Source of the DNA: Glandiceps talaboti
Lineage: Eukaryota; Hemichordata; Enteropneusta; Spengelidae
DNA: 64,000 nucleotides
Reading direction: 5' to 3'
Assembly: GCF_964340395.1 (NCBI RefSeq)
Contig: NC_135571.1
Location: 8,555,453-8,619,452 of the forward strand
The notes below the pieces were generated by a model, which was given only the letters and a program-made list of their open reading frames with translations, was not told where the DNA came from and searched no databases. Positions within the stretch are counted from its first letter, which is position 1. Every line of letters begins with the position of its first letter. Below, one piece after another: positions 1-64,000 of this stretch. A program made the translations under genes and the position numbers.

Positions 1-35
1 TAAGACATTTTTCTTAATTTGTACTCTAATTAGGT

Positions 36-57
36 CACGTGATCGTAAGGTCACGTG
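36..57. promoter_or_regulatory. Pair of CACGTG E-boxes upstream of the lectin gene
   Basis: Two CACGTG hexamers (36-41 and 52-57) sit in the same local context, GGTCACGTG, 16 bp apart. GTCACGTGA-type sites are bound by bHLH-zip factors such as USF and MITF/TFE. They lie about 310 bp upstream of the proposed lectin start codon. A promoter role is an inference; the sites themselves are visible. Confidence 0.3.
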
Positions 58-369
58 TCCTGAATAATGGTTCAATCTGTTGACAAAGACTGAAGTTGCA
101 GTCGAAACCTTCTGGTCACAATTTTCAATTTTGCGTTTTGGCCAATAGTTTTCTTTGATACAATTATTTACCGACACAGAGTAAGTTCCTAATTTATGTT
201 ATTTCAAGGATGTCAAAAACATATTTTTGTTCTCTTTCATCTACAAATTCAAAAAATTGTCCAATATTGTGATTAAAACATCTATAGTCAAAGAGAGAGA
301 TCCAGTCTATTGGCACTATTGATAAAAATTACCATCATACCAAATTACCAAGGTTTGCTGTTTATCTAC

Positions 370-517
370 ATGGAAATTGTCATAGTAACACTTCTTGTTT
401 CCATTTACCCAAAGAGAGCTTCCAGAGCGTGTAAACCTGCCTGTGGTAACATAGTATCATGGCATGAATTGACCTATGCAGATTTGATTAACATTAAGGT
501 GGTGAATTTTACATGTG
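370..517 (+). CDS. Lectin gene exon 1 (signal peptide)
   Basis: The ATG at 370 opens a run of hydrophobic residues typical of a secretory signal, followed by RASRAC, a plausible cleavage site, and then a Cys-containing stretch (CKPACGN). The donor is TGTG|GTAAGT at 518. The phase-1 end matches exon 2 exactly. An alternative is that only 419-517 is exonic, behind the pyrimidine-rich acceptor at 391-418, which is also phase 1. Confidence 0.5.
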
Positions 518-3500
518 GTAAGTATCAATATTTGGCCTAACATATGTGTTATCATTTGTATTATTATAATTTTATTTAGAGACTCCGCCCATAAGTCGTT
601 AGATATGGTAGACAGTAGTAATATGTCTTACAGTGTTAGCCTCTAAATTTGAAATTTCCAGGGAGAATATTTTAACTAGAGTCGGGCAATAGGGACCTTG
701 CAAACCCGCCATGTTGAATGTTGCATCATGGGAAATGTGATAACAAAATACTAATCAATTAGCGTTGTAAACAATACTGTTACCACAAATAATCAATTCA
801 TAGTCACCCTGACCATTGTGGGAGGTTTATTTTATCAGTAGTTCCAGATTAGGTATTACGATAACCACAGATAATCCCATAGTCCCTTGCGTCTGAGCAT
901 GGTCAGTCTGGATTGCAAGTTCCCTATTGTGAGTTACTTTGAAGACAATAGCCTTTTGGCAATTGCAAGTTACCATTTTTTAATCATCCGAAAAAAAAAA
1001 TACGAATACCCTCTGCTAGATAACTAAAAAGGGGAAATATAAAGATGGTGTTAATACGTTAGTTAATTTTAGTAAAGTGGGTTCCTTACAGAGGTTTGGG
1101 TATTTATTTTGGATTTTTAATTCCTAAAGCAACTTTATCATGGCCTCCTTCTTGAAAAATCAAATTATGCTACATCCTTGTTTGTAACTCATCCAATTAC
1201 AAATGATGTGTAAAATGTTAATGTACGTACAATAACAAACTTTTTTATACATTGTTTTAGCTTTTTGCAATGTATTGAGTTACAAACACAAATTTGGTCT
1301 CTGTTCTTTCACTATGAGGAAGCCATGATTTTGTTTCGTCCCTCCACATGTATTTACCCGTCAGCAGTAATGGTATGAGCCATTGTTGTATTTAAGTCAC
1401 GTTGATTCACTGGTGCCAACATGTCTAGAGTTTCCTAACATTCAAGATCTAGTCAAAATAACAGCCATTTGACACAACATTGCCATGTGATTATATATTT
1501 ACCAGTGGTTTAATCATGGTACGGGTAGAAACATTATTTTCAAGGTTATGAGAGTAGTCAACTCCAAATTGGAACATCCTTCGGTTTTAATACATATTCA
1601 TATATATTGCATTTTTATATAGGTCCAAAGGAACCTGGCAAGCAGACTACATACTATCCAACAACTCTGCCTACAACACCTCCTCGACCAACAACTGAAG
1701 CACCAACGATGCCACCACCACCCACCACATCAGCACCCACGACTCCCCCTCCACCAACTACACCTGCACCAACAACTCCTCCCCCACCTACTACACCTGC
1801 ACCCACAACCCCTCCCCTACCAACTACACAAGAACCCACAACCCCTCCCCCACCTACAACTCCTGCACCCACAACCCCTCCCCCACCCACAACACCAGCA
1901 CCCACAACCACTCCTCCACCCACTACATCAGCACCCACAACCTCTCCCCCACCCACTACACCAGCACCCACAACCCCTCCCCCACCTACTACACCTGCAC
2001 CCACAACCCCTCCCCCACCAACTACACAAGAACCCTCAACCCCTCCCCCACCTACAACTCCTGCACCCACAACCCCTCCCCCACCCACAACACAAGCACC
2101 AACAACCCCTCCCTCACTCACGACACTGGAACCCTCAACCCCTCCCCCACCTACTACACCTGCACCCACAACCCCTCCCCCACCAACTACACAAGAACCC
2201 TCAACCCCTCCCCCACCTACAACTCCTGCACCCACAACCCCTCCCCCACCCACAACACAAGCACCAACAACCCCTCCATCACTCACGACACTGGAACCCT
2301 CAACCCCTCCCCCACCCACTACACCAGCACCCACAACCACTCCTCTACCCACAACACAAGCACCAACAACCCCTCCCTCACTCACAACACTGGAACCCTC
2401 AACCCCTCCCCCACCCACTACACCAGCACCCACAACCACTCCTCTACCCACAACACCAGCACCATCAACCCCTCCCTCACTAACTACACTAGAACCCTCA
2501 ACCCCTCCCCCACCCACTACACCAGCACCAACAACTTCTCCCCCACCTACTACACTTGCACCCACAGCCCCTCCCCCACCCACTACACAAGCACCAACAA
2601 CACCTCCACCACCCACTACACCAGCACCCACCCCTCCTCCTCCTCCTCCTCCAACGACACCAGCACCAACAACTGCTCCTCCATCTACCACACCAGCACC
2701 GACAACTGCCCCTCCACCCACTACACCAGCACCACCTCCCCTTCCAACAACAACCCCGGAGCCTCCAAAGTGCATAGAGGAAAATCCAGAAGACGAACCA
2801 CCATGTCCTGATGTAGAAGAAACTGGATGTGTTTGTGAGTGTATTTCAATTTATATATGTACCTAGAGATTATCACCACCCTCCCTTTATACCTCTGTAC
2901 ATTGCTAACAAATACTGGAAAAATAAACGTCATTTTTAATATCAAAGGAACACATTTGTACATCCTACAAAACCTAGTACTGTGTTTGAAGATATAGACA
3001 CAAACACGGTTTGTGAATTCCAATTTTAGTCATAACGGAGGTTCAGCCAGACAGTAGTTGGAACATTCAAAGTTTTACGTATTTGAGTACTAATTTGTAT
3101 AACATTAAAACTGCATTAGCTGAAACTGAAACTTTTTTGAAATGTTTTGTCAAGTACAATACTAGTATTTTACACTGTAAGCAGTATAGCATCACTGTGG
3201 ATGAATGTATTTTTGCAGTTGTATACACGATTTAAGCAAATCAAATATGATTTTTTGAGCAACCAAACATCAGCACCCTCGATGCCTATCACGATTTTAA
3301 CCTGTTTTTGTGCTTTTTTTATGGATAAGACCATTGGTTAACACGTATCTCTAATTATTGGTATTTTAACAATTTTCAGTGAATATATTGTGGTTGTCTT
3401 ATCGAAAAATGACACTCTAATTGCACCAGTACAGATTTTACATGATGACAGAATCAAACCCAAGCTTTCGCCCAAGATTTGAACTTTCTACTACACTAGT

Positions 3501-5984
3501 TGCTGATAATATGGACGACTAATGAACAGACACAAATAGCTGATATTTTTTTAGTGAAGTATTTGGTTATTTAATGAAAGAAAATATCCCAGTTGTAGCT
3601 TGTGTATATTTAAAAGTTGAAACCAAACCTAAAACAACCAAAATTCTTGTGATTCGTCGTAGACGTTTTCCATCATGGCACAGCATAACAGTAAGAATGT
3701 TGACGGGTGAAAAATTGATTTAATTAAGACAGTAATGTGAACTTATAAACCAATGTAGATCATACTGTATTCGGACTTGAATATGGGTCTTCATATTTTT
3801 TGCTGAATATGTCTAAGACAATCTCTACCTTATTATACTTGCAATATTTCCATCCTTATCTTTTTTTTGATATGTTCTTTTTCTTGTATTATGTTCCTTT
3901 TCAAAGATGAAATTCCTCATTGTTACACAAACGTAGCCAAAGGCAAGTGTGCTGAACAGAGCTCTGGGTTCTGGTACAGTCAGGCTATGTTTTGTACAGA
4001 TGGCAACACAGACTCTAACTTCTGCCACGAGTCCTGCACCTTGACAAGACATGAATACGAACCTTGGTGGAGAGTAAATCTCGTTAGACCTCGTGTTGTT
4101 CATTACGTCACGATAACAAACAGGGATGACTGTCTGGGCGAGTGTAAGTTTGTGAAAATCTTGTTTGTAGCTAGTACATAAGTGGAGTCATCCTGTCCAC
4201 GTGAGGCAGAATGTGATGTTATTTTGTGCAAGTTTAATAGGCAATGATGTCATCTTGTCCAATTTAAATAAAATATGACATTGTCTTGTACGTCATCGTA
4301 CCCAAGTAAATATGACATATCATCCTGAGATAGTATGATGTCATCCCAAAATAGAATACGTCATTTTATGTAAGTTAGATAGATCATGACGTCATCATAT
4401 GTAGGTTTGATAGCATGTGACGTCATTCTTGTCAAATCAGATAGATTTGAGTGTTTCTCCAACGTTTCTCCTGATATTGGCCGTGAACAAGCTCGGGAAA
4501 TCCACGAGAATACGTAGTAAATAGTATTCTCTCTCTGTACCAGTGTTACTTTGCCCAATCGATGCTTAACGTCATAATCAGCTCTCTGGGTTAAATTTCA
4601 TGTCAATGCGCAACTTTAATTCATGATTATGGCGCGTACCTTGGTCAGCTAATAGCTAATGACCCGGAATTCAATATATGAATAAATTATGTATATGTAA
4701 TTTGAATGTGAATGGCTATAATTAACCGAGGTCGTTAGATAACTTTACTACTTTCCAGGTACTTGATTACTCTATAATTAGACGTATTCACATGCATGTC
4801 TGTGTGGATTTGGCAACATATTACCATTATTGCTTTTTAACCAAAAACTGTTTTCAAATGCACTAGGTATATGCAAGGTTACTTTACACTATTATAGTGA
4901 TAAGATATCCACAGGAAGAAAAAAATAATTTGATGTATGAGCTATAAACTAAATTGTATATCATATCATATCATATCATATCATATCATATCATATCATG
5001 TTATATTATATTACATGACGTGACTCCACATCACATCACATTATATTATATTATATTATATTATATTATATTATATTATATTATATTATATTATATTATA
5101 TTACCTCACATCACATCACATCACATAACATTATAGATTAGATTAGGTTAGGTTAGGTTAGACTAGATCACATCATAATATATTTTGTGAAATAACAAAA
5201 CATAATTGTTTTTATTTTTCCATCGATTCTGACTAGGTCTGTTAATTCATGGTGTAGAGATACGAGTAGGGAATGATTTGAACATGAAGCAAAACTCACT
5301 TTGTGGTGTTGTTACTCTGGGTGGCCCAAAGAAAACACAAATCAAAGTAAAATGTGAAAACGGTCCTTTGTTTGGAAAGTATGTCAGTGTACAAGCCAGA
5401 TGTAGACATGCTACTTTGACTCTATGTGAAGTGCAGGTCTGGTCAGATGACACTGATGAAGAACTTGACCACGAAGTGACGGTAGACAAGAAACCATGCG
5501 AGGACGATACGAAACCGCAGCCTGCAGTGTTACCGATACCACCACCACCGCCACCCCGTCCTGAACCCGAACCAGGTAAGAGTCTGTTTGATAATACAGA
5601 TGTGTACAGAAATATGAAGTATTCCGGTTACCATAAGACATACAATTGTATAGTTTGCCAACTTCTTTACACCCGGATTTTCATGCTCATCTGAACTGAG
5701 CCTATGATATGCACCAGATTTACAACCAAAGCCAACCCCCCCCCCCCTTCGAAAACTATAAAGTCGGTTTATTGTTGTAACACATACCTAAAGAAAGACA
5801 TATGTTCTTAAACCACACAGAACGTGGATATGATTTGTACCCATGGATATCAGGTGGACGACCGCAGACCCATGATCTACGAGACCTACTCAGAAAATAT
5901 TATGATTCCCCTGATACAGAGCAGCAACGCTATGCTGATCCTTATTACATTCCCAGGGCAAGACCTTACCGCCCGTGGAAATAA
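370..5984 (+). CDS. Secreted mucin-like protein with F-type lectin (fucolectin) domain, five exons
   Basis: Predicted joined CDS 370-517, 1623-2834, 3907-4143, 5237-5575, 5821-5984: 2100 nt, 699 residues, in frame throughout, every intron phase 1 with GT-AG ends. Residues 1-20 form a short hydrophobic signal peptide (IVIVTLLVSIYP core). Residues ~57-430 are a Pro/Thr repeat of 11-residue units, likely heavily O-glycosylated. A short Cys linker follows. Residues ~459-600 are an F-type lectin domain: NVAKGK start, DGN, PWWRVNL, VTITNRDDC, HGVEIRVG, GKYV, LTLCEVQVW. Residues 600-645 are acidic then poly-Pro, and 646-699 are Tyr/Pro-rich. F-type lectins bind fucose in innate immunity or gamete recognition. 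Here the RGDCCxxR fucose motif reads RDDCLGEC, so sugar binding may be altered. The start codon is the least certain part; an upstream non-coding or coding exon is possible. Confidence 0.75.
688..928 (+). mobile_element. MITE family A, copy 1 (lectin intron 1)
   Basis: A ~241-bp element bounded by imperfect inverted ends AATAGGGACCTTGCAA and TTGCAAGTTCCCTATT. Related copies lie at 42928-43178, 61759-62010 and 55591-55842 (inverted), with fragments at 49110-49274 and 25538-25604. No coding capacity, so a non-autonomous DNA transposon is likely. Confidence 0.7.
1094..1335. mobile_element. Long-TIR MITE family B, copy in lectin intron 1
   Basis: Runs from GGTATTTATTTTGGATTTTT through TTTATCATGGCCTCC to a diverged inverted arm ending GAGGAAGCCATGATTTTG. 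The most complete copy is at 47426-47730. The core holds GTACGTACAATAACAAAC, seen in other copies. Confidence 0.6.
1623..2834 (+). CDS. Lectin gene exon 2 (Pro/Thr mucin-like repeats)
   Basis: A single 1212-nt exon after the acceptor TATATAG and before the donor GTGAGT. It encodes roughly 30 imperfect copies of an 11-residue unit, [AE]P[TS]TPPPPTT[PQ], i.e. a 33-bp coding minisatellite. It ends in a Cys-containing segment (KCIEENPEDEPPCPDVEETGC). Some units recur as higher-order blocks (Q-E-P-S-T variants around 2020-2500), a sign of unequal exchange. The length is probably polymorphic. Confidence 0.8.
3262..3435 (+). repeat. Dispersed repeat family E, copy 1 (lectin intron 2)
   Basis: Contains CAGCACCCTCGATGCC, then TTTTAACCTG, then TCTAATTATTGGTATTTT. 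The same succession recurs at 16345-16520 and 35690-35870. There is no ORF. The rest of intron 2 (2835-3906) shows nothing else I can assign. Confidence 0.5.
3907..4143 (+). CDS. Lectin gene exon 3 (F-type lectin domain, first half)
   Basis: Encodes the first half of the F-type lectin beta-barrel: HCYTNVAKGKCAEQSS, CTDGN, SNFCHESCT, PWWRVNL, VHYVTITNRDDC. A phase-1 acceptor follows a T-rich tract and the donor GTAAGT starts at 4144. A candidate fucose-contact His lies in RHEYEPWW, 24 residues before the Arg of RDDC. Confidence 0.8.
4185..4450. repeat. Degenerate ~40-bp repeats rich in CRE-like sites (lectin intron 3)
   Basis: Variants of TATGATGTCATCCT recur about every 35-45 bp. Two are perfect TGACGTCA CREB/ATF palindromes (4387-4394 and 4418-4425). 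The rest of intron 3 is AT-rich with the pentanucleotide array. Confidence 0.45.
4957..5175. repeat. Compound pentanucleotide microsatellite
   Basis: Consecutive runs of 5-bp units: ATATC, then TTATA (a long run at 5041-5103), TCACA, and GGTTA. All keep a 5-bp period, suggesting one array that drifted in sequence. Confidence 0.85.
5237..5575 (+). CDS. Lectin gene exon 4 (F-type lectin domain, second half, plus poly-Pro)
   Basis: Starts LLIHGVEIRVGNDLN and continues through LCGVV, GPLFGKYVSVQ and LTLCEVQVW, matching the second half of F-type lectin domains. It then runs into an acidic stretch (SDDTDEELDHE) and a proline tract (PIPPPPPPRPEPEP). The acceptor is GACTAG and the donor GTAAGA. The codon split across intron 3 (T|GT) is the Cys that replaces the second motif Arg. 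Confidence 0.8.
5821..5984 (+). CDS. Lectin gene exon 5 (C-terminal tail)
   Basis: Acceptor CCACACAG. Encodes ERGYDLYPWISGGRPQ, then LRDLLRKYY, then YADPYYIPRARPYRPWK and a TAA stop. I recognise no domain. The stop overlaps an AATAAA at 5980-5985, too close to be a usable poly(A) signal on its own. Confidence 0.65.
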
Positions 5985-7274
5985 AAAGAAAGCATCACAT
6001 TAGGCAGTAATGTTGTCGTTGGTGGCGCTTTAGAAGTACCAAGCTTGATTTCCGACCTCATGTCACTGCGCTAAATCTTGCCAGGGTTTATCTTGGTCTG
6101 ACACAAACATAGCAACGCCAGCGGTGTCTCGTCTTTCTACCTATTTTGTTTACTTTTGATTAACCACAAATGAGCTTCACCTATCATGTGTAAAGAAAAC
6201 CCAAGCTGCTGATAACTGCACATACAAGTACGTAATAATACTAACAGGGACTCTACATGAAAAATTCGGTAATTTTCAGAAATCAAGCAAACACAGAAGG
6301 CACTTTGAGAGAAAATGGAATCAGAGATGTTTACTGTTTTGTGGTAAGGGGAGAACTATTTGATTTCTGGGGTGGAGGAAGTGGGTATGGCAGCAATTTT
6401 TTTCCCATCACTGTGACAGGAATTTTTTTTCTATTGTCAGTCCTGTATCAAATTATTTTTTCCATATGCAGAAGCAATGCAATTTTTTTCCTCGGTTACC
6501 AATTTTGTAGCACATCGCAACAAATTCAAGTCATTACGGGATCAATTTTTTTTCTCTTTCAACTTTAGGCAATTTTTTTTCCAAAATCCCCCCCCCCCCC
6601 AATCAAATGGTTCTCTCCAGGTGTACTGGCTTAAGAGATCGCAGACAATTCTTTATGTCTGATAACTGTCATTAGGTTGATAACAATGGTAATAAAGCAT
6701 ATTCCACAATGATGGCTGTCAACATAATGTTACCCAATTATTATCTCTGGCACAGACCTATAGTGGCACCCTCTCCACTTTCACATTCCCCTAGGGAATT
6801 CTATACAATCCATTACAGGCTCATCTTCAACCACTTTGGATTGAATCCTTCACTTTACAATTAAACCCATCCCTTGATTAATTATCAAACTCTGTTTAAC
6901 AATACCACAATTTTCAGACAATGAATTGCTACTATGAGTATGAGTGGGATATCATCACCTAAGCGGCTGCTTACATAAGACGAAACGTTGTAATCTCTGT
7001 TTAACTGAGAAACTATTATAATCAATGGTGAAAAGAGCATGTTACTGAACAAAAAAAATCAGAAGTAGTTGTCGTGAATTACATTTATTGATTCATATTT
7101 TGTGTTACACGTTGTTGTTGTCAACATTGTTGCCGTTTCTGATGAACTCATTATATAGTCATACGTCATACATAATCAACCAATCAGCACGCAGCCTGTC
7201 GATAAAGCAGACGATCAGTTACAAGTTGGTGCGCGTGCATATAAAGAACAGAGTTCCCAGTGTATACTTCAGCT

Positions 7275-7380
7275 AAACCACCCCCTGAGGATGGTATACC
7301 AAGAGGTTTTGACCAGTGAACGAAATATATTGAGTTCACTGGTCAAAACCGAGTGGTATACCTTCCCCAGGGGGTGGTTT
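7275..7380. repeat. Large foldback with ~47-bp arms
   Basis: AAACCACCCCCTGAGG...GGTTTTGACCAGTGAAC on the left is mirrored by GTTCACTGGTCAAAACC...CCAGGGGGTGGTTT on the right, around a ~12-bp loop (GAAATATATTGA). There are few mismatches. It would extrude or, if transcribed, form a long hairpin. Confidence 0.85.
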
Positions 7381-7384
7381 ATCG

Positions 7385-8265
7385 CTATTATATTATACTA
7401 GTATATTGAAAATATCGGAAACAAGATAAGAACTAACGTTTTCTCGTTTCATATGCGCCCCTGTGACTAATTTGCATAACAATAACGCTGCTTTAAAGAC
7501 AGCTGATCTTGGCCTCAACGTGAACGTCGTGCAGCGACTGGATTTATTTTATCTGCGAATCGTTTCTAGGGATAATCTGTACATTGATCGGCTCATTAAA
7601 AGTGCACAGTGATGAATAAACAACCTGTTTGACTCAAGGTATAAACTTGAAGTGGTTTATTGAATACAGCGTGCTTCGATCGTTCCCGGCCGAATTCGCG
7701 ACTCGGTGATGTGATAGACAGGTTGATATTTACAATGTATTTATATTACTGGAAGTTACGTCAGTAGATTTTCGGGTTTGAGGATTTCCCTCTCGGATTG
7801 ATGACTGATACTCTAGGACAGGATCCCAGACAAATTTCTATTTAGATTAATGGTAAGTCGGCCAGTGTAAGCTCTTTCACTTGCTTCATTTTTATGACAG
7901 GAAAGGACAGCTCACCAATGTTTCCACTCCAGCCGCGCCGAGGCTGGGACCGATCTCGTGCATGCCTTGACCTTAGTACATGTAGTAGGCGATGATTTGA
8001 ACAAATACGCGATGACTGGGTTGCTTTCGAAATTTCCTTCATAATTTCTCATAAAATATTGTCTCATTGAGAGAAAATCCTCCTCTGACAATTTGAAGAG
8101 TTCACTATTTTATCACAGCGGACTACAACTCAACGCTCGTAGACGAACAAAATTTGGACGCGTGCCAACCGTGCATTATCGGTCGTTTTAGACGCGCTAG
8201 TTCGATGTCTAGACCAATCAGATCTCTCGATTTGCGCCATCAATATACTAGTATAATAATTATAA
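7385..8265. mobile_element. Possible element bounded by an inverted TATTATACTAGTATATTGA
   Basis: The ~19-bp motif near 7390-7408 is repeated in inverted orientation near 8242-8260, about 0.85 kb apart, with one or two extra bases. The interior has no recognisable coding sequence, and the left end touches the 7275-7380 foldback. It may be a non-autonomous element. Target duplications were not established. Confidence 0.3.
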
Positions 8266-8483
8266 TAGTATTAATACTACTTGCTTGTATTGTCATTTCT
8301 ATTACTGCTGTTTACCTCTTTTCTATTGTGAGTCATCCACAGTAGTCTGCAAATGCCTCCATGAAAATAAGTATTTCGTCGCCAACTATGGAAGTATACC
8401 TCAGTAAGGAACTTTAGTCCGACCATCTTGCTTCATAACACAAACATTTACGTGTAAACATATCGATCGTGACAATCAAAGGG

Positions 8484-8640
8484 ACCGGTCAGTTTCTTCG
8501 GCCTGGGGGGGGGGGGGGCGGTGGATTTGTAGGGGGGTCAGTCTGTTTTTGAAATTAGCAGTAGGGGGGGGTCATGCTGTTTTGAAAATTGTGGATGGGG
8601 GGTCATTGTGTTTTGGACTCATGTCGTGGAAGAAAAATAA
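8484..8640 (+). repeat. G-homopolymer repeat family C, copy 1
   Basis: GACCGGTCAGTTTCTT followed by runs of 5-13 G separated by GTCATGCTGTTTTGAAAATT-like segments. The reverse-complement copy is at 14685-14815, and a diverged one is at 12910-13045. Confidence 0.6.
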
Positions 8641-8684
8641 AAATATCCGCCTGATGATCGCTGATGGAGAGTGAAACTCAAATC

Positions 8685-8859
8685 TGATGTGATGAAAGCG
8701 GCTAGATGTCTTTATTTACCTCTATTTCCATTGTTTTGTGTCGTTTGTTTTGTTCTGGGTGATCGGTGGGAAGGCGGCGATAACCCAGAATAAAACAAAA
8801 CGACACAAAACTATGGAAATAGAGGTAAATAAAGACATGTAGCCGCTTTCACCACATCA
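8685..8859. repeat. Long inverted repeat, ~78-bp arms
   Basis: GATGTGATGAAAGCGGCTAG...GTTTTGTTCTGGGT is mirrored by ACCCAGAATAAAACAAAAC...AGCCGCTTTCACCACATC around a ~20-bp loop. Arm identity is high, implying recent formation or gene conversion. Confidence 0.85.
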
Positions 8860-9370
8860 TATTTTAATCAATTTGCATGAAACTGGGAGGAACGACTTAT
8901 AACATATTTATGCTTTTGATTAAGTTTATATAATAAAATAGAACATGTTCGTGACACCAGTTTTAGTCATACATAAATAGGACTACCAGAGCTATCAAAC
9001 AAATTGATATTTGTAGGAAAAGAACCAACCATATAATATTGAGTGGGACATCATTACCTAAGCAGCTGCTTACATGAGACGAAAGTGATTTTAATCAGAT
9101 TACTTGCTGATAGTGATGACGTGTAACATCTTTATTCGTTGCATTAAGTCTATATATATAATAGAACATGCTATTTGATGGGGAAGCCAATCGATTATCA
9201 TAGCCATATTGATACTAACAGCAGTCTTGTGTCAGACCAAAATCTTTACTACGTCCGCTTTGGAGTCAGGTTAATACATTTTCAATTATTGGGAGAGGTT
9301 TTTTATTCGTCAAAATATAATATTGATAAAATTGGAATTGAAATTTGACAGCACGACGAACGTACACGTT

Positions 9371-9417
<47 letters not shown>

Positions 9418-9423
9418 AAGGGG

Positions 9424-9481
<58 letters not shown>

Positions 9482-9482
9482 A
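9371..9482. repeat. (GA)n plus (GACA)n microsatellite, unit 1
   Basis: GA run 9371-9409, G-rich spacer, then GACA run 9424-9482. Confidence 0.95.
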
Positions 9483-9829
9483 ACAGACAGGCAGGCAGGC
9501 AGACCGACAGGGAGAGACACAGACAGACAGAGTACATGTCCTTCGTTCCTTACATAAGACGAAACGTTGTAAACATCAGATTTAACCAGATTGCGTGTAG
9601 CCGTGAGCAACGACTTATAACAACTTTATTCTTTGGATTAAGTCTATATATATAATAGAACATGTTATTTGATGAGGTAAACAATCGATTATCACAGCTA
9701 TTCATACTAACAGCAGTTAAGCCAAAATCTTCACTACGTCCGCTTTGGAGTCAGGTTACATTTTTAGTTATTGGGAGAGAGTTGTTATTCGTCAAAATAT
9801 AATACTGATAAAATTGTGATTGGAATTTG

Positions 9830-9832
<3 letters not shown>

Positions 9833-9922
<90 letters not shown>

Positions 9923-9982
9923 AGGAAGGGAGAGAGATAGAGAGCGAGAGAGAGAGCGCGCGAGAGCGAGAGATCTAGAGCA

Positions 9983-10047
<65 letters not shown>
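9833..10047. repeat. (GA)n microsatellite, unit 2
   Basis: Nearly continuous GA at 9833-9915 and 9985-10047, with a G-rich and GCGC interruption between. The GACA block of units 1 and 3 is almost absent here. Confidence 0.95.
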
Positions 10048-10052
<5 letters not shown>

Positions 10053-10435
10053 GGACAGACAGATATACAGGGAGCGATAGCGACACAGACAGAGAGTGAG
10101 TACAACTCCTTTGTTCCTTACATCTTGACGAAACGTTGTAAACATTTTAATCAGATTGCGTGTAGCTGTGAGTAACGACTTACAACATCTTTATTCATTG
10201 GATTAAGTCTATATATATAATATAACATGTTACTTGATGAGGAAACCAATCGATTATCACAGCCATTGATACTCTTAAAGGAGTCTTGTGTATCAGACCC
10301 AAATCTTTACTACATCCGCTTTGGGGTCAGGTTACATTTTCAATTATTGGGAGAGAGTTGTTATTCGTCAAAATATACTATTGATAGAATTTGAATTGAC
10401 AGCACAGCGAACGTACACGTTGGGAGGGAGGGAGG

Positions 10436-10439
<4 letters not shown>

Positions 10440-10508
<69 letters not shown>

Positions 10509-10532
10509 TGTGTGTGTGTGTGTGTGTGTACC

Positions 10533-10609
<77 letters not shown>
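10440..10609. repeat. (GA)n-(GT)n-(GACA)n microsatellite, unit 3
   Basis: GA 10440-10506, GT 10506-10529, GACA ~10535-10609. Confidence 0.95.
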
Positions 10610-12198
10610 TGACCACATATTGCAATATTCAATAAAGCACATTTTCTCAAATAAAATTTGTATTCCTAAAACATAGGTTTTTATTCGTTTACTTACACAT
10701 TTGTATTCTTAAAATCTTTTTCTCCATGGTATTAATCAATAATTGCATTGGTCAATTTTGTTGTATTATTCATGTAACGTGACAGTCTATTCATGTATTC
10801 ATTTACTATCCCCAGTTCTAGTTTAGTCCAGGTTCCAATACAATGATCGCACAGATTTGTGTGCTACCTCCTGCAGCGTTCATATAAACATGACGACTTC
10901 CTCGCGTCCCACGTGATTTTAGTTTAAACAGACTGGGGGAGTCATCCTACAAACATGAGAAGGTTGAAGCCGTTTGGTGACGACAGTATGTATGTCAATT
11001 TGTGATGGATTACTAATGATGTGCGTCATTCGTTCTTCACTCACCATGGCATGGGGTCCAAACACACTTGACACCTCTCCTTGGGACCTGAACTAGACTG
11101 GGGATAGTAAATGGAATACTTTGAGTACATAATAAGGTGCCAGACAGGACCTGAGTAGTGGTTCTAAACGGTGTATTTTATTAGTGTTCGTCAAAAATGT
11201 ATTTGTAGTCGTCCAGCTTAACTTTTGTGTTCTAATTTTAATTTTCAATATTGTTAGTGATGAATTATTTATATTTTATCAATTTCTTTTCGTATTGGAC
11301 AAATATTATATTTGTTTGTCATAAACTCTATATCCACATGTTACAATTCTATTTCTGTTATACAAGATAACATCCTTTGTGATGATGTACGCATTGCCTT
11401 TCACGTAAAATAGATTTGTGTTTGTAAAATTTCAATTTGTCTGTGTAAACTTCAATTCGTATTCATGAGTCATGTGCGATATACTATGATATACGTGTGA
11501 ATATTGCAACACATGGTCTGTCATCATCTTAGACAATAATATTGGAGCCTTGTGCATGCTGGTCACATGTAGAATTAAAGCTGCAGGTAGCGTTACAGGA
11601 GTCCGAGTAACGTTACAGGGGTCCGAATACTATATCTGGTCCTATACTGGTAATATAGGCATAAAATTAGGTTTCTCTCCAAAGGCTGTGCTTTCTTGAA
11701 AATTCTCTGTACACTTGTTTCCATCTGATCATGAATTGTCAATTGCAACAATACATTCTGACTTTCAGGAATGGAAGATGTCAGGTGGTGTCTGGTCATT
11801 TTTTCATTTGTTCAAATGTTTATACCTTTGCTTTTCTGGGAGGTAATTTTCTGGGTTTTGGGGGTTGTTTTAAACTGTCATGTCTTTGAAAAGACTTGTG
11901 TGTCACCTTGGTCTTGGCAACGTCGTAAATCACAGCCTCTTTTACGGCACCACCCAAATTATATAATAGCTCTGGTTAACGAGAATGGGTCTTGGCTGCT
12001 AGACACATTTCATCTTTCACCCTTGAAAGTTTATGTGGTAACACACCGTCGCCGTTTGGTTGTTGCTATGGATGTGGTCTTAGTTGCTAGACACACTTAC
12101 ATTCAATTTCGGAATGTTCACTCACTTGACTGTCTTTCAACCTTCTCGAGTAGGTTTAACTATCTTTCACCCTTGGAAATTTATGTGAAGTCAATAAG

Positions 12199-12258
12199 GT
12201 ACGCCGTGACGGGGGCCCCCTCACACATCGGTCAACCCCTCACACGTCTGTATCGATC
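12199..12258 (+). repeat. Dispersed repeat shared with 48737-48795
   Basis: TAAGGTACGCCGTGACGGGG and CACATCGGTCAACCCCTCAC match a segment at 48737-48795 (TAAGGTACGCCGTGATGGAG). Both happen to be open in one frame, giving similar GAPSHIGQPLTR-type peptides, but they are unconnected to any gene. Confidence 0.5.
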
Positions 12259-12560
12259 TGTACCCTTCCCAGCAGGGGAAGCAGGGTTTGCAACCAGATC
12301 TGGTTGCGGCTAGTGACAGATACGTACATAATAAGAGGCATTACAATGACCATGGCCTCAAACTTTTAAGTTGATATATTTAAATTTCTCTGGCGCCGTA
12401 ACCAGACAAATGCGTCATCGATATTAACATACGTTCCGCCCACATCCATGGTATTTCTTACCATGTCATGCATGTGTAAATAGCTATAATCTGTTCACTC
12501 TTGTATAGCAACATATAGTACAGAGTAATATGTCAATAAGTTCTCAGTTTGACCACAACC

Positions 12561-12631
12561 ACCATAGACCCTCCACCCTTACGTGGAGGGTCTATGGTTT
12601 GACCATGGAAGTATGGTTATACTTCTATGGT
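12561..12631. repeat. Two adjacent small perfect hairpins
   Basis: ACCATAGACCCTCCA (12561-12575) pairs perfectly with 12584-12598. ACCATGGAAGTAT (12602-12614) pairs with 12619-12631 with one mismatch. The flanks carry no gene. Confidence 0.75.
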
Positions 12632-13179
12632 TTGACATAGGCATTTACCAAAGTACGTTGGGACGTTGTACTAGCTACCAGCAAAATGTCTGTCGTGCAC
12701 GTGGGTGCCGTAACGAAGTCTTCCCTTGAATTTGGATTAGTTTTGAAAGGTAAGCAGAGAGAATGTCTAGAGGTTTTTTGTACACATGTTTGCGATATGG
12801 TAATGGGAAATGTATGCCTAGCACCTAAAGTCACCTATTTTGTCAAAGGATATCAACCAGGCTGATTGACCCTTTACTAAACCATAGACCCTATGACTAA
12901 ATCGATGACTTTAGAGACAGTCAGTTTCTCCAGCGGGGGGAGGGGTGTGTGTGGATTCTTCCATTGCGCTGACAAAAAGTCACTGACACCCCCCCCCCTC
13001 ATTTAATTCTAAAACATGATGACCCAACCCCCCCCCCCACCCCTCATATATCATATTCACATGACAGGTATTATTTTATTGTTATTCAGTGTGGACTGCT
13101 TGACCGTCTTACAAATTCTTTATAAGATTCTGGGATAGGACTATCTTATAATTATTGACTACACAGGGTAAATATATTC

Positions 13180-14070
13180 AAAAAAGAGTTAAATAGCATA
13201 TTTGACAGTGAAAGGTAGGGGGAAAGCTTGAGAAGGGAATGTGTACACCTCTCATGGGGGGGGGGGTCCTAGGGGGTCTCCCTCTAGAAGCCCTGGAGGT
13301 TTTTTTACTCTGGAAAGTCAATTTTGAGACTATTCAGACACTTTCAGGCAATACTTTGCAAGCTTTACAAAACAGCACCAACATGTAAAAAGCAACTACA
13401 TAGGGTTGAAATATTGTTGAAATATAGTTTGATAGCACCTTCACAGTAAGAGGTAGGGGGAAGAGCTTGAGACTGGGATGTGTACACCTCATGTGGCAGT
13501 GGAGAGGTCCTAGGGGGTCTCCCCCTCGAAGCTCTGGAGGAATTTTTTACTCTTAAAGCCAATTTTAGGCTATTCAGACCCTTTCAAGCAATAACCTCCA
13601 AGCTTTACAAGACAGAAATAACCTCCAAGCTTTACAAGACAGGAAGTATCAGAAACTATTCTTTATATTTTACATTGGGTTGAAATATGTTCTTAAAAAG
13701 TTAAATGACATCCTTATAATAAAGGTCAGCACATCTAATGGTAGTATCATTGGTAGGGGACATTTGGAATTTAAGGCAATTTTAGACTATTTTGGCAAAC
13801 ATGTCACATCTTTAAAAGACAATATCATCTCGTTAGCCTAAGGTGAAAATATTTAAGAAAAGTTTAATACCATTATGACAGTAAAAAGGTTGGTGCATCT
13901 GATTGGTGGTTGAATGCACGAGTGACCTCTGGGGGTGAGGGAATCCTTGGGGTTTTCCCTCTGGCAGATCTGGAGGATTTTTTTGTTTCTATTTATGCAA
14001 TTCTTAGGTTATTCATAGCCTTTAGGGTAATATTTCCAAGCTTTGAAAGCTAATGTAAATGTAAGTTCTA
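13180..14070 (+). repeat. Degenerate tandem repeat, ~230-270-bp unit, about four copies
   Basis: Each unit has GGTAGGGGGAAAGCTTGAGA, then TCCTAGGGGGTCTCCC, CTGGAGGTTTTTTTACTCT, ATTTTGAGACTATTCAGAC and CAAGCTTTACAA. The first two copies are clearest (13185-13420 and 13421-13690), and later ones decay to ~14060. Confidence 0.7.
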
Positions 14071-14462
14071 AATGAGTTACCCATGTCACATAAAAATGGG
14101 CCTGTAACATTGGTATAGGGGCATTAATAATATTGCATGTATAGTAAAGTCACTGGTATGTTAGGGAACTTTAGGTGGTCATACCTAGTGTATAATAGAA
14201 ACTGAAATCTGATGAGATGTGGTGATTTGTAGTGTCAATAACATGTAGTGTCCAAAATAGAAAGTGTGTTAATCCCTTCTGACAAGTTCATAGTGAAGAG
14301 TAGAACAATTTAGATTAACTTCTTTTATAAACTATATATGAAGATTACCATTATGAAACCTTCAAGTTCACTTTTGCCCCAAAGTACAATATATGTGAAG
14401 CATTGATTGTGAAACAGCTAAGTACTTACATGACATGTTCTGTAACTAGAGTGATAGCTAGG

Positions 14463-14528
<66 letters not shown>
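14463..14528. repeat. (TATATG)n microsatellite
   Basis: About eleven tandem hexamers. Confidence 0.95.
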
Positions 14529-14529
<1 letters not shown>

Positions 14530-14684
14530 TTATGTTTGAACTCTTACGTGAAGTAATAAAGAATTAATGTAAGAAACAGGGAGAAGAACAAATATTTACA
14601 TGTACCACATTTCAGACAAGGCTATGTGCCATTGTAGAAAAGGATTTTTATCTTCCATCACAATCCAAAACACAATACCCCCCC

Positions 14685-14815
14685 CCCCATATCCACAATT
14701 TTCAAAACAGCATGACCCCCCCCCCCCCCCCCATGCAAATTTCAAAAACAGGGTGACCCCCCGCCAAGTCACCCCCTCCCCTCAACCCAGCCTAAGAAAC
14801 TAACCGGTCACTTAG
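14685..14815 (-). repeat. C-homopolymer repeat family C, copy 2
   Basis: Reverse complement of the 8484-8640 repeat: poly-C blocks separated by AATTTTCAAAACAGCATGAC, ending AACTAACCGGTC. Confidence 0.6.
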
Positions 14816-14880
14816 GTGCTAGGTATATATTTCCTGTAACCAGTCGGTAATATCGCAAACACATGTGAAGCAACGTATGC

Positions 14881-15088
14881 CAAGTCCTTGTTTGCAACTC
14901 AATAAATTGCAAAAGATTAATAAATGAGTAAAATGTTTGTTATTGTACGAACAATAACAAACTTTTTTTGACATTTTTTAGAAACGTATTGTTTCATATT
15001 GATTTCCAAAGTAGGAAGACATGATAAAATTATTTTGTGAAATAAAAATCTGAAATAAATACCAAATCCTCATCCACATGGTCACTTT
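14881..15088. mobile_element. Long-TIR MITE family B, 5'-truncated copy
   Basis: The core (TTGTACGAACAATAACAAAC) and right arm AGTAGGAAGACATGATAAAA run to TCCTCATCCACATGGTCACT. The left arm is missing. Confidence 0.6.
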
Positions 15089-15904
15089 GAATTAACCGAT
15101 TTTCATTAGTAGCAAACACATATATGGGTTCTTCATGTAAATTTTCAAGCAGAGGAAAATTTCTTCTCTCTAGAATCCAAAATGGCTGCCAAATACTAGT
15201 ATTGTGTTGACACTTTTGGAATGAAGATTGTTGATGTCCTAGGCCTGGCACTTTGTGAACCCCATGGAGAATGTCTTTTATCATTTCAAAAGTACCCCAA
15301 GCAAACTGCAAAGCTTTTAGATATTTGAATGGCTTTGAGATATTTGAATGGCTTTGAATATCAGGAAAAATGGCTACAGAGGTTTCTGTCTAGACGACGT
15401 TGATATGAAAAGGCCTGGTACTAAATACAGATATGTAACAACGACGTCAACTCTAATCATTATATCATGTTTCCATGGCAACCATGCCATCTGATATCGT
15501 GTTTCGTTGATTAATGTGCATGTCAAAGAAAATTATTGATTGGTAACAAATAAATGTCAATTATAGAAAGGAAATATACCTATATGATTACACTGAGCAC
15601 CGCTACCCATAGAGATCTTGATATATTATCCTGTTAGAGTTTTGTGAGACAGGTAGCAATACATGGTTACTATGGTAACGGTGGGTAATTAGCACGCATG
15701 GTTTATGTATTCACGTGTTTTTTGTCGTGAGTTTTAACTGCACATGATGTAGATTTTTTGTATGGTAGAACCATAGATGCTCGTGAAGTTGCTGTATCAT
15801 AGAGAACTGAGCGAATGAGGCCGTTGTAAACCGCTGTAAGCACAATATGCCCAGGAACCGTGCTACAAACAAACAAACAAACTATCAAGTTAACTAAGTA
15901 AACT

Positions 15905-16145
15905 AACTTACTATCAATTAATCAATCAATCAAATTTCTATAGCGCCGATTTCCAGAGCAATGTTCTGTTCAGTAGCGCTGAATTGTTATTAAGCACATG
16001 CTTTGGTGAACAAATAAAGTCTTCAGTTTTGTTTTCAAACAATCCAGGCTGGAGGCTTGGTGAATGTGAAGTGGCAAGAGTTCCATAGTTTGGGGGCAAC
16101 ATATGAGAATGACCGACCTCCATAGGTGACTTGTCTGTAATTTGT
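15905..16145 (-). mobile_element. Non-LTR retrotransposon (CR1/L2-like) 3' fragment
   Basis: Read on the minus strand it gives a frame-broken reverse-transcriptase C-terminus (FSYVAPKLWNS type) followed by a 3' UTR with GGCGCTATAGAAATT and a (GATT)n tail. It is homologous to 27222-27745. 5'-truncated and dead. Confidence 0.65.
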
Positions 16146-16344
16146 TGTTGCGATCAGATTCTTGTTTGTACAGAACATAGAGTGTATGTCAGTGTGTATG
16201 ACTGGAGAAGATCACAAATAAAATAACTAATAACCAATATATGAATAAATTGACGAATATGCTTCAGGAATTGAAATATCATTTTTAAACTCATGGATAA
16301 CGCTATAAACATGTATATATTGTGTATATGGGTCTGTATGTATA

Positions 16345-16520
16345 GTTTGGGGTCACATCCAAACACAGCGCCCTCAACGGCAATCACAATTTCAACCAGG
16401 TCTGTACTACATACGAATAAAATAGGCCTCTAATTAACATGCATAATGTCTAATTCTTGATATTTTAATCACTTTCTGTGATATATTGTTGATTGTCTGA
16501 TCGAGAAAAAAACTCTCCAT
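16345..16520 (+). repeat. Dispersed repeat family E, copy 2
   Basis: CAGCGCCCTCAACGGCAATC, ATACGAATAAAATAGGCC and TAATTAACATG occur in the same order as in the copies at 3262 and 35690. Confidence 0.5.
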
Positions 16521-16780
16521 TTGCTGTTTTTTTCGCAGGCAATAACAGATGTTGATGACAATTACATCATCATGGAGTATCGCACTGATTAACTATGCAA
16601 GTATGCGTAGCTTATATCCCATCATACCATGCTTATATTTATACTGACATTCGTAAACCAAAAATCTGCAGTGAGTCTTTCCCATCGCTATACACACAGG
16701 AGGTCGTATCTTTTCTATGATAATGAGATATTGATAAAAACTAACTGATAAAAACATAAATAAATTAAAAACAATAAGCG

Positions 16781-16866
16781 GGTAATACCAGGGACGTATA
16801 AAAACAAAGGGATTACGCAAGTGAATGTGCGCGTGACCTGTTTATAAATACGTCCCTGGTAATACC
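16781..16866. repeat. Inverted repeat GGTAATACCAGGGACGTAT
   Basis: The left arm 16781-16800 is mirrored near 16846-16866 (ATACGTCCCTGGTAATACC), with a ~45-bp loop containing GCGCGTGACC. Confidence 0.7.
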
Positions 16867-18788
16867 ACAGGATTTAGGAGCTGGCGCTGTAGCTAAATTC
16901 ACCACTAGAGGGCGACATGAGAAGTTCAAATCTGGCCCTAGACATGCCAGATTAGTCTGTATTCAGACGCTGATTATACTTTGTCGTATTCCTAAAAAAA
17001 AAACTTCTGAAATATGTTTTATTTAAATACTAGTTGTGTGCACATACATAACCTATAACATACAATCTAATAGTCAGCCTGCACAATGTCATCAATGCAC
17101 ATACAGAACGCGCGCTACTCACTGAGGATTCAAACACATAAAATGAAATAATCTAGCATCTTGACTTCATGGAACCATATATTGATACATGTATAAGTTC
17201 ACAATTTATCGAATCATATCCTTTAAAGTGAAAAGTTATAAATTTTGATCATTTTGTGAGAAATTCCATAATACGGGGTCACGCACAAATTTAAATTTTA
17301 ATGCGTGTAGACCCCCCGCGAAGTTTAATAGGCTCCCGGTCCCATTGTTCTCCGCGACCTGCGTTCCGACTGGCACGTCCTACGCACACCATGCTTAATT
17401 CTATTAATTTCAGCTGCAACAATAGCAAAAAAGTCAACATGACTGTTGACAGTCTAATGCTAGATGTGTACACAGTGACGAACGCAGTCGATGCGTCAAG
17501 AGCATGCGCGATTTCTTCTACTCCGGCGTTCCAGTTCTTATCTGTGTAACATGTTCATGATGTTTCGGCTTCTATTTATATAAAGTTCATGCCCATTGGC
17601 ATGTTTGTTTATAACAGTTCTTTCATTATCAATCTATAAATAACAGCATAGATAGGAATTCCTGTGACTATACATAGAACATTGAAGAATGGCCTGAAGA
17701 AACTGAACAGATACAAATGATGGAGAGGGTTTAAAAAGGGAAAGCCTTGGGGATAGTCAAAGTAGATGAAAAAAGTCAAAGAGATTGATGAAGTTCGCTG
17801 AAATAGCATGGGAGTGATGTACAATTCACACTTTTCCTGAGCTTCTCATCAGTAGCTAAATGGCCTGTCATTGGTGACTTCAAACTCTTCAATTATTGCC
17901 GATGGTGCAACTTGGAATTCAAATTGAGAAACTCGATTCTTTGCTAAGTAGTTTTTTATGCGTCTGTTTGAGGTCGTACACCTTTGATATTCAGTTTGTA
18001 GAATAAGCGTGGTGTGGGTTGTGGATTTGATGAAAGATACATAACGTTTGCGCAGAAACTTGCGCATTTGCCAAAATTGAAAGACAGGTATTTCGATGTG
18101 AATTCAGTTCTTTTCGGATTGGAGAAAGCTGAATCGGTCCGGAGCATACTGTAGACTATAGCTGGTATAACACTAGCTTAGGGACCCACTTTTTCAGACC
18201 CTTGTTTTTAATCTTGTTTTTTTTGTGAGTGCTTTCATAACCTATGCCGCGTGCAATAGTCATAATTTCTCTTCATTCATTGCTTGCCACCCCCTCCCCG
18301 GCCCCGGTGCTTGGCTGCGTTGATCCCCCTCCCCGTCCCAAACGCGTTGTCTGTCACAAATGACATAAATAACTGTGGGTAAATAAATAAATAAATACAG
18401 ACACTGGTAGTCCCGGGCTGGTAGTGTTCAAAGGGCCCAGACGACTACTATACGACTCGCGACGACGACTGTATTCTTTGCCTTGCGTTAGTACGCAAGC
18501 GCAAGATACTTGTTTACAAGCCAGTACAAGTAATCCCCGCCGGATTACTCGAATGGGTACTGAGTGGAGATGATGGTAGTATACTAGTAATCGTACGTAA
18601 CGCGTTGTATATGAACTAGACTATGGAAGTGAATCCAATGTGAACATATTCTTTTTAATTTTAGTATTTTTCAATTATTACAATAATTTATAAAGAATAA
18701 TACAGTTTATGTATAACTGCGTCAGAGCTATCAAATCAATGGCTTCTGACGTATTACATTTGTAAAAGATATACACGATCGAGGTAAT

Positions 18789-18817
18789 ATTATGTTACCA
18801 TGGAGGTATAACATAAT
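18789..18817. repeat. Small palindrome upstream of cryptochrome
   Basis: ATTATGTTACC, a short centre ATGGA, then GGTATAACATAAT. It shares the CCATGGAGGTAT core with hairpins at 12602 and 54436. It lies ~500 bp upstream of the CRY start codon. Confidence 0.6.
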
Positions 18818-18975
18818 TATAATCGGGTGGCGCCCTATTATATTATATAATTACGTATACTTCAGACAAGTCGCATGTTGGACACGGATCCAACACGCCA
18901 CATTCAACGTGACCCTCTCATTAGCATATATTATGATATTCAAATTACACTATCTCCTTATTTAGAAAACGCTAA

Positions 18976-19264
18976 CCAATCAGAGCGAAGAAAATATTTT
19001 TTGTATAATGACGGGGGTGAGGAAAATAGGTCGCATTTTCATCACGTTGCAGCACACGACTGATAGTGTGTATTGTTATGTGAACGACTCGAGACTTCAA
19101 AACATTATTTTGTTAGTCGCAGATGCCGTTCTCCTGATACGAAGAACATTTCTTATTTTGTCTCACAGCCGAAAATGCTGGTAGCGTTTTTTGCTTTTCC
19201 AAACAACAATCAACGTTTATCTCCGGCAACCTAAACCAAAAACATTACCAACGCGGTTACGTAA
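18976..19264 (+). promoter_or_regulatory. Putative cryptochrome promoter/5' UTR: CCAAT box and D-box
   Basis: An inferred promoter for the cryptochrome. AACCAATCAGAG (CCAAT at 18976-18980) matches the NF-Y consensus, 330 bp upstream of the ATG. TTACGTAA at 19257-19264 is a perfect D-box (PAR-bZIP/E4BP4 site) 42 bp upstream of the ATG. Two short upstream reading frames (ATG at 19123, four codons; ATG at 19175, about 19 codons) would lie in the 5' UTR if transcription starts above them. The transcription start site cannot be placed from sequence alone. Confidence 0.35.
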
Positions 19265-19305
19265 ACCTTTTTGTCAACGTTACACAGAAAAAAAACTTCA
19301 CCAAT

Positions 19306-19502
19306 ATGCCGAAAAGGAAAAGAGGTACGACTTCCACGAAGCGGTCCTGTCTTATCCATTGGTTTCGGAAGGGGCTCCGTTTACACGACAACCCAGCTCT
19401 TCGGGAAGGTCTTCTCTCATCAGGGGTAACGACTTGGCGGTGCGTTTACATTCTTGACCCATGGTTTGCTGGTCAATCTAACAGAGGAATAAACAAATGG
19501 AG
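19306..19502 (+). CDS. CRY: CRY exon 1
   Basis: First ATG in frame; the frame is open upstream to a stop near 19135 without another ATG. Encodes residues 1-65, with a basic N-terminus then [19 protein letters not shown] and [11 protein letters not shown]. Donor AG|GTACGT, phase 2. Confidence 0.9.
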
Positions 19503-20221
19503 GTACGTAACATTTTCTTACGAACTCGTAAACGGTAAACCCATGTTTGCGAAATCATTCGCCTGTAAGTTTGTCGCCGAGCATCTGGTCAGTCCTTGTT
19601 AATGTTCATTTTTTAGTCTTTCCATGTTTTCTCAGTGTTCATGGAGAATGAATTTATTGTTATTTCGAAATTTGTTCACATTTTTTAAAGGTTACAAAAA
19701 ATGTACATGCGATCGCGAGTAGAATATAACACATTGTGTAAGACTCACGCCTACATGTCTTACAGTAAACTGTCACGCGTTTACGTAACCTGCATCTGTA
19801 CAATGTATTCGTTTTCTGTCGTTGTATCAAACGCTTTCATGTTATTTCTAAAAACAAACCCAACCATTACAAAAATTGGCGAGTATTTTCATCAAAATTT
19901 AAAAGATTTGATAGTTCGGTTCATGTACAAGATGATATGGGGTTTTTTTTTACAGACATTATCTTCCCTGTCTGATATATGTTGTTTACGACTTGCGTCA
20001 TTAAAAAATGATAATGCGTTCTCGTTTCTAACCGCCTGCGTTATTGAGCTCCGAATTTTTCTGCTCGTTCTGGATTCTTTCAACCCTGGGTATTAGGATT
20101 TTACAGAATATTGAAAATCGTTTTGTTGACGTCAGTTCAAAGAAATAGGAAACGGTGAGATACACCTTGCAGAAAGTCAGCTACATTTTTTGCCACTTTG
20201 TTTATCTCTCTCCCTCCCTCT

Positions 20222-20301
<80 letters not shown>

Positions 20302-23300
20302 TTTATTTACCTATGTATCTCTGGTTATGCCATACTATGTAAACTTAATATTTTTGTCGCTAGAACATTTTGTGATTTTAACAGTCTCTCGCTAGATCGC
20401 AAAGACCGATTTTTTACATTAAATTTATACGAGAGTGAGACCGTGGCACCGTGTGTACATGAAATGAAGGAATTGTAGTCACTTCGTAATAGTACATGTA
20501 TTCATATTTGCGTTTTTCTTGTCCAGCAAAATAAGCAAAAAACAAGTCTTCGTCAAAAAATTACTGATAGGATATCTGTATGTTATCTTGTGGTACAGCT
20601 TCTTGAATTATGTATCCCTTGTCAAATTGTCAGAATGGAGTCCCGGCTTACTCCATCTGCAAGCTGGACTGATTTATTCTACGGAAATGAAAAAAATGTA
20701 CTTGATTAAAAGCAACTTGTTCGCTCACTGTGGATAGAATTTGTACCATGTTAAATTACCGCAGTTGGTTAACGTATTGTGTCCCGTGGTCTAGTGCGTG
20801 TGTTGTGCTGCATTGTCAAACATGTGACTATCATGTGGTGTGGGTATCATGAATACAAGTGTATACTACAGACTCTCCCAATGTTGGTGGAGGGTCTATG
20901 TGCATACAAATAATGATAATATTTGTGATTAGGATAATTCAGAAAAGGAAAGATTGCTTTTTTGACTAATTTTGCAAATTAAGACAGTTAAATTTTAAGA
21001 CATAGTTGATTTAGGTTTTCTAGTTTCCATGATGGATTGCTATATGGATGAGGACTGGGTATTTATTTTGGAGTTTTAATGTATAAAATAATTTTATCAT
21101 GGCTATATGGATGAGGACTGGATATTTCTTTTTGATTTTTGATTTATAAAATAATTTTATCATGGCTTCCTATTATAATGACTTTTATTATCTAGAATTT
21201 AATTACAAAGTGGGTGACCCTGCAAAAGTGTTATTAACCCAATCTAGCAAAGGACAGTAAAGACCCTTATAAGGAATGATTATTTAAATTAGTAAGATAA
21301 AAACAGTTCAAAAGACAAATATACAACAAAATGTTTTGCAATCAAGCACCTGTATACGTACACAGAAATCACAAGGCAGTGAAGCTATTACAAGATTGCC
21401 ACTGACTGGAAAATATCCTTATTGTTAAGCAGGGGTTCTCTGAGCAATTTTGAAAAATGAAGGGGTTGCCTTATTTACTTACTAATTTGCATATCATTAG
21501 CAAAGCTGCACATTTTAGATCTTAAGATTTGAGAATGAAAAAAAAAACATTTTCAACATTAAAAATCTTCAATTAGATTCTTATTTTTGGCAATGATCCA
21601 TTTAGCAAATGAGAAAAAAAAGTATAAAGAAAATTTCAAATTACTTCAGTTCAACAATTTCAAACTTTAATAATAGTATAATTCATCATGGCAAAACAGA
21701 GGGGTAGCCCCACAAACAGAGGGGTGCTGCATGAAAAGTTAAACAGGGTGGTGCACCCCTCAATTTCAAAAAACCCTCATAAAGAACACTGTTAAGGTAT
21801 ATCACTCATTACCAATACAGCCAACAGATGTGCATGTTTCCTATATGTTTTCTAACCAATCAGAATAAACCATATAAAGTGCTTCACATTATCTGATTTC
21901 AATTAAAAACATACAAATAGTTGGTTGTAATTTAATTGTCCACGAGTCGCCTTTTACCCCAGACCCTGGCTATGAGAATAAAAGAAAAAAGAAGTGCATT
22001 TTAATATTGTATCAGATAATCTCAGGAATATGTCTGGACAGATTTAGATCAACAATTTGTACTGACTGCGAGAATAAACAGCCTCTTATTTCCATTTCAC
22101 GATCGTAAATCGTGGTACAGCATATTCCTTTCATAACCTTGTTTTATGTGACCTTTGTAAACAACATAGCGGGGTTACTCATAAATTCAAGTCATTTGCA
22201 TAAATTGAATGTCGTGGGAAGTCATGCTCCTTTTATCACATCAAACAAATCTGCTTATTCAGTTATTTGAAGAAATTGAAATTTTTTCCCATCAAAATTG
22301 AATTTTTCTGACAAGTTAAAATCTCACTCTGCAAAGTTTGGCGGTAAAGAAGTCCTTGGATTGAAATAAACAACATTTTACAGTGTACACATTTACATGC
22401 CAGGGTACATGCATGTAGAAATCCTTGAAGAGCTTTATATTGGTTATTCATGAATGCAAATTAGCAAGGATGTAACCCCAATTGCTGTGACCCCCTGAAG
22501 ATTACCATAAACCTAGGGGGTCTTTAATCAGCCTTCCTTATATGGTATTAGGTTTTCCATATAAGTCTCTACTACCTTCTGAAGTAATAGTGTACTAAAC
22601 CTATTACATGTATTTTAGAGCCATTACTTTATATGTCACAATCATCAATTATATTCTTGGTATTTGGAAAAAAACACGATTTATTTACCCTGGAAATACG
22701 CAATGTTCATTTTATTTGCATTTACTCGTTAAATTTTCAATACTGTAGCCTTCCAATATCATTATGCTTGTAACAATTTGCCCTTGAACTATTAGACTTC
22801 AGTGCTAAGTGTAATCCTCTGATTGGCATTAATTCACTGGATATATAAATGTATTCACCTCTTATTGTTTTCATACCCTACAACTCTGTAAGGTTTATAG
22901 GACAATAACTGGTCATTTTCAGTTTAACAGTCTGAACTGATTAAGGTGCAGTAGTACTACATGTATAGGCATGATCGATCTGAAATTTGGTTGAAACGTT
23001 CTTAGGGGTGTTTAGATTAAGAATTGTTCATGACAATCCCATCAGTGATATGCAAATTAGTTATAAAAATGTGTCTTTTAGGTCAAAAATCCTTCAAAAC
23101 TACTGAGCAGCTTAGGCTGAAATTTGGTTGGAACATTCTTCAGGGTGTATATATTTAGAATTGTTCATGACATGATGATCCCATCATTGATATGCAAATT
23201 AGGGCTAAAATGTGTATTTTTAGTAAAAAATGTATAATTCCACAATTATTGAGCAGATTAGGTTGAAATTTGGTCGATGCATTCCTAAAGGTGTTTAGAT

Positions 23301-26300
23301 TAAGAATTCTTCATGGCATGATGATCTCATTAGGCATGATGATCTCATTAGGGATATGCAAATTAGGTCTAAAAATGTGTATTTTTTGTCAAAAATATAT
23401 AGATCCAAATCAGGGATGGGTAGGTACTCTAGATGAGTGACTAAAGATTCAAAAAAATGTGTGCAAATATGCCTAGCAACGGGACCACACCCATAGCAAC
23501 AGCTAAATATTGCAAAGATGAAAAGTGGGAAGGGTATTCGAGTTAATAAAAGATTCCATAAATGTATGCAAATATCCCTAGCAACAAGACCATGTCCATA
23601 GCAACAGTCAAACACAGTTATGCTACATTGGCACTATTTTTAATTCTCAAGACGATTTTGCGATATATTTTCCAATGTGAAATAGGATTGACCAAGTCTG
23701 TGTTTAAAACTCAGTAGTTACAAAAAAGCTAAAAAGTGTAAAAAAGTTTGTCATTGTACATTTTACCTCCAATGTTTATATAGAGTAAAAACTTTTTTTG
23801 TCAATTAGAGTTACATTACACAGAATTTTTCTGTGCTATTCATTTGATTTAAAAAGCAAAGTGAATACCAATTTTTAGGCCTTAAAAAAATTGCGTGGGT
23901 CCGATTACGTTCAATTTTAGAATAGGGTCGGGTAGGTAGATTTTTAATTTAATTTTATTACATTTGTATATATTTTTTTCTGTGCGAGTGTCTAGGTCAG
24001 GTGTTCCATTGTTTTCCAAATGGTCTCTGTGTTGTTTTTTTCATCCTATCAGATGTACAGCCATTGCAGATTGGAAAAACAGTTTTAGAAGGTCTTTTCA
24101 AGTTGTTGGCAGTTTCTGCATTCACTATTTCTTATCAGACTTCACAATTTTTGCAATTTTATTATTGAAAATTTTAAAATATTTAATAAAAAATAAGGGT
24201 CGGCAGTGAAAAGCTAGGTGGGGTCGGGTCACCAGAACCAAACAATTATTTTTTTTTTTAGGCCTTAGCAATAATCGCTAATTAACATCGGTTGTAGTTG
24301 TTGGACAACAGTGTATGCGCATGTATGTAAGCGACCCATTGTAAAACAATGGGTAGTCGGCTGTCAAACGCAGGCTGAACACATCAAAGTTCTGAGTGAC
24401 TGGTAAATTTTAGAGGGGCGACAGCAGCAGTTTAATGGAAGCGGGAGCAAAATTTAATGGGGGTGTGCCGCCCCCTTAAAAGAGCCTGTGGAGAACACTG
24501 ACATCTATTTACATTTCCAGCTCGCATAAGTTAATTTATTTTGAAATGAATTATATTTTTCAGGTTCCTGTTACAAAGCCTTGAAGATTTGGATGCTAGT
24601 CTTCGGAAGTTGAATTCACGTTTGTTTGTTATCAGAGGTCAGCCTGCTGATGTTTTGCCAAGACTTTTCAGAGTAAGTTACAGCTTCTCTCCGTCATATT
24701 ATGCATGTCCAAATGAAGTGCTTTTAGGGACAACGTCACTATCAAGTGCGCTGTAAAAACGTGTAATGCATTACATCAGGTCTTGTGACTAGTCAAGATG
24801 GAAAACAGGAAATAATGAGGTGTTAGAATTCAAAAATAACAATAACGTCCATTGACAAACATAGCATTGATATCACTCCCACATTGAATTTGGTGTATTA
24901 ACATGACATCAAAGTAACACTTCAAATCAGCTGACACATTATGTATAAAATGACGAGTGATCACATGACTTTGTATACAGAGAATGGTTGTGCATTCATT
25001 TGCATATCATTTGCATACAGGTATGCAATAATATTTACAGTATTTGAACTGCAATGTGAATACCACTAGTATGTGCACTCACCAATACAAGTACACATGT
25101 ACATGTAATTGCTGACAGTAATATACATAACAATATTGAAAACTGACAATGTTGAATTTATCTCTTCACCCAGCAATGGAATGTAAGTCGCCTATCCTTT
25201 GAAACAGACTGTGAACCATTTGGAAGAGAACGTGACTCGGCCATCAAAACACTAGCAAGTGAAGCTCATGTGAAGGTCATCTCACGCTCATCACATACGC
25301 TGTATGATCCTCTTGAGTAAGTCAAGTCTTCATTACATATACACTGTATGGAGTATGAATAAAAAGATGTTTCTAGTCATTACAACCACAAACACATCAA
25401 AATCATGGGCACAAAGGTGGGGGGGAGGGAGACTACTCCCCTTATTTGAGTATACGGAAATGTGTCGCCCTTTGGGGTGTGTGGTCTAAAATGGAGTCTT
25501 TTTTTCCTCAGTATAGTGGTCTTGAGTTTGACGATAAAATAGGGAATTTGCAATCCAGACTGTGCATGCTCAGATGCAAAGGACTATGGGATTGTCTGTG
25601 GTCTCTTTTGTATTGGGGATTTGATTAGTAACAATCTTTTTTTTTGTTTTCTCAGAATCATTGAATCAAACGATGGTGGTCAGATGTTGACTTACCAAAG
25701 ATTCCAAAATGTACTTCAGTCGCTACCTCCGCCTGCCTATCCAGTTGATCCAATAACCTTTGACGTTGTCGAAAAGCTGTACACACCCGTTGAAATCGAT
25801 CATGATGACAGATTTGGCGTTCCTACTCTGGAAGAACTAGGTAAGGGTGACTTTTTCATTATAATCTGTTTCTTATGATCATGTCAACCTACACATCTAT
25901 TTTAATAAAGATTGATAGTATGTTGACGACAGTAAGGGATAATTGTAGAATGTCACAGAAGCTCAAAAAGCGAACTTTGTTCTTTATGGGGGAAGGGGTC
26001 TGGCATCAATGTTATTGCTGAACTTCACACTTTTAACCAAATTTCGAAAATGTGCATGTCTTCAAATGATAACAGCTTCTGTATTTACTATTGAGATGTC
26101 GATAAGTTTTTAAAAGATAAAAAATTTACTTCTAATGTGAGATACATTGCACTGTGTCTCCTGTAGTATTTTGATGCATTTACCATCTCCGTACATAGGT
26201 TCATAAGGTTGGAACTTCATACCATCATACTTTTACATTGCATCGATCGTAGTGCTGTGACCCCAACAGATTTCATCATGGTTTACATCATATGTAAACA

Positions 26301-29300
26301 TTTAATGTGACACTTGTGAACTTTCGTTTAGGGGAAGGGGTTTTGTTCTAAATGAACGTCCGTTTATCTAGCCTGTGTGACATTGTGCAATCGTCCCTAA
26401 AGCATGTACTATTTTTCATGATCCTATATTTGTTGAATACAATTTTTATTCAAAATAATGCCCTCTATGGTCACATCAGGAAATGGTAAGTTGGTAAGTA
26501 TTTTTTGCCAAAACTTGAGAGTGAATGAATGTTCAGGACCTTCAAGTCAAATTAGTAAGAGGATCTATCAGATTCATTCATCAGAATGTACGAATAATCG
26601 CAAGCATCGCCAATTTGTACTCGCATAAATATTTTTAGTTTCCAACGGGCGAAGCACGGACAGAACTACTACTTTGGGTCCCATAAGTCCATTATCACCT
26701 GTATCTGAGACTTGTAAATTCAACCAAACCTGGCACAAATGTCATACATGTAGTCGGCAACAATTTTTGCATGTCAGTTTGTTTCGCTACCTCCAGGATA
26801 ATGGCTGAATTCAAATTATTTTGCCATTGACAAATGCATTGATAAAACTGCTTATGAAATCTTGCAAACTTTACATGATGTTTAGATGTTTTCATTTAAA
26901 ACCAAATTAATGTATACAGCTGGGTACGTTTAGTTCAGTGGAGTTTTTGCCATTGAAAACTGTATTGATTCGTGAAATGAAAATTCTATATTGTTTTCTA
27001 GCACAACTGAACCAGTAAGGTTGTACTGGGATTGCCAGCTGTATCCATTTGGTATATAACATTCTGATGTTTTCATTTAAACCAAATGGATACAGCTGGC
27101 AATCCCAGTACATCGACAATCTGAGTGCATGTAGTCATAGTTGCCTAGGGTCAACATTGTTGGAAAGAGATTCCTAGTATTGCCAAGGGCAACATTTGCA
27201 TGTTTTACCTAAGACTGCTATCAATCAATCAATCAGTGAATTTTTTAAAGCACCCGTTTCCACTATAATGTAGAGTTCAGAGGCGCTGTACTTAGAATGC
27301 TCTGGAGAACAGATATGTCTTTAGGTTCTTTTTAAAGGAGTTAGCTGTTGGCTTTTGTTGTATTTCCAGTGGCAGTGCATTCCATATGTGGGGTGCAGCA
27401 CGTGAGAATGCACGCCCGCCATACGACAACATTGGGTTCGTGCAATAAACTTTCGGCAGTTGATCAAAGTGTCCTGGGATTTGGCTTCAAGTGAATTAAG
27501 TCAGATATATAGATTGACGATAGTCCATTCAGAGATTTGTTAGTGATCAATAGCAGGTTATATTTGATTCTATCCTGCACTGGTAGCCAGTGGAGCCCTT
27601 TAAGGATCGGTGTTATGTGATCATATTTTTTGGCCCGCATGATGATCCTTGCTGCAGTGTATTGTGCATGTTGTAGTTGTTTCAAATGTTCATTAAATAT
27701 GCAATAAAACATGCATTTCCGTAGGCTACTGCTACTGAGAAACAATCTAAGATGGGAATTCTCCTACACGAACAGAAATGTCAAGTAGATCTATTTACCA
27801 GTCTGTGAATATCCAGGTAGTATAGATAATGTACATTGTAACCGATTATACTGATCCCTAGGGCAGGATATGAATATTTTACCATAAAGACTGTGCTGGT
27901 GAGAAACGACCACTCCCACACGAGCAGAACAGAAAGGTCAAATATGTCTGTTTACAAGTCTGTGACTATCCAGGTAGAAATGTAATCGATTAGACTGATC
28001 CCTAGTATTGTCGAGGGCAGCATATAAATATTTTACGTATCTCTGTGCTAGAGAAAAAAACAATCCAAACACGAACAGAAAGGTCAAATCTGTTTATATA
28101 CCAGTCTGTGACTATCCAGGTAGCAATGTAATCGATTAGACTAATTCCTTAGCATTACCCAGGGCAGCATATAAATATTTTACCTATCACTGTGCTAGAG
28201 AAAAAACAATCACAAAAATATATACACAGATGGGAAATCTCCACAGACGAACAAAAAGGTCAAATACGTACATTTGCCAGTCTGTGACTATCCAGGTAGC
28301 AATGTAATAGATTAGACTAATTCTTTAGGATTACCCAGGGCAGCATATACTCGCAGATCAGTACACCGTTATAGTATTGCTCCAGATCGGAGCGAGGTAA
28401 CGACTTTAGTTTTAGATAAAACGTAGCAAAAAAGGCACGAACACAGTCTATGTTTATGTCTGCCGAATGGCAGTGTTTCATCTGAACCTGAGTAAAACAT
28501 GCAAGGGTCAAACTGAAGAGTGAGGTGGAAATTATCATAAATTATGATTTCACTTCAATTCAATCAATTCAATAACTTTATTTATCCCAAATGGGCAATT
28601 CGGTTTGGCAGACATAATATCTACACACAAAAATTTAAAAAAAAGAAAAAGAAGACAACAGTTCAAAGCAAAAACAAACAAGATAAAAGGTTACAGGACA
28701 AATCACACTACAATGAGAGTATCTAAAATGTTTTGTTTAAAAGCCGCATAGCGCATGGTATGAAAGAGTTCTTATGCCTGTTTGTCCTGCAAATTGGGCA
28801 TCTAAGACGTCTACCAGATGGAAGGAAATTGAAATATAACTCTATGGTCTTGTTTGTATCTTTTATCTATAGGCTTTGATATGGATGATATACCACCTGT
28901 GACATGGATTGGAGGAGAAACTGAAGCTAAAGCCAGACTGGACAGACATCTTGAAAGAAAAGTAAGTCTTGTGTAACAAGATAATCGGACAATTTATGAA
29001 AATTGCAGGGAATTGAAATTCTTCTTTTGGTTGGTATGAAAATGTTATTGTGCAAATTTATAACAGAGGAATTCCTTTAAAAGTGAGTTATTTAGCATCA
29101 GACTATTGTACATCTCAAACTTTTCAACTTGACTTGTGTAGACTAGCATCCCTCTAGCATTTGTTAGCTATTATGAAGGGTGATTACAGTTAAGATCCAG
29201 GCTACTTAGACTAGCATCCCTCCAGCATTTATTGTAGCTATTAAGCTAAGAAGGGTGATTGACCTGTTGTCGGTTCCAAGATGCAAGGTGCTCAGGTGTT

Positions 29301-32300
29301 TGCACTCACTCAGTGGGATGGTTGTCACCTGACCGTACCCTGGGTTCACCGGTAAAATCCCTCTCTGTCATTGATGGCGTTTAGTCTTTGTTCTATAAAA
29401 TCACTCATAATCAAAGAGGTCAACATGTCTTTCCATCATTTCCTGATGAAAATGTTATTTCAAACATAATAAAGACAAAACAAGACTAAACCTAACAACA
29501 CAAGTGACTTCCTCTCGAGCAATGCATCTTGGAACAAGAAAATTGACTATTCCAGCGAATGACACTATGCTAACAATGTATTTTGGAATATGAAAAACAA
29601 TTGGGTTAGATGTTGGCCAAGTGTTTTTTACTACCATTATTATTTGTCATGTATATTGGACCAACCCCATTATGCATTGTTTTCAGAAAATGATGATGAC
29701 GTAGTGATCTGTACATATCAGGGCTCAAAATTAACAGTAGTCTCATGTCCACAGACTACCAATTCTTGTCATGGCGCTACCAGAATTTGTAGCTGGTAGC
29801 CCACTCAGGCTACCACTAATTATGAGATGAAGGTAGAAGATTTAAGGACATGAAAGTATTTAAATAACACACACATTTCCAATACAGGAAACCTGTTTTC
29901 AGTTCAGGAATATAGGACTACAGGCCACAATCCCTGGGCTACCAATTTCTGAAATTGGTAGCCCACTAGGACTACCAAAGAAAAAAGTTAATTTCAAGCC
30001 CTGCATATCTGTACATGTAAGCAGAGAGATGGACTGTTCATCAATGTTGATTTTCCTCAGCGTCTCAGGTTTCTGCCTGCTTTGAAATTAGAGAGCTGTT
30101 CGATGCAACCATTCAACAAATCTCCCAGCTTTTACTTGGACTTGTATATGTGTGTGTGCTATAAGTATGATATGTATATTGATAGTGTGATTTCATCTCT
30201 ACAGGCTTGGGTTGCTAATTTTGAAAAGCCAAAGATGACACCACAGTCATTGGTAAACACAAACACAGGACTGAGTCCATATCTGCGGTTTGGCTGTCTC
30301 TCAGCAAGAATGTTCTACTGGAAACTGACTGAACTATATAAAAAGGTAAAGCTCTAATTTTTTTTCAATATTACCAAATAACTGTTAATGTATAGCACAA
30401 CTGAAGTGTGTGTGTGTCCGTGCGTGTGTGTGTGTGTGTTTACAACTTAAACTCAAAATCCCCTTGACTGGTTGCCTTATATGGTAGGGACATTACTTTT
30501 GGCATCTAGTTGGGAAATTGTTCAAAGCAAAATGATTTCTTCACAGGTATATGATTTGGGTCAAAAAAAATATCATTTTTGGTCAAAAAACTGTAATTTC
30601 AAAACTACCAAGCAGATTGGGCTGAAATTTAATGGATATAACACAAAAATGTAAAGAAATTATTTCAGTTCAATAATTTCAAACTTTAGCATAGTTCATC
30701 ATGGCAAAAATAGAGGGGAGGGGTGGCCCCACAAACAGAGGAGTGAATAATGGATAAATGGATATACAATATCATGTCTGGTAGTGCAGAATTTTTCTTT
30801 TTGACAAGGTGTGAAGGAGCAACAATCTAAAGGTTTGCCCTTACGGAAGGCATTCAGTTAATATCTGGTTAACGTTTTCACATATTGAAATTGTGCTCGT
30901 GCCTACCACAGTGGGATGATTATCCAAAATTGGAGTGTATAAAAATATACCTACATGCAGGTAGTAATGATGCATTTACTTTGCTAATGAGATTCGTGAA
31001 TAAAAAAGGCAGATATACGCAGCAGGCAACAATTATAAAGTACGTCATAGCTGGTATTAGAGAGCATTTTATTACCGAAAATAAGTAATTACGTTCTGTA
31101 TAGCACGATTGCTTTTGGGGATTACCAAAAAAATCTCATTTGGAGAACACTATCTATAGATACTACATGAATATACATGTAACTGCAATTTTTGAAAGCT
31201 TTGAGGCCATATTTCACGTGTTTGCACTTGTGCATGCCACAGTGGGGTGGTTATCCAAAATTAGGGGTACCCTCAAACAAATTTACAATGTGGCACTTTC
31301 AGAATCGAAGTATGAAATCACACATCTACATGCAGGTAGTAATGATGCAATTAATTTGGTGATGGGATTCTTGAATATCAACATTTCTGAAAAAAGACAG
31401 ATATACATAGCAGACATGAATTGTAAAGTACAGCACACTGTAGAATATTTTACCCACAACTCTCTCTGATTTGTACTGTTGGACATCATCTCTAAGAATT
31501 CATCTTTTTGTGAATTCTGTGACGTCAGTTGAGGTTAACGTTTTTACAGTATCTAAAATGGTGGACTCTAATGACAGTTACGATGAGTTGAAAATACGCC
31601 AAACTCCACTTTTGCAGAAGCTCATATGTCAGCTACATTTTATTTATGATGTAGTAACAAATGGATATGCAATATCATGTCTGGTAGTGCAGACATTTTC
31701 TTTTTTACAAGGCTTGAAAGAACAGCAATCTTAAGGTTTGCCCTTACAGAAGTCATGCAGTTTAGATCTGGTAGAAATTTGCCGACAGATTTTCTTGAAA
31801 GATATGCATGTTTGTTACTGACTTTTATTTCTAATGAAACCACTGGGATTATTTTCCAAAATTTGGGTGTATAAAAATATGAAATCGTGTGTCTACGTGC
31901 AGGTAGTAATGATGCATTTACTTTGCTAATGGGATTCGTGAATACAAAAAGTAGATATGCGCAACAGGTAACAATTGCAAAGTACGTCATAGCTGGTATC
32001 GAAGAGCATTTGATTACCGAAAATAAGTAATTACGTTCTATATAGAGCACGATTGCTTTTGGAGATTACCAAAAATCTCGTTTGGAGAACACTATCTATA
32101 GATACTACATGAATATACATGTAACTGCAGTTTTTGAAAGCTTTGAGGCCATATTTCACGTGTTTGCACTTGTGCATGCCACAGTGGGGTGGTTATCCAA
32201 AATTAGGGGCAACCTCAAACAAATTTACAATGTGGCACTTTCAGAATAAAATCGAAGTATGAAATCACACACCTACATGCAGGTAGTAATGATGCAATTA

Positions 32301-35300
32301 ATTTGGTGATGGGATTCTTGAATATCAACGTTTCTGAAAAAAGACAGATATGTAGCAGACGAGAATTGTAAAGTACGGCACACTGTACAATATTTTACCC
32401 ACAACTCTCTCTGATTTGTACTGTTGGACATCATCTCTAAGAATTCATCTTTTTGTGAAATCTGTGACGTCAGTTGGGGTTTACGTTTTTACAGTATCTA
32501 AAATGGTGGACTCTAGTGAAAGTTACGGTGAGTTGAAAATACGCCAAACTCCACTTTTGCAGAAGCTCATATGTCAGCTACATTTTATTTATGATGTAGT
32601 AACAAATGGATATGCAATATCATGTCTGGTAATGCAGACATTTTCTTTTTTACAAGGCTTGAAAGAACAGCAATCTTAAGGTTTGCCCTTACAGAAGTCA
32701 TGCAGTTTAGATCTGGTAGAAATTTGCCAACAGATTTTCTTGAAAGACATGCAAGTTTGTTACCGACTTCTAATGAAACCACTGGCATTAATTTCCAAAA
32801 TTGGGGTGTATAAAAATATGAAATCATGTACCTACGTGCAGGTAGTAATGATGCATTTACTTTGCTAATGGGATTCGTGAATAAAAAAGGCAGATATACG
32901 CAGCAGATAACAATTGTACAGTACGTCATAGCTGGTATCGAAGAGCATTAGATTACTGAAAATAAGTAATTACGTTCTGTATAGCACATGATTGCTTTTG
33001 GAGATTACCAAAAATCTTGTTTGGAGAACACTATCTATAGATACTACATGAATATACATGTAACTGCAATTTTTGAAAGCTTTGAGGCCATATTTCACGT
33101 GTTTGCACTTGTGCATGCCACAGTGGGGTGATTATCCAAAATTAGGGGTACCCTCAAACAAATTTACAATGTGGCACTTTCAGAATAAAATCGAAGTATG
33201 AAATCACACATCTACATGCAGGGAGTAATGATGCAATTAATTTGGTAATGTGATTCTTGAATATCAACATTTCTGAAAAAAGGCAGATATATGTAGCGGA
33301 CGAGAATTGTAAAGTGCGGCACACTGTAGAATATTTTACCCACAATTCACTCCGATTTGTACTGTTGGACATCATCTCCTTGAAGTTAGATAAATCTCAC
33401 CTGTGTACAGGATTTTGTAAAAACATTTTTGACTTTTGCAAAGCATAGAATTGCCACTGATAAGTTTCTGAAAACCCTTTTCATCGGTTCTGGTATCAAT
33501 GATTTATTGCAGAAGGAGTGACAGTTTTTACCTTCCGGAAGGTAAAAATTGCAACTCCTGCTAGAAATCAAATTATATATTATTGAGGTAGCTTTTAGTT
33601 TTAATAACTTATTTGCATATTTTTGGTAATTAAATGTATAAAAATTCTAGTTATGGTGTGGCCTATGCTACAACATTCTATAAATGCTTCACAATGCATG
33701 CTGTGCTGGCCGTAAGATCACATCAGGAGGCAGTGATGCTGAAAAATCCGCCGAGATAAATTCACATGATCTCTTAACTATTTCATTCACAATCAAATTT
33801 GAAAATCTTTTTTTTTTTTGTACTTCATTGATTCCTGTTTGCATTCCCATGTGTTTCTGTTTGCCGTGAAAGTTTGAATGGGAAGATCATTAGTCAAACC
33901 AGGTCAGCTTCAACGTTCGGGTCAAATTACCCCTCTTTCTACCGAAAATTCTGGAATGGATCATTACACAAAGACTTTGCCAATTTTTTTTACTACAGTC
34001 ATATTAAGCACATAAGAATTCATCTTTTTGTGAAATTTGAGATGTCAGTTGAGGTTCACGTTGTTACAGTATCTAAAATGGTGGACTCTAGTGAAAGTTA
34101 CGACAAGTTGAAAATACGGCAAACTCCATTTTACAGAAGCTCATATGTACAATGTGTCAGCCAGAGTTCCGAAGCTAAGTTTTATTGATGAAGTAACTAA
34201 TGGATATGCAATATCATGTCTGGTAATGCAGAAGTTTTCATTTTTACAAGGCTTGAAGGAACAGCAATCTTAAGGTTTGCCCTTACAGATGGCATTCAGT
34301 TAACATCTGGTAGAAATTTGCCAACAGATTTTCTTGAAAGACATGCATGTTTGCAATGAAACTAAGGAAAATGTATGCACCTGTTATGACTCTGCCAAAG
34401 ATACAGATTTATTTGAATAGGAATAACAAAAGAAATATACATATTAAAACTCATCATACACACTGACTACTGTGATACTTTGACATTTAAAAGTGTTTTA
34501 TTCAAAGACATGTTTAATTTAGTTGTTAGTACATTTGTATACAAAATTTAGAACTTTGTTTTTGATTCGCCAGCGAACTTTTGTTACATATCAATTAAAC
34601 GTAATTATTACGGTTAAATGTTGAGAAATATGGGACATTGAAGAAGTTATAAAATAAGGAACCTCCAAACATTCCAATCAGAGAAAGTTATGGGTAGGAT
34701 ATTGTGCAAGTGCAGGCATAGGTTTCAAAGGGCATTGGATTACCGAACACAACTAATTACATTGTATCTAGACATGATTGCTTTTGGGGATTAACAAACA
34801 GCATTCAACTTTCTGGGGAAAAGGCAGACACCGTTGGAATTAACAAATTGTTAGTGGAATACTTTTTCTGGTAATCGAAGGTCTGTAGAATATTGCCTTG
34901 GGGATATCCAGTGATGGATTATCTGACAGCTATCTGGGGACTCGACTTTAATCATTATTTGAAGATCTAGGGACTTTCTAGGGTCTGGAAAAAGGAATGA
35001 AATGAATGATTAGGTAACCTTTCAGAAAATCCAGGACTCGGGATTGTGGAAGAAGCAGCTATTCCTGCTCAGTAGAATATTTGGAGGATATTGAACTAAT
35101 CTTTAAAATTAAACATTCTTTGGAAAAGTCGATCTGTTTTTCATTCTCTAAATTTGTGAACCAGTAAACAAGTTTTATTCTAAGTTATCAGAAGAGATGT
35201 AGTTGCAAATATATAATTTAAATCTCTCATACAATATTTTATGAAATGAGATGGCATATTTAGATGTACACATACTGCATTTGCAAAAAATGTCTTACAT

Positions 35301-38300
35301 AAGGAACACCACTTCAGGAAATAGGTATTTTCATAAACTCTACATTCTGGAGAGTCATTTTACGCTTTCACATCACATAAATTTCTTGTGATTGCCGAGA
35401 AACACCAAATTGAAACTCTTGTTCACCTCTGTTTTCAAGGTGCTGGAAAGCTCTTTGAATATCAAGCTTAATTGTTTGACATGAGGAATTTTAAAATAAT
35501 TATTCCTGTCCAGTCAGAAGGAATTCGTTGACACTTTGGTGTAAAAAGTATGCTTTTAAAGCTACAGGCAACGGGAAGATTTTATGAAACTGTTTTTGTG
35601 TTACACCCTGCACAGTATTGAATCACCTGAAGGTGAACATATTGGTTTATATAAGCAGTCCACATATTATGGTGCAATCCAAATAAATTTTTGGGTCAGC
35701 ACCCGAAAACCAGCACCCCAATTAATCACAACTTCAACTTATTACCGTTACTACGTATAGATAAAATGGACACCTAATTGACGTGTATGTATTTCTAATT
35801 ATTGGTAATTTTCCATGTTGCTGGTTATCTGATCCTAAAAATGATACTAAGTTACACCTACAGGGTTAAGAGAAAAGACTACTTGAAGTTATGTAGCATC
35901 AAGAGGGTTCGTCATGTAATATTCTGCAGGGGGTATTATCTAATTGTCTGTATGTAGTATGTCCCAGTTCTTTTAGCAATGATGTAATATTCTGCAGGGG
36001 GTACTATCTAATTGTCTGTATGGAGTGTGTCCCAGTTCTTTAAGCAATGATCACTTCAGATATGTAGATTGGATGCACATCTGCTCAAAATTCAATACCG
36101 TCAGAATTTCTGGCGCCATCTTGATATCAGAGATGTATGGCAATAGAGAAGAGTACATGGAACCTGGATTCAATTAATTATCATATGAAGGAAAATTTAT
36201 ACTTGGGAGAGCAAAATGCATTCCCAAATTTGCGTCATCATTGCCAGGGGTAGTAACAAATGATAATTGATACATACAGAGTAAAAAAAAAAATTAGAAG
36301 CATGATATCAAATTTGACAAGAGTATAGTTACAAATGAAAATTTGTACGTACATAGTAAAATGAAACTTGAAATCATTCCCAAATTTGCGTCAGAGGTAG
36401 TTTAATACAAATGAAGATTTATACTAAGTATTGCCAAATTTGCGTCACCAGTGTAAAGGGTTACGTACAAATGAAGATTTATACCAAGTATTGCCAAATT
36501 TGCGTCACCAGTGTATAAAGGGTTACGTACAAATGAAGATTTATACCAAGTGTTACCAAATTTGCGTCATGAGTGAAAAGGGTTACGTAGAAATGAAGAT
36601 TTATACTTAGAGTATAACAAATTTAGGTCATCATTGTCAAAGGTTACATACAAATGAAGATTTACACTTAGAGTAAAACAAATTTGCGTCATCATTGTCG
36701 CAGGTTACGTACAAATGAAAATTTATACTTTCAGAGTAAAAAACAGAGACGAGTATCGAGAATGATAGTTTATGTAAATTTTGGTACAGAAATCAACCCC
36801 AGCAATGTACGCCATAACCAACTGGATCCCATGTTTAGGAAGTAATAGTGTATTTTTTCAGTCCTCGAAAAATAAGTAATGACAGATGTTTCCTCAGTGC
36901 AAAGGCAATATTATACGTAAAATAAAAAACATTTTATACATATTTTTTAATGTTTTGCAATTTATTGAGTTACAAACAAGGACTTAGTATATGTTATTTC
37001 ACATTGTTTTTTCAAGTAGAAAAACATAGTAAAAGATTCAACAGAAATACCCAATTCTCATCCATATGACCACTTAAGGCCAAAAAAATGAAAAGAATTG
37101 TTTCTGGTCAGGACAGTGTCTACAATGGTGTGACGGTGCGAAATTTTTAATTTTTTTTATTCTCAACAAACCTGAGGCAGTATTATTTTTACTGTACATG
37201 TATATTACATGTATGTGAAGGATGTATTAATTGTGTGTTGATTCCAAATGTCTCCGATGTCGCAAGAAGGAATTTATTTCCTCCTCGATCAACCCAAGAC
37301 AGTCTTTATTGTCATTCTCGGTACACATAACCTAATTTTATCTTCAAATTAATCATTTTCAATTAATATTTTGTCATTTCAGGTGAAAAAGAAGCAAGAG
37401 CCACCATTGTCTCTTCATGGACAATTATTATGGAGAGAGTTTTTCTACACCGCAGCAACAGACAACCCAAATTTTGACAAGATGATAAGTAATCCCATAT
37501 GTGTACAGATTCCATGGGACAAGAACCCAGATTACGTCCAAATGTGGGCTGATGTAAGTTTATGCTATGTTGTTCAATGTCTAGGACCATTTGTTGGCTT
37601 TTATATCTGAAGATATCTTCTAGCCTGTAGTGGAATCGCTGTAATAGCAAAAATCTGACGAGACAACATGCTGGTAAAGTTAACAACAGCGCATGTCAGT
37701 AGTAATCCATCACACATTGACAAGCGAATGTAATTGGGTACTTCATGCACAAAAAGCATGCTTATATGCAAATTATGTTTGCAATGTAACCCTACATGTA
37801 CCTTCTTGTGTTAATGCAGTATTGAAGTTTTTCACAGAATGGATGGTGGCAACAGTTAATGGTCAGATACAGATAACATTAAGTTGCCATCCATTGATTA
37901 TATGTTCCCACTCCCTACAGGCACAAACTGGTTTTCCTTGGATTGATGCAATAATGACACAACTAAAGCAAGAAGGCTGGATCCATAATTTATTACGTCA
38001 TGCTGCCGTGTGTTTCCTGACACGTGGCAATCTATGGATAAGCTGGGAAGAAGGCATGAGGGTCAGTTTTCATTTTAATAAATATTCTGTATTCCCTAAT
38101 AGTATATCTTAAAGTTTGCTTACACCAAAACCAGCTAAATCTGGTCCAAACCCATCCACAACTGTCCCAAACCAGTAGAAGTCGGTTCCAACCGATCTAA
38201 ACTAGTAAGTCCAGTCCAAACTGATGTTTCATTGGTTCACTTTTATTATTTATGGAAAATAATTCATTTGATGAGAAATAGAAGTATTTCTAAACCACAT

Positions 38301-41300
38301 CCATAGAAATAAACATTATGAAAGAGAACAAATTGAACCACCGCTGGCAAAATAAAAAAGATAACCAGTTCAACATTGAGCTTATTGAATAACCAGATGG
38401 TGAAAAAGAGCCAGCAGTATTATTATTTCATACATTTCAGTAAGAAAATGGCAAATTATGGTACTACAAGTAAGACCTGATGAAATTTTCAGTGTCAATT
38501 CTTCATTTTAAACAGCAAATCATAGTAAACTATTTCAGAAAAGCTTGCTGTACTCATTTTACATGTCATCTGCAATTTGGTTATACGTTATACTTCAAGT
38601 TTGTTTTTCAGTTATTTTTCAGCATTTTTCAGAGTCCATATTATTTCTTAGTTTTATGAAATTCACCATGGCTGTATACACGTTAAATGTAGGAGAACCG
38701 TGCCACAGGACTCAATACCAGTTTGGGCTCTGTGATGTAGCTTCTTTCAGCATTGAATAGATTAGGAGAGACCTTTCGCCAAACTGCTTAAAAAAGAAAC
38801 GTTTGCCCTAAGCTGAAAGAAGCATCCGGTATCTATTACACACAAAATTAAAGTTTAAATTTAGTGAACCTTCATTAGGTAAGTTTGTATAAGGTTTCAT
38901 TATTTAAGAATTTGTGTTTTTAACAAAAAGAAACTGATTCTTCAGTATGATTGTTGAAAAAAGTCATTGTCAACACAAAGTCACCGAGTCGGAGATTTCT
39001 ATTCCTCTGACATTCACTAGACAAAACGTTTATAAAAATATAAAGTGTTAATCCGTTACTTGTGCATCTTTGTATGTTTAGTTGAGTTTGTCAATGAAAG
39101 CATGTTTAGATTTAAAGGGGAAAGTCCAGTCAGATTTTATTTCTATCTTTAGTACAAATGCAAAAAAGAAACAGCATTATAAATTCAGTATAAATCTTCT
39201 TTAATCTTTGACTATTTTCTCATCAGTGACTTTTTCAAGAGCTTTTATTATATTCCAATGTGAATACAATTTTAAAGAGATTAGGAGATCCCTAATGTCA
39301 TAAGGTTTTCCCATAAAACCTTGCAGGAAGTCACTTGAAGTAACAAACACATGTCAAGCACAGTAGAGCTTATTTTACCACCCCAGATCATATGTAAGTT
39401 GATAACAGTTATCGATAAAGGAAGAAATAAGCCTGGCTGGACTTTTCCTGTAAAGAATTACATGTGTAAAACAAAAATGTTTAGTGAAGCTTGTCAATTA
39501 GTATGAAAGCATGTTTACTTTTAAGTATTTGAAGCATTCGTGAAAAGTATATTTTAGATAAGATGTATGATGCATGTTTAAAATATTGAATATCTCTGTT
39601 GTTTATCTGGTATCATTTTCAAAGTAATTGCAATGTCATTTCTAAAGATTCAGAAATTGTTCAATGTGAAATCTGATATAAGAACAATTCAAAAAATCAT
39701 GAAATTTTCTCAAATGTCTTTAAGTTTTAAAAGTCAAAGTAATTTGGAATCCGTTTAACAATGAAATCTTTTGTCCAGAATTACTTAAGGCAGTATGACT
39801 TCAACTCCATACATAAGTTTTCAACTGAGATGGAGGTGAATTAGGAAAGATACAATGTGACATTTGAAAATTGATATTACGAGATGAATATTAGGCAAAC
39901 AGCTGATTGCAAATATTACATATCGATAAAAGTGAGATGCTGTTATTAGGAGGTATTCCTATATGCTACACGCCATGTACATCAGCAATTGAAGTATAAG
40001 TGTAGCATACAGTAGTATCAATAACAACTACCTCGCTGTGTAATTGAAGGAACATTCTCTGTATCTTGAGGCTTTTAGTATTTGATTGACAGGGTTCGTT
40101 AATATCTGGGGCACAAACATCCGTATTTTCACCAAGATCAGTATACGATAAAGCTGACAAATTCTCTAGATAGAAAACTGCTGCTGATTCTGGTTTATCA
40201 TTAATCTTGTGTATGAGCACTCACTTTGCCATTTGTAAAAAAAATTAAAATTTGTTATGCATACAAAATTAGCTCATTTGAATAAACTTAACATTCGATG
40301 GCTTCCTTGCATATTTGACTACCTAATTTGAATAAACATCAATTCATTCATACATGATTGCATCATATGATCAAGTCAGTCCTGTGCAATGTCTTTCATG
40401 CATATTTGATTAGATCATTTGAATAAAAAGATAAAATCAGATTCAGCAGTAGAACTGGAATTTTTGACTAAAAGTTACAGAGAATGTTCCAAGGAAATGT
40501 CTTTATGTCATATTTTCACTTACTAATAAGCACAACTTTTTATTACTATAATATGAATATTTCACTTTGGTACACTGATCTAATCACAGAGCAGTTTTGT
40601 CTTTCTTTTTGATTTTGAGCTGTTCTCCAGGTCAAAGGTCATATGTGGTTGTCATGGTCGTGCTCGCTGAGTGCTCTCTCCAATCATGCAAATATACCAC
40701 CACAAGGGAGTATACCATTGAACCTGCCTTTCCTTGTCTAAGTATCATCTTTGTATCTCATAATTGTCCTTGATTTGTTTCACATCGTCATAGTTTGACT
40801 TTGGTTTTCCGAAGGGACGATGGCGAGTTGTATGCCTGTCTCTTTCTCTTTTGATTCTGGCATCAAATTGTTCAGACATTCAAGATCAAGATCAACTTTC
40901 AGTACCTTCTGACATCTGCAACATTATATATAGAGAGAGATGATATACATAATCACACATTCAAATGTTGTTTTCCCAACTTCTCCTCCAAACATGGTTC
41001 GGGAGTGAGTAGTTTCCAAATTTTATGCAGAGTGCAAATTGAATTTTCAATTTCTGAACTCAATTGACGTCGTTTTGCAGTGTACAAATTGAATTTTCAG
41101 AAATTATATAATTTTGACACACATTGTTGCCAAGATTTATATTCAACAATTTGATGTTTTCTGTGACAGTTCTTCAACAATTTGAGCCAGTTTCCATAGG
41201 AACCATTGTTGTACGCACAAGAGCAGTGGATGATAATGTTCATATTGTGTCTGAGTTCGTGAATAATTTTCTGCCTCAAAGCTATCCAAGTTACGAGGTT

Positions 41301-44300
41301 TTTGTAGCATAAGACCACTTAAACAATCAGGAGAGTGGTAAAAGTTGTTCCATATGGACCCCGCGGACATTATTTTTGCACATGGTACAACTTTTGTTAC
41401 GTTCTCGGTTGTAGAAGTGTTTTCACGCTCCAAAAACCTTGTGTCTTGGAAAGACACGAAGAGAATCCGAAAGAGATCCATACAAGGTTGTCTCGAAAGC
41501 AGAAGAGAAACAACGCAAAATTGAAAACTCCTATAGTCACTGATGTATCAATTACAAAATAGCATCCATGATACTTCTGCTACACAAAGAAAAATAGAGC
41601 TTTTCCGTGCGGTGAAGCGTCCTTTTCCTGCAAAGCTTTTTTCTGAACTTGGTGAGAACTTGTTTTGCCAAGGGAGACCTAGCAGGCACAGCCAACTCTT
41701 TCTGGCTGTGACTTGCTACAGGGTCAAAGGTGACTTATCAGAAAAAGGCTATGCAGGAAGGCAAATGACGCCCTCAACGTACCGTAAAGGTTCTCTAGTG
41801 GCTCAGAATATCAAGAGTGCTATTTTGTAATTGGATCAGTGGCACGGGAAATATTCATTAAAGTAACATTCAGTTGTGTTGTACTGTAAATGCATATATT
41901 ATTGTGAGATTTCATCCATGTCACTTTATCTGTCCTCCCACCCCTCCCACCCCACCCCCACCCCTCAAAAAAAACAAAAATCCTCCAAAAATTTGTTGTC
42001 ACAACTTTGATCATTATCGCCAACATTTGGCTAACTTGATTGTCATGTAGCAGTGATTTGGAAATAAGTCAATTATTCATCTCAAAAGAAATGTTGAAAA
42101 GCAATCTGACGTTTTTTGCCCCGCAATTGTTATTAACCAAGGTGAGAAAATACATGAAACTGATCTCCCCCATAGATAGTTGTATTTGTCTTTTAAAACT
42201 TACGTCCTTTTCAAATAACAATTATTATATACCCAGCCAGGTGTTTTCAGCTTACCCACCAATCAAATTCAACTAGTTCTCAATATTCAAATTTGAGTTA
42301 CAACCCCCTCCTCTCCATTATGTGTTTTATATAACCCCCCCCCCCCTCTCCTCTCCCCATCCTATGCACATAGCAATAAGAATCAGTTTGTTTTTATAAT
42401 GCTAAGACTTCATGCAATTCAACACGAAATATTTGAGATTCAGATTTAAGTTTTTCTGTATTGTTCTTGTTGATTGATATCCAGGTATTCGATGAAACCC
42501 TATTGGATGCTGATTGGAGCGTCAATGCTGGTATGTGGATGTGGCTATCTTGCAGTTCCTTCTTTCAGCAGTTTTTCCACTGTTACTGTCCAGTTGGCTT
42601 TGGTAAAAGAACCGACCCTAATGGCGATTATATCAGGTTAGATCAATTAAAATTGTTACAGATGATGATTAACGATGATGGTGGTTGTTATAACCACCAA
42701 TTTGACCACCACTTATGCACAAAATTTCAAGTGCTCCTGTATCTCTTACTATGTGGTGACCAGTGTGCCCTCTAAGCCAACTTGACTGCCACTTAGGTGC
42801 ATAATTTCAAGTGCCGCACCAAAATTTGGCGTTCCCCTGTCTAATAGTATATGGTGACTCACAAAATATCCTAGTTTTTCTCATTTTGACTCACTGTCAT
42901 CATCATCTCTATTTCTTAAGCTCACCCAATAGGCAACTTGCAAACCCGCCATGTTGAATGTTGCATCATGGGAAATGTGATAATAAATACTAATGAATTG
43001 GTATTGTAAACAATACTGTTACTTTGTTTGCAACCACGAATGATCAATTCATAGTTACATTACCATTGTGGGAGGTTTATTTTATTGGTAGCTCCAGATT
43101 AGGTATTACGCTAACCACAGATAATCCCATAGTCCTTTGTGTCTGAGCATGTTCAGTCTGGATTGCAAGTTCCATATTATTATTCTCTGTTATTGAACAG
43201 CTTATCACTATTAATAAAAAGCGCTGATATTCATAGGATATTTACGATTGATTGAAATATTTACGATGCAAATGGAAAGTACTTCTTTTTAAAGCTCCTC
43301 GTTTAGGAAGTCATGATAAAATTGTTTTATAAATTAAAAATCTAACATAAATACCCTATACTCATCCATATGGTCACTTTAATATTCTGTACTATTGAAC
43401 AGCATGGGGAGAAAAACAAAGACAAAGACAGTAAGATTTTTGTACTTTATTTTCTCACAGGAAATATCTACCAATTCTGAAAAACTTTCCAACCAAATAC
43501 ATTTTTGAGCCATGGTCAGCGCCTAAAGAAGTACAAGAAGCGGCCAAGTGTGTTATCGGTAAAGACTACCCATTCCCAATGATAGACCATGCCGAATCAA
43601 GTCGTATCAATATTGAACGTATGAAACAAGTGTACCAGAAACTTAGCCGATATGGAGGGCCAGGTAAGATATATTTATTGTCAAGTTTTGCTTGCTACTA
43701 TCATACCCCATATTTTCCTGTATTTCGTCTTTGCTTGGCATACATCATTCAAGCAAATGCATCAGTGTTTTTTCGTGGGATTGACCATTGATAACCAGAA
43801 AGTGAAAATGTACACTGTCCAGGAATAACCCGTCTAAGACTCTAGCTATAGTGTAGGAAGTCTATGTTGATATGATTTGAATGGAGCACAGAAAATAGTG
43901 GCCTAAAGCTGAACTTGCTCGCAACTGGGACATTTTTAAAAAAAATGTTTTGTTTAATTACTCATAGTATAGTACACCATGAAAAGGATAAAAATATTTT
44001 TGTAGCTGTGTACACAATAATTCAAATCAAATCCAAAAATCAATGAGTGTTTGTAAAAATATTGCAAGTTATAGGGGTGGGGTATCTGAAAATATATTGA
44101 CACTTTTAAAATATCTATGTTGAAATGTAAATTGTCATCCGTGTTCAAATCACTACTAAGTTTCAATAAAGGCTGAAATGTTAAAATGATAATTTTTATT
44201 GCAATGAACTAATAAATACACACAAAGTAAATGTTCACTGATTTAAAATTATATAAATATACAGTCTTAATTATTTATCAATTCTGAAACATAATTATGA

Positions 44301-46784
44301 CTCAGTCGGAATCACAAATAGCCAAGTTCAGTGGTTGGTAGTGTACTGGTTGTCAACTCTGTAATAAATATAAAAAAAGCAAATCTTAAAATATAATTTG
44401 TTATATGAACTTAAATAAGTAGTATGTATTCTGTACATCCAAGGCCATCAGCCCAAAATACAAAGTGTAGTTGCTTGATTTTTGAAGACAGAATTTAACT
44501 ATGAATAAATTAAGTAGGAGGAAATGTTACAAACGAAATTATCATAATTTTAAATAAATCTCTCTACGTAATTTCATTGCATGAAACGTAAATTCAGTTA
44601 GACATTGAAGAATATGTAAATTATCTGATGTAAGTAAATTGATGAATTTATTAGTACATTTGGAGGTTCAAAGTAAAATCTTGGTAAATAATTAGTTCGC
44701 AATAGCGCAAAGATTTAGGCCCCCATTCATCCACACCACAGTTTAATTTTAAATCAGCGTGTAGTAAGAAAAATGCTTTTATTAACAAGAAATATTTAAG
44801 ATAGAGTAAAATCAGTACATTCTTTCTTAGAATAATCTGGGTTACGCTTTTAGACAGTGTTATTACAGAAATATTAGCACCAGTACTGTATTTTGCATTC
44901 TATATTTGCTTCTTAGATGTTGATAAGTTGGATTAAAATTTACTGGTGTGATTGCTACAGTTTTCACCATGATTTACATTATAAATTAACTCATCAATGT
45001 TACACTTGTACACATTTGTTTCAAGAGAAAGTTTTTTCCTCTATTAAGCTCATGTGACATTATGTGATTGTTCCTTGTGGCTCCAGCAACAATTTTGGTA
45101 CATGCCGAATAAAAGCACCAAATTTGGCATGAATGTTCCTAAGGATCTACTTATTGTTTTTAGAAAGGGCGCCCTCTTGAATATTTCCATGAATTTACAT
45201 AAATCAGGGCATATATTACCAGAATGGATGGATAAAAGTAATTTTGGAAGTTCTTCATATTTGGCATCAACAGTAAACATTTTTGTACATTCTGGTGAGA
45301 AGTAGGTTCTAAAGAACACGGGTGTCAAATTTGGTGCCTTATTTCCCAAGGGTGTTGGTGGCCATTTTTAATTTTACCGATTTATGCAAATTTTTGTCAA
45401 TATTCAAGAAGGCTCCCCTTCTAAAATGAATAAGCAAGTCCTCAGGAACATTCATGCCAAATTTGGTGATTTTATCCAGCGTGTAACAATAATGCTCAAA
45501 ACTGGTGTTATGCCACCTACTACTAGTACTACATATACTGTACATGGTTTGAAAACTGCACTCGCTGTAACTTGGGTATTCGTTGCAAAATTGTTAAAAA
45601 TGCTAAGGTCCATTATACCAATAGATAGTATATTATCTTTGTATTCAATACTATATAGTTAAGTGTTTTATATATATTTATAATTGTCTAATATTTTTGT
45701 TATTTCATGTCAAGTAAAATATACTAGTATACTGTCGATTTTGACTGGAAACATTAGCACCATTCTATACTACTTCAAAAATATGTATAATATTATGATT
45801 GTTAAAGTCTGTATGTTTAACAAAACAGATCTAAAAAATGTGTCAGTTACAGCAAGGGCAGATTTCAAAATGTACTGGGAGAAAAAAAATCTCATTAAAT
45901 TTTGTTACCGGTTATTTCAGGTTTGCTTGCTTCAGTACCAAGTTCCAAAGCTGCCACTGGTCCAACTGATAATAGCAATAATGTGTATTCTGCCGCTCAA
46001 CATCCATCAATGCAGAACAGTCGGAGTCCAGAACCTACATTTCAACGAACAATCGGGGGACCACCACATCCGCTGGTTAACAATAACCCACGTCCTAGTT
46101 ACTACGGATCACCGCAACAAAACACTGTGGAATACAGTCAACAGGTAAATATTGTTAAAGATTATAAAATCATTCATCTCTCGAATAACTGGAATATGGG
46201 TACATTCACGATCAGAAGCTTATGAAATATTGTAAACCTAGAAAAGTTAGTTCTCAAAGACTGACTACCAGACTGGTACATTGTGTTTATGTGCAAGAAG
46301 GCAGTTTAGTCACTACTTATATTTTACACTTGTTTTCCAGTGAAATAAACAAAAATTAGTCTTTAGTGAAAATTTCAAGGTTTACAGTATGAGCTTTGGA
46401 ACAATCTCCCATGTCACATCAGACAATGCACAGAAATTGACACTTTCAAACACAAGTTGAAAACTCACCTTTTCACCCAGATTTACAGTGTGTAATCTAA
46501 ACTGAATTACTCTTACCAATCATTTATTTAGATTTAGTCGATTTAGATGTACTTTTTAAATCATTATAATGTTGCCATTTTTTTTACAGCCATACTTGTA
46601 ATTGCAGTAGCTTTTGATTTCTTTCAAATGTGAAGCGCCTATGAGCACTGTCGTGGATATATGGCGCTATATAAATGTTTATTATTATTATATTTATTAT
46701 TATTATCAGAAGCTCAGTTTACTTAATTTTACTCTTTGTATATTATATTTACAGACTACATACAGCGGTGAAGCAATGCAATGA
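19306..46784 (+). CDS. CRY: Type II (vertebrate-like) cryptochrome, complete, 12 exons
   Basis: Joined exons give 1785 nt, 594 residues; vertebrate CRY1/2 are ~590. N-terminal PKRKR resembles a nuclear localisation signal, and is followed by [15 protein letters not shown] of the photolyase-like alpha/beta domain (to ~180). The FAD-binding helical domain spans ~225-510. Trp-triad residues fall at W333, W387 and W410. N406 (SVNAG) occupies the position facing flavin N5, where Drosophila-type CRY has Cys, so this is the repressor class, not the light-sensor type [14 protein letters not shown] is the helix that binds PER and FBXL3 in mammals. The tail (~511-594) starts GLLASVPS as in vertebrate CRYs. 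Expected role: nuclear repression of CLOCK:BMAL in the circadian loop. Intron phases are all consistent. A (6-4) photolyase is the main alternative, but the tail and Asn argue against it. Confidence 0.95.
19781..19788. promoter_or_regulatory. Perfect D-box TTACGTAA in CRY intron 1
   Basis: The palindromic PAR-bZIP/E4BP4 consensus, 279 bp after the exon 1 donor. It pairs with the identical site at 19257-19264. Function is inferred from the known role of D-boxes in clock and light-responsive genes. Confidence 0.35.
20217..20299. repeat. (TC)n microsatellite
   Basis: Continuous CT/TC run from ~20230, preceded by a C-rich TCCCTCCC stretch. Confidence 0.95.
21041..21190 (+). mobile_element. Two tandem left arms of MITE family B
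   Basis: TATATGGATGAGGACTGG occurs at 21041 and again at 21092. Each is followed by the TTTTGATTTTTAAT-type sequence and ATAATTTTATCATGGCT. Core and right arm are absent. Confidence 0.6.
21430..21791. mobile_element. CAG...CTG-ended MITE (family F) with 5-bp TSD
   Basis: Left end CAGGGGTTCTCTGAG, right end AAAGAACACTG. The terminal ~40 bp are imperfect inverted copies (AATTTTGAAAAATGAAGGGG versus the complement of CCCCTCAATTTCAAAAAA). The direct repeat TTAAG flanks both sides (21425-21429 and 21792-21796). A fragment of the same family lies at 30650-30745. Confidence 0.7.
22975..23400 (+). repeat. ~130-bp tandem repeat, three copies
   Basis: Each has TGAAATTTGGTTG, AGGGTGT, AAGAATTGTTCATGAC and GATATGCAAATTAG in order. 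A 19-bp internal duplication (GGCATGATGATCTCATTA) occurs in the third. Confidence 0.75.
23430..23615 (+). repeat. Two-copy tandem repeat with CATAGCAACAG motifs
   Basis: AAAGATTC...ATGTGTGCAAATATGCCTAGCAAC...CATAGCAACAG is repeated ~110 bp later. The GYAAC half-sites resemble RFX X-box halves, which may be chance. Confidence 0.6.
23877..24267. mobile_element. Possible TAGGCC-ended element (family D)
   Basis: Left end TAGGCCTTAAAAAAATTG; right end CAATTATTTTTTTTTTTAGG, its inverted relative. The interior has GGGTCGGGTAGGTAG and GGGTCGGGTCACCAGAACC. No coding content. Confidence 0.5.
24564..24672 (+). CDS. CRY: CRY exon 2
   Basis: Acceptor TTTTTCAG. Encodes [20 protein letters not shown] and [15 protein letters not shown], nearly identical to vertebrate CRYs. 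Donor GTAAGT, phase 0 end. Confidence 0.95.
25174..25316 (+). CDS. CRY: CRY exon 3
   Basis: [20 protein letters not shown] through [10 protein letters not shown]. Acceptor TTCACCCAG and donor GTAAGT at 25317, phase 2. Confidence 0.95.
25538..25604 (-). mobile_element. MITE family A fragment (CRY intron 3)
   Basis: AATAGGGAATTTGCAATCC, CAGACTGTGCATGCTCAGA, then AAAGGACTATGGGATT: one end of family A, inverted. It lies ~50 bp upstream of CRY exon 4. Confidence 0.65.
25656..25840 (+). CDS. CRY: CRY exon 4
   Basis: [17 protein letters not shown] through [12 protein letters not shown]. The DHDDRFGVP segment corresponds to the phosphate-loop region. Donor GTAAGG, phase 1. Confidence 0.95.
27022..27112. 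repeat. Perfect 32-bp inverted repeat, 27-bp loop
   Basis: Left arm 27022-27053 and right arm 27081-27112 are exact reverse complements. The right arm with its AGATGTTTTCATTTAAACC lead also resembles 26885-26930, so it looks like a local inverted duplication. Confidence 0.9.
27128..28345 (+). repeat. ~150-175-bp tandem repeat array interrupted by a LINE
   Basis: GTCTGTGA.TATCCAGGTAG landmarks occur at 27801, 27958, 28104 and 28280, each with a CCTAGTATTG...GGGCA and AATATTTTAC block. A partial unit at 27128-27221 lies left of the LINE insertion and joins the right-hand copies in sequence. Confidence 0.75.
27222..27745 (-). mobile_element. CR1/L2-like non-LTR retrotransposon fragment
   Basis: Minus-strand peptide with [20 protein letters not shown] and [17 protein letters not shown], then after a frameshift [18 protein letters not shown] and KKNLKTYLF. 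This is the reverse-transcriptase C-terminal region. The 3' end carries a (GATT)n tail. 5'-truncated and inactive. Confidence 0.85.
28555..28845 (-). mobile_element. LINE reverse-transcriptase C-terminus fragment
   Basis: On the minus strand: [37 protein letters not shown], stop, then an A/T-rich 3' UTR ending AACTTTATTTATCCC-like on the plus strand. It belongs to a different family from 27222-27745 and ends ~30 bp from the CRY exon 5 acceptor. Confidence 0.6.
28873..28961 (+). CDS. CRY: CRY exon 5
   Basis: [20 protein letters not shown] then [10 protein letters not shown], the start of the FAD domain. The acceptor TTTTATCTATAG lies within ~30 bp of a LINE fragment. Donor GTAAGT. Confidence 0.95.
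29719..30003. mobile_element. CAGGGCT-ended MITE (family G) with 5-bp TSD
   Basis: Ends CAGGGCTCAAAATTAAC and GTTAATTTCAAGCCCTG form 17-bp terminal inverted repeats with two mismatches. Subterminal GGTAG...CTACC inverted pairs follow. The direct repeat CATAT flanks it (29714-29718 and 30004-30008). Lies in CRY intron 5. Confidence 0.8.
30205..30345 (+). CDS. CRY: CRY exon 6
   Basis: [16 protein letters not shown], then [20 protein letters not shown] and LTELYKK. 47 codons, phase 0 on both sides. Confidence 0.95.
30771..34360 (+). repeat. ~0.9-kb tandem repeat array in CRY intron 6
   Basis: The landmark ATCATGTCTGGTA occurs at 30771, 31674, 32619 and 34213, spacings 903, 945 and 1594. Each unit carries two related sub-blocks built on GCAGGTAGTAATGATGCA. 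Complete or near-complete units contain a CACGTG E-box (31215, 32157, 33096), and two have a TGACGTCA CRE (31520, 32465). No continuous coding frame spans a unit. Confidence 0.85.
33376..34010. mobile_element. ~635-bp insertion inside the third 0.9-kb unit
   Basis: Unit 2 reads GACATCATCTCTAAGAATTC without a break. In unit 3 the same point is split into GACATCATCTC at 33369-33379 and ATAAGAATTC at 34012-34021. The intervening sequence is not in the other units. No terminal repeats or ORF were recognised. Confidence 0.6.
35690..35870 (+). repeat. Dispersed repeat family E, copy 3
   Basis: CAGCACCCCAATTAATCACA, ATAAAATGGACACCTAATTG and TCTAATTATTGGTAATTTT occur in the order seen at 3262 and 16345. 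Confidence 0.5.
35916..36050 (+). repeat. 68-bp direct duplication
   Basis: GTAATATTCTGCAGGGGGTA through TCCCAGTTCTTT..AGCAATGAT occurs twice, head to tail. Confidence 0.85.
36370..36745 (+). repeat. ~60-bp minisatellite
   Basis: ATGAAGATTTATA starts at 36411, 36471, 36533, 36593, 36654 and 36715. Each unit includes CCAAATTTGCGTCA and GGTTACGTA. Degenerate copies extend left to ~36180. Confidence 0.9.
36940..37074. mobile_element. MITE family B fragment
   Basis: TTGCAATTTATTGAGTTACA, TTTCAAGTAGAAAAACATAG, then ATACCCAATTCTCATCC: the right half of the family B element. Confidence 0.55.
37383..37553 (+). CDS. CRY: CRY exon 7
   Basis: [20 protein letters not shown] and [11 protein letters not shown]. 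Contains W333, the surface Trp of the electron-transfer chain. 57 codons, phase 0 on both sides. Confidence 0.95.
37921..38061 (+). CDS. CRY: CRY exon 8
   Basis: [43 protein letters not shown]; contains W387 of the Trp triad. 47 codons. Donor GTCAGT. Confidence 0.95.
38062..42484. other. CRY: CRY intron 8 (4.4 kb)
   Basis: Mostly AT-rich sequence with no named repeat. 38140-38230 has a ~20-bp degenerate repeat (CCAAACC...TCCAAACTG). 41100-41830 contains several overlapping frames of 62-112 codons on both strands, with no recognisable domain. 41930-41975 and 42300-42360 are C-rich tracts. Confidence 0.55.
42485..42636 (+). CDS. CRY: CRY exon 9
   Basis: [39 protein letters not shown] and [11 protein letters not shown]. 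Holds the flavin-facing N406 and W410. Donor AG|GTTAGA is weaker than the others. Confidence 0.95.
42928..43178 (+). mobile_element. MITE family A, copy in CRY intron 9
   Basis: AATAGGCAACTTGCAAACCC to GCAAGTTCCATATT, same orientation as 688-928 and highly similar through CCATGTTGAATGTTGCATCA. Confidence 0.8.
43290..43380. mobile_element. MITE family B right arm (CRY intron 9)
   Basis: TTTAGGAAGTCATGATAAAA through AAATTAAAAATC to CTCATCCATATGGTCACTTT. Confidence 0.65.
43461..43663 (+). CDS. CRY: CRY exon 10
   Basis: [46 protein letters not shown]. Encodes the last helix of the photolyase-homology region, the docking site for PER and FBXL3 in mammals. Donor GTAAGA, phase 1. Confidence 0.95.
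45118..45467. repeat. Foldback element with ~70-bp arms (CRY intron 10)
   Basis: Left arm 45118-45188 (CCAAATTTGGCATGAATGTT, CCTAAGGATCTACTTATT) is mirrored at 45397-45467 (AATAAGCAAGTCCTCAGG, AACATTCATGCCAAATTTGG), with a ~210-bp spacer. Confidence 0.75.
45921..46144 (+). CDS. CRY: CRY exon 11 (C-terminal tail)
   Basis: [14 protein letters not shown] then Ser/Pro/Asn/Gln-rich low-complexity sequence to EYSQQ. Such tails are intrinsically disordered and lineage-specific. Donor CAG|GTAAAT. Confidence 0.9.
46221..46704 (+). mobile_element. 5'-truncated CR1/L2-like LINE tail with target-site duplication
   Basis: Encodes [29 protein letters not shown], then stop and a typical 3' UTR: AAGCGCC, GGCGCTATATAAATG and a (TTATTA)n tail. 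The 10-bp direct repeat ATCAGAAGCT at 46211-46220 and 46705-46714 fits a target-site duplication. Sits in CRY intron 11, ~50 bp before the last exon. Confidence 0.8.
46755..46784 (+). CDS. CRY: CRY exon 12 (terminal micro-exon coding part)
   Basis: Acceptor ATATTTACAG, then TTYSGEAMQ and TGA. Phase agrees with exon 11, bringing the total to an exact multiple of three. If exon 11 were read through, a stop appears soon downstream, so an alternative tail is possible. Confidence 0.7.
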   Translation, partial: TTYSGEAMQ

Positions 46785-47239
46785 CATAACTTAAAATGAA
46801 GCCATCATCATTTCGAGCCAAGACTGAATGAATCTATAAAATATTATCTGAACAGTTTGTATCAAATTCTTCTTAGAAATTATTTTACGGTGTTATGACA
46901 TTCTTTATAAAATATTTTAATGTGAATATCATCTTTTTATGAAACGTGAGAAAGTCGTCGTGTGAAAGTGTGTTTTAACCACTCTAAAGTATGTATATAG
47001 TTTAACTTGCTGGAATGTTCATGTTGAACAAAATCAGTGACAAGAAGGGGAATATTAAGTTCGTATAGGTTATCATTTCAACTAGCAAAGGGGAGTCTTT
47101 TGGGATGAATTTTGAATGAGTACAATTTATGTAAGAATGTTTGAAATGAAAATTTACAAAATTATAGTCTATAAAAAATTTTTGCAGTAAACTATCATTT
47201 TGTTTAGCAAAAAATACTACTACTCTTTCTTCATAATCA

Positions 47240-47305
47240 TAGTGAAAAAAAATCGTTTATAAAGCGATTAATAAGCGATCAATGCTTTATGATTTTTTTT
47301 CACTA
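47240..47305. repeat. Hairpin TAGTGAAAAAAAATC
   Basis: Left arm 47240-47254 and right arm 47291-47305 are perfect reverse complements, with further partial pairing of ATAAAGC and GCTTTAT inside. ~460 bp downstream of the CRY stop, in the likely 3' UTR. Confidence 0.75.
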
Positions 47306-47425
47306 TTTGGTAATTGAAAATAAATAAGCGGCAAACATTACATGGTCATGTAGCGACTACCAAGTGGAGTAGTGGGTAAGTAAGTTGACTGGCAAGGCTC
47401 AGGCACGAGTTCACTTTAAATTGAT

Positions 47426-47730
47426 CATATGGATTAGGATTGGGTATTTATTTTGGATTTTTAATTTTATGAAACAATTTTATCGTGGCTTCCTAATTGA
47501 AATATCATTGACGTCTGTGTTTGTAACTCAATACATCTGTATAAAGCTAAAAACTGTGTGAAATGGTTTGTTTATTGTATGCACAATAACAGACATTTTT
47601 ACACATTTCTTAATCTTTTTGAATTTATTTAGTTACAAAAAGAAAGTTGTTTCACATTAATCTTTCAAGTAGGAAGCCATGATAAAAATGTTTTTATAAA
47701 TTAAAAATCCAAAGGAAATATACATACATT
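47426..47730. mobile_element. MITE family B, most complete copy
   Basis: Left arm ATATGGATTAGGATTGGGTA, TTTTGGATTTTTAATTTTAT, TCGTGGCTTCCTAATTGAAA. Right arm is its inverted counterpart: TCAAGTAGGAAGCCATGATA, AAATTAAAAATCC, AAATATACATACATTC. The arms are ~75 bp. Confidence 0.75.
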
Positions 47731-48736
47731 CAGAAAATCACTAGCTCACCCATCTTGTCTCATCTAATGGAAGACACTATAGTTGTATATTTTAGTCCCT
47801 GATGGCCACTGCCTGGAGGGGGCATGTACATTGGGTTCCGTCCGTCCATCTGTCTGTACACATACATACACCAACCAATTTCAAGCAAACCTGGAACAAA
47901 GATAATATACTATATGAGACAAATGCACATCACTTTGTTTTGTGACTGAATCAAATGGCGACCATATTTGTTAAATTTCAAAATATGCATCATAACTTTG
48001 GAGGTACAATATGTAACATGTCCCATGTTATCAAATATTAGCTTCCATTTATGACCTTGACAGTCTTCAATGTCAAATAGCCAAATTTGGGTCATCTTCA
48101 ATGCTTTTTGACAAAGAATTTCAAGTGATATTATGATCATGAGGTATATATGCAAGTCACTTTATTTTGTGACCTTGACCTGTGTAACAAAATGGCCGCC
48201 ATATTTGTGATAGAAAAGCATTTTGTCTGTTATTTCCAAAAGTTCAATACAAATGGACACTGTTCACATGTCTACCCGCATATCAATGATCAGCTTTCTA
48301 ACTAATGAGACATGACTTTTGAACATAACAAACATTTCAAGGTGAAATGACTAAAAAAAAAAATTCTACGTTAACACACGCCATACCCCAAAATTTAGTT
48401 TCCTCTTTATACTTTGACCTCCATATTCAAGGTCAAATTATGAAGTTTTGTATATAGAGACACCATATAAATTTGCACAACAACATTGGGGGCTATGTCT
48501 TCAATGAAGGCTTGTGATTTATTGTGAGCTATAGTGTACTCTTTTGAGCAAACAGATCACATGGTCATTTTGAAAAAAAAACTAAATTATTTCAAATCAG
48601 TGTGTTTCTTGTAAGGGTTAAAGGCACGACTGACTATGTTTGGAGGTGGAGACCTTGTGATGACTCACTGGCAAGTAATCACCAAAATATAAACATTCCC
48701 TGTCTAGGTTGTTCACATGAAAATGTAGTCTGTAAG

Positions 48737-48795
48737 GTACGCCGTGATGGAGCACCCTCAAACATCGGCCAACCCTTAACACGTGTGAGAGGAGG
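48737..48795 (+). repeat. Dispersed repeat shared with 12199-12258
   Basis: See similarity TAAGGTACGCCGTGATGGAG, AAACATCGGCCAACCCTTAA. Confidence 0.5.
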
Positions 48796-49109
48796 CCGGT
48801 GAGGGTGAAACATCACGACATATCTTAGTCTAATGCAAATGTCGCATATTGAAATAATCGTGAGTGACAGTCTAAACAGCTGTTTGCAGGGGAATTTGTC
48901 TCATTTTGAAAGGTTTTTTCATTCTATGAAACAAACAGATTGATTATCAAGTTACCATCCTGCGAAATTCACAAACGATTTGTACATGATACATGACTTG
49001 TGTGTTTCTCGGAGCACAGAAAAAATGCTGAAAACAAGACCCAGAAGCTAGTGCGCTGTACAGCAGTTTAGCCATAATCCTCTTTATATAGGCCAGTTCT
49101 GTGTTTGAG

Positions 49110-49274
49110 ACAGATATCACCTAATCTGGAGCTACCAATAGAATATCGCCAAAATAAACCTACAATGGTGAGGGTAACCATGACTACATTATTTTGGTTA
49201 AAAACAATGTAACATGATTGTTTATATTAACTGATTCATATTTAAGATCACATTTCCCATGATGCAACATTCAG
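49110..49274 (-). mobile_element. MITE family A, diverged inverted copy
   Basis: CACCTAATCTGGAGCTACC, ATGGTGAGGGTAACCATGAC, TTTCCCATGATGCAACATTC, all in family A order; both ends eroded. Confidence 0.65.
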
Positions 49275-50140
49275 GATATTCAAAATAGTTGGGTGGCATG
49301 TTTATAATGGCACCAATGCTAAATTCTATAATTCTCATTGTAACAGCTTAAAATATTTTAGGTTAGGTTTAAAAAATAGAATTATACAGAAAACAAACAC
49401 GTTAGTGATACTTTCATTTCATGATTGTACATTTAGCAGTCTGCATGGCGTAGAAAATATAATTAAAGTCAGAAAGAAACGTTGAAACGTGTTTTCATCA
49501 ATGTCCCAAATTTCAGCAATAAAGGATAACTTTTTACACATTTGTAGGGTTGCCATCATACAATCAGTAATGTTATGTTTTCCTAATCCTGCCATAGGTG
49601 GCGACTTTTTTATTTTGTCAGATTTTAGAACTATAAGGTCATTCGGGTCAGGAGAAACACAGAATTAAGTAATTTAATGTAAATTTTATTTTAGAAATGC
49701 TATAGGGCCAAGATTGTCAGAAAAGTATTGTTTTATCAAATTTGTTGGTATGTAAGTGATTATTGCATATGTAATTGAAATGAGCGTCATTTAAAGACGA
49801 CTGCCTTTTTTGTTGACTTAATATAGTCTACAAAAGTTGGGCATTATCTCGGGTTGATCACATTTAAAATATTCCTCCCAAGGTTCAGTTTATTTTCAAA
49901 GGAAACTTGCATGTATAACTATTTTTAACAAAAAAAAATATTTTAAAAAAAAATTGAGGTTTTTAGTCATTATACAAAAAAAAATCTTTGAAAATTGAGA
50001 AGAAAAATACTAAAAAAAATTGTGTAATTGTATTGTTATGTTTTGTTAAATATTGTCTTGTTCATGAAAATAAATCTTTGTCTGTGAGGAAAAGAACTAG
50101 ACCGAGTAATTGACTTATTCTTGAATGTGTGTCCGGTTAA

Positions 50141-50466
50141 CAAAAACAAAAGATTCTAGAGTTTGGCCACTTGGAGTGCTGTACAACTGACTATGCCATA
50201 GCATTATCAGAAAAACAAAAGATTTCATAGTTTGGCCACTTGGAGTGCTGTACAACTGACTGCCATAGCATTATCAGAAAAACAAAAGATTTCATAGTTT
50301 GGCCACTTGGAGTGCTGTACAACTGACTATGCCATAGCGTTATCAGAAAAACAAAAGATTTCATAGTTTGGCCACTTGGAGTGCTGTACAAATGACTACC
50401 ACATTAAATAAGTTATCAGAAAAACAAAAGATTGTATAGTTTGGCCACTAGGAGTGCTGTTTGCTT
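50141..50466 (+). repeat. ~66-72-bp minisatellite, five copies
   Basis: TTATCAGAAAAACAAAAGAT, TTTGGCCACTTGGAGTGCTG, TACAACTGACT repeat; the central copies are nearly identical, the outer ones diverge. Located ~3.4 kb after the CRY stop. Confidence 0.9.
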
Positions 50467-51445
50467 ATTGGCCTAGATGTGAGGGCCACAGCAGTTTTTA
50501 TAACCATCTTTCACAAATAATTTGCTATTTTTTTCACTGTCAAAGTTGATGGCAGCCATTGAAATGACAGGAAAAAGCTGTTGGTCCTTACTTGCTGCAA
50601 TTTATGCCATGCCCTGACGTCACGTAAGTTATTCTGTGTATCAAAAATGTACAAGAACTCCCTACTATGCTATCAACAGTTCTAACAATGTCAGAATACT
50701 AATCGTAATGTCATAGAAGGAAGACATCAACATTAACATTATACTAGAATAGTAAATGAAAAATTTTTGTCAGTATTTTCACGTAAGCAAAAAGTTTATA
50801 AACTCAGTTTGTGCCATTTTAATTCAAATTTAAATCAATCATCAGATGACAAAGTTGTTGTTACTCTGCAAAACAGTTCATCCTTATGGAAAAATGTTGG
50901 TCCCAGACCAACATTAATTCCGCACACTGTTCTCAACCAGTTAGAAAATTCTGCTAGCTTTCATTGAGACAGGATGGTGTGTTGTAGCCAACCTGTAGAA
51001 CCAGTGTTACATTATTTCCGCTATCCTAACTGACATTTGGATTTTTTGCTCATTCAACTTGTTTACTATTATTCTTTAGTTCTTTAGGCCATGTCCAGCC
51101 ACACATAACATGTGCAAAATATTAGCATAAAATTAGCATAAAATTAACATAAATGCAGATATTTCATTGACTATGGTTTAACCTTATGAATATACAAATG
51201 AGCTAAGTATGTGCTATATTTAATTACAATTTGAGGATACTACATCGTTTTACAACACATTCATCAATGACGACTGTCTATGATTCATATAACACTCACT
51301 ACCGCCCCCCCCCCACCCCACCCCAGTTTACTAGTGATTACATACATGGAAACAACAACGATGGATCTTTCAGCCCAGCTTTGATTCAAATCAAGTCATT
51401 TGGAGTTTGTGTTAGCCACATCATTGTATTCTCTGCTGTGTCTAC

Positions 51446-51553
51446 TACTGCCATGATCTTTTCCTAATCAAGGGCGCCCTCTTGTGGCACAAATTGTAAG
51501 TCTACTGCCATGATCTTTTCCTAATCAAGGGCGCCCTCTTGTGGCACAAATTG
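51446..51553 (+). repeat. ~50-bp direct duplication
   Basis: CTACTGCCATGATCTTTTCC, TAATCAAGGGCGCCCTCTTG, TGGCACAAATTG occurs twice in a row. Confidence 0.9.
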
Positions 51554-53930
51554 GTAAGTTGATAATATGGCAATATGCAATGTTCACCTGTTAAAGTTAG
51601 CCTTGATAATCACCATGGTGATAGTCTGATTCTGCTTCATTGAAAGTGAATTAGGATTGCGATTTGTTATTTATCTAGAGTTAATTACTGTCATATTAAT
51701 TAGATATTAATTAGTCTTCTAGATCCATTGATTACGTACATGCTAATTAATTTCTAGTATACGAGCACCTAATTATCATATCAACTTGAGTCAAGTTCAC
51801 ACCATTTTCAGTATACAGGTCTTTTTCTTTGGAGAATTTAATTTGGAATTCAAGTCATTAGCATGTAATTAATGAATTAATTAATAGCAGATTCATGGCA
51901 GTCAAGTGGTTAGTGACTTTTTAGAATCAGCAAGTAGTCAGTTTAGTTATCATTACTGCTATTGGTTTCTAAATAAACTAAAGTCCTTGGCCTAGCTTTA
52001 AAGGTGATTCAAAATGCTCACATGTATTCTTTCACAATGTTGTTGAGTTTTATTCACCTGTTGACTACGCTCGTCTTAGGCTACGTGCTAACCATATCTC
52101 CTTATGACGTCATAAAATCCTGTGGTCTAGGTGTGACCGGAAATATCCGAAAACTCTTGAAGTAAATCCGAAGGGAACTGACTGAAAAAAGGTCATTTTA
52201 AGGTGTTTGCAGACACTTTTTTAAAGTTTTAAAACCAGAATGCGTTTCACTAACATGTCGTCTAGCAAAATAGCAATAGTGAATGTGAGCATTTTGAATC
52301 ACCTTTAAGTGGCACAAACTGAGTTGATATATTTTGGGGATGTAATATTCTCTGTGTATTAAATGGTACTCATAGTATTATATTTACTGATGTATACTTA
52401 GCTATCACTTGTAATTAAAAGGTACTCAAAGTATTCTACTTACTGATGTATACTTAGCTATCACTTGTGATTAAGTGAATTCAAACATGGAATTAGTAAA
52501 AGATTATAACAAATCTGATGATGTCATTTATCATGCATATCAAAAAGCGTGCAGGAACTCCCTATTATGCAATCAACAGTTCTAAGACTGTCAGAAGACA
52601 AATTGTAATGTCATACAAGGTATGTATCAAAATTTTAATTCCAAGAGAATTTTTTATATGTATTTTCACATAAGCTAAAAACTTGTGCCAACATTACACC
52701 CTAGCTATAGCCGTATGATACAAATTGGGGCCTGGTAGAACAGAGGTTGCTATGTGAGGGATTTAGTCCTGTGTGTTAATAGAGACTGCAATGCATGGAT
52801 TATATGAATCAAGGGAGTTGAAGGAGCAAGGCGATTGTGCCACTCTATGTCTGTACCACAGGCATCGATTGTTCAGCATTTTGAGGACCCAGGCAAGGTT
52901 TTTTAGCATATATCATCCGAATACACCACTGTGACTGTATGTTACTACCTACATTATTCAACTTAGGAAGTTAACTCTTTTAGCAAGATTAGGTTAGGAT
53001 CAATTCGCTTATGAATGTTAAATTTTGGGAACAAAATGCTCCTAAAATTTAAAACTTAGAGCAAAGTTAAATAATATATATCAAACTTCAATTCTTATCA
53101 ATATTCAGTGTGAAATATTTCATGTTTATCTCTTGAATAAAAATAATCAATTTTGTTGAATGACTACATTCATATTAATGCAAATAAAAGGGTTCCTCAT
53201 TATCATGAAAAGTCTATATTCAATTGGGCTTCAAAATGTGTGCATCGAATGCAAGTAAAGTTGAAATTCTACCTTTTAAATGCCAGTAAATTTAAAAGTC
53301 ACCTGCTGAAGGCAGGTATTTAAAAATTTTCACCTGAATTGGACCATTTATCACCTGCAAATCCTAGTAATTACTAGCAACTTCCTAGGCTGTTAACTGG
53401 GGATTCACCATGGGCATGTAGTTTCAATGACACAAGATATTAAGTTCAGTGAGACTGACCACGAAGTTTGATAAAATAAACACAATATAGACAACAGAGA
53501 ATGACACCACATTTTAAAATTGGTCCATAGTCTAGTCTGTGTAGTCCATATGAAGTTTGATATTTGAATGTTTGAACATGTACTATCTACCATGGATATG
53601 TGCTTTGTAATTCATGCATTGCTATCTTTATTATGGCCAGTCTTCACTGAACTTAACACCCTTGCTAATCAAAACCACATGCCCTTGGCAAAACCCCTGT
53701 ATTAGTATGAGCACAATTAAATAAGTGAAATAATGGTACAATGCTGTAGTCATTAGATTTTAACTTTACTATGTATGTCAACATTTTAAAAATGAGCCAT
53801 TTCATCCATTAACCGAACAGTAATGTTGATGTTTATGAGGTAACCAGAAAGACAAAAGATTAACAAATTTGACCACTGGTGGCGCTATTCAGAAATAGAT
53901 CATGACATACGAGTTGTGAGTTTGAGGAAG

Positions 53931-54043
<113 letters not shown>

Positions 54044-54433
54044 CTGAGTTATAAGTAATTACAATCTGACCATTTTAGTGATCTATCCCCGTTCACCATC
54101 CTATGCGAGTAACCCAGTACAAACATATTATTTTTGAAGTTCAGATAACTACAATTACTGCAAGTTCAACTACCCACACATCCACGTGGCCGCGTATTAA
54201 ACAGCGCCCTGGATATTCATGCGTGTACCTCAACTTGAATTCTGTTTATCACATCATGTTGTTATTACATTTTCGAGTTTACGGAACGTTAATACTAATA
54301 GTTTTCCTGAAATAATGTACGATTTACTCTATGGACGGCAGTGATGCCGAAAGGCGATTTCTCGATGGTACGTTGTCTATATACAGGAGGAATTAACAAT
54401 AGACAAGATTGCACACAACAGTTCGGTGATATA

Positions 54434-54464
54434 ACCATGGAAGTATCACGATGATACTTCCATG
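54434..54464. repeat. Small hairpin CATGGAAGTATC
   Basis: 54436-54447 pairs perfectly with 54453-54464. Same core as 12602-12631 and 18789-18817. Confidence 0.7.
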
Positions 54465-55590
54465 ATATTACACAGACAATAATGTCACGCACACAAGGGT
54501 GATAATATGACTCTTGACCATGTTTATACCAGAACGAATATTCGAGATAGTCTTACGCAGTACAATATACGCTACCTACACTGTACTAAACACTCGGCAA
54601 TGGTTTCAAGTTCCGAAATGAAGTGAACTTATTGTATCTCTACACACATTGTTGTGGTTTACCAGTAGCTGCAACAATTGTAGCGTTAGTTGTGATTTTG
54701 AGGAGGTTTTCTTCTGTGTTTGTGCCGGCCCCTTTTCGCTACAATTCCTGTATTAACGTTAACGCACATAATCGGAAGCAGATGTGAATCGCCAAGTTCA
54801 GTTGATTTTTCTGCTAAATTAGGCCTTACCTGCCAAAAAATTTCCTAACTCCGACATTAATTACGAAGCCTTAATGACCCGGAAATCCCGTCAAAAGTAG
54901 CAACGCATGCAAACGGGTAACATGCACGCCGACATAGTGGATGCGACATCTCGCTGAGTTTGTCCAGTGTGGGAATAGTACCGTTTGCTTCCAAAATAAA
55001 GCACAAAAAACAGAAGAAAAACCCCTCAAAATCACAACAAACTCTACAATTATTGCAGCTAGTTTTCCAGGTACTGTAGGAAACTAATTACACTGAACTG
55101 GCTTGAATATTTTAGTCTTTTCGACATGTATAGTACTACTCCAAAATTCCCTTATGCAATACACTACGAAGCGACACAGTTTCACTCCGACCAACAATGC
55201 CGCGCCTGAACGGCAGCGGAGGAGGTCATTGCGAATTGAATGAACAACTGGGCATATAAAGATTGTAAAAAAAACTCACAGTTATGGTACCAGTTCCACG
55301 GCATGTTCGGGCGGTGTCTTCCGCTTCTTCCCGAGGAATAGCTTCAGGGTCGGCGACTAGAACCATTATTGACCACGGCGTACAAGAAATGGAAAGAATG
55401 GCTGCCGACCGGCCATGTTGCAATTTCATGAATCTGCACGTGCACGTTACATTTTTAAGTTACAGGTGGATACGGTACATCTGATTGGTCGATAACTTGC
55501 AGTGGAAATGCGCACACATGAATAATAATAATAGAAAACAAAGGTATAAAATAAAGAAATAATGAGGGCGCCCTCTAAATTAAACGGCTT

Positions 55591-55842
55591 AATAGGGAAC
55601 TTGCAATCCAGACTTAGCATGCTCAGACGCAAAGGACTGTGGGATTATCTGTGGTTATCGTAATACCTAATCTGGAGCTACCGATAAAATTAACCTCACA
55701 CAATGGTCAGGGTAACTATGAATTGATTATTTGTGGTTACAAACAATGTAAAAATACCGTTTACAATACTAATTGGTTAGTATTTATTATCACATTTCCC
55801 ATGATGCAACATTCAACATGGCGGGTTTACAAGTTCCCTATT
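55591..55842 (-). mobile_element. MITE family A, full-length inverted copy
   Basis: AATAGGGAACTTGCAATCCA to GGCGGGTTTACAAGTTCCCT ATT, the reverse orientation of 688-928. Both ends are intact, giving the clearest terminal inverted repeats of the family. Confidence 0.85.
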
Positions 55843-58108
55843 ATTAGCCTTTGTTTTTCGACCTTTTTTGTTATGTTTTTTGTTTATCCTGTGGCACATC
55901 TGAGAACAACAAATCGGAAACAAAGGAATGCACGAAAGGTAAATTAAATAAAGCAAACGTGTATTCTCACATCAGATTTTGATCAGATGGTGATTATAGG
56001 GGGGGGGGGGGGCTTATATGCACACACAACAAAGGCCACACTACAATCCACTATACTTGTGTAATCTACCACATCACAACAATAGTCTCAGTAAGCCGAA
56101 AGCTTGGTTTCCACAGTGGTAGGTCAAATAATTGCAGGCTAGATGAAATGAACTGTCCACCCATCCAAAGCCCATAGGCATACTTTGTTAATACTGCACT
56201 TGAAACTAGCCCGTTACCAGGGTAACATCCTTACGCAGATTGATACAGCATTATACATTCTATCACCCTTCTTCCTCACAATATAAAACCAGACATTATA
56301 CAAGTTTGCATCTACATTATCCATAGAGGTCGTATATTTTTACTCATGATTTGCGAAATACATTAACCAACATAGGTAATACTGCCTTTCAGGCCTAAAA
56401 GTTTCCTAATTGAAGGAAATTGCCATTGAACTCACAATCTCTGTACTTCTCCATGATTTACACAGTAGCTGGCCGTTGGTGGTGCTATTGCAGAAAAGCA
56501 TTCATACTACATATTTGCCATTGATGACACTGCAAACGAAGTTACTGTTCACATAAATTTTGTTTCACATTGCTAGAATGTTTAACATTTCAGCCAGTCA
56601 TTCTTTCCCTTTTCTCAAAATTTCTAAATCAAGATGAACTTTGAAAACATATGTAGAATTATTTTAAATTTTCACTCCTTGTTACAATATATAACCTGTT
56701 TTCGCTGGAAATACAGAAATGGTGAGTTGATGCTCGACTATAAAAATTACAGCGTCAACCACTGAACAACACTTTGATTACGATTAGCAAAAGAAATACA
56801 GAAAATGAAAGAGCCTTGGGCAAATAAGAACGCGTTACAGTTAAAAAGGAGACGAGGAGAGACAAACAAACGGTGGCTATTATAATTTGGCGATAAAGGT
56901 ATGATTCAGGACCCTTTATCATATGACAACGAAAGCAAGGACCACAGTATACATCAATCTGTGTTAGGTATATACATGGAATCTTTTGATGTAAAATCTA
57001 CTCTACAAACATAGTACTAGATGCAACCAATCTCCATTTACTGCATCAATGTATTGACGACACACAGGGTAAACTAGCTCCAAAAAAATATTACAGAAAA
57101 ATATGGTGGAGAACAGGTAGTGAATACTATACTACCCATATTTTTTTTTAAAGTTTTACATTTCAATTGAGTACCACCATTGAAATACATAGAAGTTTGT
57201 TATGTATGTGTTAGTTAACTAATAACTCCACTGTAATATTGAACACTTTCCCGCCAAAATCATCCAGTCAAAAAGTTTCCCGCCAAAATTATTGATCAAC
57301 ATTTAAAAAGTTTATTTGCCTAAATTTTGTACAATTTTCCCCTCATCTTCATAATTTTTATTAAATATTTCACCACATTTGGTGGTAAAATATACAATTA
57401 TGATTAGGCTTAGGTTTTTTTCTAAAAATTTTCATTATTTTGGTCAATAAAGTTGAGTACTTTACTAAAACATAATTTGTATTTTGGTAGAAGGGTTCCC
57501 AATTTGCTGACAATATGGCCGACGTGTTCAATACCAGCTAGAAGTTCATCCCCTATCTATAATGGGGTTTAAAGCTAAAAGAAAAAACCCAAAAGTTTCT
57601 AATTTTTATCTTTATTATTTTTTTTTAATATAAAAAGTCTTTTTCCATCTGATGGAGGCCAGACTTATAGTTGTTATATGAATGGAATGCACTGCTAGGC
57701 ATGCAAATTATTTTTAATCTCTTTTTTCAAAATTTTAAAAATTCCCAAAAAGCAAAAAAAAATTCCCAATGTCAAATAAATCAACCAGCCTGGAATGTCC
57801 CTATTTGTTTGTTTGTTTGTCAGTATCATTCCTGCTTTTCTCAGCTGAGAATCATTTTCAAAACAACCAAAATATTCAAATTCTTGCCGACTGTAGCTTG
57901 ATAAATAAGATATTTTGACAGTAGCATGCTTTAATTCACTGCCATCACCACTGTACACATAACAGCCAATCTTCACTATCTATGCACACGACTGAGGTAG
58001 CAAAGTGTCACCTATTCCTCTCTGTACTGATGAAAAAAAATCATTCTAGACTTTTACAAAAAAACAACTAAAACTACAAGTCACTTGGGTAATTCCTTGC
58101 TACTTGGA

Positions 58109-58395
58109 GTCTATCCTATAAGGGCGTTATTCCAACTCAGTGGCTATCCTGTGAGGGTGTTATTCCAACTCAGTGGCTATCCTGTGAGGGCGTTATTCCT
58201 ACTCGATGGCTATCCTGTGAGGGTGTTATTCCAACCCAGTGGCTATCCTGTGAGGGTGTTATTCCTACTCGGTGGCTATCCTGTGAGGGCGTTATTCCTA
58301 CTCGGTGGCTATCCTGTGAGGGCGTTATTCCAACTTGGTGGTTATCCTGCGAGGGTGCTATATCTCGCCTCATGTCTGTCCCATGAGGGCGCTAT
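58109..58395 (+). repeat. 33-bp minisatellite, about nine copies
   Basis: CTATCCTGTGAGGG.GTTATT, CC.ACTC.GTGG repeats with exact 33-bp period. Because 33 is a multiple of three it stays open in frame on both strands, giving an apparent 11-residue protein repeat, but no gene signals surround it. Confidence 0.95.
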
Positions 58396-60605
58396 TCCTG
58401 TGTGCTTATCTAACCTGCAGAGCTACGACATTTGGTATTGATTGGCAAGTCAATGCATTCAGTCAACATGAGAATGGACTGTGTAATGTTGTAAAGTTAC
58501 AACACAGTAGTAACAGGTGAATATCTAATATTACAGGTAAACACAAATAATACAAATAACTTCAAGGTCAATATAGCATTCTTGAGCCTAAGAATTGGGT
58601 CCATATAGTATTTAATAGTATAGTAATATAGTATTTATGGGCCATTATAGTATTCACAGGTCAATATAGTTTTCACTACTAATAACCTTTGATGGCTAGT
58701 TGGTAAATAATACTTAACTGACGGTACCAAGTCAATATACTGCAGTGTTAGGGGGATACAGTATTGAAAGGTTAATATAACATTTATTGACTTATATAAA
58801 CAGGATACATTGTTCCTATATAAAGATAATTGTATTTTTTTTGTATTATTACATAAGACAGCAGCATGATGTAGTATAGATTGTGAAAACTGCTTAATTC
58901 CCCCTATTGGAGAATAGTTGCAGCCATCATCCCTATGGGGATAATAGTTTCATCCCCCACACACTGAAGAACAGTGTTTCATATACAGCCAGTACAATAA
59001 TGGCTAAAATACAAGATTTCGATTCCAGTTTTGTTTCGATTTCTACATAATTATTAGTTATATATGTAACTAACTCCTCAAGGTAACCTTTGCATTGATA
59101 AGTCTTAAACGTAAAGCATCTAAACGAAACCGACCTGAATAGTTACTTTAATAAATGTTTATTTCTATGGGTAAATAATTCAAAATTGTTAATATTTACT
59201 AAAACTGCGGTCAAGGCCATTAGTGTACACTGCAAATTATCATCGCAATTATTAACCTAACAGGTTTTATATCTGCCACATATTTTGGATGGCATACTCT
59301 GAGAGGGCTCTGCACCAATCAATGATCTCTATCTATAACCTTAGATTGTAAAAGGTATACTCTGATTGGACATTGCTGATCACATGATTAACATAACAGT
59401 GTATTTGTTTAGCATGGCTTTACCAAAGTCCATTTGTAATAATAATCACCAAAGTATTAACAAGACAGGGTCTATATCTGCCTAGGACTGTTTGAGAGAG
59501 GTATACTCGTTAACAGGAAACGCCACTGACAGCAAGACTATTAATTTGTCAGGGTCTATTTTAATATACCAGGGTCTAGTTTGGCTGGAATAGACATTTA
59601 AGATTACACTAGTGCAAGCACTGCTATTAACAAATATATATGAGTGAAAAAGCAGGGGCTTAATTTGGTTGTTTTGGGAAGTAAACTCTACAAAAACACA
59701 ATGTTAACCTCATTACAGCTTATAACCTCTTACACTCAGTAAAAGAGATCGATATCTTAAAATCTAACCAACATAAAGCTGACTATAAAACGAAACAATA
59801 CAGTGCTTGTGTTAATGTGGAGATAAAACTGTCAAAAAACTTTCATAATTTGTAAAGTATACATACAGATATTGAATAAAAATCATCTGATTTCGGGAAA
59901 ACACTCGTCAGCTGTTCAGTGTAATGTTATACTTAGTAGTTGAGAGTGACTTTTTTTTTTATTTGAAAGTCTGCGACACTGTGAAGTGGTTTAAAAAGAA
60001 ATGACAAACTGTCACTCAGCATTTACATATACAATGATCTTCTACCAACTGTATCTCTTAGCCTGTCTCACGCTGTGCTAAAACTACCTACGAGCAGCAA
60101 GTTTCTCTATTGATCCAGTGTAATCTTTCACTCCCTGATGTTTTAGTGTACATTTCACCAGTGGTGTTTTAAGTAGAGTCTTCAGGATATCAACACTGTG
60201 GGATATCTAATCTGGTATAATAAACAAAGTTGCAATTTTGTATTGTGTTCTAGTTGCTAAATTAACATCAAATGTTAGAATTGTTTGTTTACCATCTGAG
60301 TGAAGTGAGATCAATGGAGAAACTTGCTGCTAGTAGGTAGTTTTAGCACAGCTTGAGACAGACTAAGAGATATAGTTGGTAGAAGATTGTTGTACCACTA
60401 CAAGTTGTTTTCCATACTAGCCGGCCAGACTTGTGTGACGAGCTGATGTTAAAACCTAAACTCATTGGACATATGTGAGAGACGTTTCCCTTACTTCTCA
60501 CATATTACTGGCGTTACATGATGCAACTGCGAAGACAGCGATTTTTTTCTGTCCTCTGATGTAACTAAATCTATATACATGCATTGATGCGGTACTGGTG
60601 GTTCG

Positions 60606-60844
60606 TTACTGGACATCCCAAATCTCAGCGAGTAACGGTGGTATTTGCTGATCTTGGAGCTTGAGAGCAAAGAGCATCTCAGAGTGACTGTTATTCAGAG
60701 TACGGAGCTCTGTGAGTTTCATCAGTACTTTTGGCAATACCAGAGTGTCTTTTGGTTTTTTCATCTTTAGACGTGTACGTAACATATCCAAGTACTTCTC
60801 CTGAATTGCCTCAACGGCTTTTCCGTCGGTCACCTGGGCACGAT
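60606..60844 (-). CDS. NR1H4-like: NR1H last coding exon (helices ~9-12, AF-2)
   Basis: Acceptor TGATTTCAG, then DRAQVTDGKAVEAIQEKYLD, KPKDTLVLPKVLMKLTELRT, FALKLQDQQIPPLLAEIWDV, Q and TAA at 60608-60606. Phase 1 acceptor fits the preceding exon. Confidence 0.9.
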
Positions 60845-63480
60845 CTGAAATCAGAGAAGGGAATCATTCTAATGTTTTCTGCTTAAACGATGTGGCTTCT
60901 AATATTGTAATATAACATACTAGACCATTAGACCCCAAGACTGCTTTAATTTGGCTGTATGCGAGCAATGACGGAATTTTTGGATATTCGTGACCAGCTT
61001 CATGAGACGCAATCTGTGAAGAATTCTATTGCAATACAATTTTTTGCATGTCAAATTAACAGGTTCACAGTATACTCAAATTGAATCCTGTTTTTTCCAA
61101 CTTGTAGTTTTTTGTGTACAAACAAAACCCCTCTCCCTTTCTGTTACCGGGGTTCCCATGTCATTTTATCTGGGTTCCCAAACAAAATTACCATAAACAC
61201 TATGGGGAAACACTGCTATTGTTACCCTTTTCTCCCTTTTCTATTACCAGGGTTCTTAGCAAAAACACTGAATATAACAAAATTGTTATTTTTCATACCT
61301 GCTGAGAAAATGACAATGGCCATGAGGAGAGTATAGTCTTCATAGTCCAGTTCAAGGTCAACCATACTACGAGAAAATTCATACATTGGATCCACAATAT
61401 CGCCAATCCCTCCATCACAGAGTTTGTGTCGCGAGTATGGCAAACCGTTTCCAAAGATGATGGCGTCATCTTCTCGAACGTACCTCATTGCAGCACGAAG
61501 TAGTAGTACTTCAATGGCTGAGCCCTAGGGACAGAGAAAACTCAAAAACTCAGTGGGGTATAAACATGCAGCTTTTCAACTATGGAAACTTATTACCCTG
61601 GTAACTGAACCTTTGATTTTCTAAGATAGACACAAACTAAAACTATTGTCACAACATGTTGACACAGTACTGTTCAGGATGTACAATACTATTAATAAGT
61701 CAATATAGCTAACAAATCAGTTTCAAAAACCAGTCCAGTTGTAGCTAGCGCAGCTTTCAATGGGGAACTTGCAAACCCGCCATGTTGAATGTTGCATCAT
61801 GGGAAATGGGATAATAAATGCTAATAAATTAGTATTGTAAACAATATTGTTACATTGTTTGTAACCACAGATAGTCAATTCATAGTCACCCTGACCTTTG
61901 TGGGAGGTTTATTTTATCTGTAGCTCCTGATTAGGTATTACGATAAACACAGATAATCCCATAGTCCTTTGCGTCTGAGCATGCTAAGTCTGGATTGCAA
62001 GTTCCCTATTGTAAAACAGATTTCTGTGTATCAAAGAGTATCATTATTGGCATTGATGTAGGATTGGTATTTTTATTCCAACATGATCAACCCGACTTGT
62101 GCGTTATCATTACCTTGAGTAGGACAATTTGGTCTTCTCTTATCAGATCTAGAAATCCTGGCAACTTCTTACTGAACTCAACAACCAGCTGTACCGTCAG
62201 AATAGTCAGTTCTGTGATGTGAGCAAATCGATTGTGTAGTTTTTCTTGCTCTGTTAAATGATCATCATTTTCGGAAGGCCACGGCTGGAGAGGTAAAAAC
62301 AAAAGAATTTGCATGAGTCAGTCATAGTACGGGAAATGAAGGGCTGGGAAAATGCAAATAGTCTGATGATCCCACCACTGCCACCAATGTCTCAAACTTA
62401 ATTTTTTTTCACAAAAATGAATGTCTGATGATCCCACCACTGCCACCAGTGTCATATTCTTAAAGTGGAATACTACTCCATGAAATCAATTCACTTTCAT
62501 AAACTAGACATGTAATGGTTCTGGAGAGTCATTCATGATGTTACATCACCTACAATTACTTGTGATTTCAGAGAAACATCAAATTGAGTTTTATAGGGTA
62601 TTTCTGCTATGGGCCTCATGGGAGTCAGCAGAAATTTATTCATGGTTGAACACAGAATATTAATGTCTCCTAAGTGCTTATTCCCTTCAGTGTAAAACAT
62701 GAATATTCATTGTTCAACCATGAATAATATTATAAGGGCATTCCCCTTAAATGCAACTTTTATTTTTACAAATATAAACAGTCTGGTGATCCCACCAATG
62801 CCACCGCTGTCTAATGATAATAATAAGATGATTTGTAATGCGCCTCATCTCCGAAGAGCTCGAAGCGCAGAGGAAGAGTGGATACAGAAATAGTTAATGG
62901 AAATGTGAATTCAAGGTAATGTGTATTAAATAAAATGAGAAAGAAAAACAGTTATTAGCAATTGAAGAGGTGAGTTTTGAGAGAATGTCTGAAGGTTGAC
63001 AAAGATTTGGAATGGCGGAGATCAAAAGAGAGGTGGTTCCATGAAGTAGGGCCAATGTAAGAGAAGGATCTTTCACCAAATGTTTTGGTTGACACCCTTG
63101 GAACACAGAGAAGACGAGAATCAGAAGACGAGCGAAGTGGTCTTCGAGGAATGTATTGATGTAGAAGATCCATGAGATATTGTGGGCTAATACCTACAAA
63201 TGACTTGAAACAAATGGATGAAATTTTGTATTGAATATGTGAAGTGATAGGCAGCCAATAATACTTACTGTAACTTTTTTAATATCTTCAGGGCCAGGTA
63301 TTTCCAAGTCATGCTGTGCTTGTACAATCTTGTCGATGAGTTCTCTCTGTTCCTCAGAGAGTTCAAAATATTCATTTTCACCATCTTCATCGACACTTTG
63401 TTGTGGTTGTTGAGGACTGGTATGTTGTTTCAGCATTTTACGTTGTCTCTTTGATTTGCATTGTTCCTCTGTCAGAAGAC
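60606..63480 (-). CDS. NR1H4-like: FXR-like nuclear receptor (NR1H group), hinge and ligand-binding domain, 5'-partial
   Basis: Minus-strand exons 63480-63269, 62284-62114, 61524-61299 and 60844-60606 join in frame (281 residues plus a split codon). The hinge LLTEEQCKSKRQRK closely resembles FXR just after its DNA-binding domain. Next come a Gln/acidic linker, helix 1 SEEQRELIDKIVQAQ, PWPSENDD (an LXR-like feature), and the LBD signature VVEFSKKLPGFLDLIREDQI-VLLK. KGSAIEVLLLRAAM is FXR-like. ELDYEDYTLLMAIVIFSADR and KLTELRTLNNSHSEMLFALK follow. Helix 12 PPLLAEIWDVQ is an intact AF-2 coactivator surface. NR1H receptors act as RXR heterodimers sensing sterols, bile acids or ecdysteroids; the ligand here is unknown. 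The DNA-binding domain lies off the right edge. LXR or EcR is the alternative. Confidence 0.88.
61299..61524 (-). CDS. NR1H4-like: NR1H LBD exon (central helices)
   Basis: Acceptor TGTCCCTAG. Encodes GSAIEVLLLRAAMRYVRED, IIFGNGLPYSRHKLCDGGIG, DPMYEFSRSMVDLELDYEDY and TLLMAIVIFSA. Donor GTATGA, phase 1. Confidence 0.9.
61759..62010 (+). mobile_element. MITE family A, copy in NR1H intron
   Basis: AATGGGGAACTTGCAAACCC to TTGCAAGTTCCCTATT. Intronic, between the two LBD exons, antisense to the gene. Confidence 0.85.
62114..62284 (-). CDS. NR1H4-like: NR1H LBD exon (helices 2-4/5, LBD signature)
   Basis: 57 codons, phase 0 on both sides: PWPSENDDHLTEQEKLHNRF, AHITELTILTVQLVVEFSKK, LPGFLDLIREDQIVLLK. 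Acceptor ACCTCTCCAG, donor GTAATG. Confidence 0.9.
62359..62814 (+). repeat. Three scattered copies of a ~33-bp motif plus a foldback
   Basis: GATGATCCCACCACTGCCAC or close variants occur near 62365, 62426 and 62784, the last directly beside a LINE tail. TTATTCATGGTTGAACA (62638-62654) is mirrored as TGTTCAACCATGAATAA near 62710-62727. Confidence 0.6.
62815..63258 (-). mobile_element. CR1/L2-like LINE RT C-terminal fragment in NR1H intron
   Basis: Minus-strand YWLPITSHIQYKISSICFKS, SPQYLMDLLHQYIPRRPLRS, TFGERSFSYIGPTSWNHLSF and STFRHSLKTHLF, then 3' UTR and an (AAT)n-type tail at its left end. 5'-truncated. Its 5' junction is ~10 bp inside the intron from the NR1H donor at 63268. Confidence 0.85.
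63269..63480 (-). CDS. NR1H4-like: NR1H hinge/helix-1 exon
   Basis: Acceptor TTTATCACAG, then LLTEEQCKSKRQRKMLKQHT, SPQQPQQSVDEDGENEYFEL and SEEQRELIDKIVQAQHDLEI, ending KKVT. The acceptor is phase 1 and needs a preceding T to give the Cys of FXR's ECLLTE. Donor GTAAGT at 63268-63263. Confidence 0.88.
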
Positions 63481-63573
63481 CTGTGATAAATTATTACAAA
63501 TCAAGTCAGTTACCCTTGAACAGAATGATGTCTAGCTTCACAAAATTCTTCCTTACTAATATCGGTACATTTC

Positions 63574-63843
63574 CAGGGGTGAACAAATCCACTGGTCCTG
63601 GGTTCGAGACTAGCGATTTTTTTGGGCAGACCACACAAATTTTACCTTGTCTGGTCCGTTGGACCAGTACTTTACTGTTAATAACTATGTTAAAAAGTCG
63701 TCTGAATATACAGATTCACAGGCATGATTTAATGTTTCACATTAGCGGGACCTGGGACCACTAATTCTTTCAGCAGGACCACTGGATTTTTGAAGGCACT
63801 GGTCCGCAGACTACCAGTTCACAAAATGATTTGTTCACCCTTG
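63574..63843. mobile_element. CAGGGGT-ended MITE (family H) with 5-bp TSD
   Basis: Ends CAGGGGTGAACAAATC and GATTTGTTCACCCTTG form ~16-bp inverted repeats with one or two mismatches. ATTTC flanks both sides (63569-63573, 63844-63848). Subterminal CACTGGTCC...GGACCACTGG-type pairs occur inside. Confidence 0.8.
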
Positions 63844-63848
63844 ATTTC

Positions 63849-64000
63849 ATGTAGTGGCTGGGCATGTTTTGATTAATGGTAGTACCTAAGGAAACTGTAC
63901 AAGTAAAAACACCATGACAAATAAGTGGTATAACCTTTTGTCTGCTGCCTTTACGCTCAGATACTTATTGTTTTCCGGCCCTTACTACCGACCCAAAAAC
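63849..64000. other. NR1H intron, right edge
   Basis: No exon seen before the window ends. The DNA-binding-domain exons are expected further right. Confidence 0.5.

Follow-up and report, generated by a model that had tools for sequence, protein, structure and literature searches.

A cryptochrome, an NR1H receptor and an R3-type receptor phosphatase in the genome of Glandiceps talaboti: a gene order probably inherited in common with vertebrates

Gene neighbourhoods in described systems

Cryptochromes (CRY) act as clock repressors, NR1H proteins are RXR-partnered receptors for sterol-like ligands, and the receptor protein-tyrosine phosphatases (PTPs) of the R3 class are cell-surface enzymes. 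In humans, members of the three families, CRY2, NR1H3 (LXRalpha) and PTPRJ, are presumably spread over about 2 Mb on 11p11.2, with a looser linkage on chromosome 12. Their succession is documented in a list of genes contained in an 11p deletion, where, from telomere to centromere, CRY2 is followed later by NR1H3 and later still by PTPRJ, and which also holds PEX16 and NUP160 (PMC4199189). The vertebrate genes CRY1, CRY2 and CRY1B, the last of which was lost from human chromosome 1, were derived by duplication, and the same source, which treats both extant genes and the vacated CRY1B locus, has no occurrence of NR1H (PMC4558521). Other studies list CRY with MYBP, DGK and others in one paralogon (PMC6298421), locate ric8b near cry1 (PMC4350181) and place arntl2, ric8b and others in the neighbourhood of fish nr1h4, where an NR1H gene resides beside genes of the clock system as it does in the locus described here (PMC4062345). 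In the partial texts covered by a literature search, no report of a linkage between CRY and NR1H in invertebrates was found, and the excerpts on the molluscan EcR/NR1H genes, which are of protostome origin, leave such linkage unmentioned (PMC4070562, PMC4388693).

Genes of the locus

The window, which denotes the entire analysed stretch of 64,000 nucleotides, corresponds to C26:8555453-8619452 on a contig of 15.96 Mb, in an assembly of 590 Mb and 47 contigs that we infer to represent a hemichordate. Features located beyond position 64,000, which concern the DNA-binding exons of the receptor and the phosphatase gene, are given in extended window coordinates. Searches of the genome proceeded exon by exon without introns and scored only the best candidates, and calling the receptor single thus means that a second one was not found. 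Since a search for the nuclear-receptor family listed 40 matches with none on C26, and therefore missed the receptor contained in the window, an absent match constitutes weak evidence. The contig numbered 26 has a length of 16 Mb, compared with a published 1N of 23 in hemichordates, and 24 ancestral linkage groups have been defined for deuterostomes (PMC11175523).

A separate observation concerns the mitochondrial contig C40, whose 4.3-kb locus has a GC content of 53% and displays the order trnM-ND2-(trnN, trnW, trnA, trnC, trnY)-COX1-trnS-trnD-COX2-trnK followed by an ATP6-like frame, with all protein genes except COX1 identified by eye. Its trnK carries the anticodon CTT, ATA is found at sites where Ile is expected, and the codon AAA is absent from ND2, COX2 and the part of the COX1 frame that follows trnY. 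This combination would agree with a hemichordate, and a mollusc or other protostome, considered on account of the single EcR-like NR1H, was discarded on this basis.

The first-pass annotation had described a complete type II CRY on the plus strand, and this description is borne out by our analysis. Exon chaining defines a coding span at 19306-46784 with 12 exons and 595 codons including the stop, encoding a protein of 594 amino acids. The exons are located at 19306-19502 (197 nt), 24564-24672 (109 nt), 25174-25316 (143 nt), 25656-25840 (185 nt), 28873-28961 (89 nt), 30205-30345 (141 nt), 37383-37553 (171 nt), 37921-38061 (141 nt), 42485-42636 (152 nt), 43461-43663 (203 nt), 45921-46144 (224 nt) and 46755-46784 (30 nt), the last of which ends in the stop codon and was fitted, with GT/AG sites read at ten introns. 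The protein contains the Pfam domains DNA_photolyase and FAD_binding_7, and its best matches among PDB chains are CRY1 (up to 892 bits) and CRY2 (up to 826 bits), followed by the chain 6ptz named 'Cryptochrome-1' (577 bits) and the fly (6-4) photolyase (574 bits) and, at lower scores, by the light-receptive chain 8p4x (455 bits) and chains of the 4jzy/4gu5 kind (392-398 bits), which we take to be fly CRY. It is identical in 361 of 506 residues to the chain 4k0r, presumably mouse CRY1. In these comparisons, vertebrate CRY1/2 thus rank ahead of both (6-4) photolyase and type I CRY. Type II cryptochromes repress CLOCK:BMAL and do not repair DNA, and the membership of the protein in this group is assigned from its sequence. 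Suggestive in this respect is the presence of an Asn in place of one of two histidines typical of photolyases.

The exon lengths point in the same direction. The set 109-143-185-89-141 nt, which is common to most vertebrate Cry1 and Cry2 genes but absent in Cry3 genes (PMC4558521), is found in exons 2-6 of the Glandiceps gene, as would be expected for a type II protein. Similarly, exons 7 and 8 (171+141), 9 and 10 sum to the Cry1 set 312-152-203 of the same source, so that the gene shares the exon-length sets of vertebrate CRY1/CRY2, although 171+141 are still unfused. Since the Cry3 set given there is likewise matched by exons 6-9 (141-171-141-152), this part of the structure looks old or ancestral and does not discriminate between the groups; it is the stretch 109-143-185-89-141 that discriminates. 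Further loci of the cryptochrome/photolyase family were detected on C26 (1.95 Mb), C11 (11.81 Mb) and C8 (0.29 Mb). In the C26 locus, at a distance of 6.6 Mb from the window, two exons score 187 bits with 8p4x, 139 bits with CRY2 and 113 bits with the presumed fly CRY chains, and they probably belong to a type I CRY.

The CRY and NR1H genes are arranged tail to tail and, as had been noted from the window itself, 13.8 kb without a gene lie between them. The stop codons are separated by 13,821 bp (46785-60605) that hold no recognisable gene; a codon-bias scan of open reading frames yielded three short weak segments and nothing more in this gap, and the two reading frames that were examined have no Pfam match. 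The gap carries one good copy of a dispersed repeat of about 250 bp (55591-55842) and one diverged match to it (49115-49277). A reading frame at 49664-49422 (minus strand), whose end resembles the last helix of the receptor, might have been left over from a tandem copy of NR1H; this reading was dropped, since the frame has no Pfam match and the receptor protein finds no other copy nearby, as described below.

Within the window, the NR1H gene on the minus strand comprises a hinge exon (63480-63269), two exons of the ligand-binding domain (LBD; 62284-62114, encoding PWPSENDD...LLK, and 61524-61299) and the last coding exon (60844-60606), which ends in LLAEIWDVQ followed by the stop codon and presumably encodes the AF-2 helix. 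Two exons of the DNA-binding domain (DBD; locus L009), at 64939-64799 and 65421-65103 (extended coordinates, minus strand), are located 0.8-1.4 kb past the end of the window, and the gene is therefore incomplete inside it; a first coding exon could not be located. The protein contains the Pfam domains zf-C4 and Hormone_recep, and its assignment to NR1H is reflected in a score of 350 bits with a two-domain chain of LXRbeta compared to 217 bits with RARgamma (PDB). Among chains containing only the DBD, FXR (157 bits) and EcR (151 bits) score best. In contrast, the LBD reaches up to 218 bits with LXR, up to 212 bits with EcR and up to 143 bits with FXR, with identities of 44-52% to three EcR, 50-51% to two LXR and 43% to FXR chains, and it is thus not closest to FXR. 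In an LBD tree of nine rows, the receptor is joined with EcR and a long-branched FXR, apart from LXR, with values of 85/91 that are below the firm-branch threshold of the tool. The first-pass annotation had described the gene as FXR-like NR1H, of which NR1H is retained and FXR-like applies to the DBD but not to the LBD, which is nearer to LXR and EcR, and we therefore name the receptor NR1H and not FXR. A similar split between domains is found in the oyster NR1H, whose DBD is likewise nearer to human FXR (PMC4070562).

A search with the receptor protein found no other copy in 304 kb comprising the window and its flanks. Throughout the genome, strong matches correspond to its own exons, and outside of these no DBD match of at least 50 residues exceeds 59% identity among the best candidates scored, so that a second NR1H was not found. 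For molluscs, one NR1H per genome is likewise listed (PMC4070562, PMC4388693).

To the right of the receptor, about 69 kb with four short weak segments in the codon-bias scan and 7,500 N bases are followed by the next recognised gene, a receptor PTP on the minus strand. Its single tyrosine-phosphatase domain is located at 137378-134350 (extended coordinates; PDB, Pfam Y_phosphatase), and its FN3 repeats, most of which were recognised by eye with both of two tested segments matching fn3 in Pfam, reach to about 232 kb. That the FN3 and phosphatase parts belong to one gene is judged from their order, their strand and a single spliced tail exon, and the last C-terminal exon was not found. Among single-domain PDB chains, PTPRB (334 bits), fly Ptp10D (327 bits) and CRYP-2 and PTPRO (313-319 bits) score highest, followed by PTPRJ (290-291 bits), PTPRH (267 bits) and PTPRQ (263 bits), with the best chain outside this group reaching 253 bits; two-domain chains sum higher over two stretches, with PTPRS at up to 452 bits. 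As judged from its sequence, the combination of FN3 repeats with one PTP domain nearest to PTPRB/J/O/H/Q and fly Ptp10D would assign the gene to this type, which we take to be the R3 class. Other PTP loci are found on C26 at 0.23 Mb (43-72% identity by exon) and 0.36 Mb (44-63%), and on C24 at 11.03 Mb (69-80%).

On the opposite side, the immediate left neighbours of CRY are lectin-like genes, unlike the neighbours in humans. In the left flank, where 5,000 of 40,000 bases are N, one segment matches an F5/8-type-C and another a pentraxin/LamG domain (Pfam). Inside the window, a fragment detected by the codon-bias scan at 5275-5619 (plus strand) resembles, by eye, the lectin-like exons of this flank, and the reading frame at 5233-5691 has no Pfam match.

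Origin of the gene order

The succession of CRY, NR1H and R3-PTP in Glandiceps is the same as that of CRY2, NR1H3 and PTPRJ in the human 11p list (PMC4199189), which thus contains the same three families in the same order. Both regions differ in that many unrelated genes are interspersed in humans, whereas none was recognised here between CRY and NR1H, and in that the NR1H of Glandiceps is not specifically an LXR. The earlier proposal that the pair predates the vertebrate genome duplications is extended by this third gene, and it is the position of the third gene in the 11p order that renders common inheritance likelier than chance. If a genome of 25,000 genes is assumed whose order is random, the probability of a given gene to flank another is 8e-5 and, with five assumed R3 loci, that of an R3 gene to flank the CRY-NR1H pair is 4e-4, figures that are weakened because the pair was singled out in hindsight. 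The start of the phosphatase gene about 69 kb past the receptor, with the stretch of N bases in between, counts against inheritance of the trio.

A larger conserved block found no confirmation. Six genes were selected as further neighbours of the human regions on 11p and 12q, with the positions of human ATG13 and UTP20 being assumed, and a genome search detected none of the six on C26. Instead, PEX16 was located at C18:19.05 Mb, RIC8 at C18:16.24 Mb, ATG13 at C18:9.84 Mb (one weak match, E 0.0047), UTP20 at C13:14.04 Mb, the best match of BMAL at C18:19.65 Mb (second on C13) and the best match of NUP160 at C5:24.07 Mb, with a second match over the cut-off on C1. With four of the six genes showing their best match on C18 and none on C26, the surroundings of the human genes correspond more to C18 than to C26, and the vertebrate counterparts of the trio thus sit among genes that are mostly on C18 here. 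In this respect, the locus also differs from the fish nr1h4 region with its arntl2 and ric8b (PMC4062345), since BMAL and RIC8 reside on C18, away from NR1H. Either one ancestral chromosome was split into C18 and C26 in this lineage, or the linkage of the trio with the genes of C18 arose in chordates, or the trio was moved onto C26 in Glandiceps.

We consider it likely, though far from assured, that the trio remains from an ancient gene group, passed on by inheritance, whose order decays slowly without a shared control element, and the grouping was probably inherited rather than assembled twice. The group would have existed before the split between hemichordates and vertebrates, with its first two members still adjoining in Glandiceps, and it would have loosened in humans to about 2 Mb on 11p11.2 and further on chromosome 12. 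The genes would act separately, and their linkage would reflect the slow loss of order. This judgement is based on one invertebrate genome, and the failed test for a larger block and the post hoc choice of the match hold our certainty at a level where inheritance is favoured but a sizeable doubt persists.

The strongest competing explanation, to which we assign a modest probability, is an adjacency by chance, where the genes would have come together independently here and in vertebrates and the loose human linkage would be owed to the size of the region. It is in line with the absence of all six other tested genes from C26, with the selection of the match after the fact and with the many genes that separate human CRY2 from NR1H3, but the fit to the human 11p order of a third gene, which came to light outside the window once the pair was known, counts against it (PMC4199189). 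Considerably less probable is a functional linkage, either by a regulatory element in or beside the partner gene or by a co-expression selected via the binding of CRY to the receptor. The joint location of the trio, despite the assignment of most other tested genes to C18, appears as if it had moved as a unit, and mammalian CRY proteins bind nuclear receptors, which the first-pass annotation had brought forward and which we count in favour. However, the tail-to-tail order offers no shared promoter, the 13.8-kb gap carries a copy of a dispersed repeat and the human genes are megabases apart, and a functional tie between the linked genes is thus unlikely. Least probable is a recent transposition of the trio or its parts to C26 in the Glandiceps lineage only, which would agree with the finding that four of the six tested genes match best on C18 and none on C26 but not with the two additional receptor PTP loci and the putative type I CRY on C26, which are far from the window and illustrate that this contig holds relatives of these families along its length.

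Implications for CRY and NR1H evolution

It had also been proposed that CRY1/CRY2 and FXR/LXRalpha descend from one linked block. The duplication of CRY is in accordance with the published account (PMC4558521), whereas the portion concerning FXR and LXRalpha finds no support, since the presence of FXRs in various chordates (PMC2529310), of a Ciona LXR with a particularly close relation to EcR (PMC8222990) and of ten NR1H genes in cephalochordates (PMC7827873) suggests that FXR and LXR were already split before the vertebrate duplications. The descent of both receptors from one duplicated NR1H ancestor would consequently require either that FXR and LXR once lay in tandem and copies were lost afterwards, or that the receptor tree be revised. 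In humans, the FXRbeta pseudogene is presumably located on 1p13 and LXRbeta on 19q13.

Inheritance of the trio would have consequences beyond this locus, as a linkage common to a hemichordate and human would date at least to the deuterostome ancestor. A more speculative and rather doubtful extension regards the trio as a micro-block of at least this age, kept while the chromosome around it changed, which would suggest that a clock gene and a sterol-type receptor gene were tied in their regulation before vertebrates emerged. If the trio is not ancestral, it would represent an ordinary case of loosely conserved gene order. If it is ancestral, it would offer an outgroup to the CRY and LXR/FXR regions of vertebrates and date their linkage, it would help to decide between a tandem and a whole-genome duplication origin of FXR and LXR, and it would turn the known molecular meeting of the clock with sterol receptors into a question of gene neighbourhood.

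Cryptochrome and other gene loci elsewhere in the genome

The chromosome that carries the type II cryptochrome gene (contig C26) contains a further cryptochrome locus at C26:1945676-1960779 (segments L033 and L034), located at a distance of 6.6 Mb from that gene, and for two of its exons the closest match is provided by the light-receptive (type I) chain 8p4x. The best matches for ATG13 (weak), RIC8, PEX16 and BMAL, which are relatives of human neighbours of CRY and NR1H genes, are all found on one other chromosome, at C18:9.8-19.7 Mb.

Repeats and open frames within the window

Both the window and its right flank (L009-L028) carry a dispersed repeat roughly 250 bp long, with copies at window positions 687-930, 42927-43178, 55591-55842 and 61758-62012, at least eight more in the flank and a diverged match of about 75% identity at 49115-49277. 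Its identity to the copy at 687 amounts to 85-91% among the best 60 of 86 matches. Within intron 6 of the cryptochrome gene (30756-34353), tandem units of about 0.9 kb are 85-90% identical, again among the best 60 of 86 matches. A 33-bp repeat, iterated about 30 times, makes up the Thr/Pro-rich open frame at 1529-2866 (plus strand, 445 amino acids), which found no match in a Pfam search. Pfam likewise gave no match for the frame at 63275-62958 (minus strand) within an intron of the NR1H gene; judged by eye, the sequence of this frame resembles the final part of a non-LTR retrotransposon reverse transcriptase.

Mitochondrial contig and left flank

On the mitochondrial contig C40 (L036), COX1 is present three times at a spacing of exactly 15,435 bp, and the mitochondrial genome thus seems to be represented as a head-to-tail repeat in the assembly. 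The 40 kb to the left of the window (L029-L032) contain multiple exons of similar appearance, with a pentraxin/LamG match in one tested segment and an F5/8-type-C match in another. The likeness of these exons, together with both matches, suggests a local family of putative secreted lectin-like proteins.
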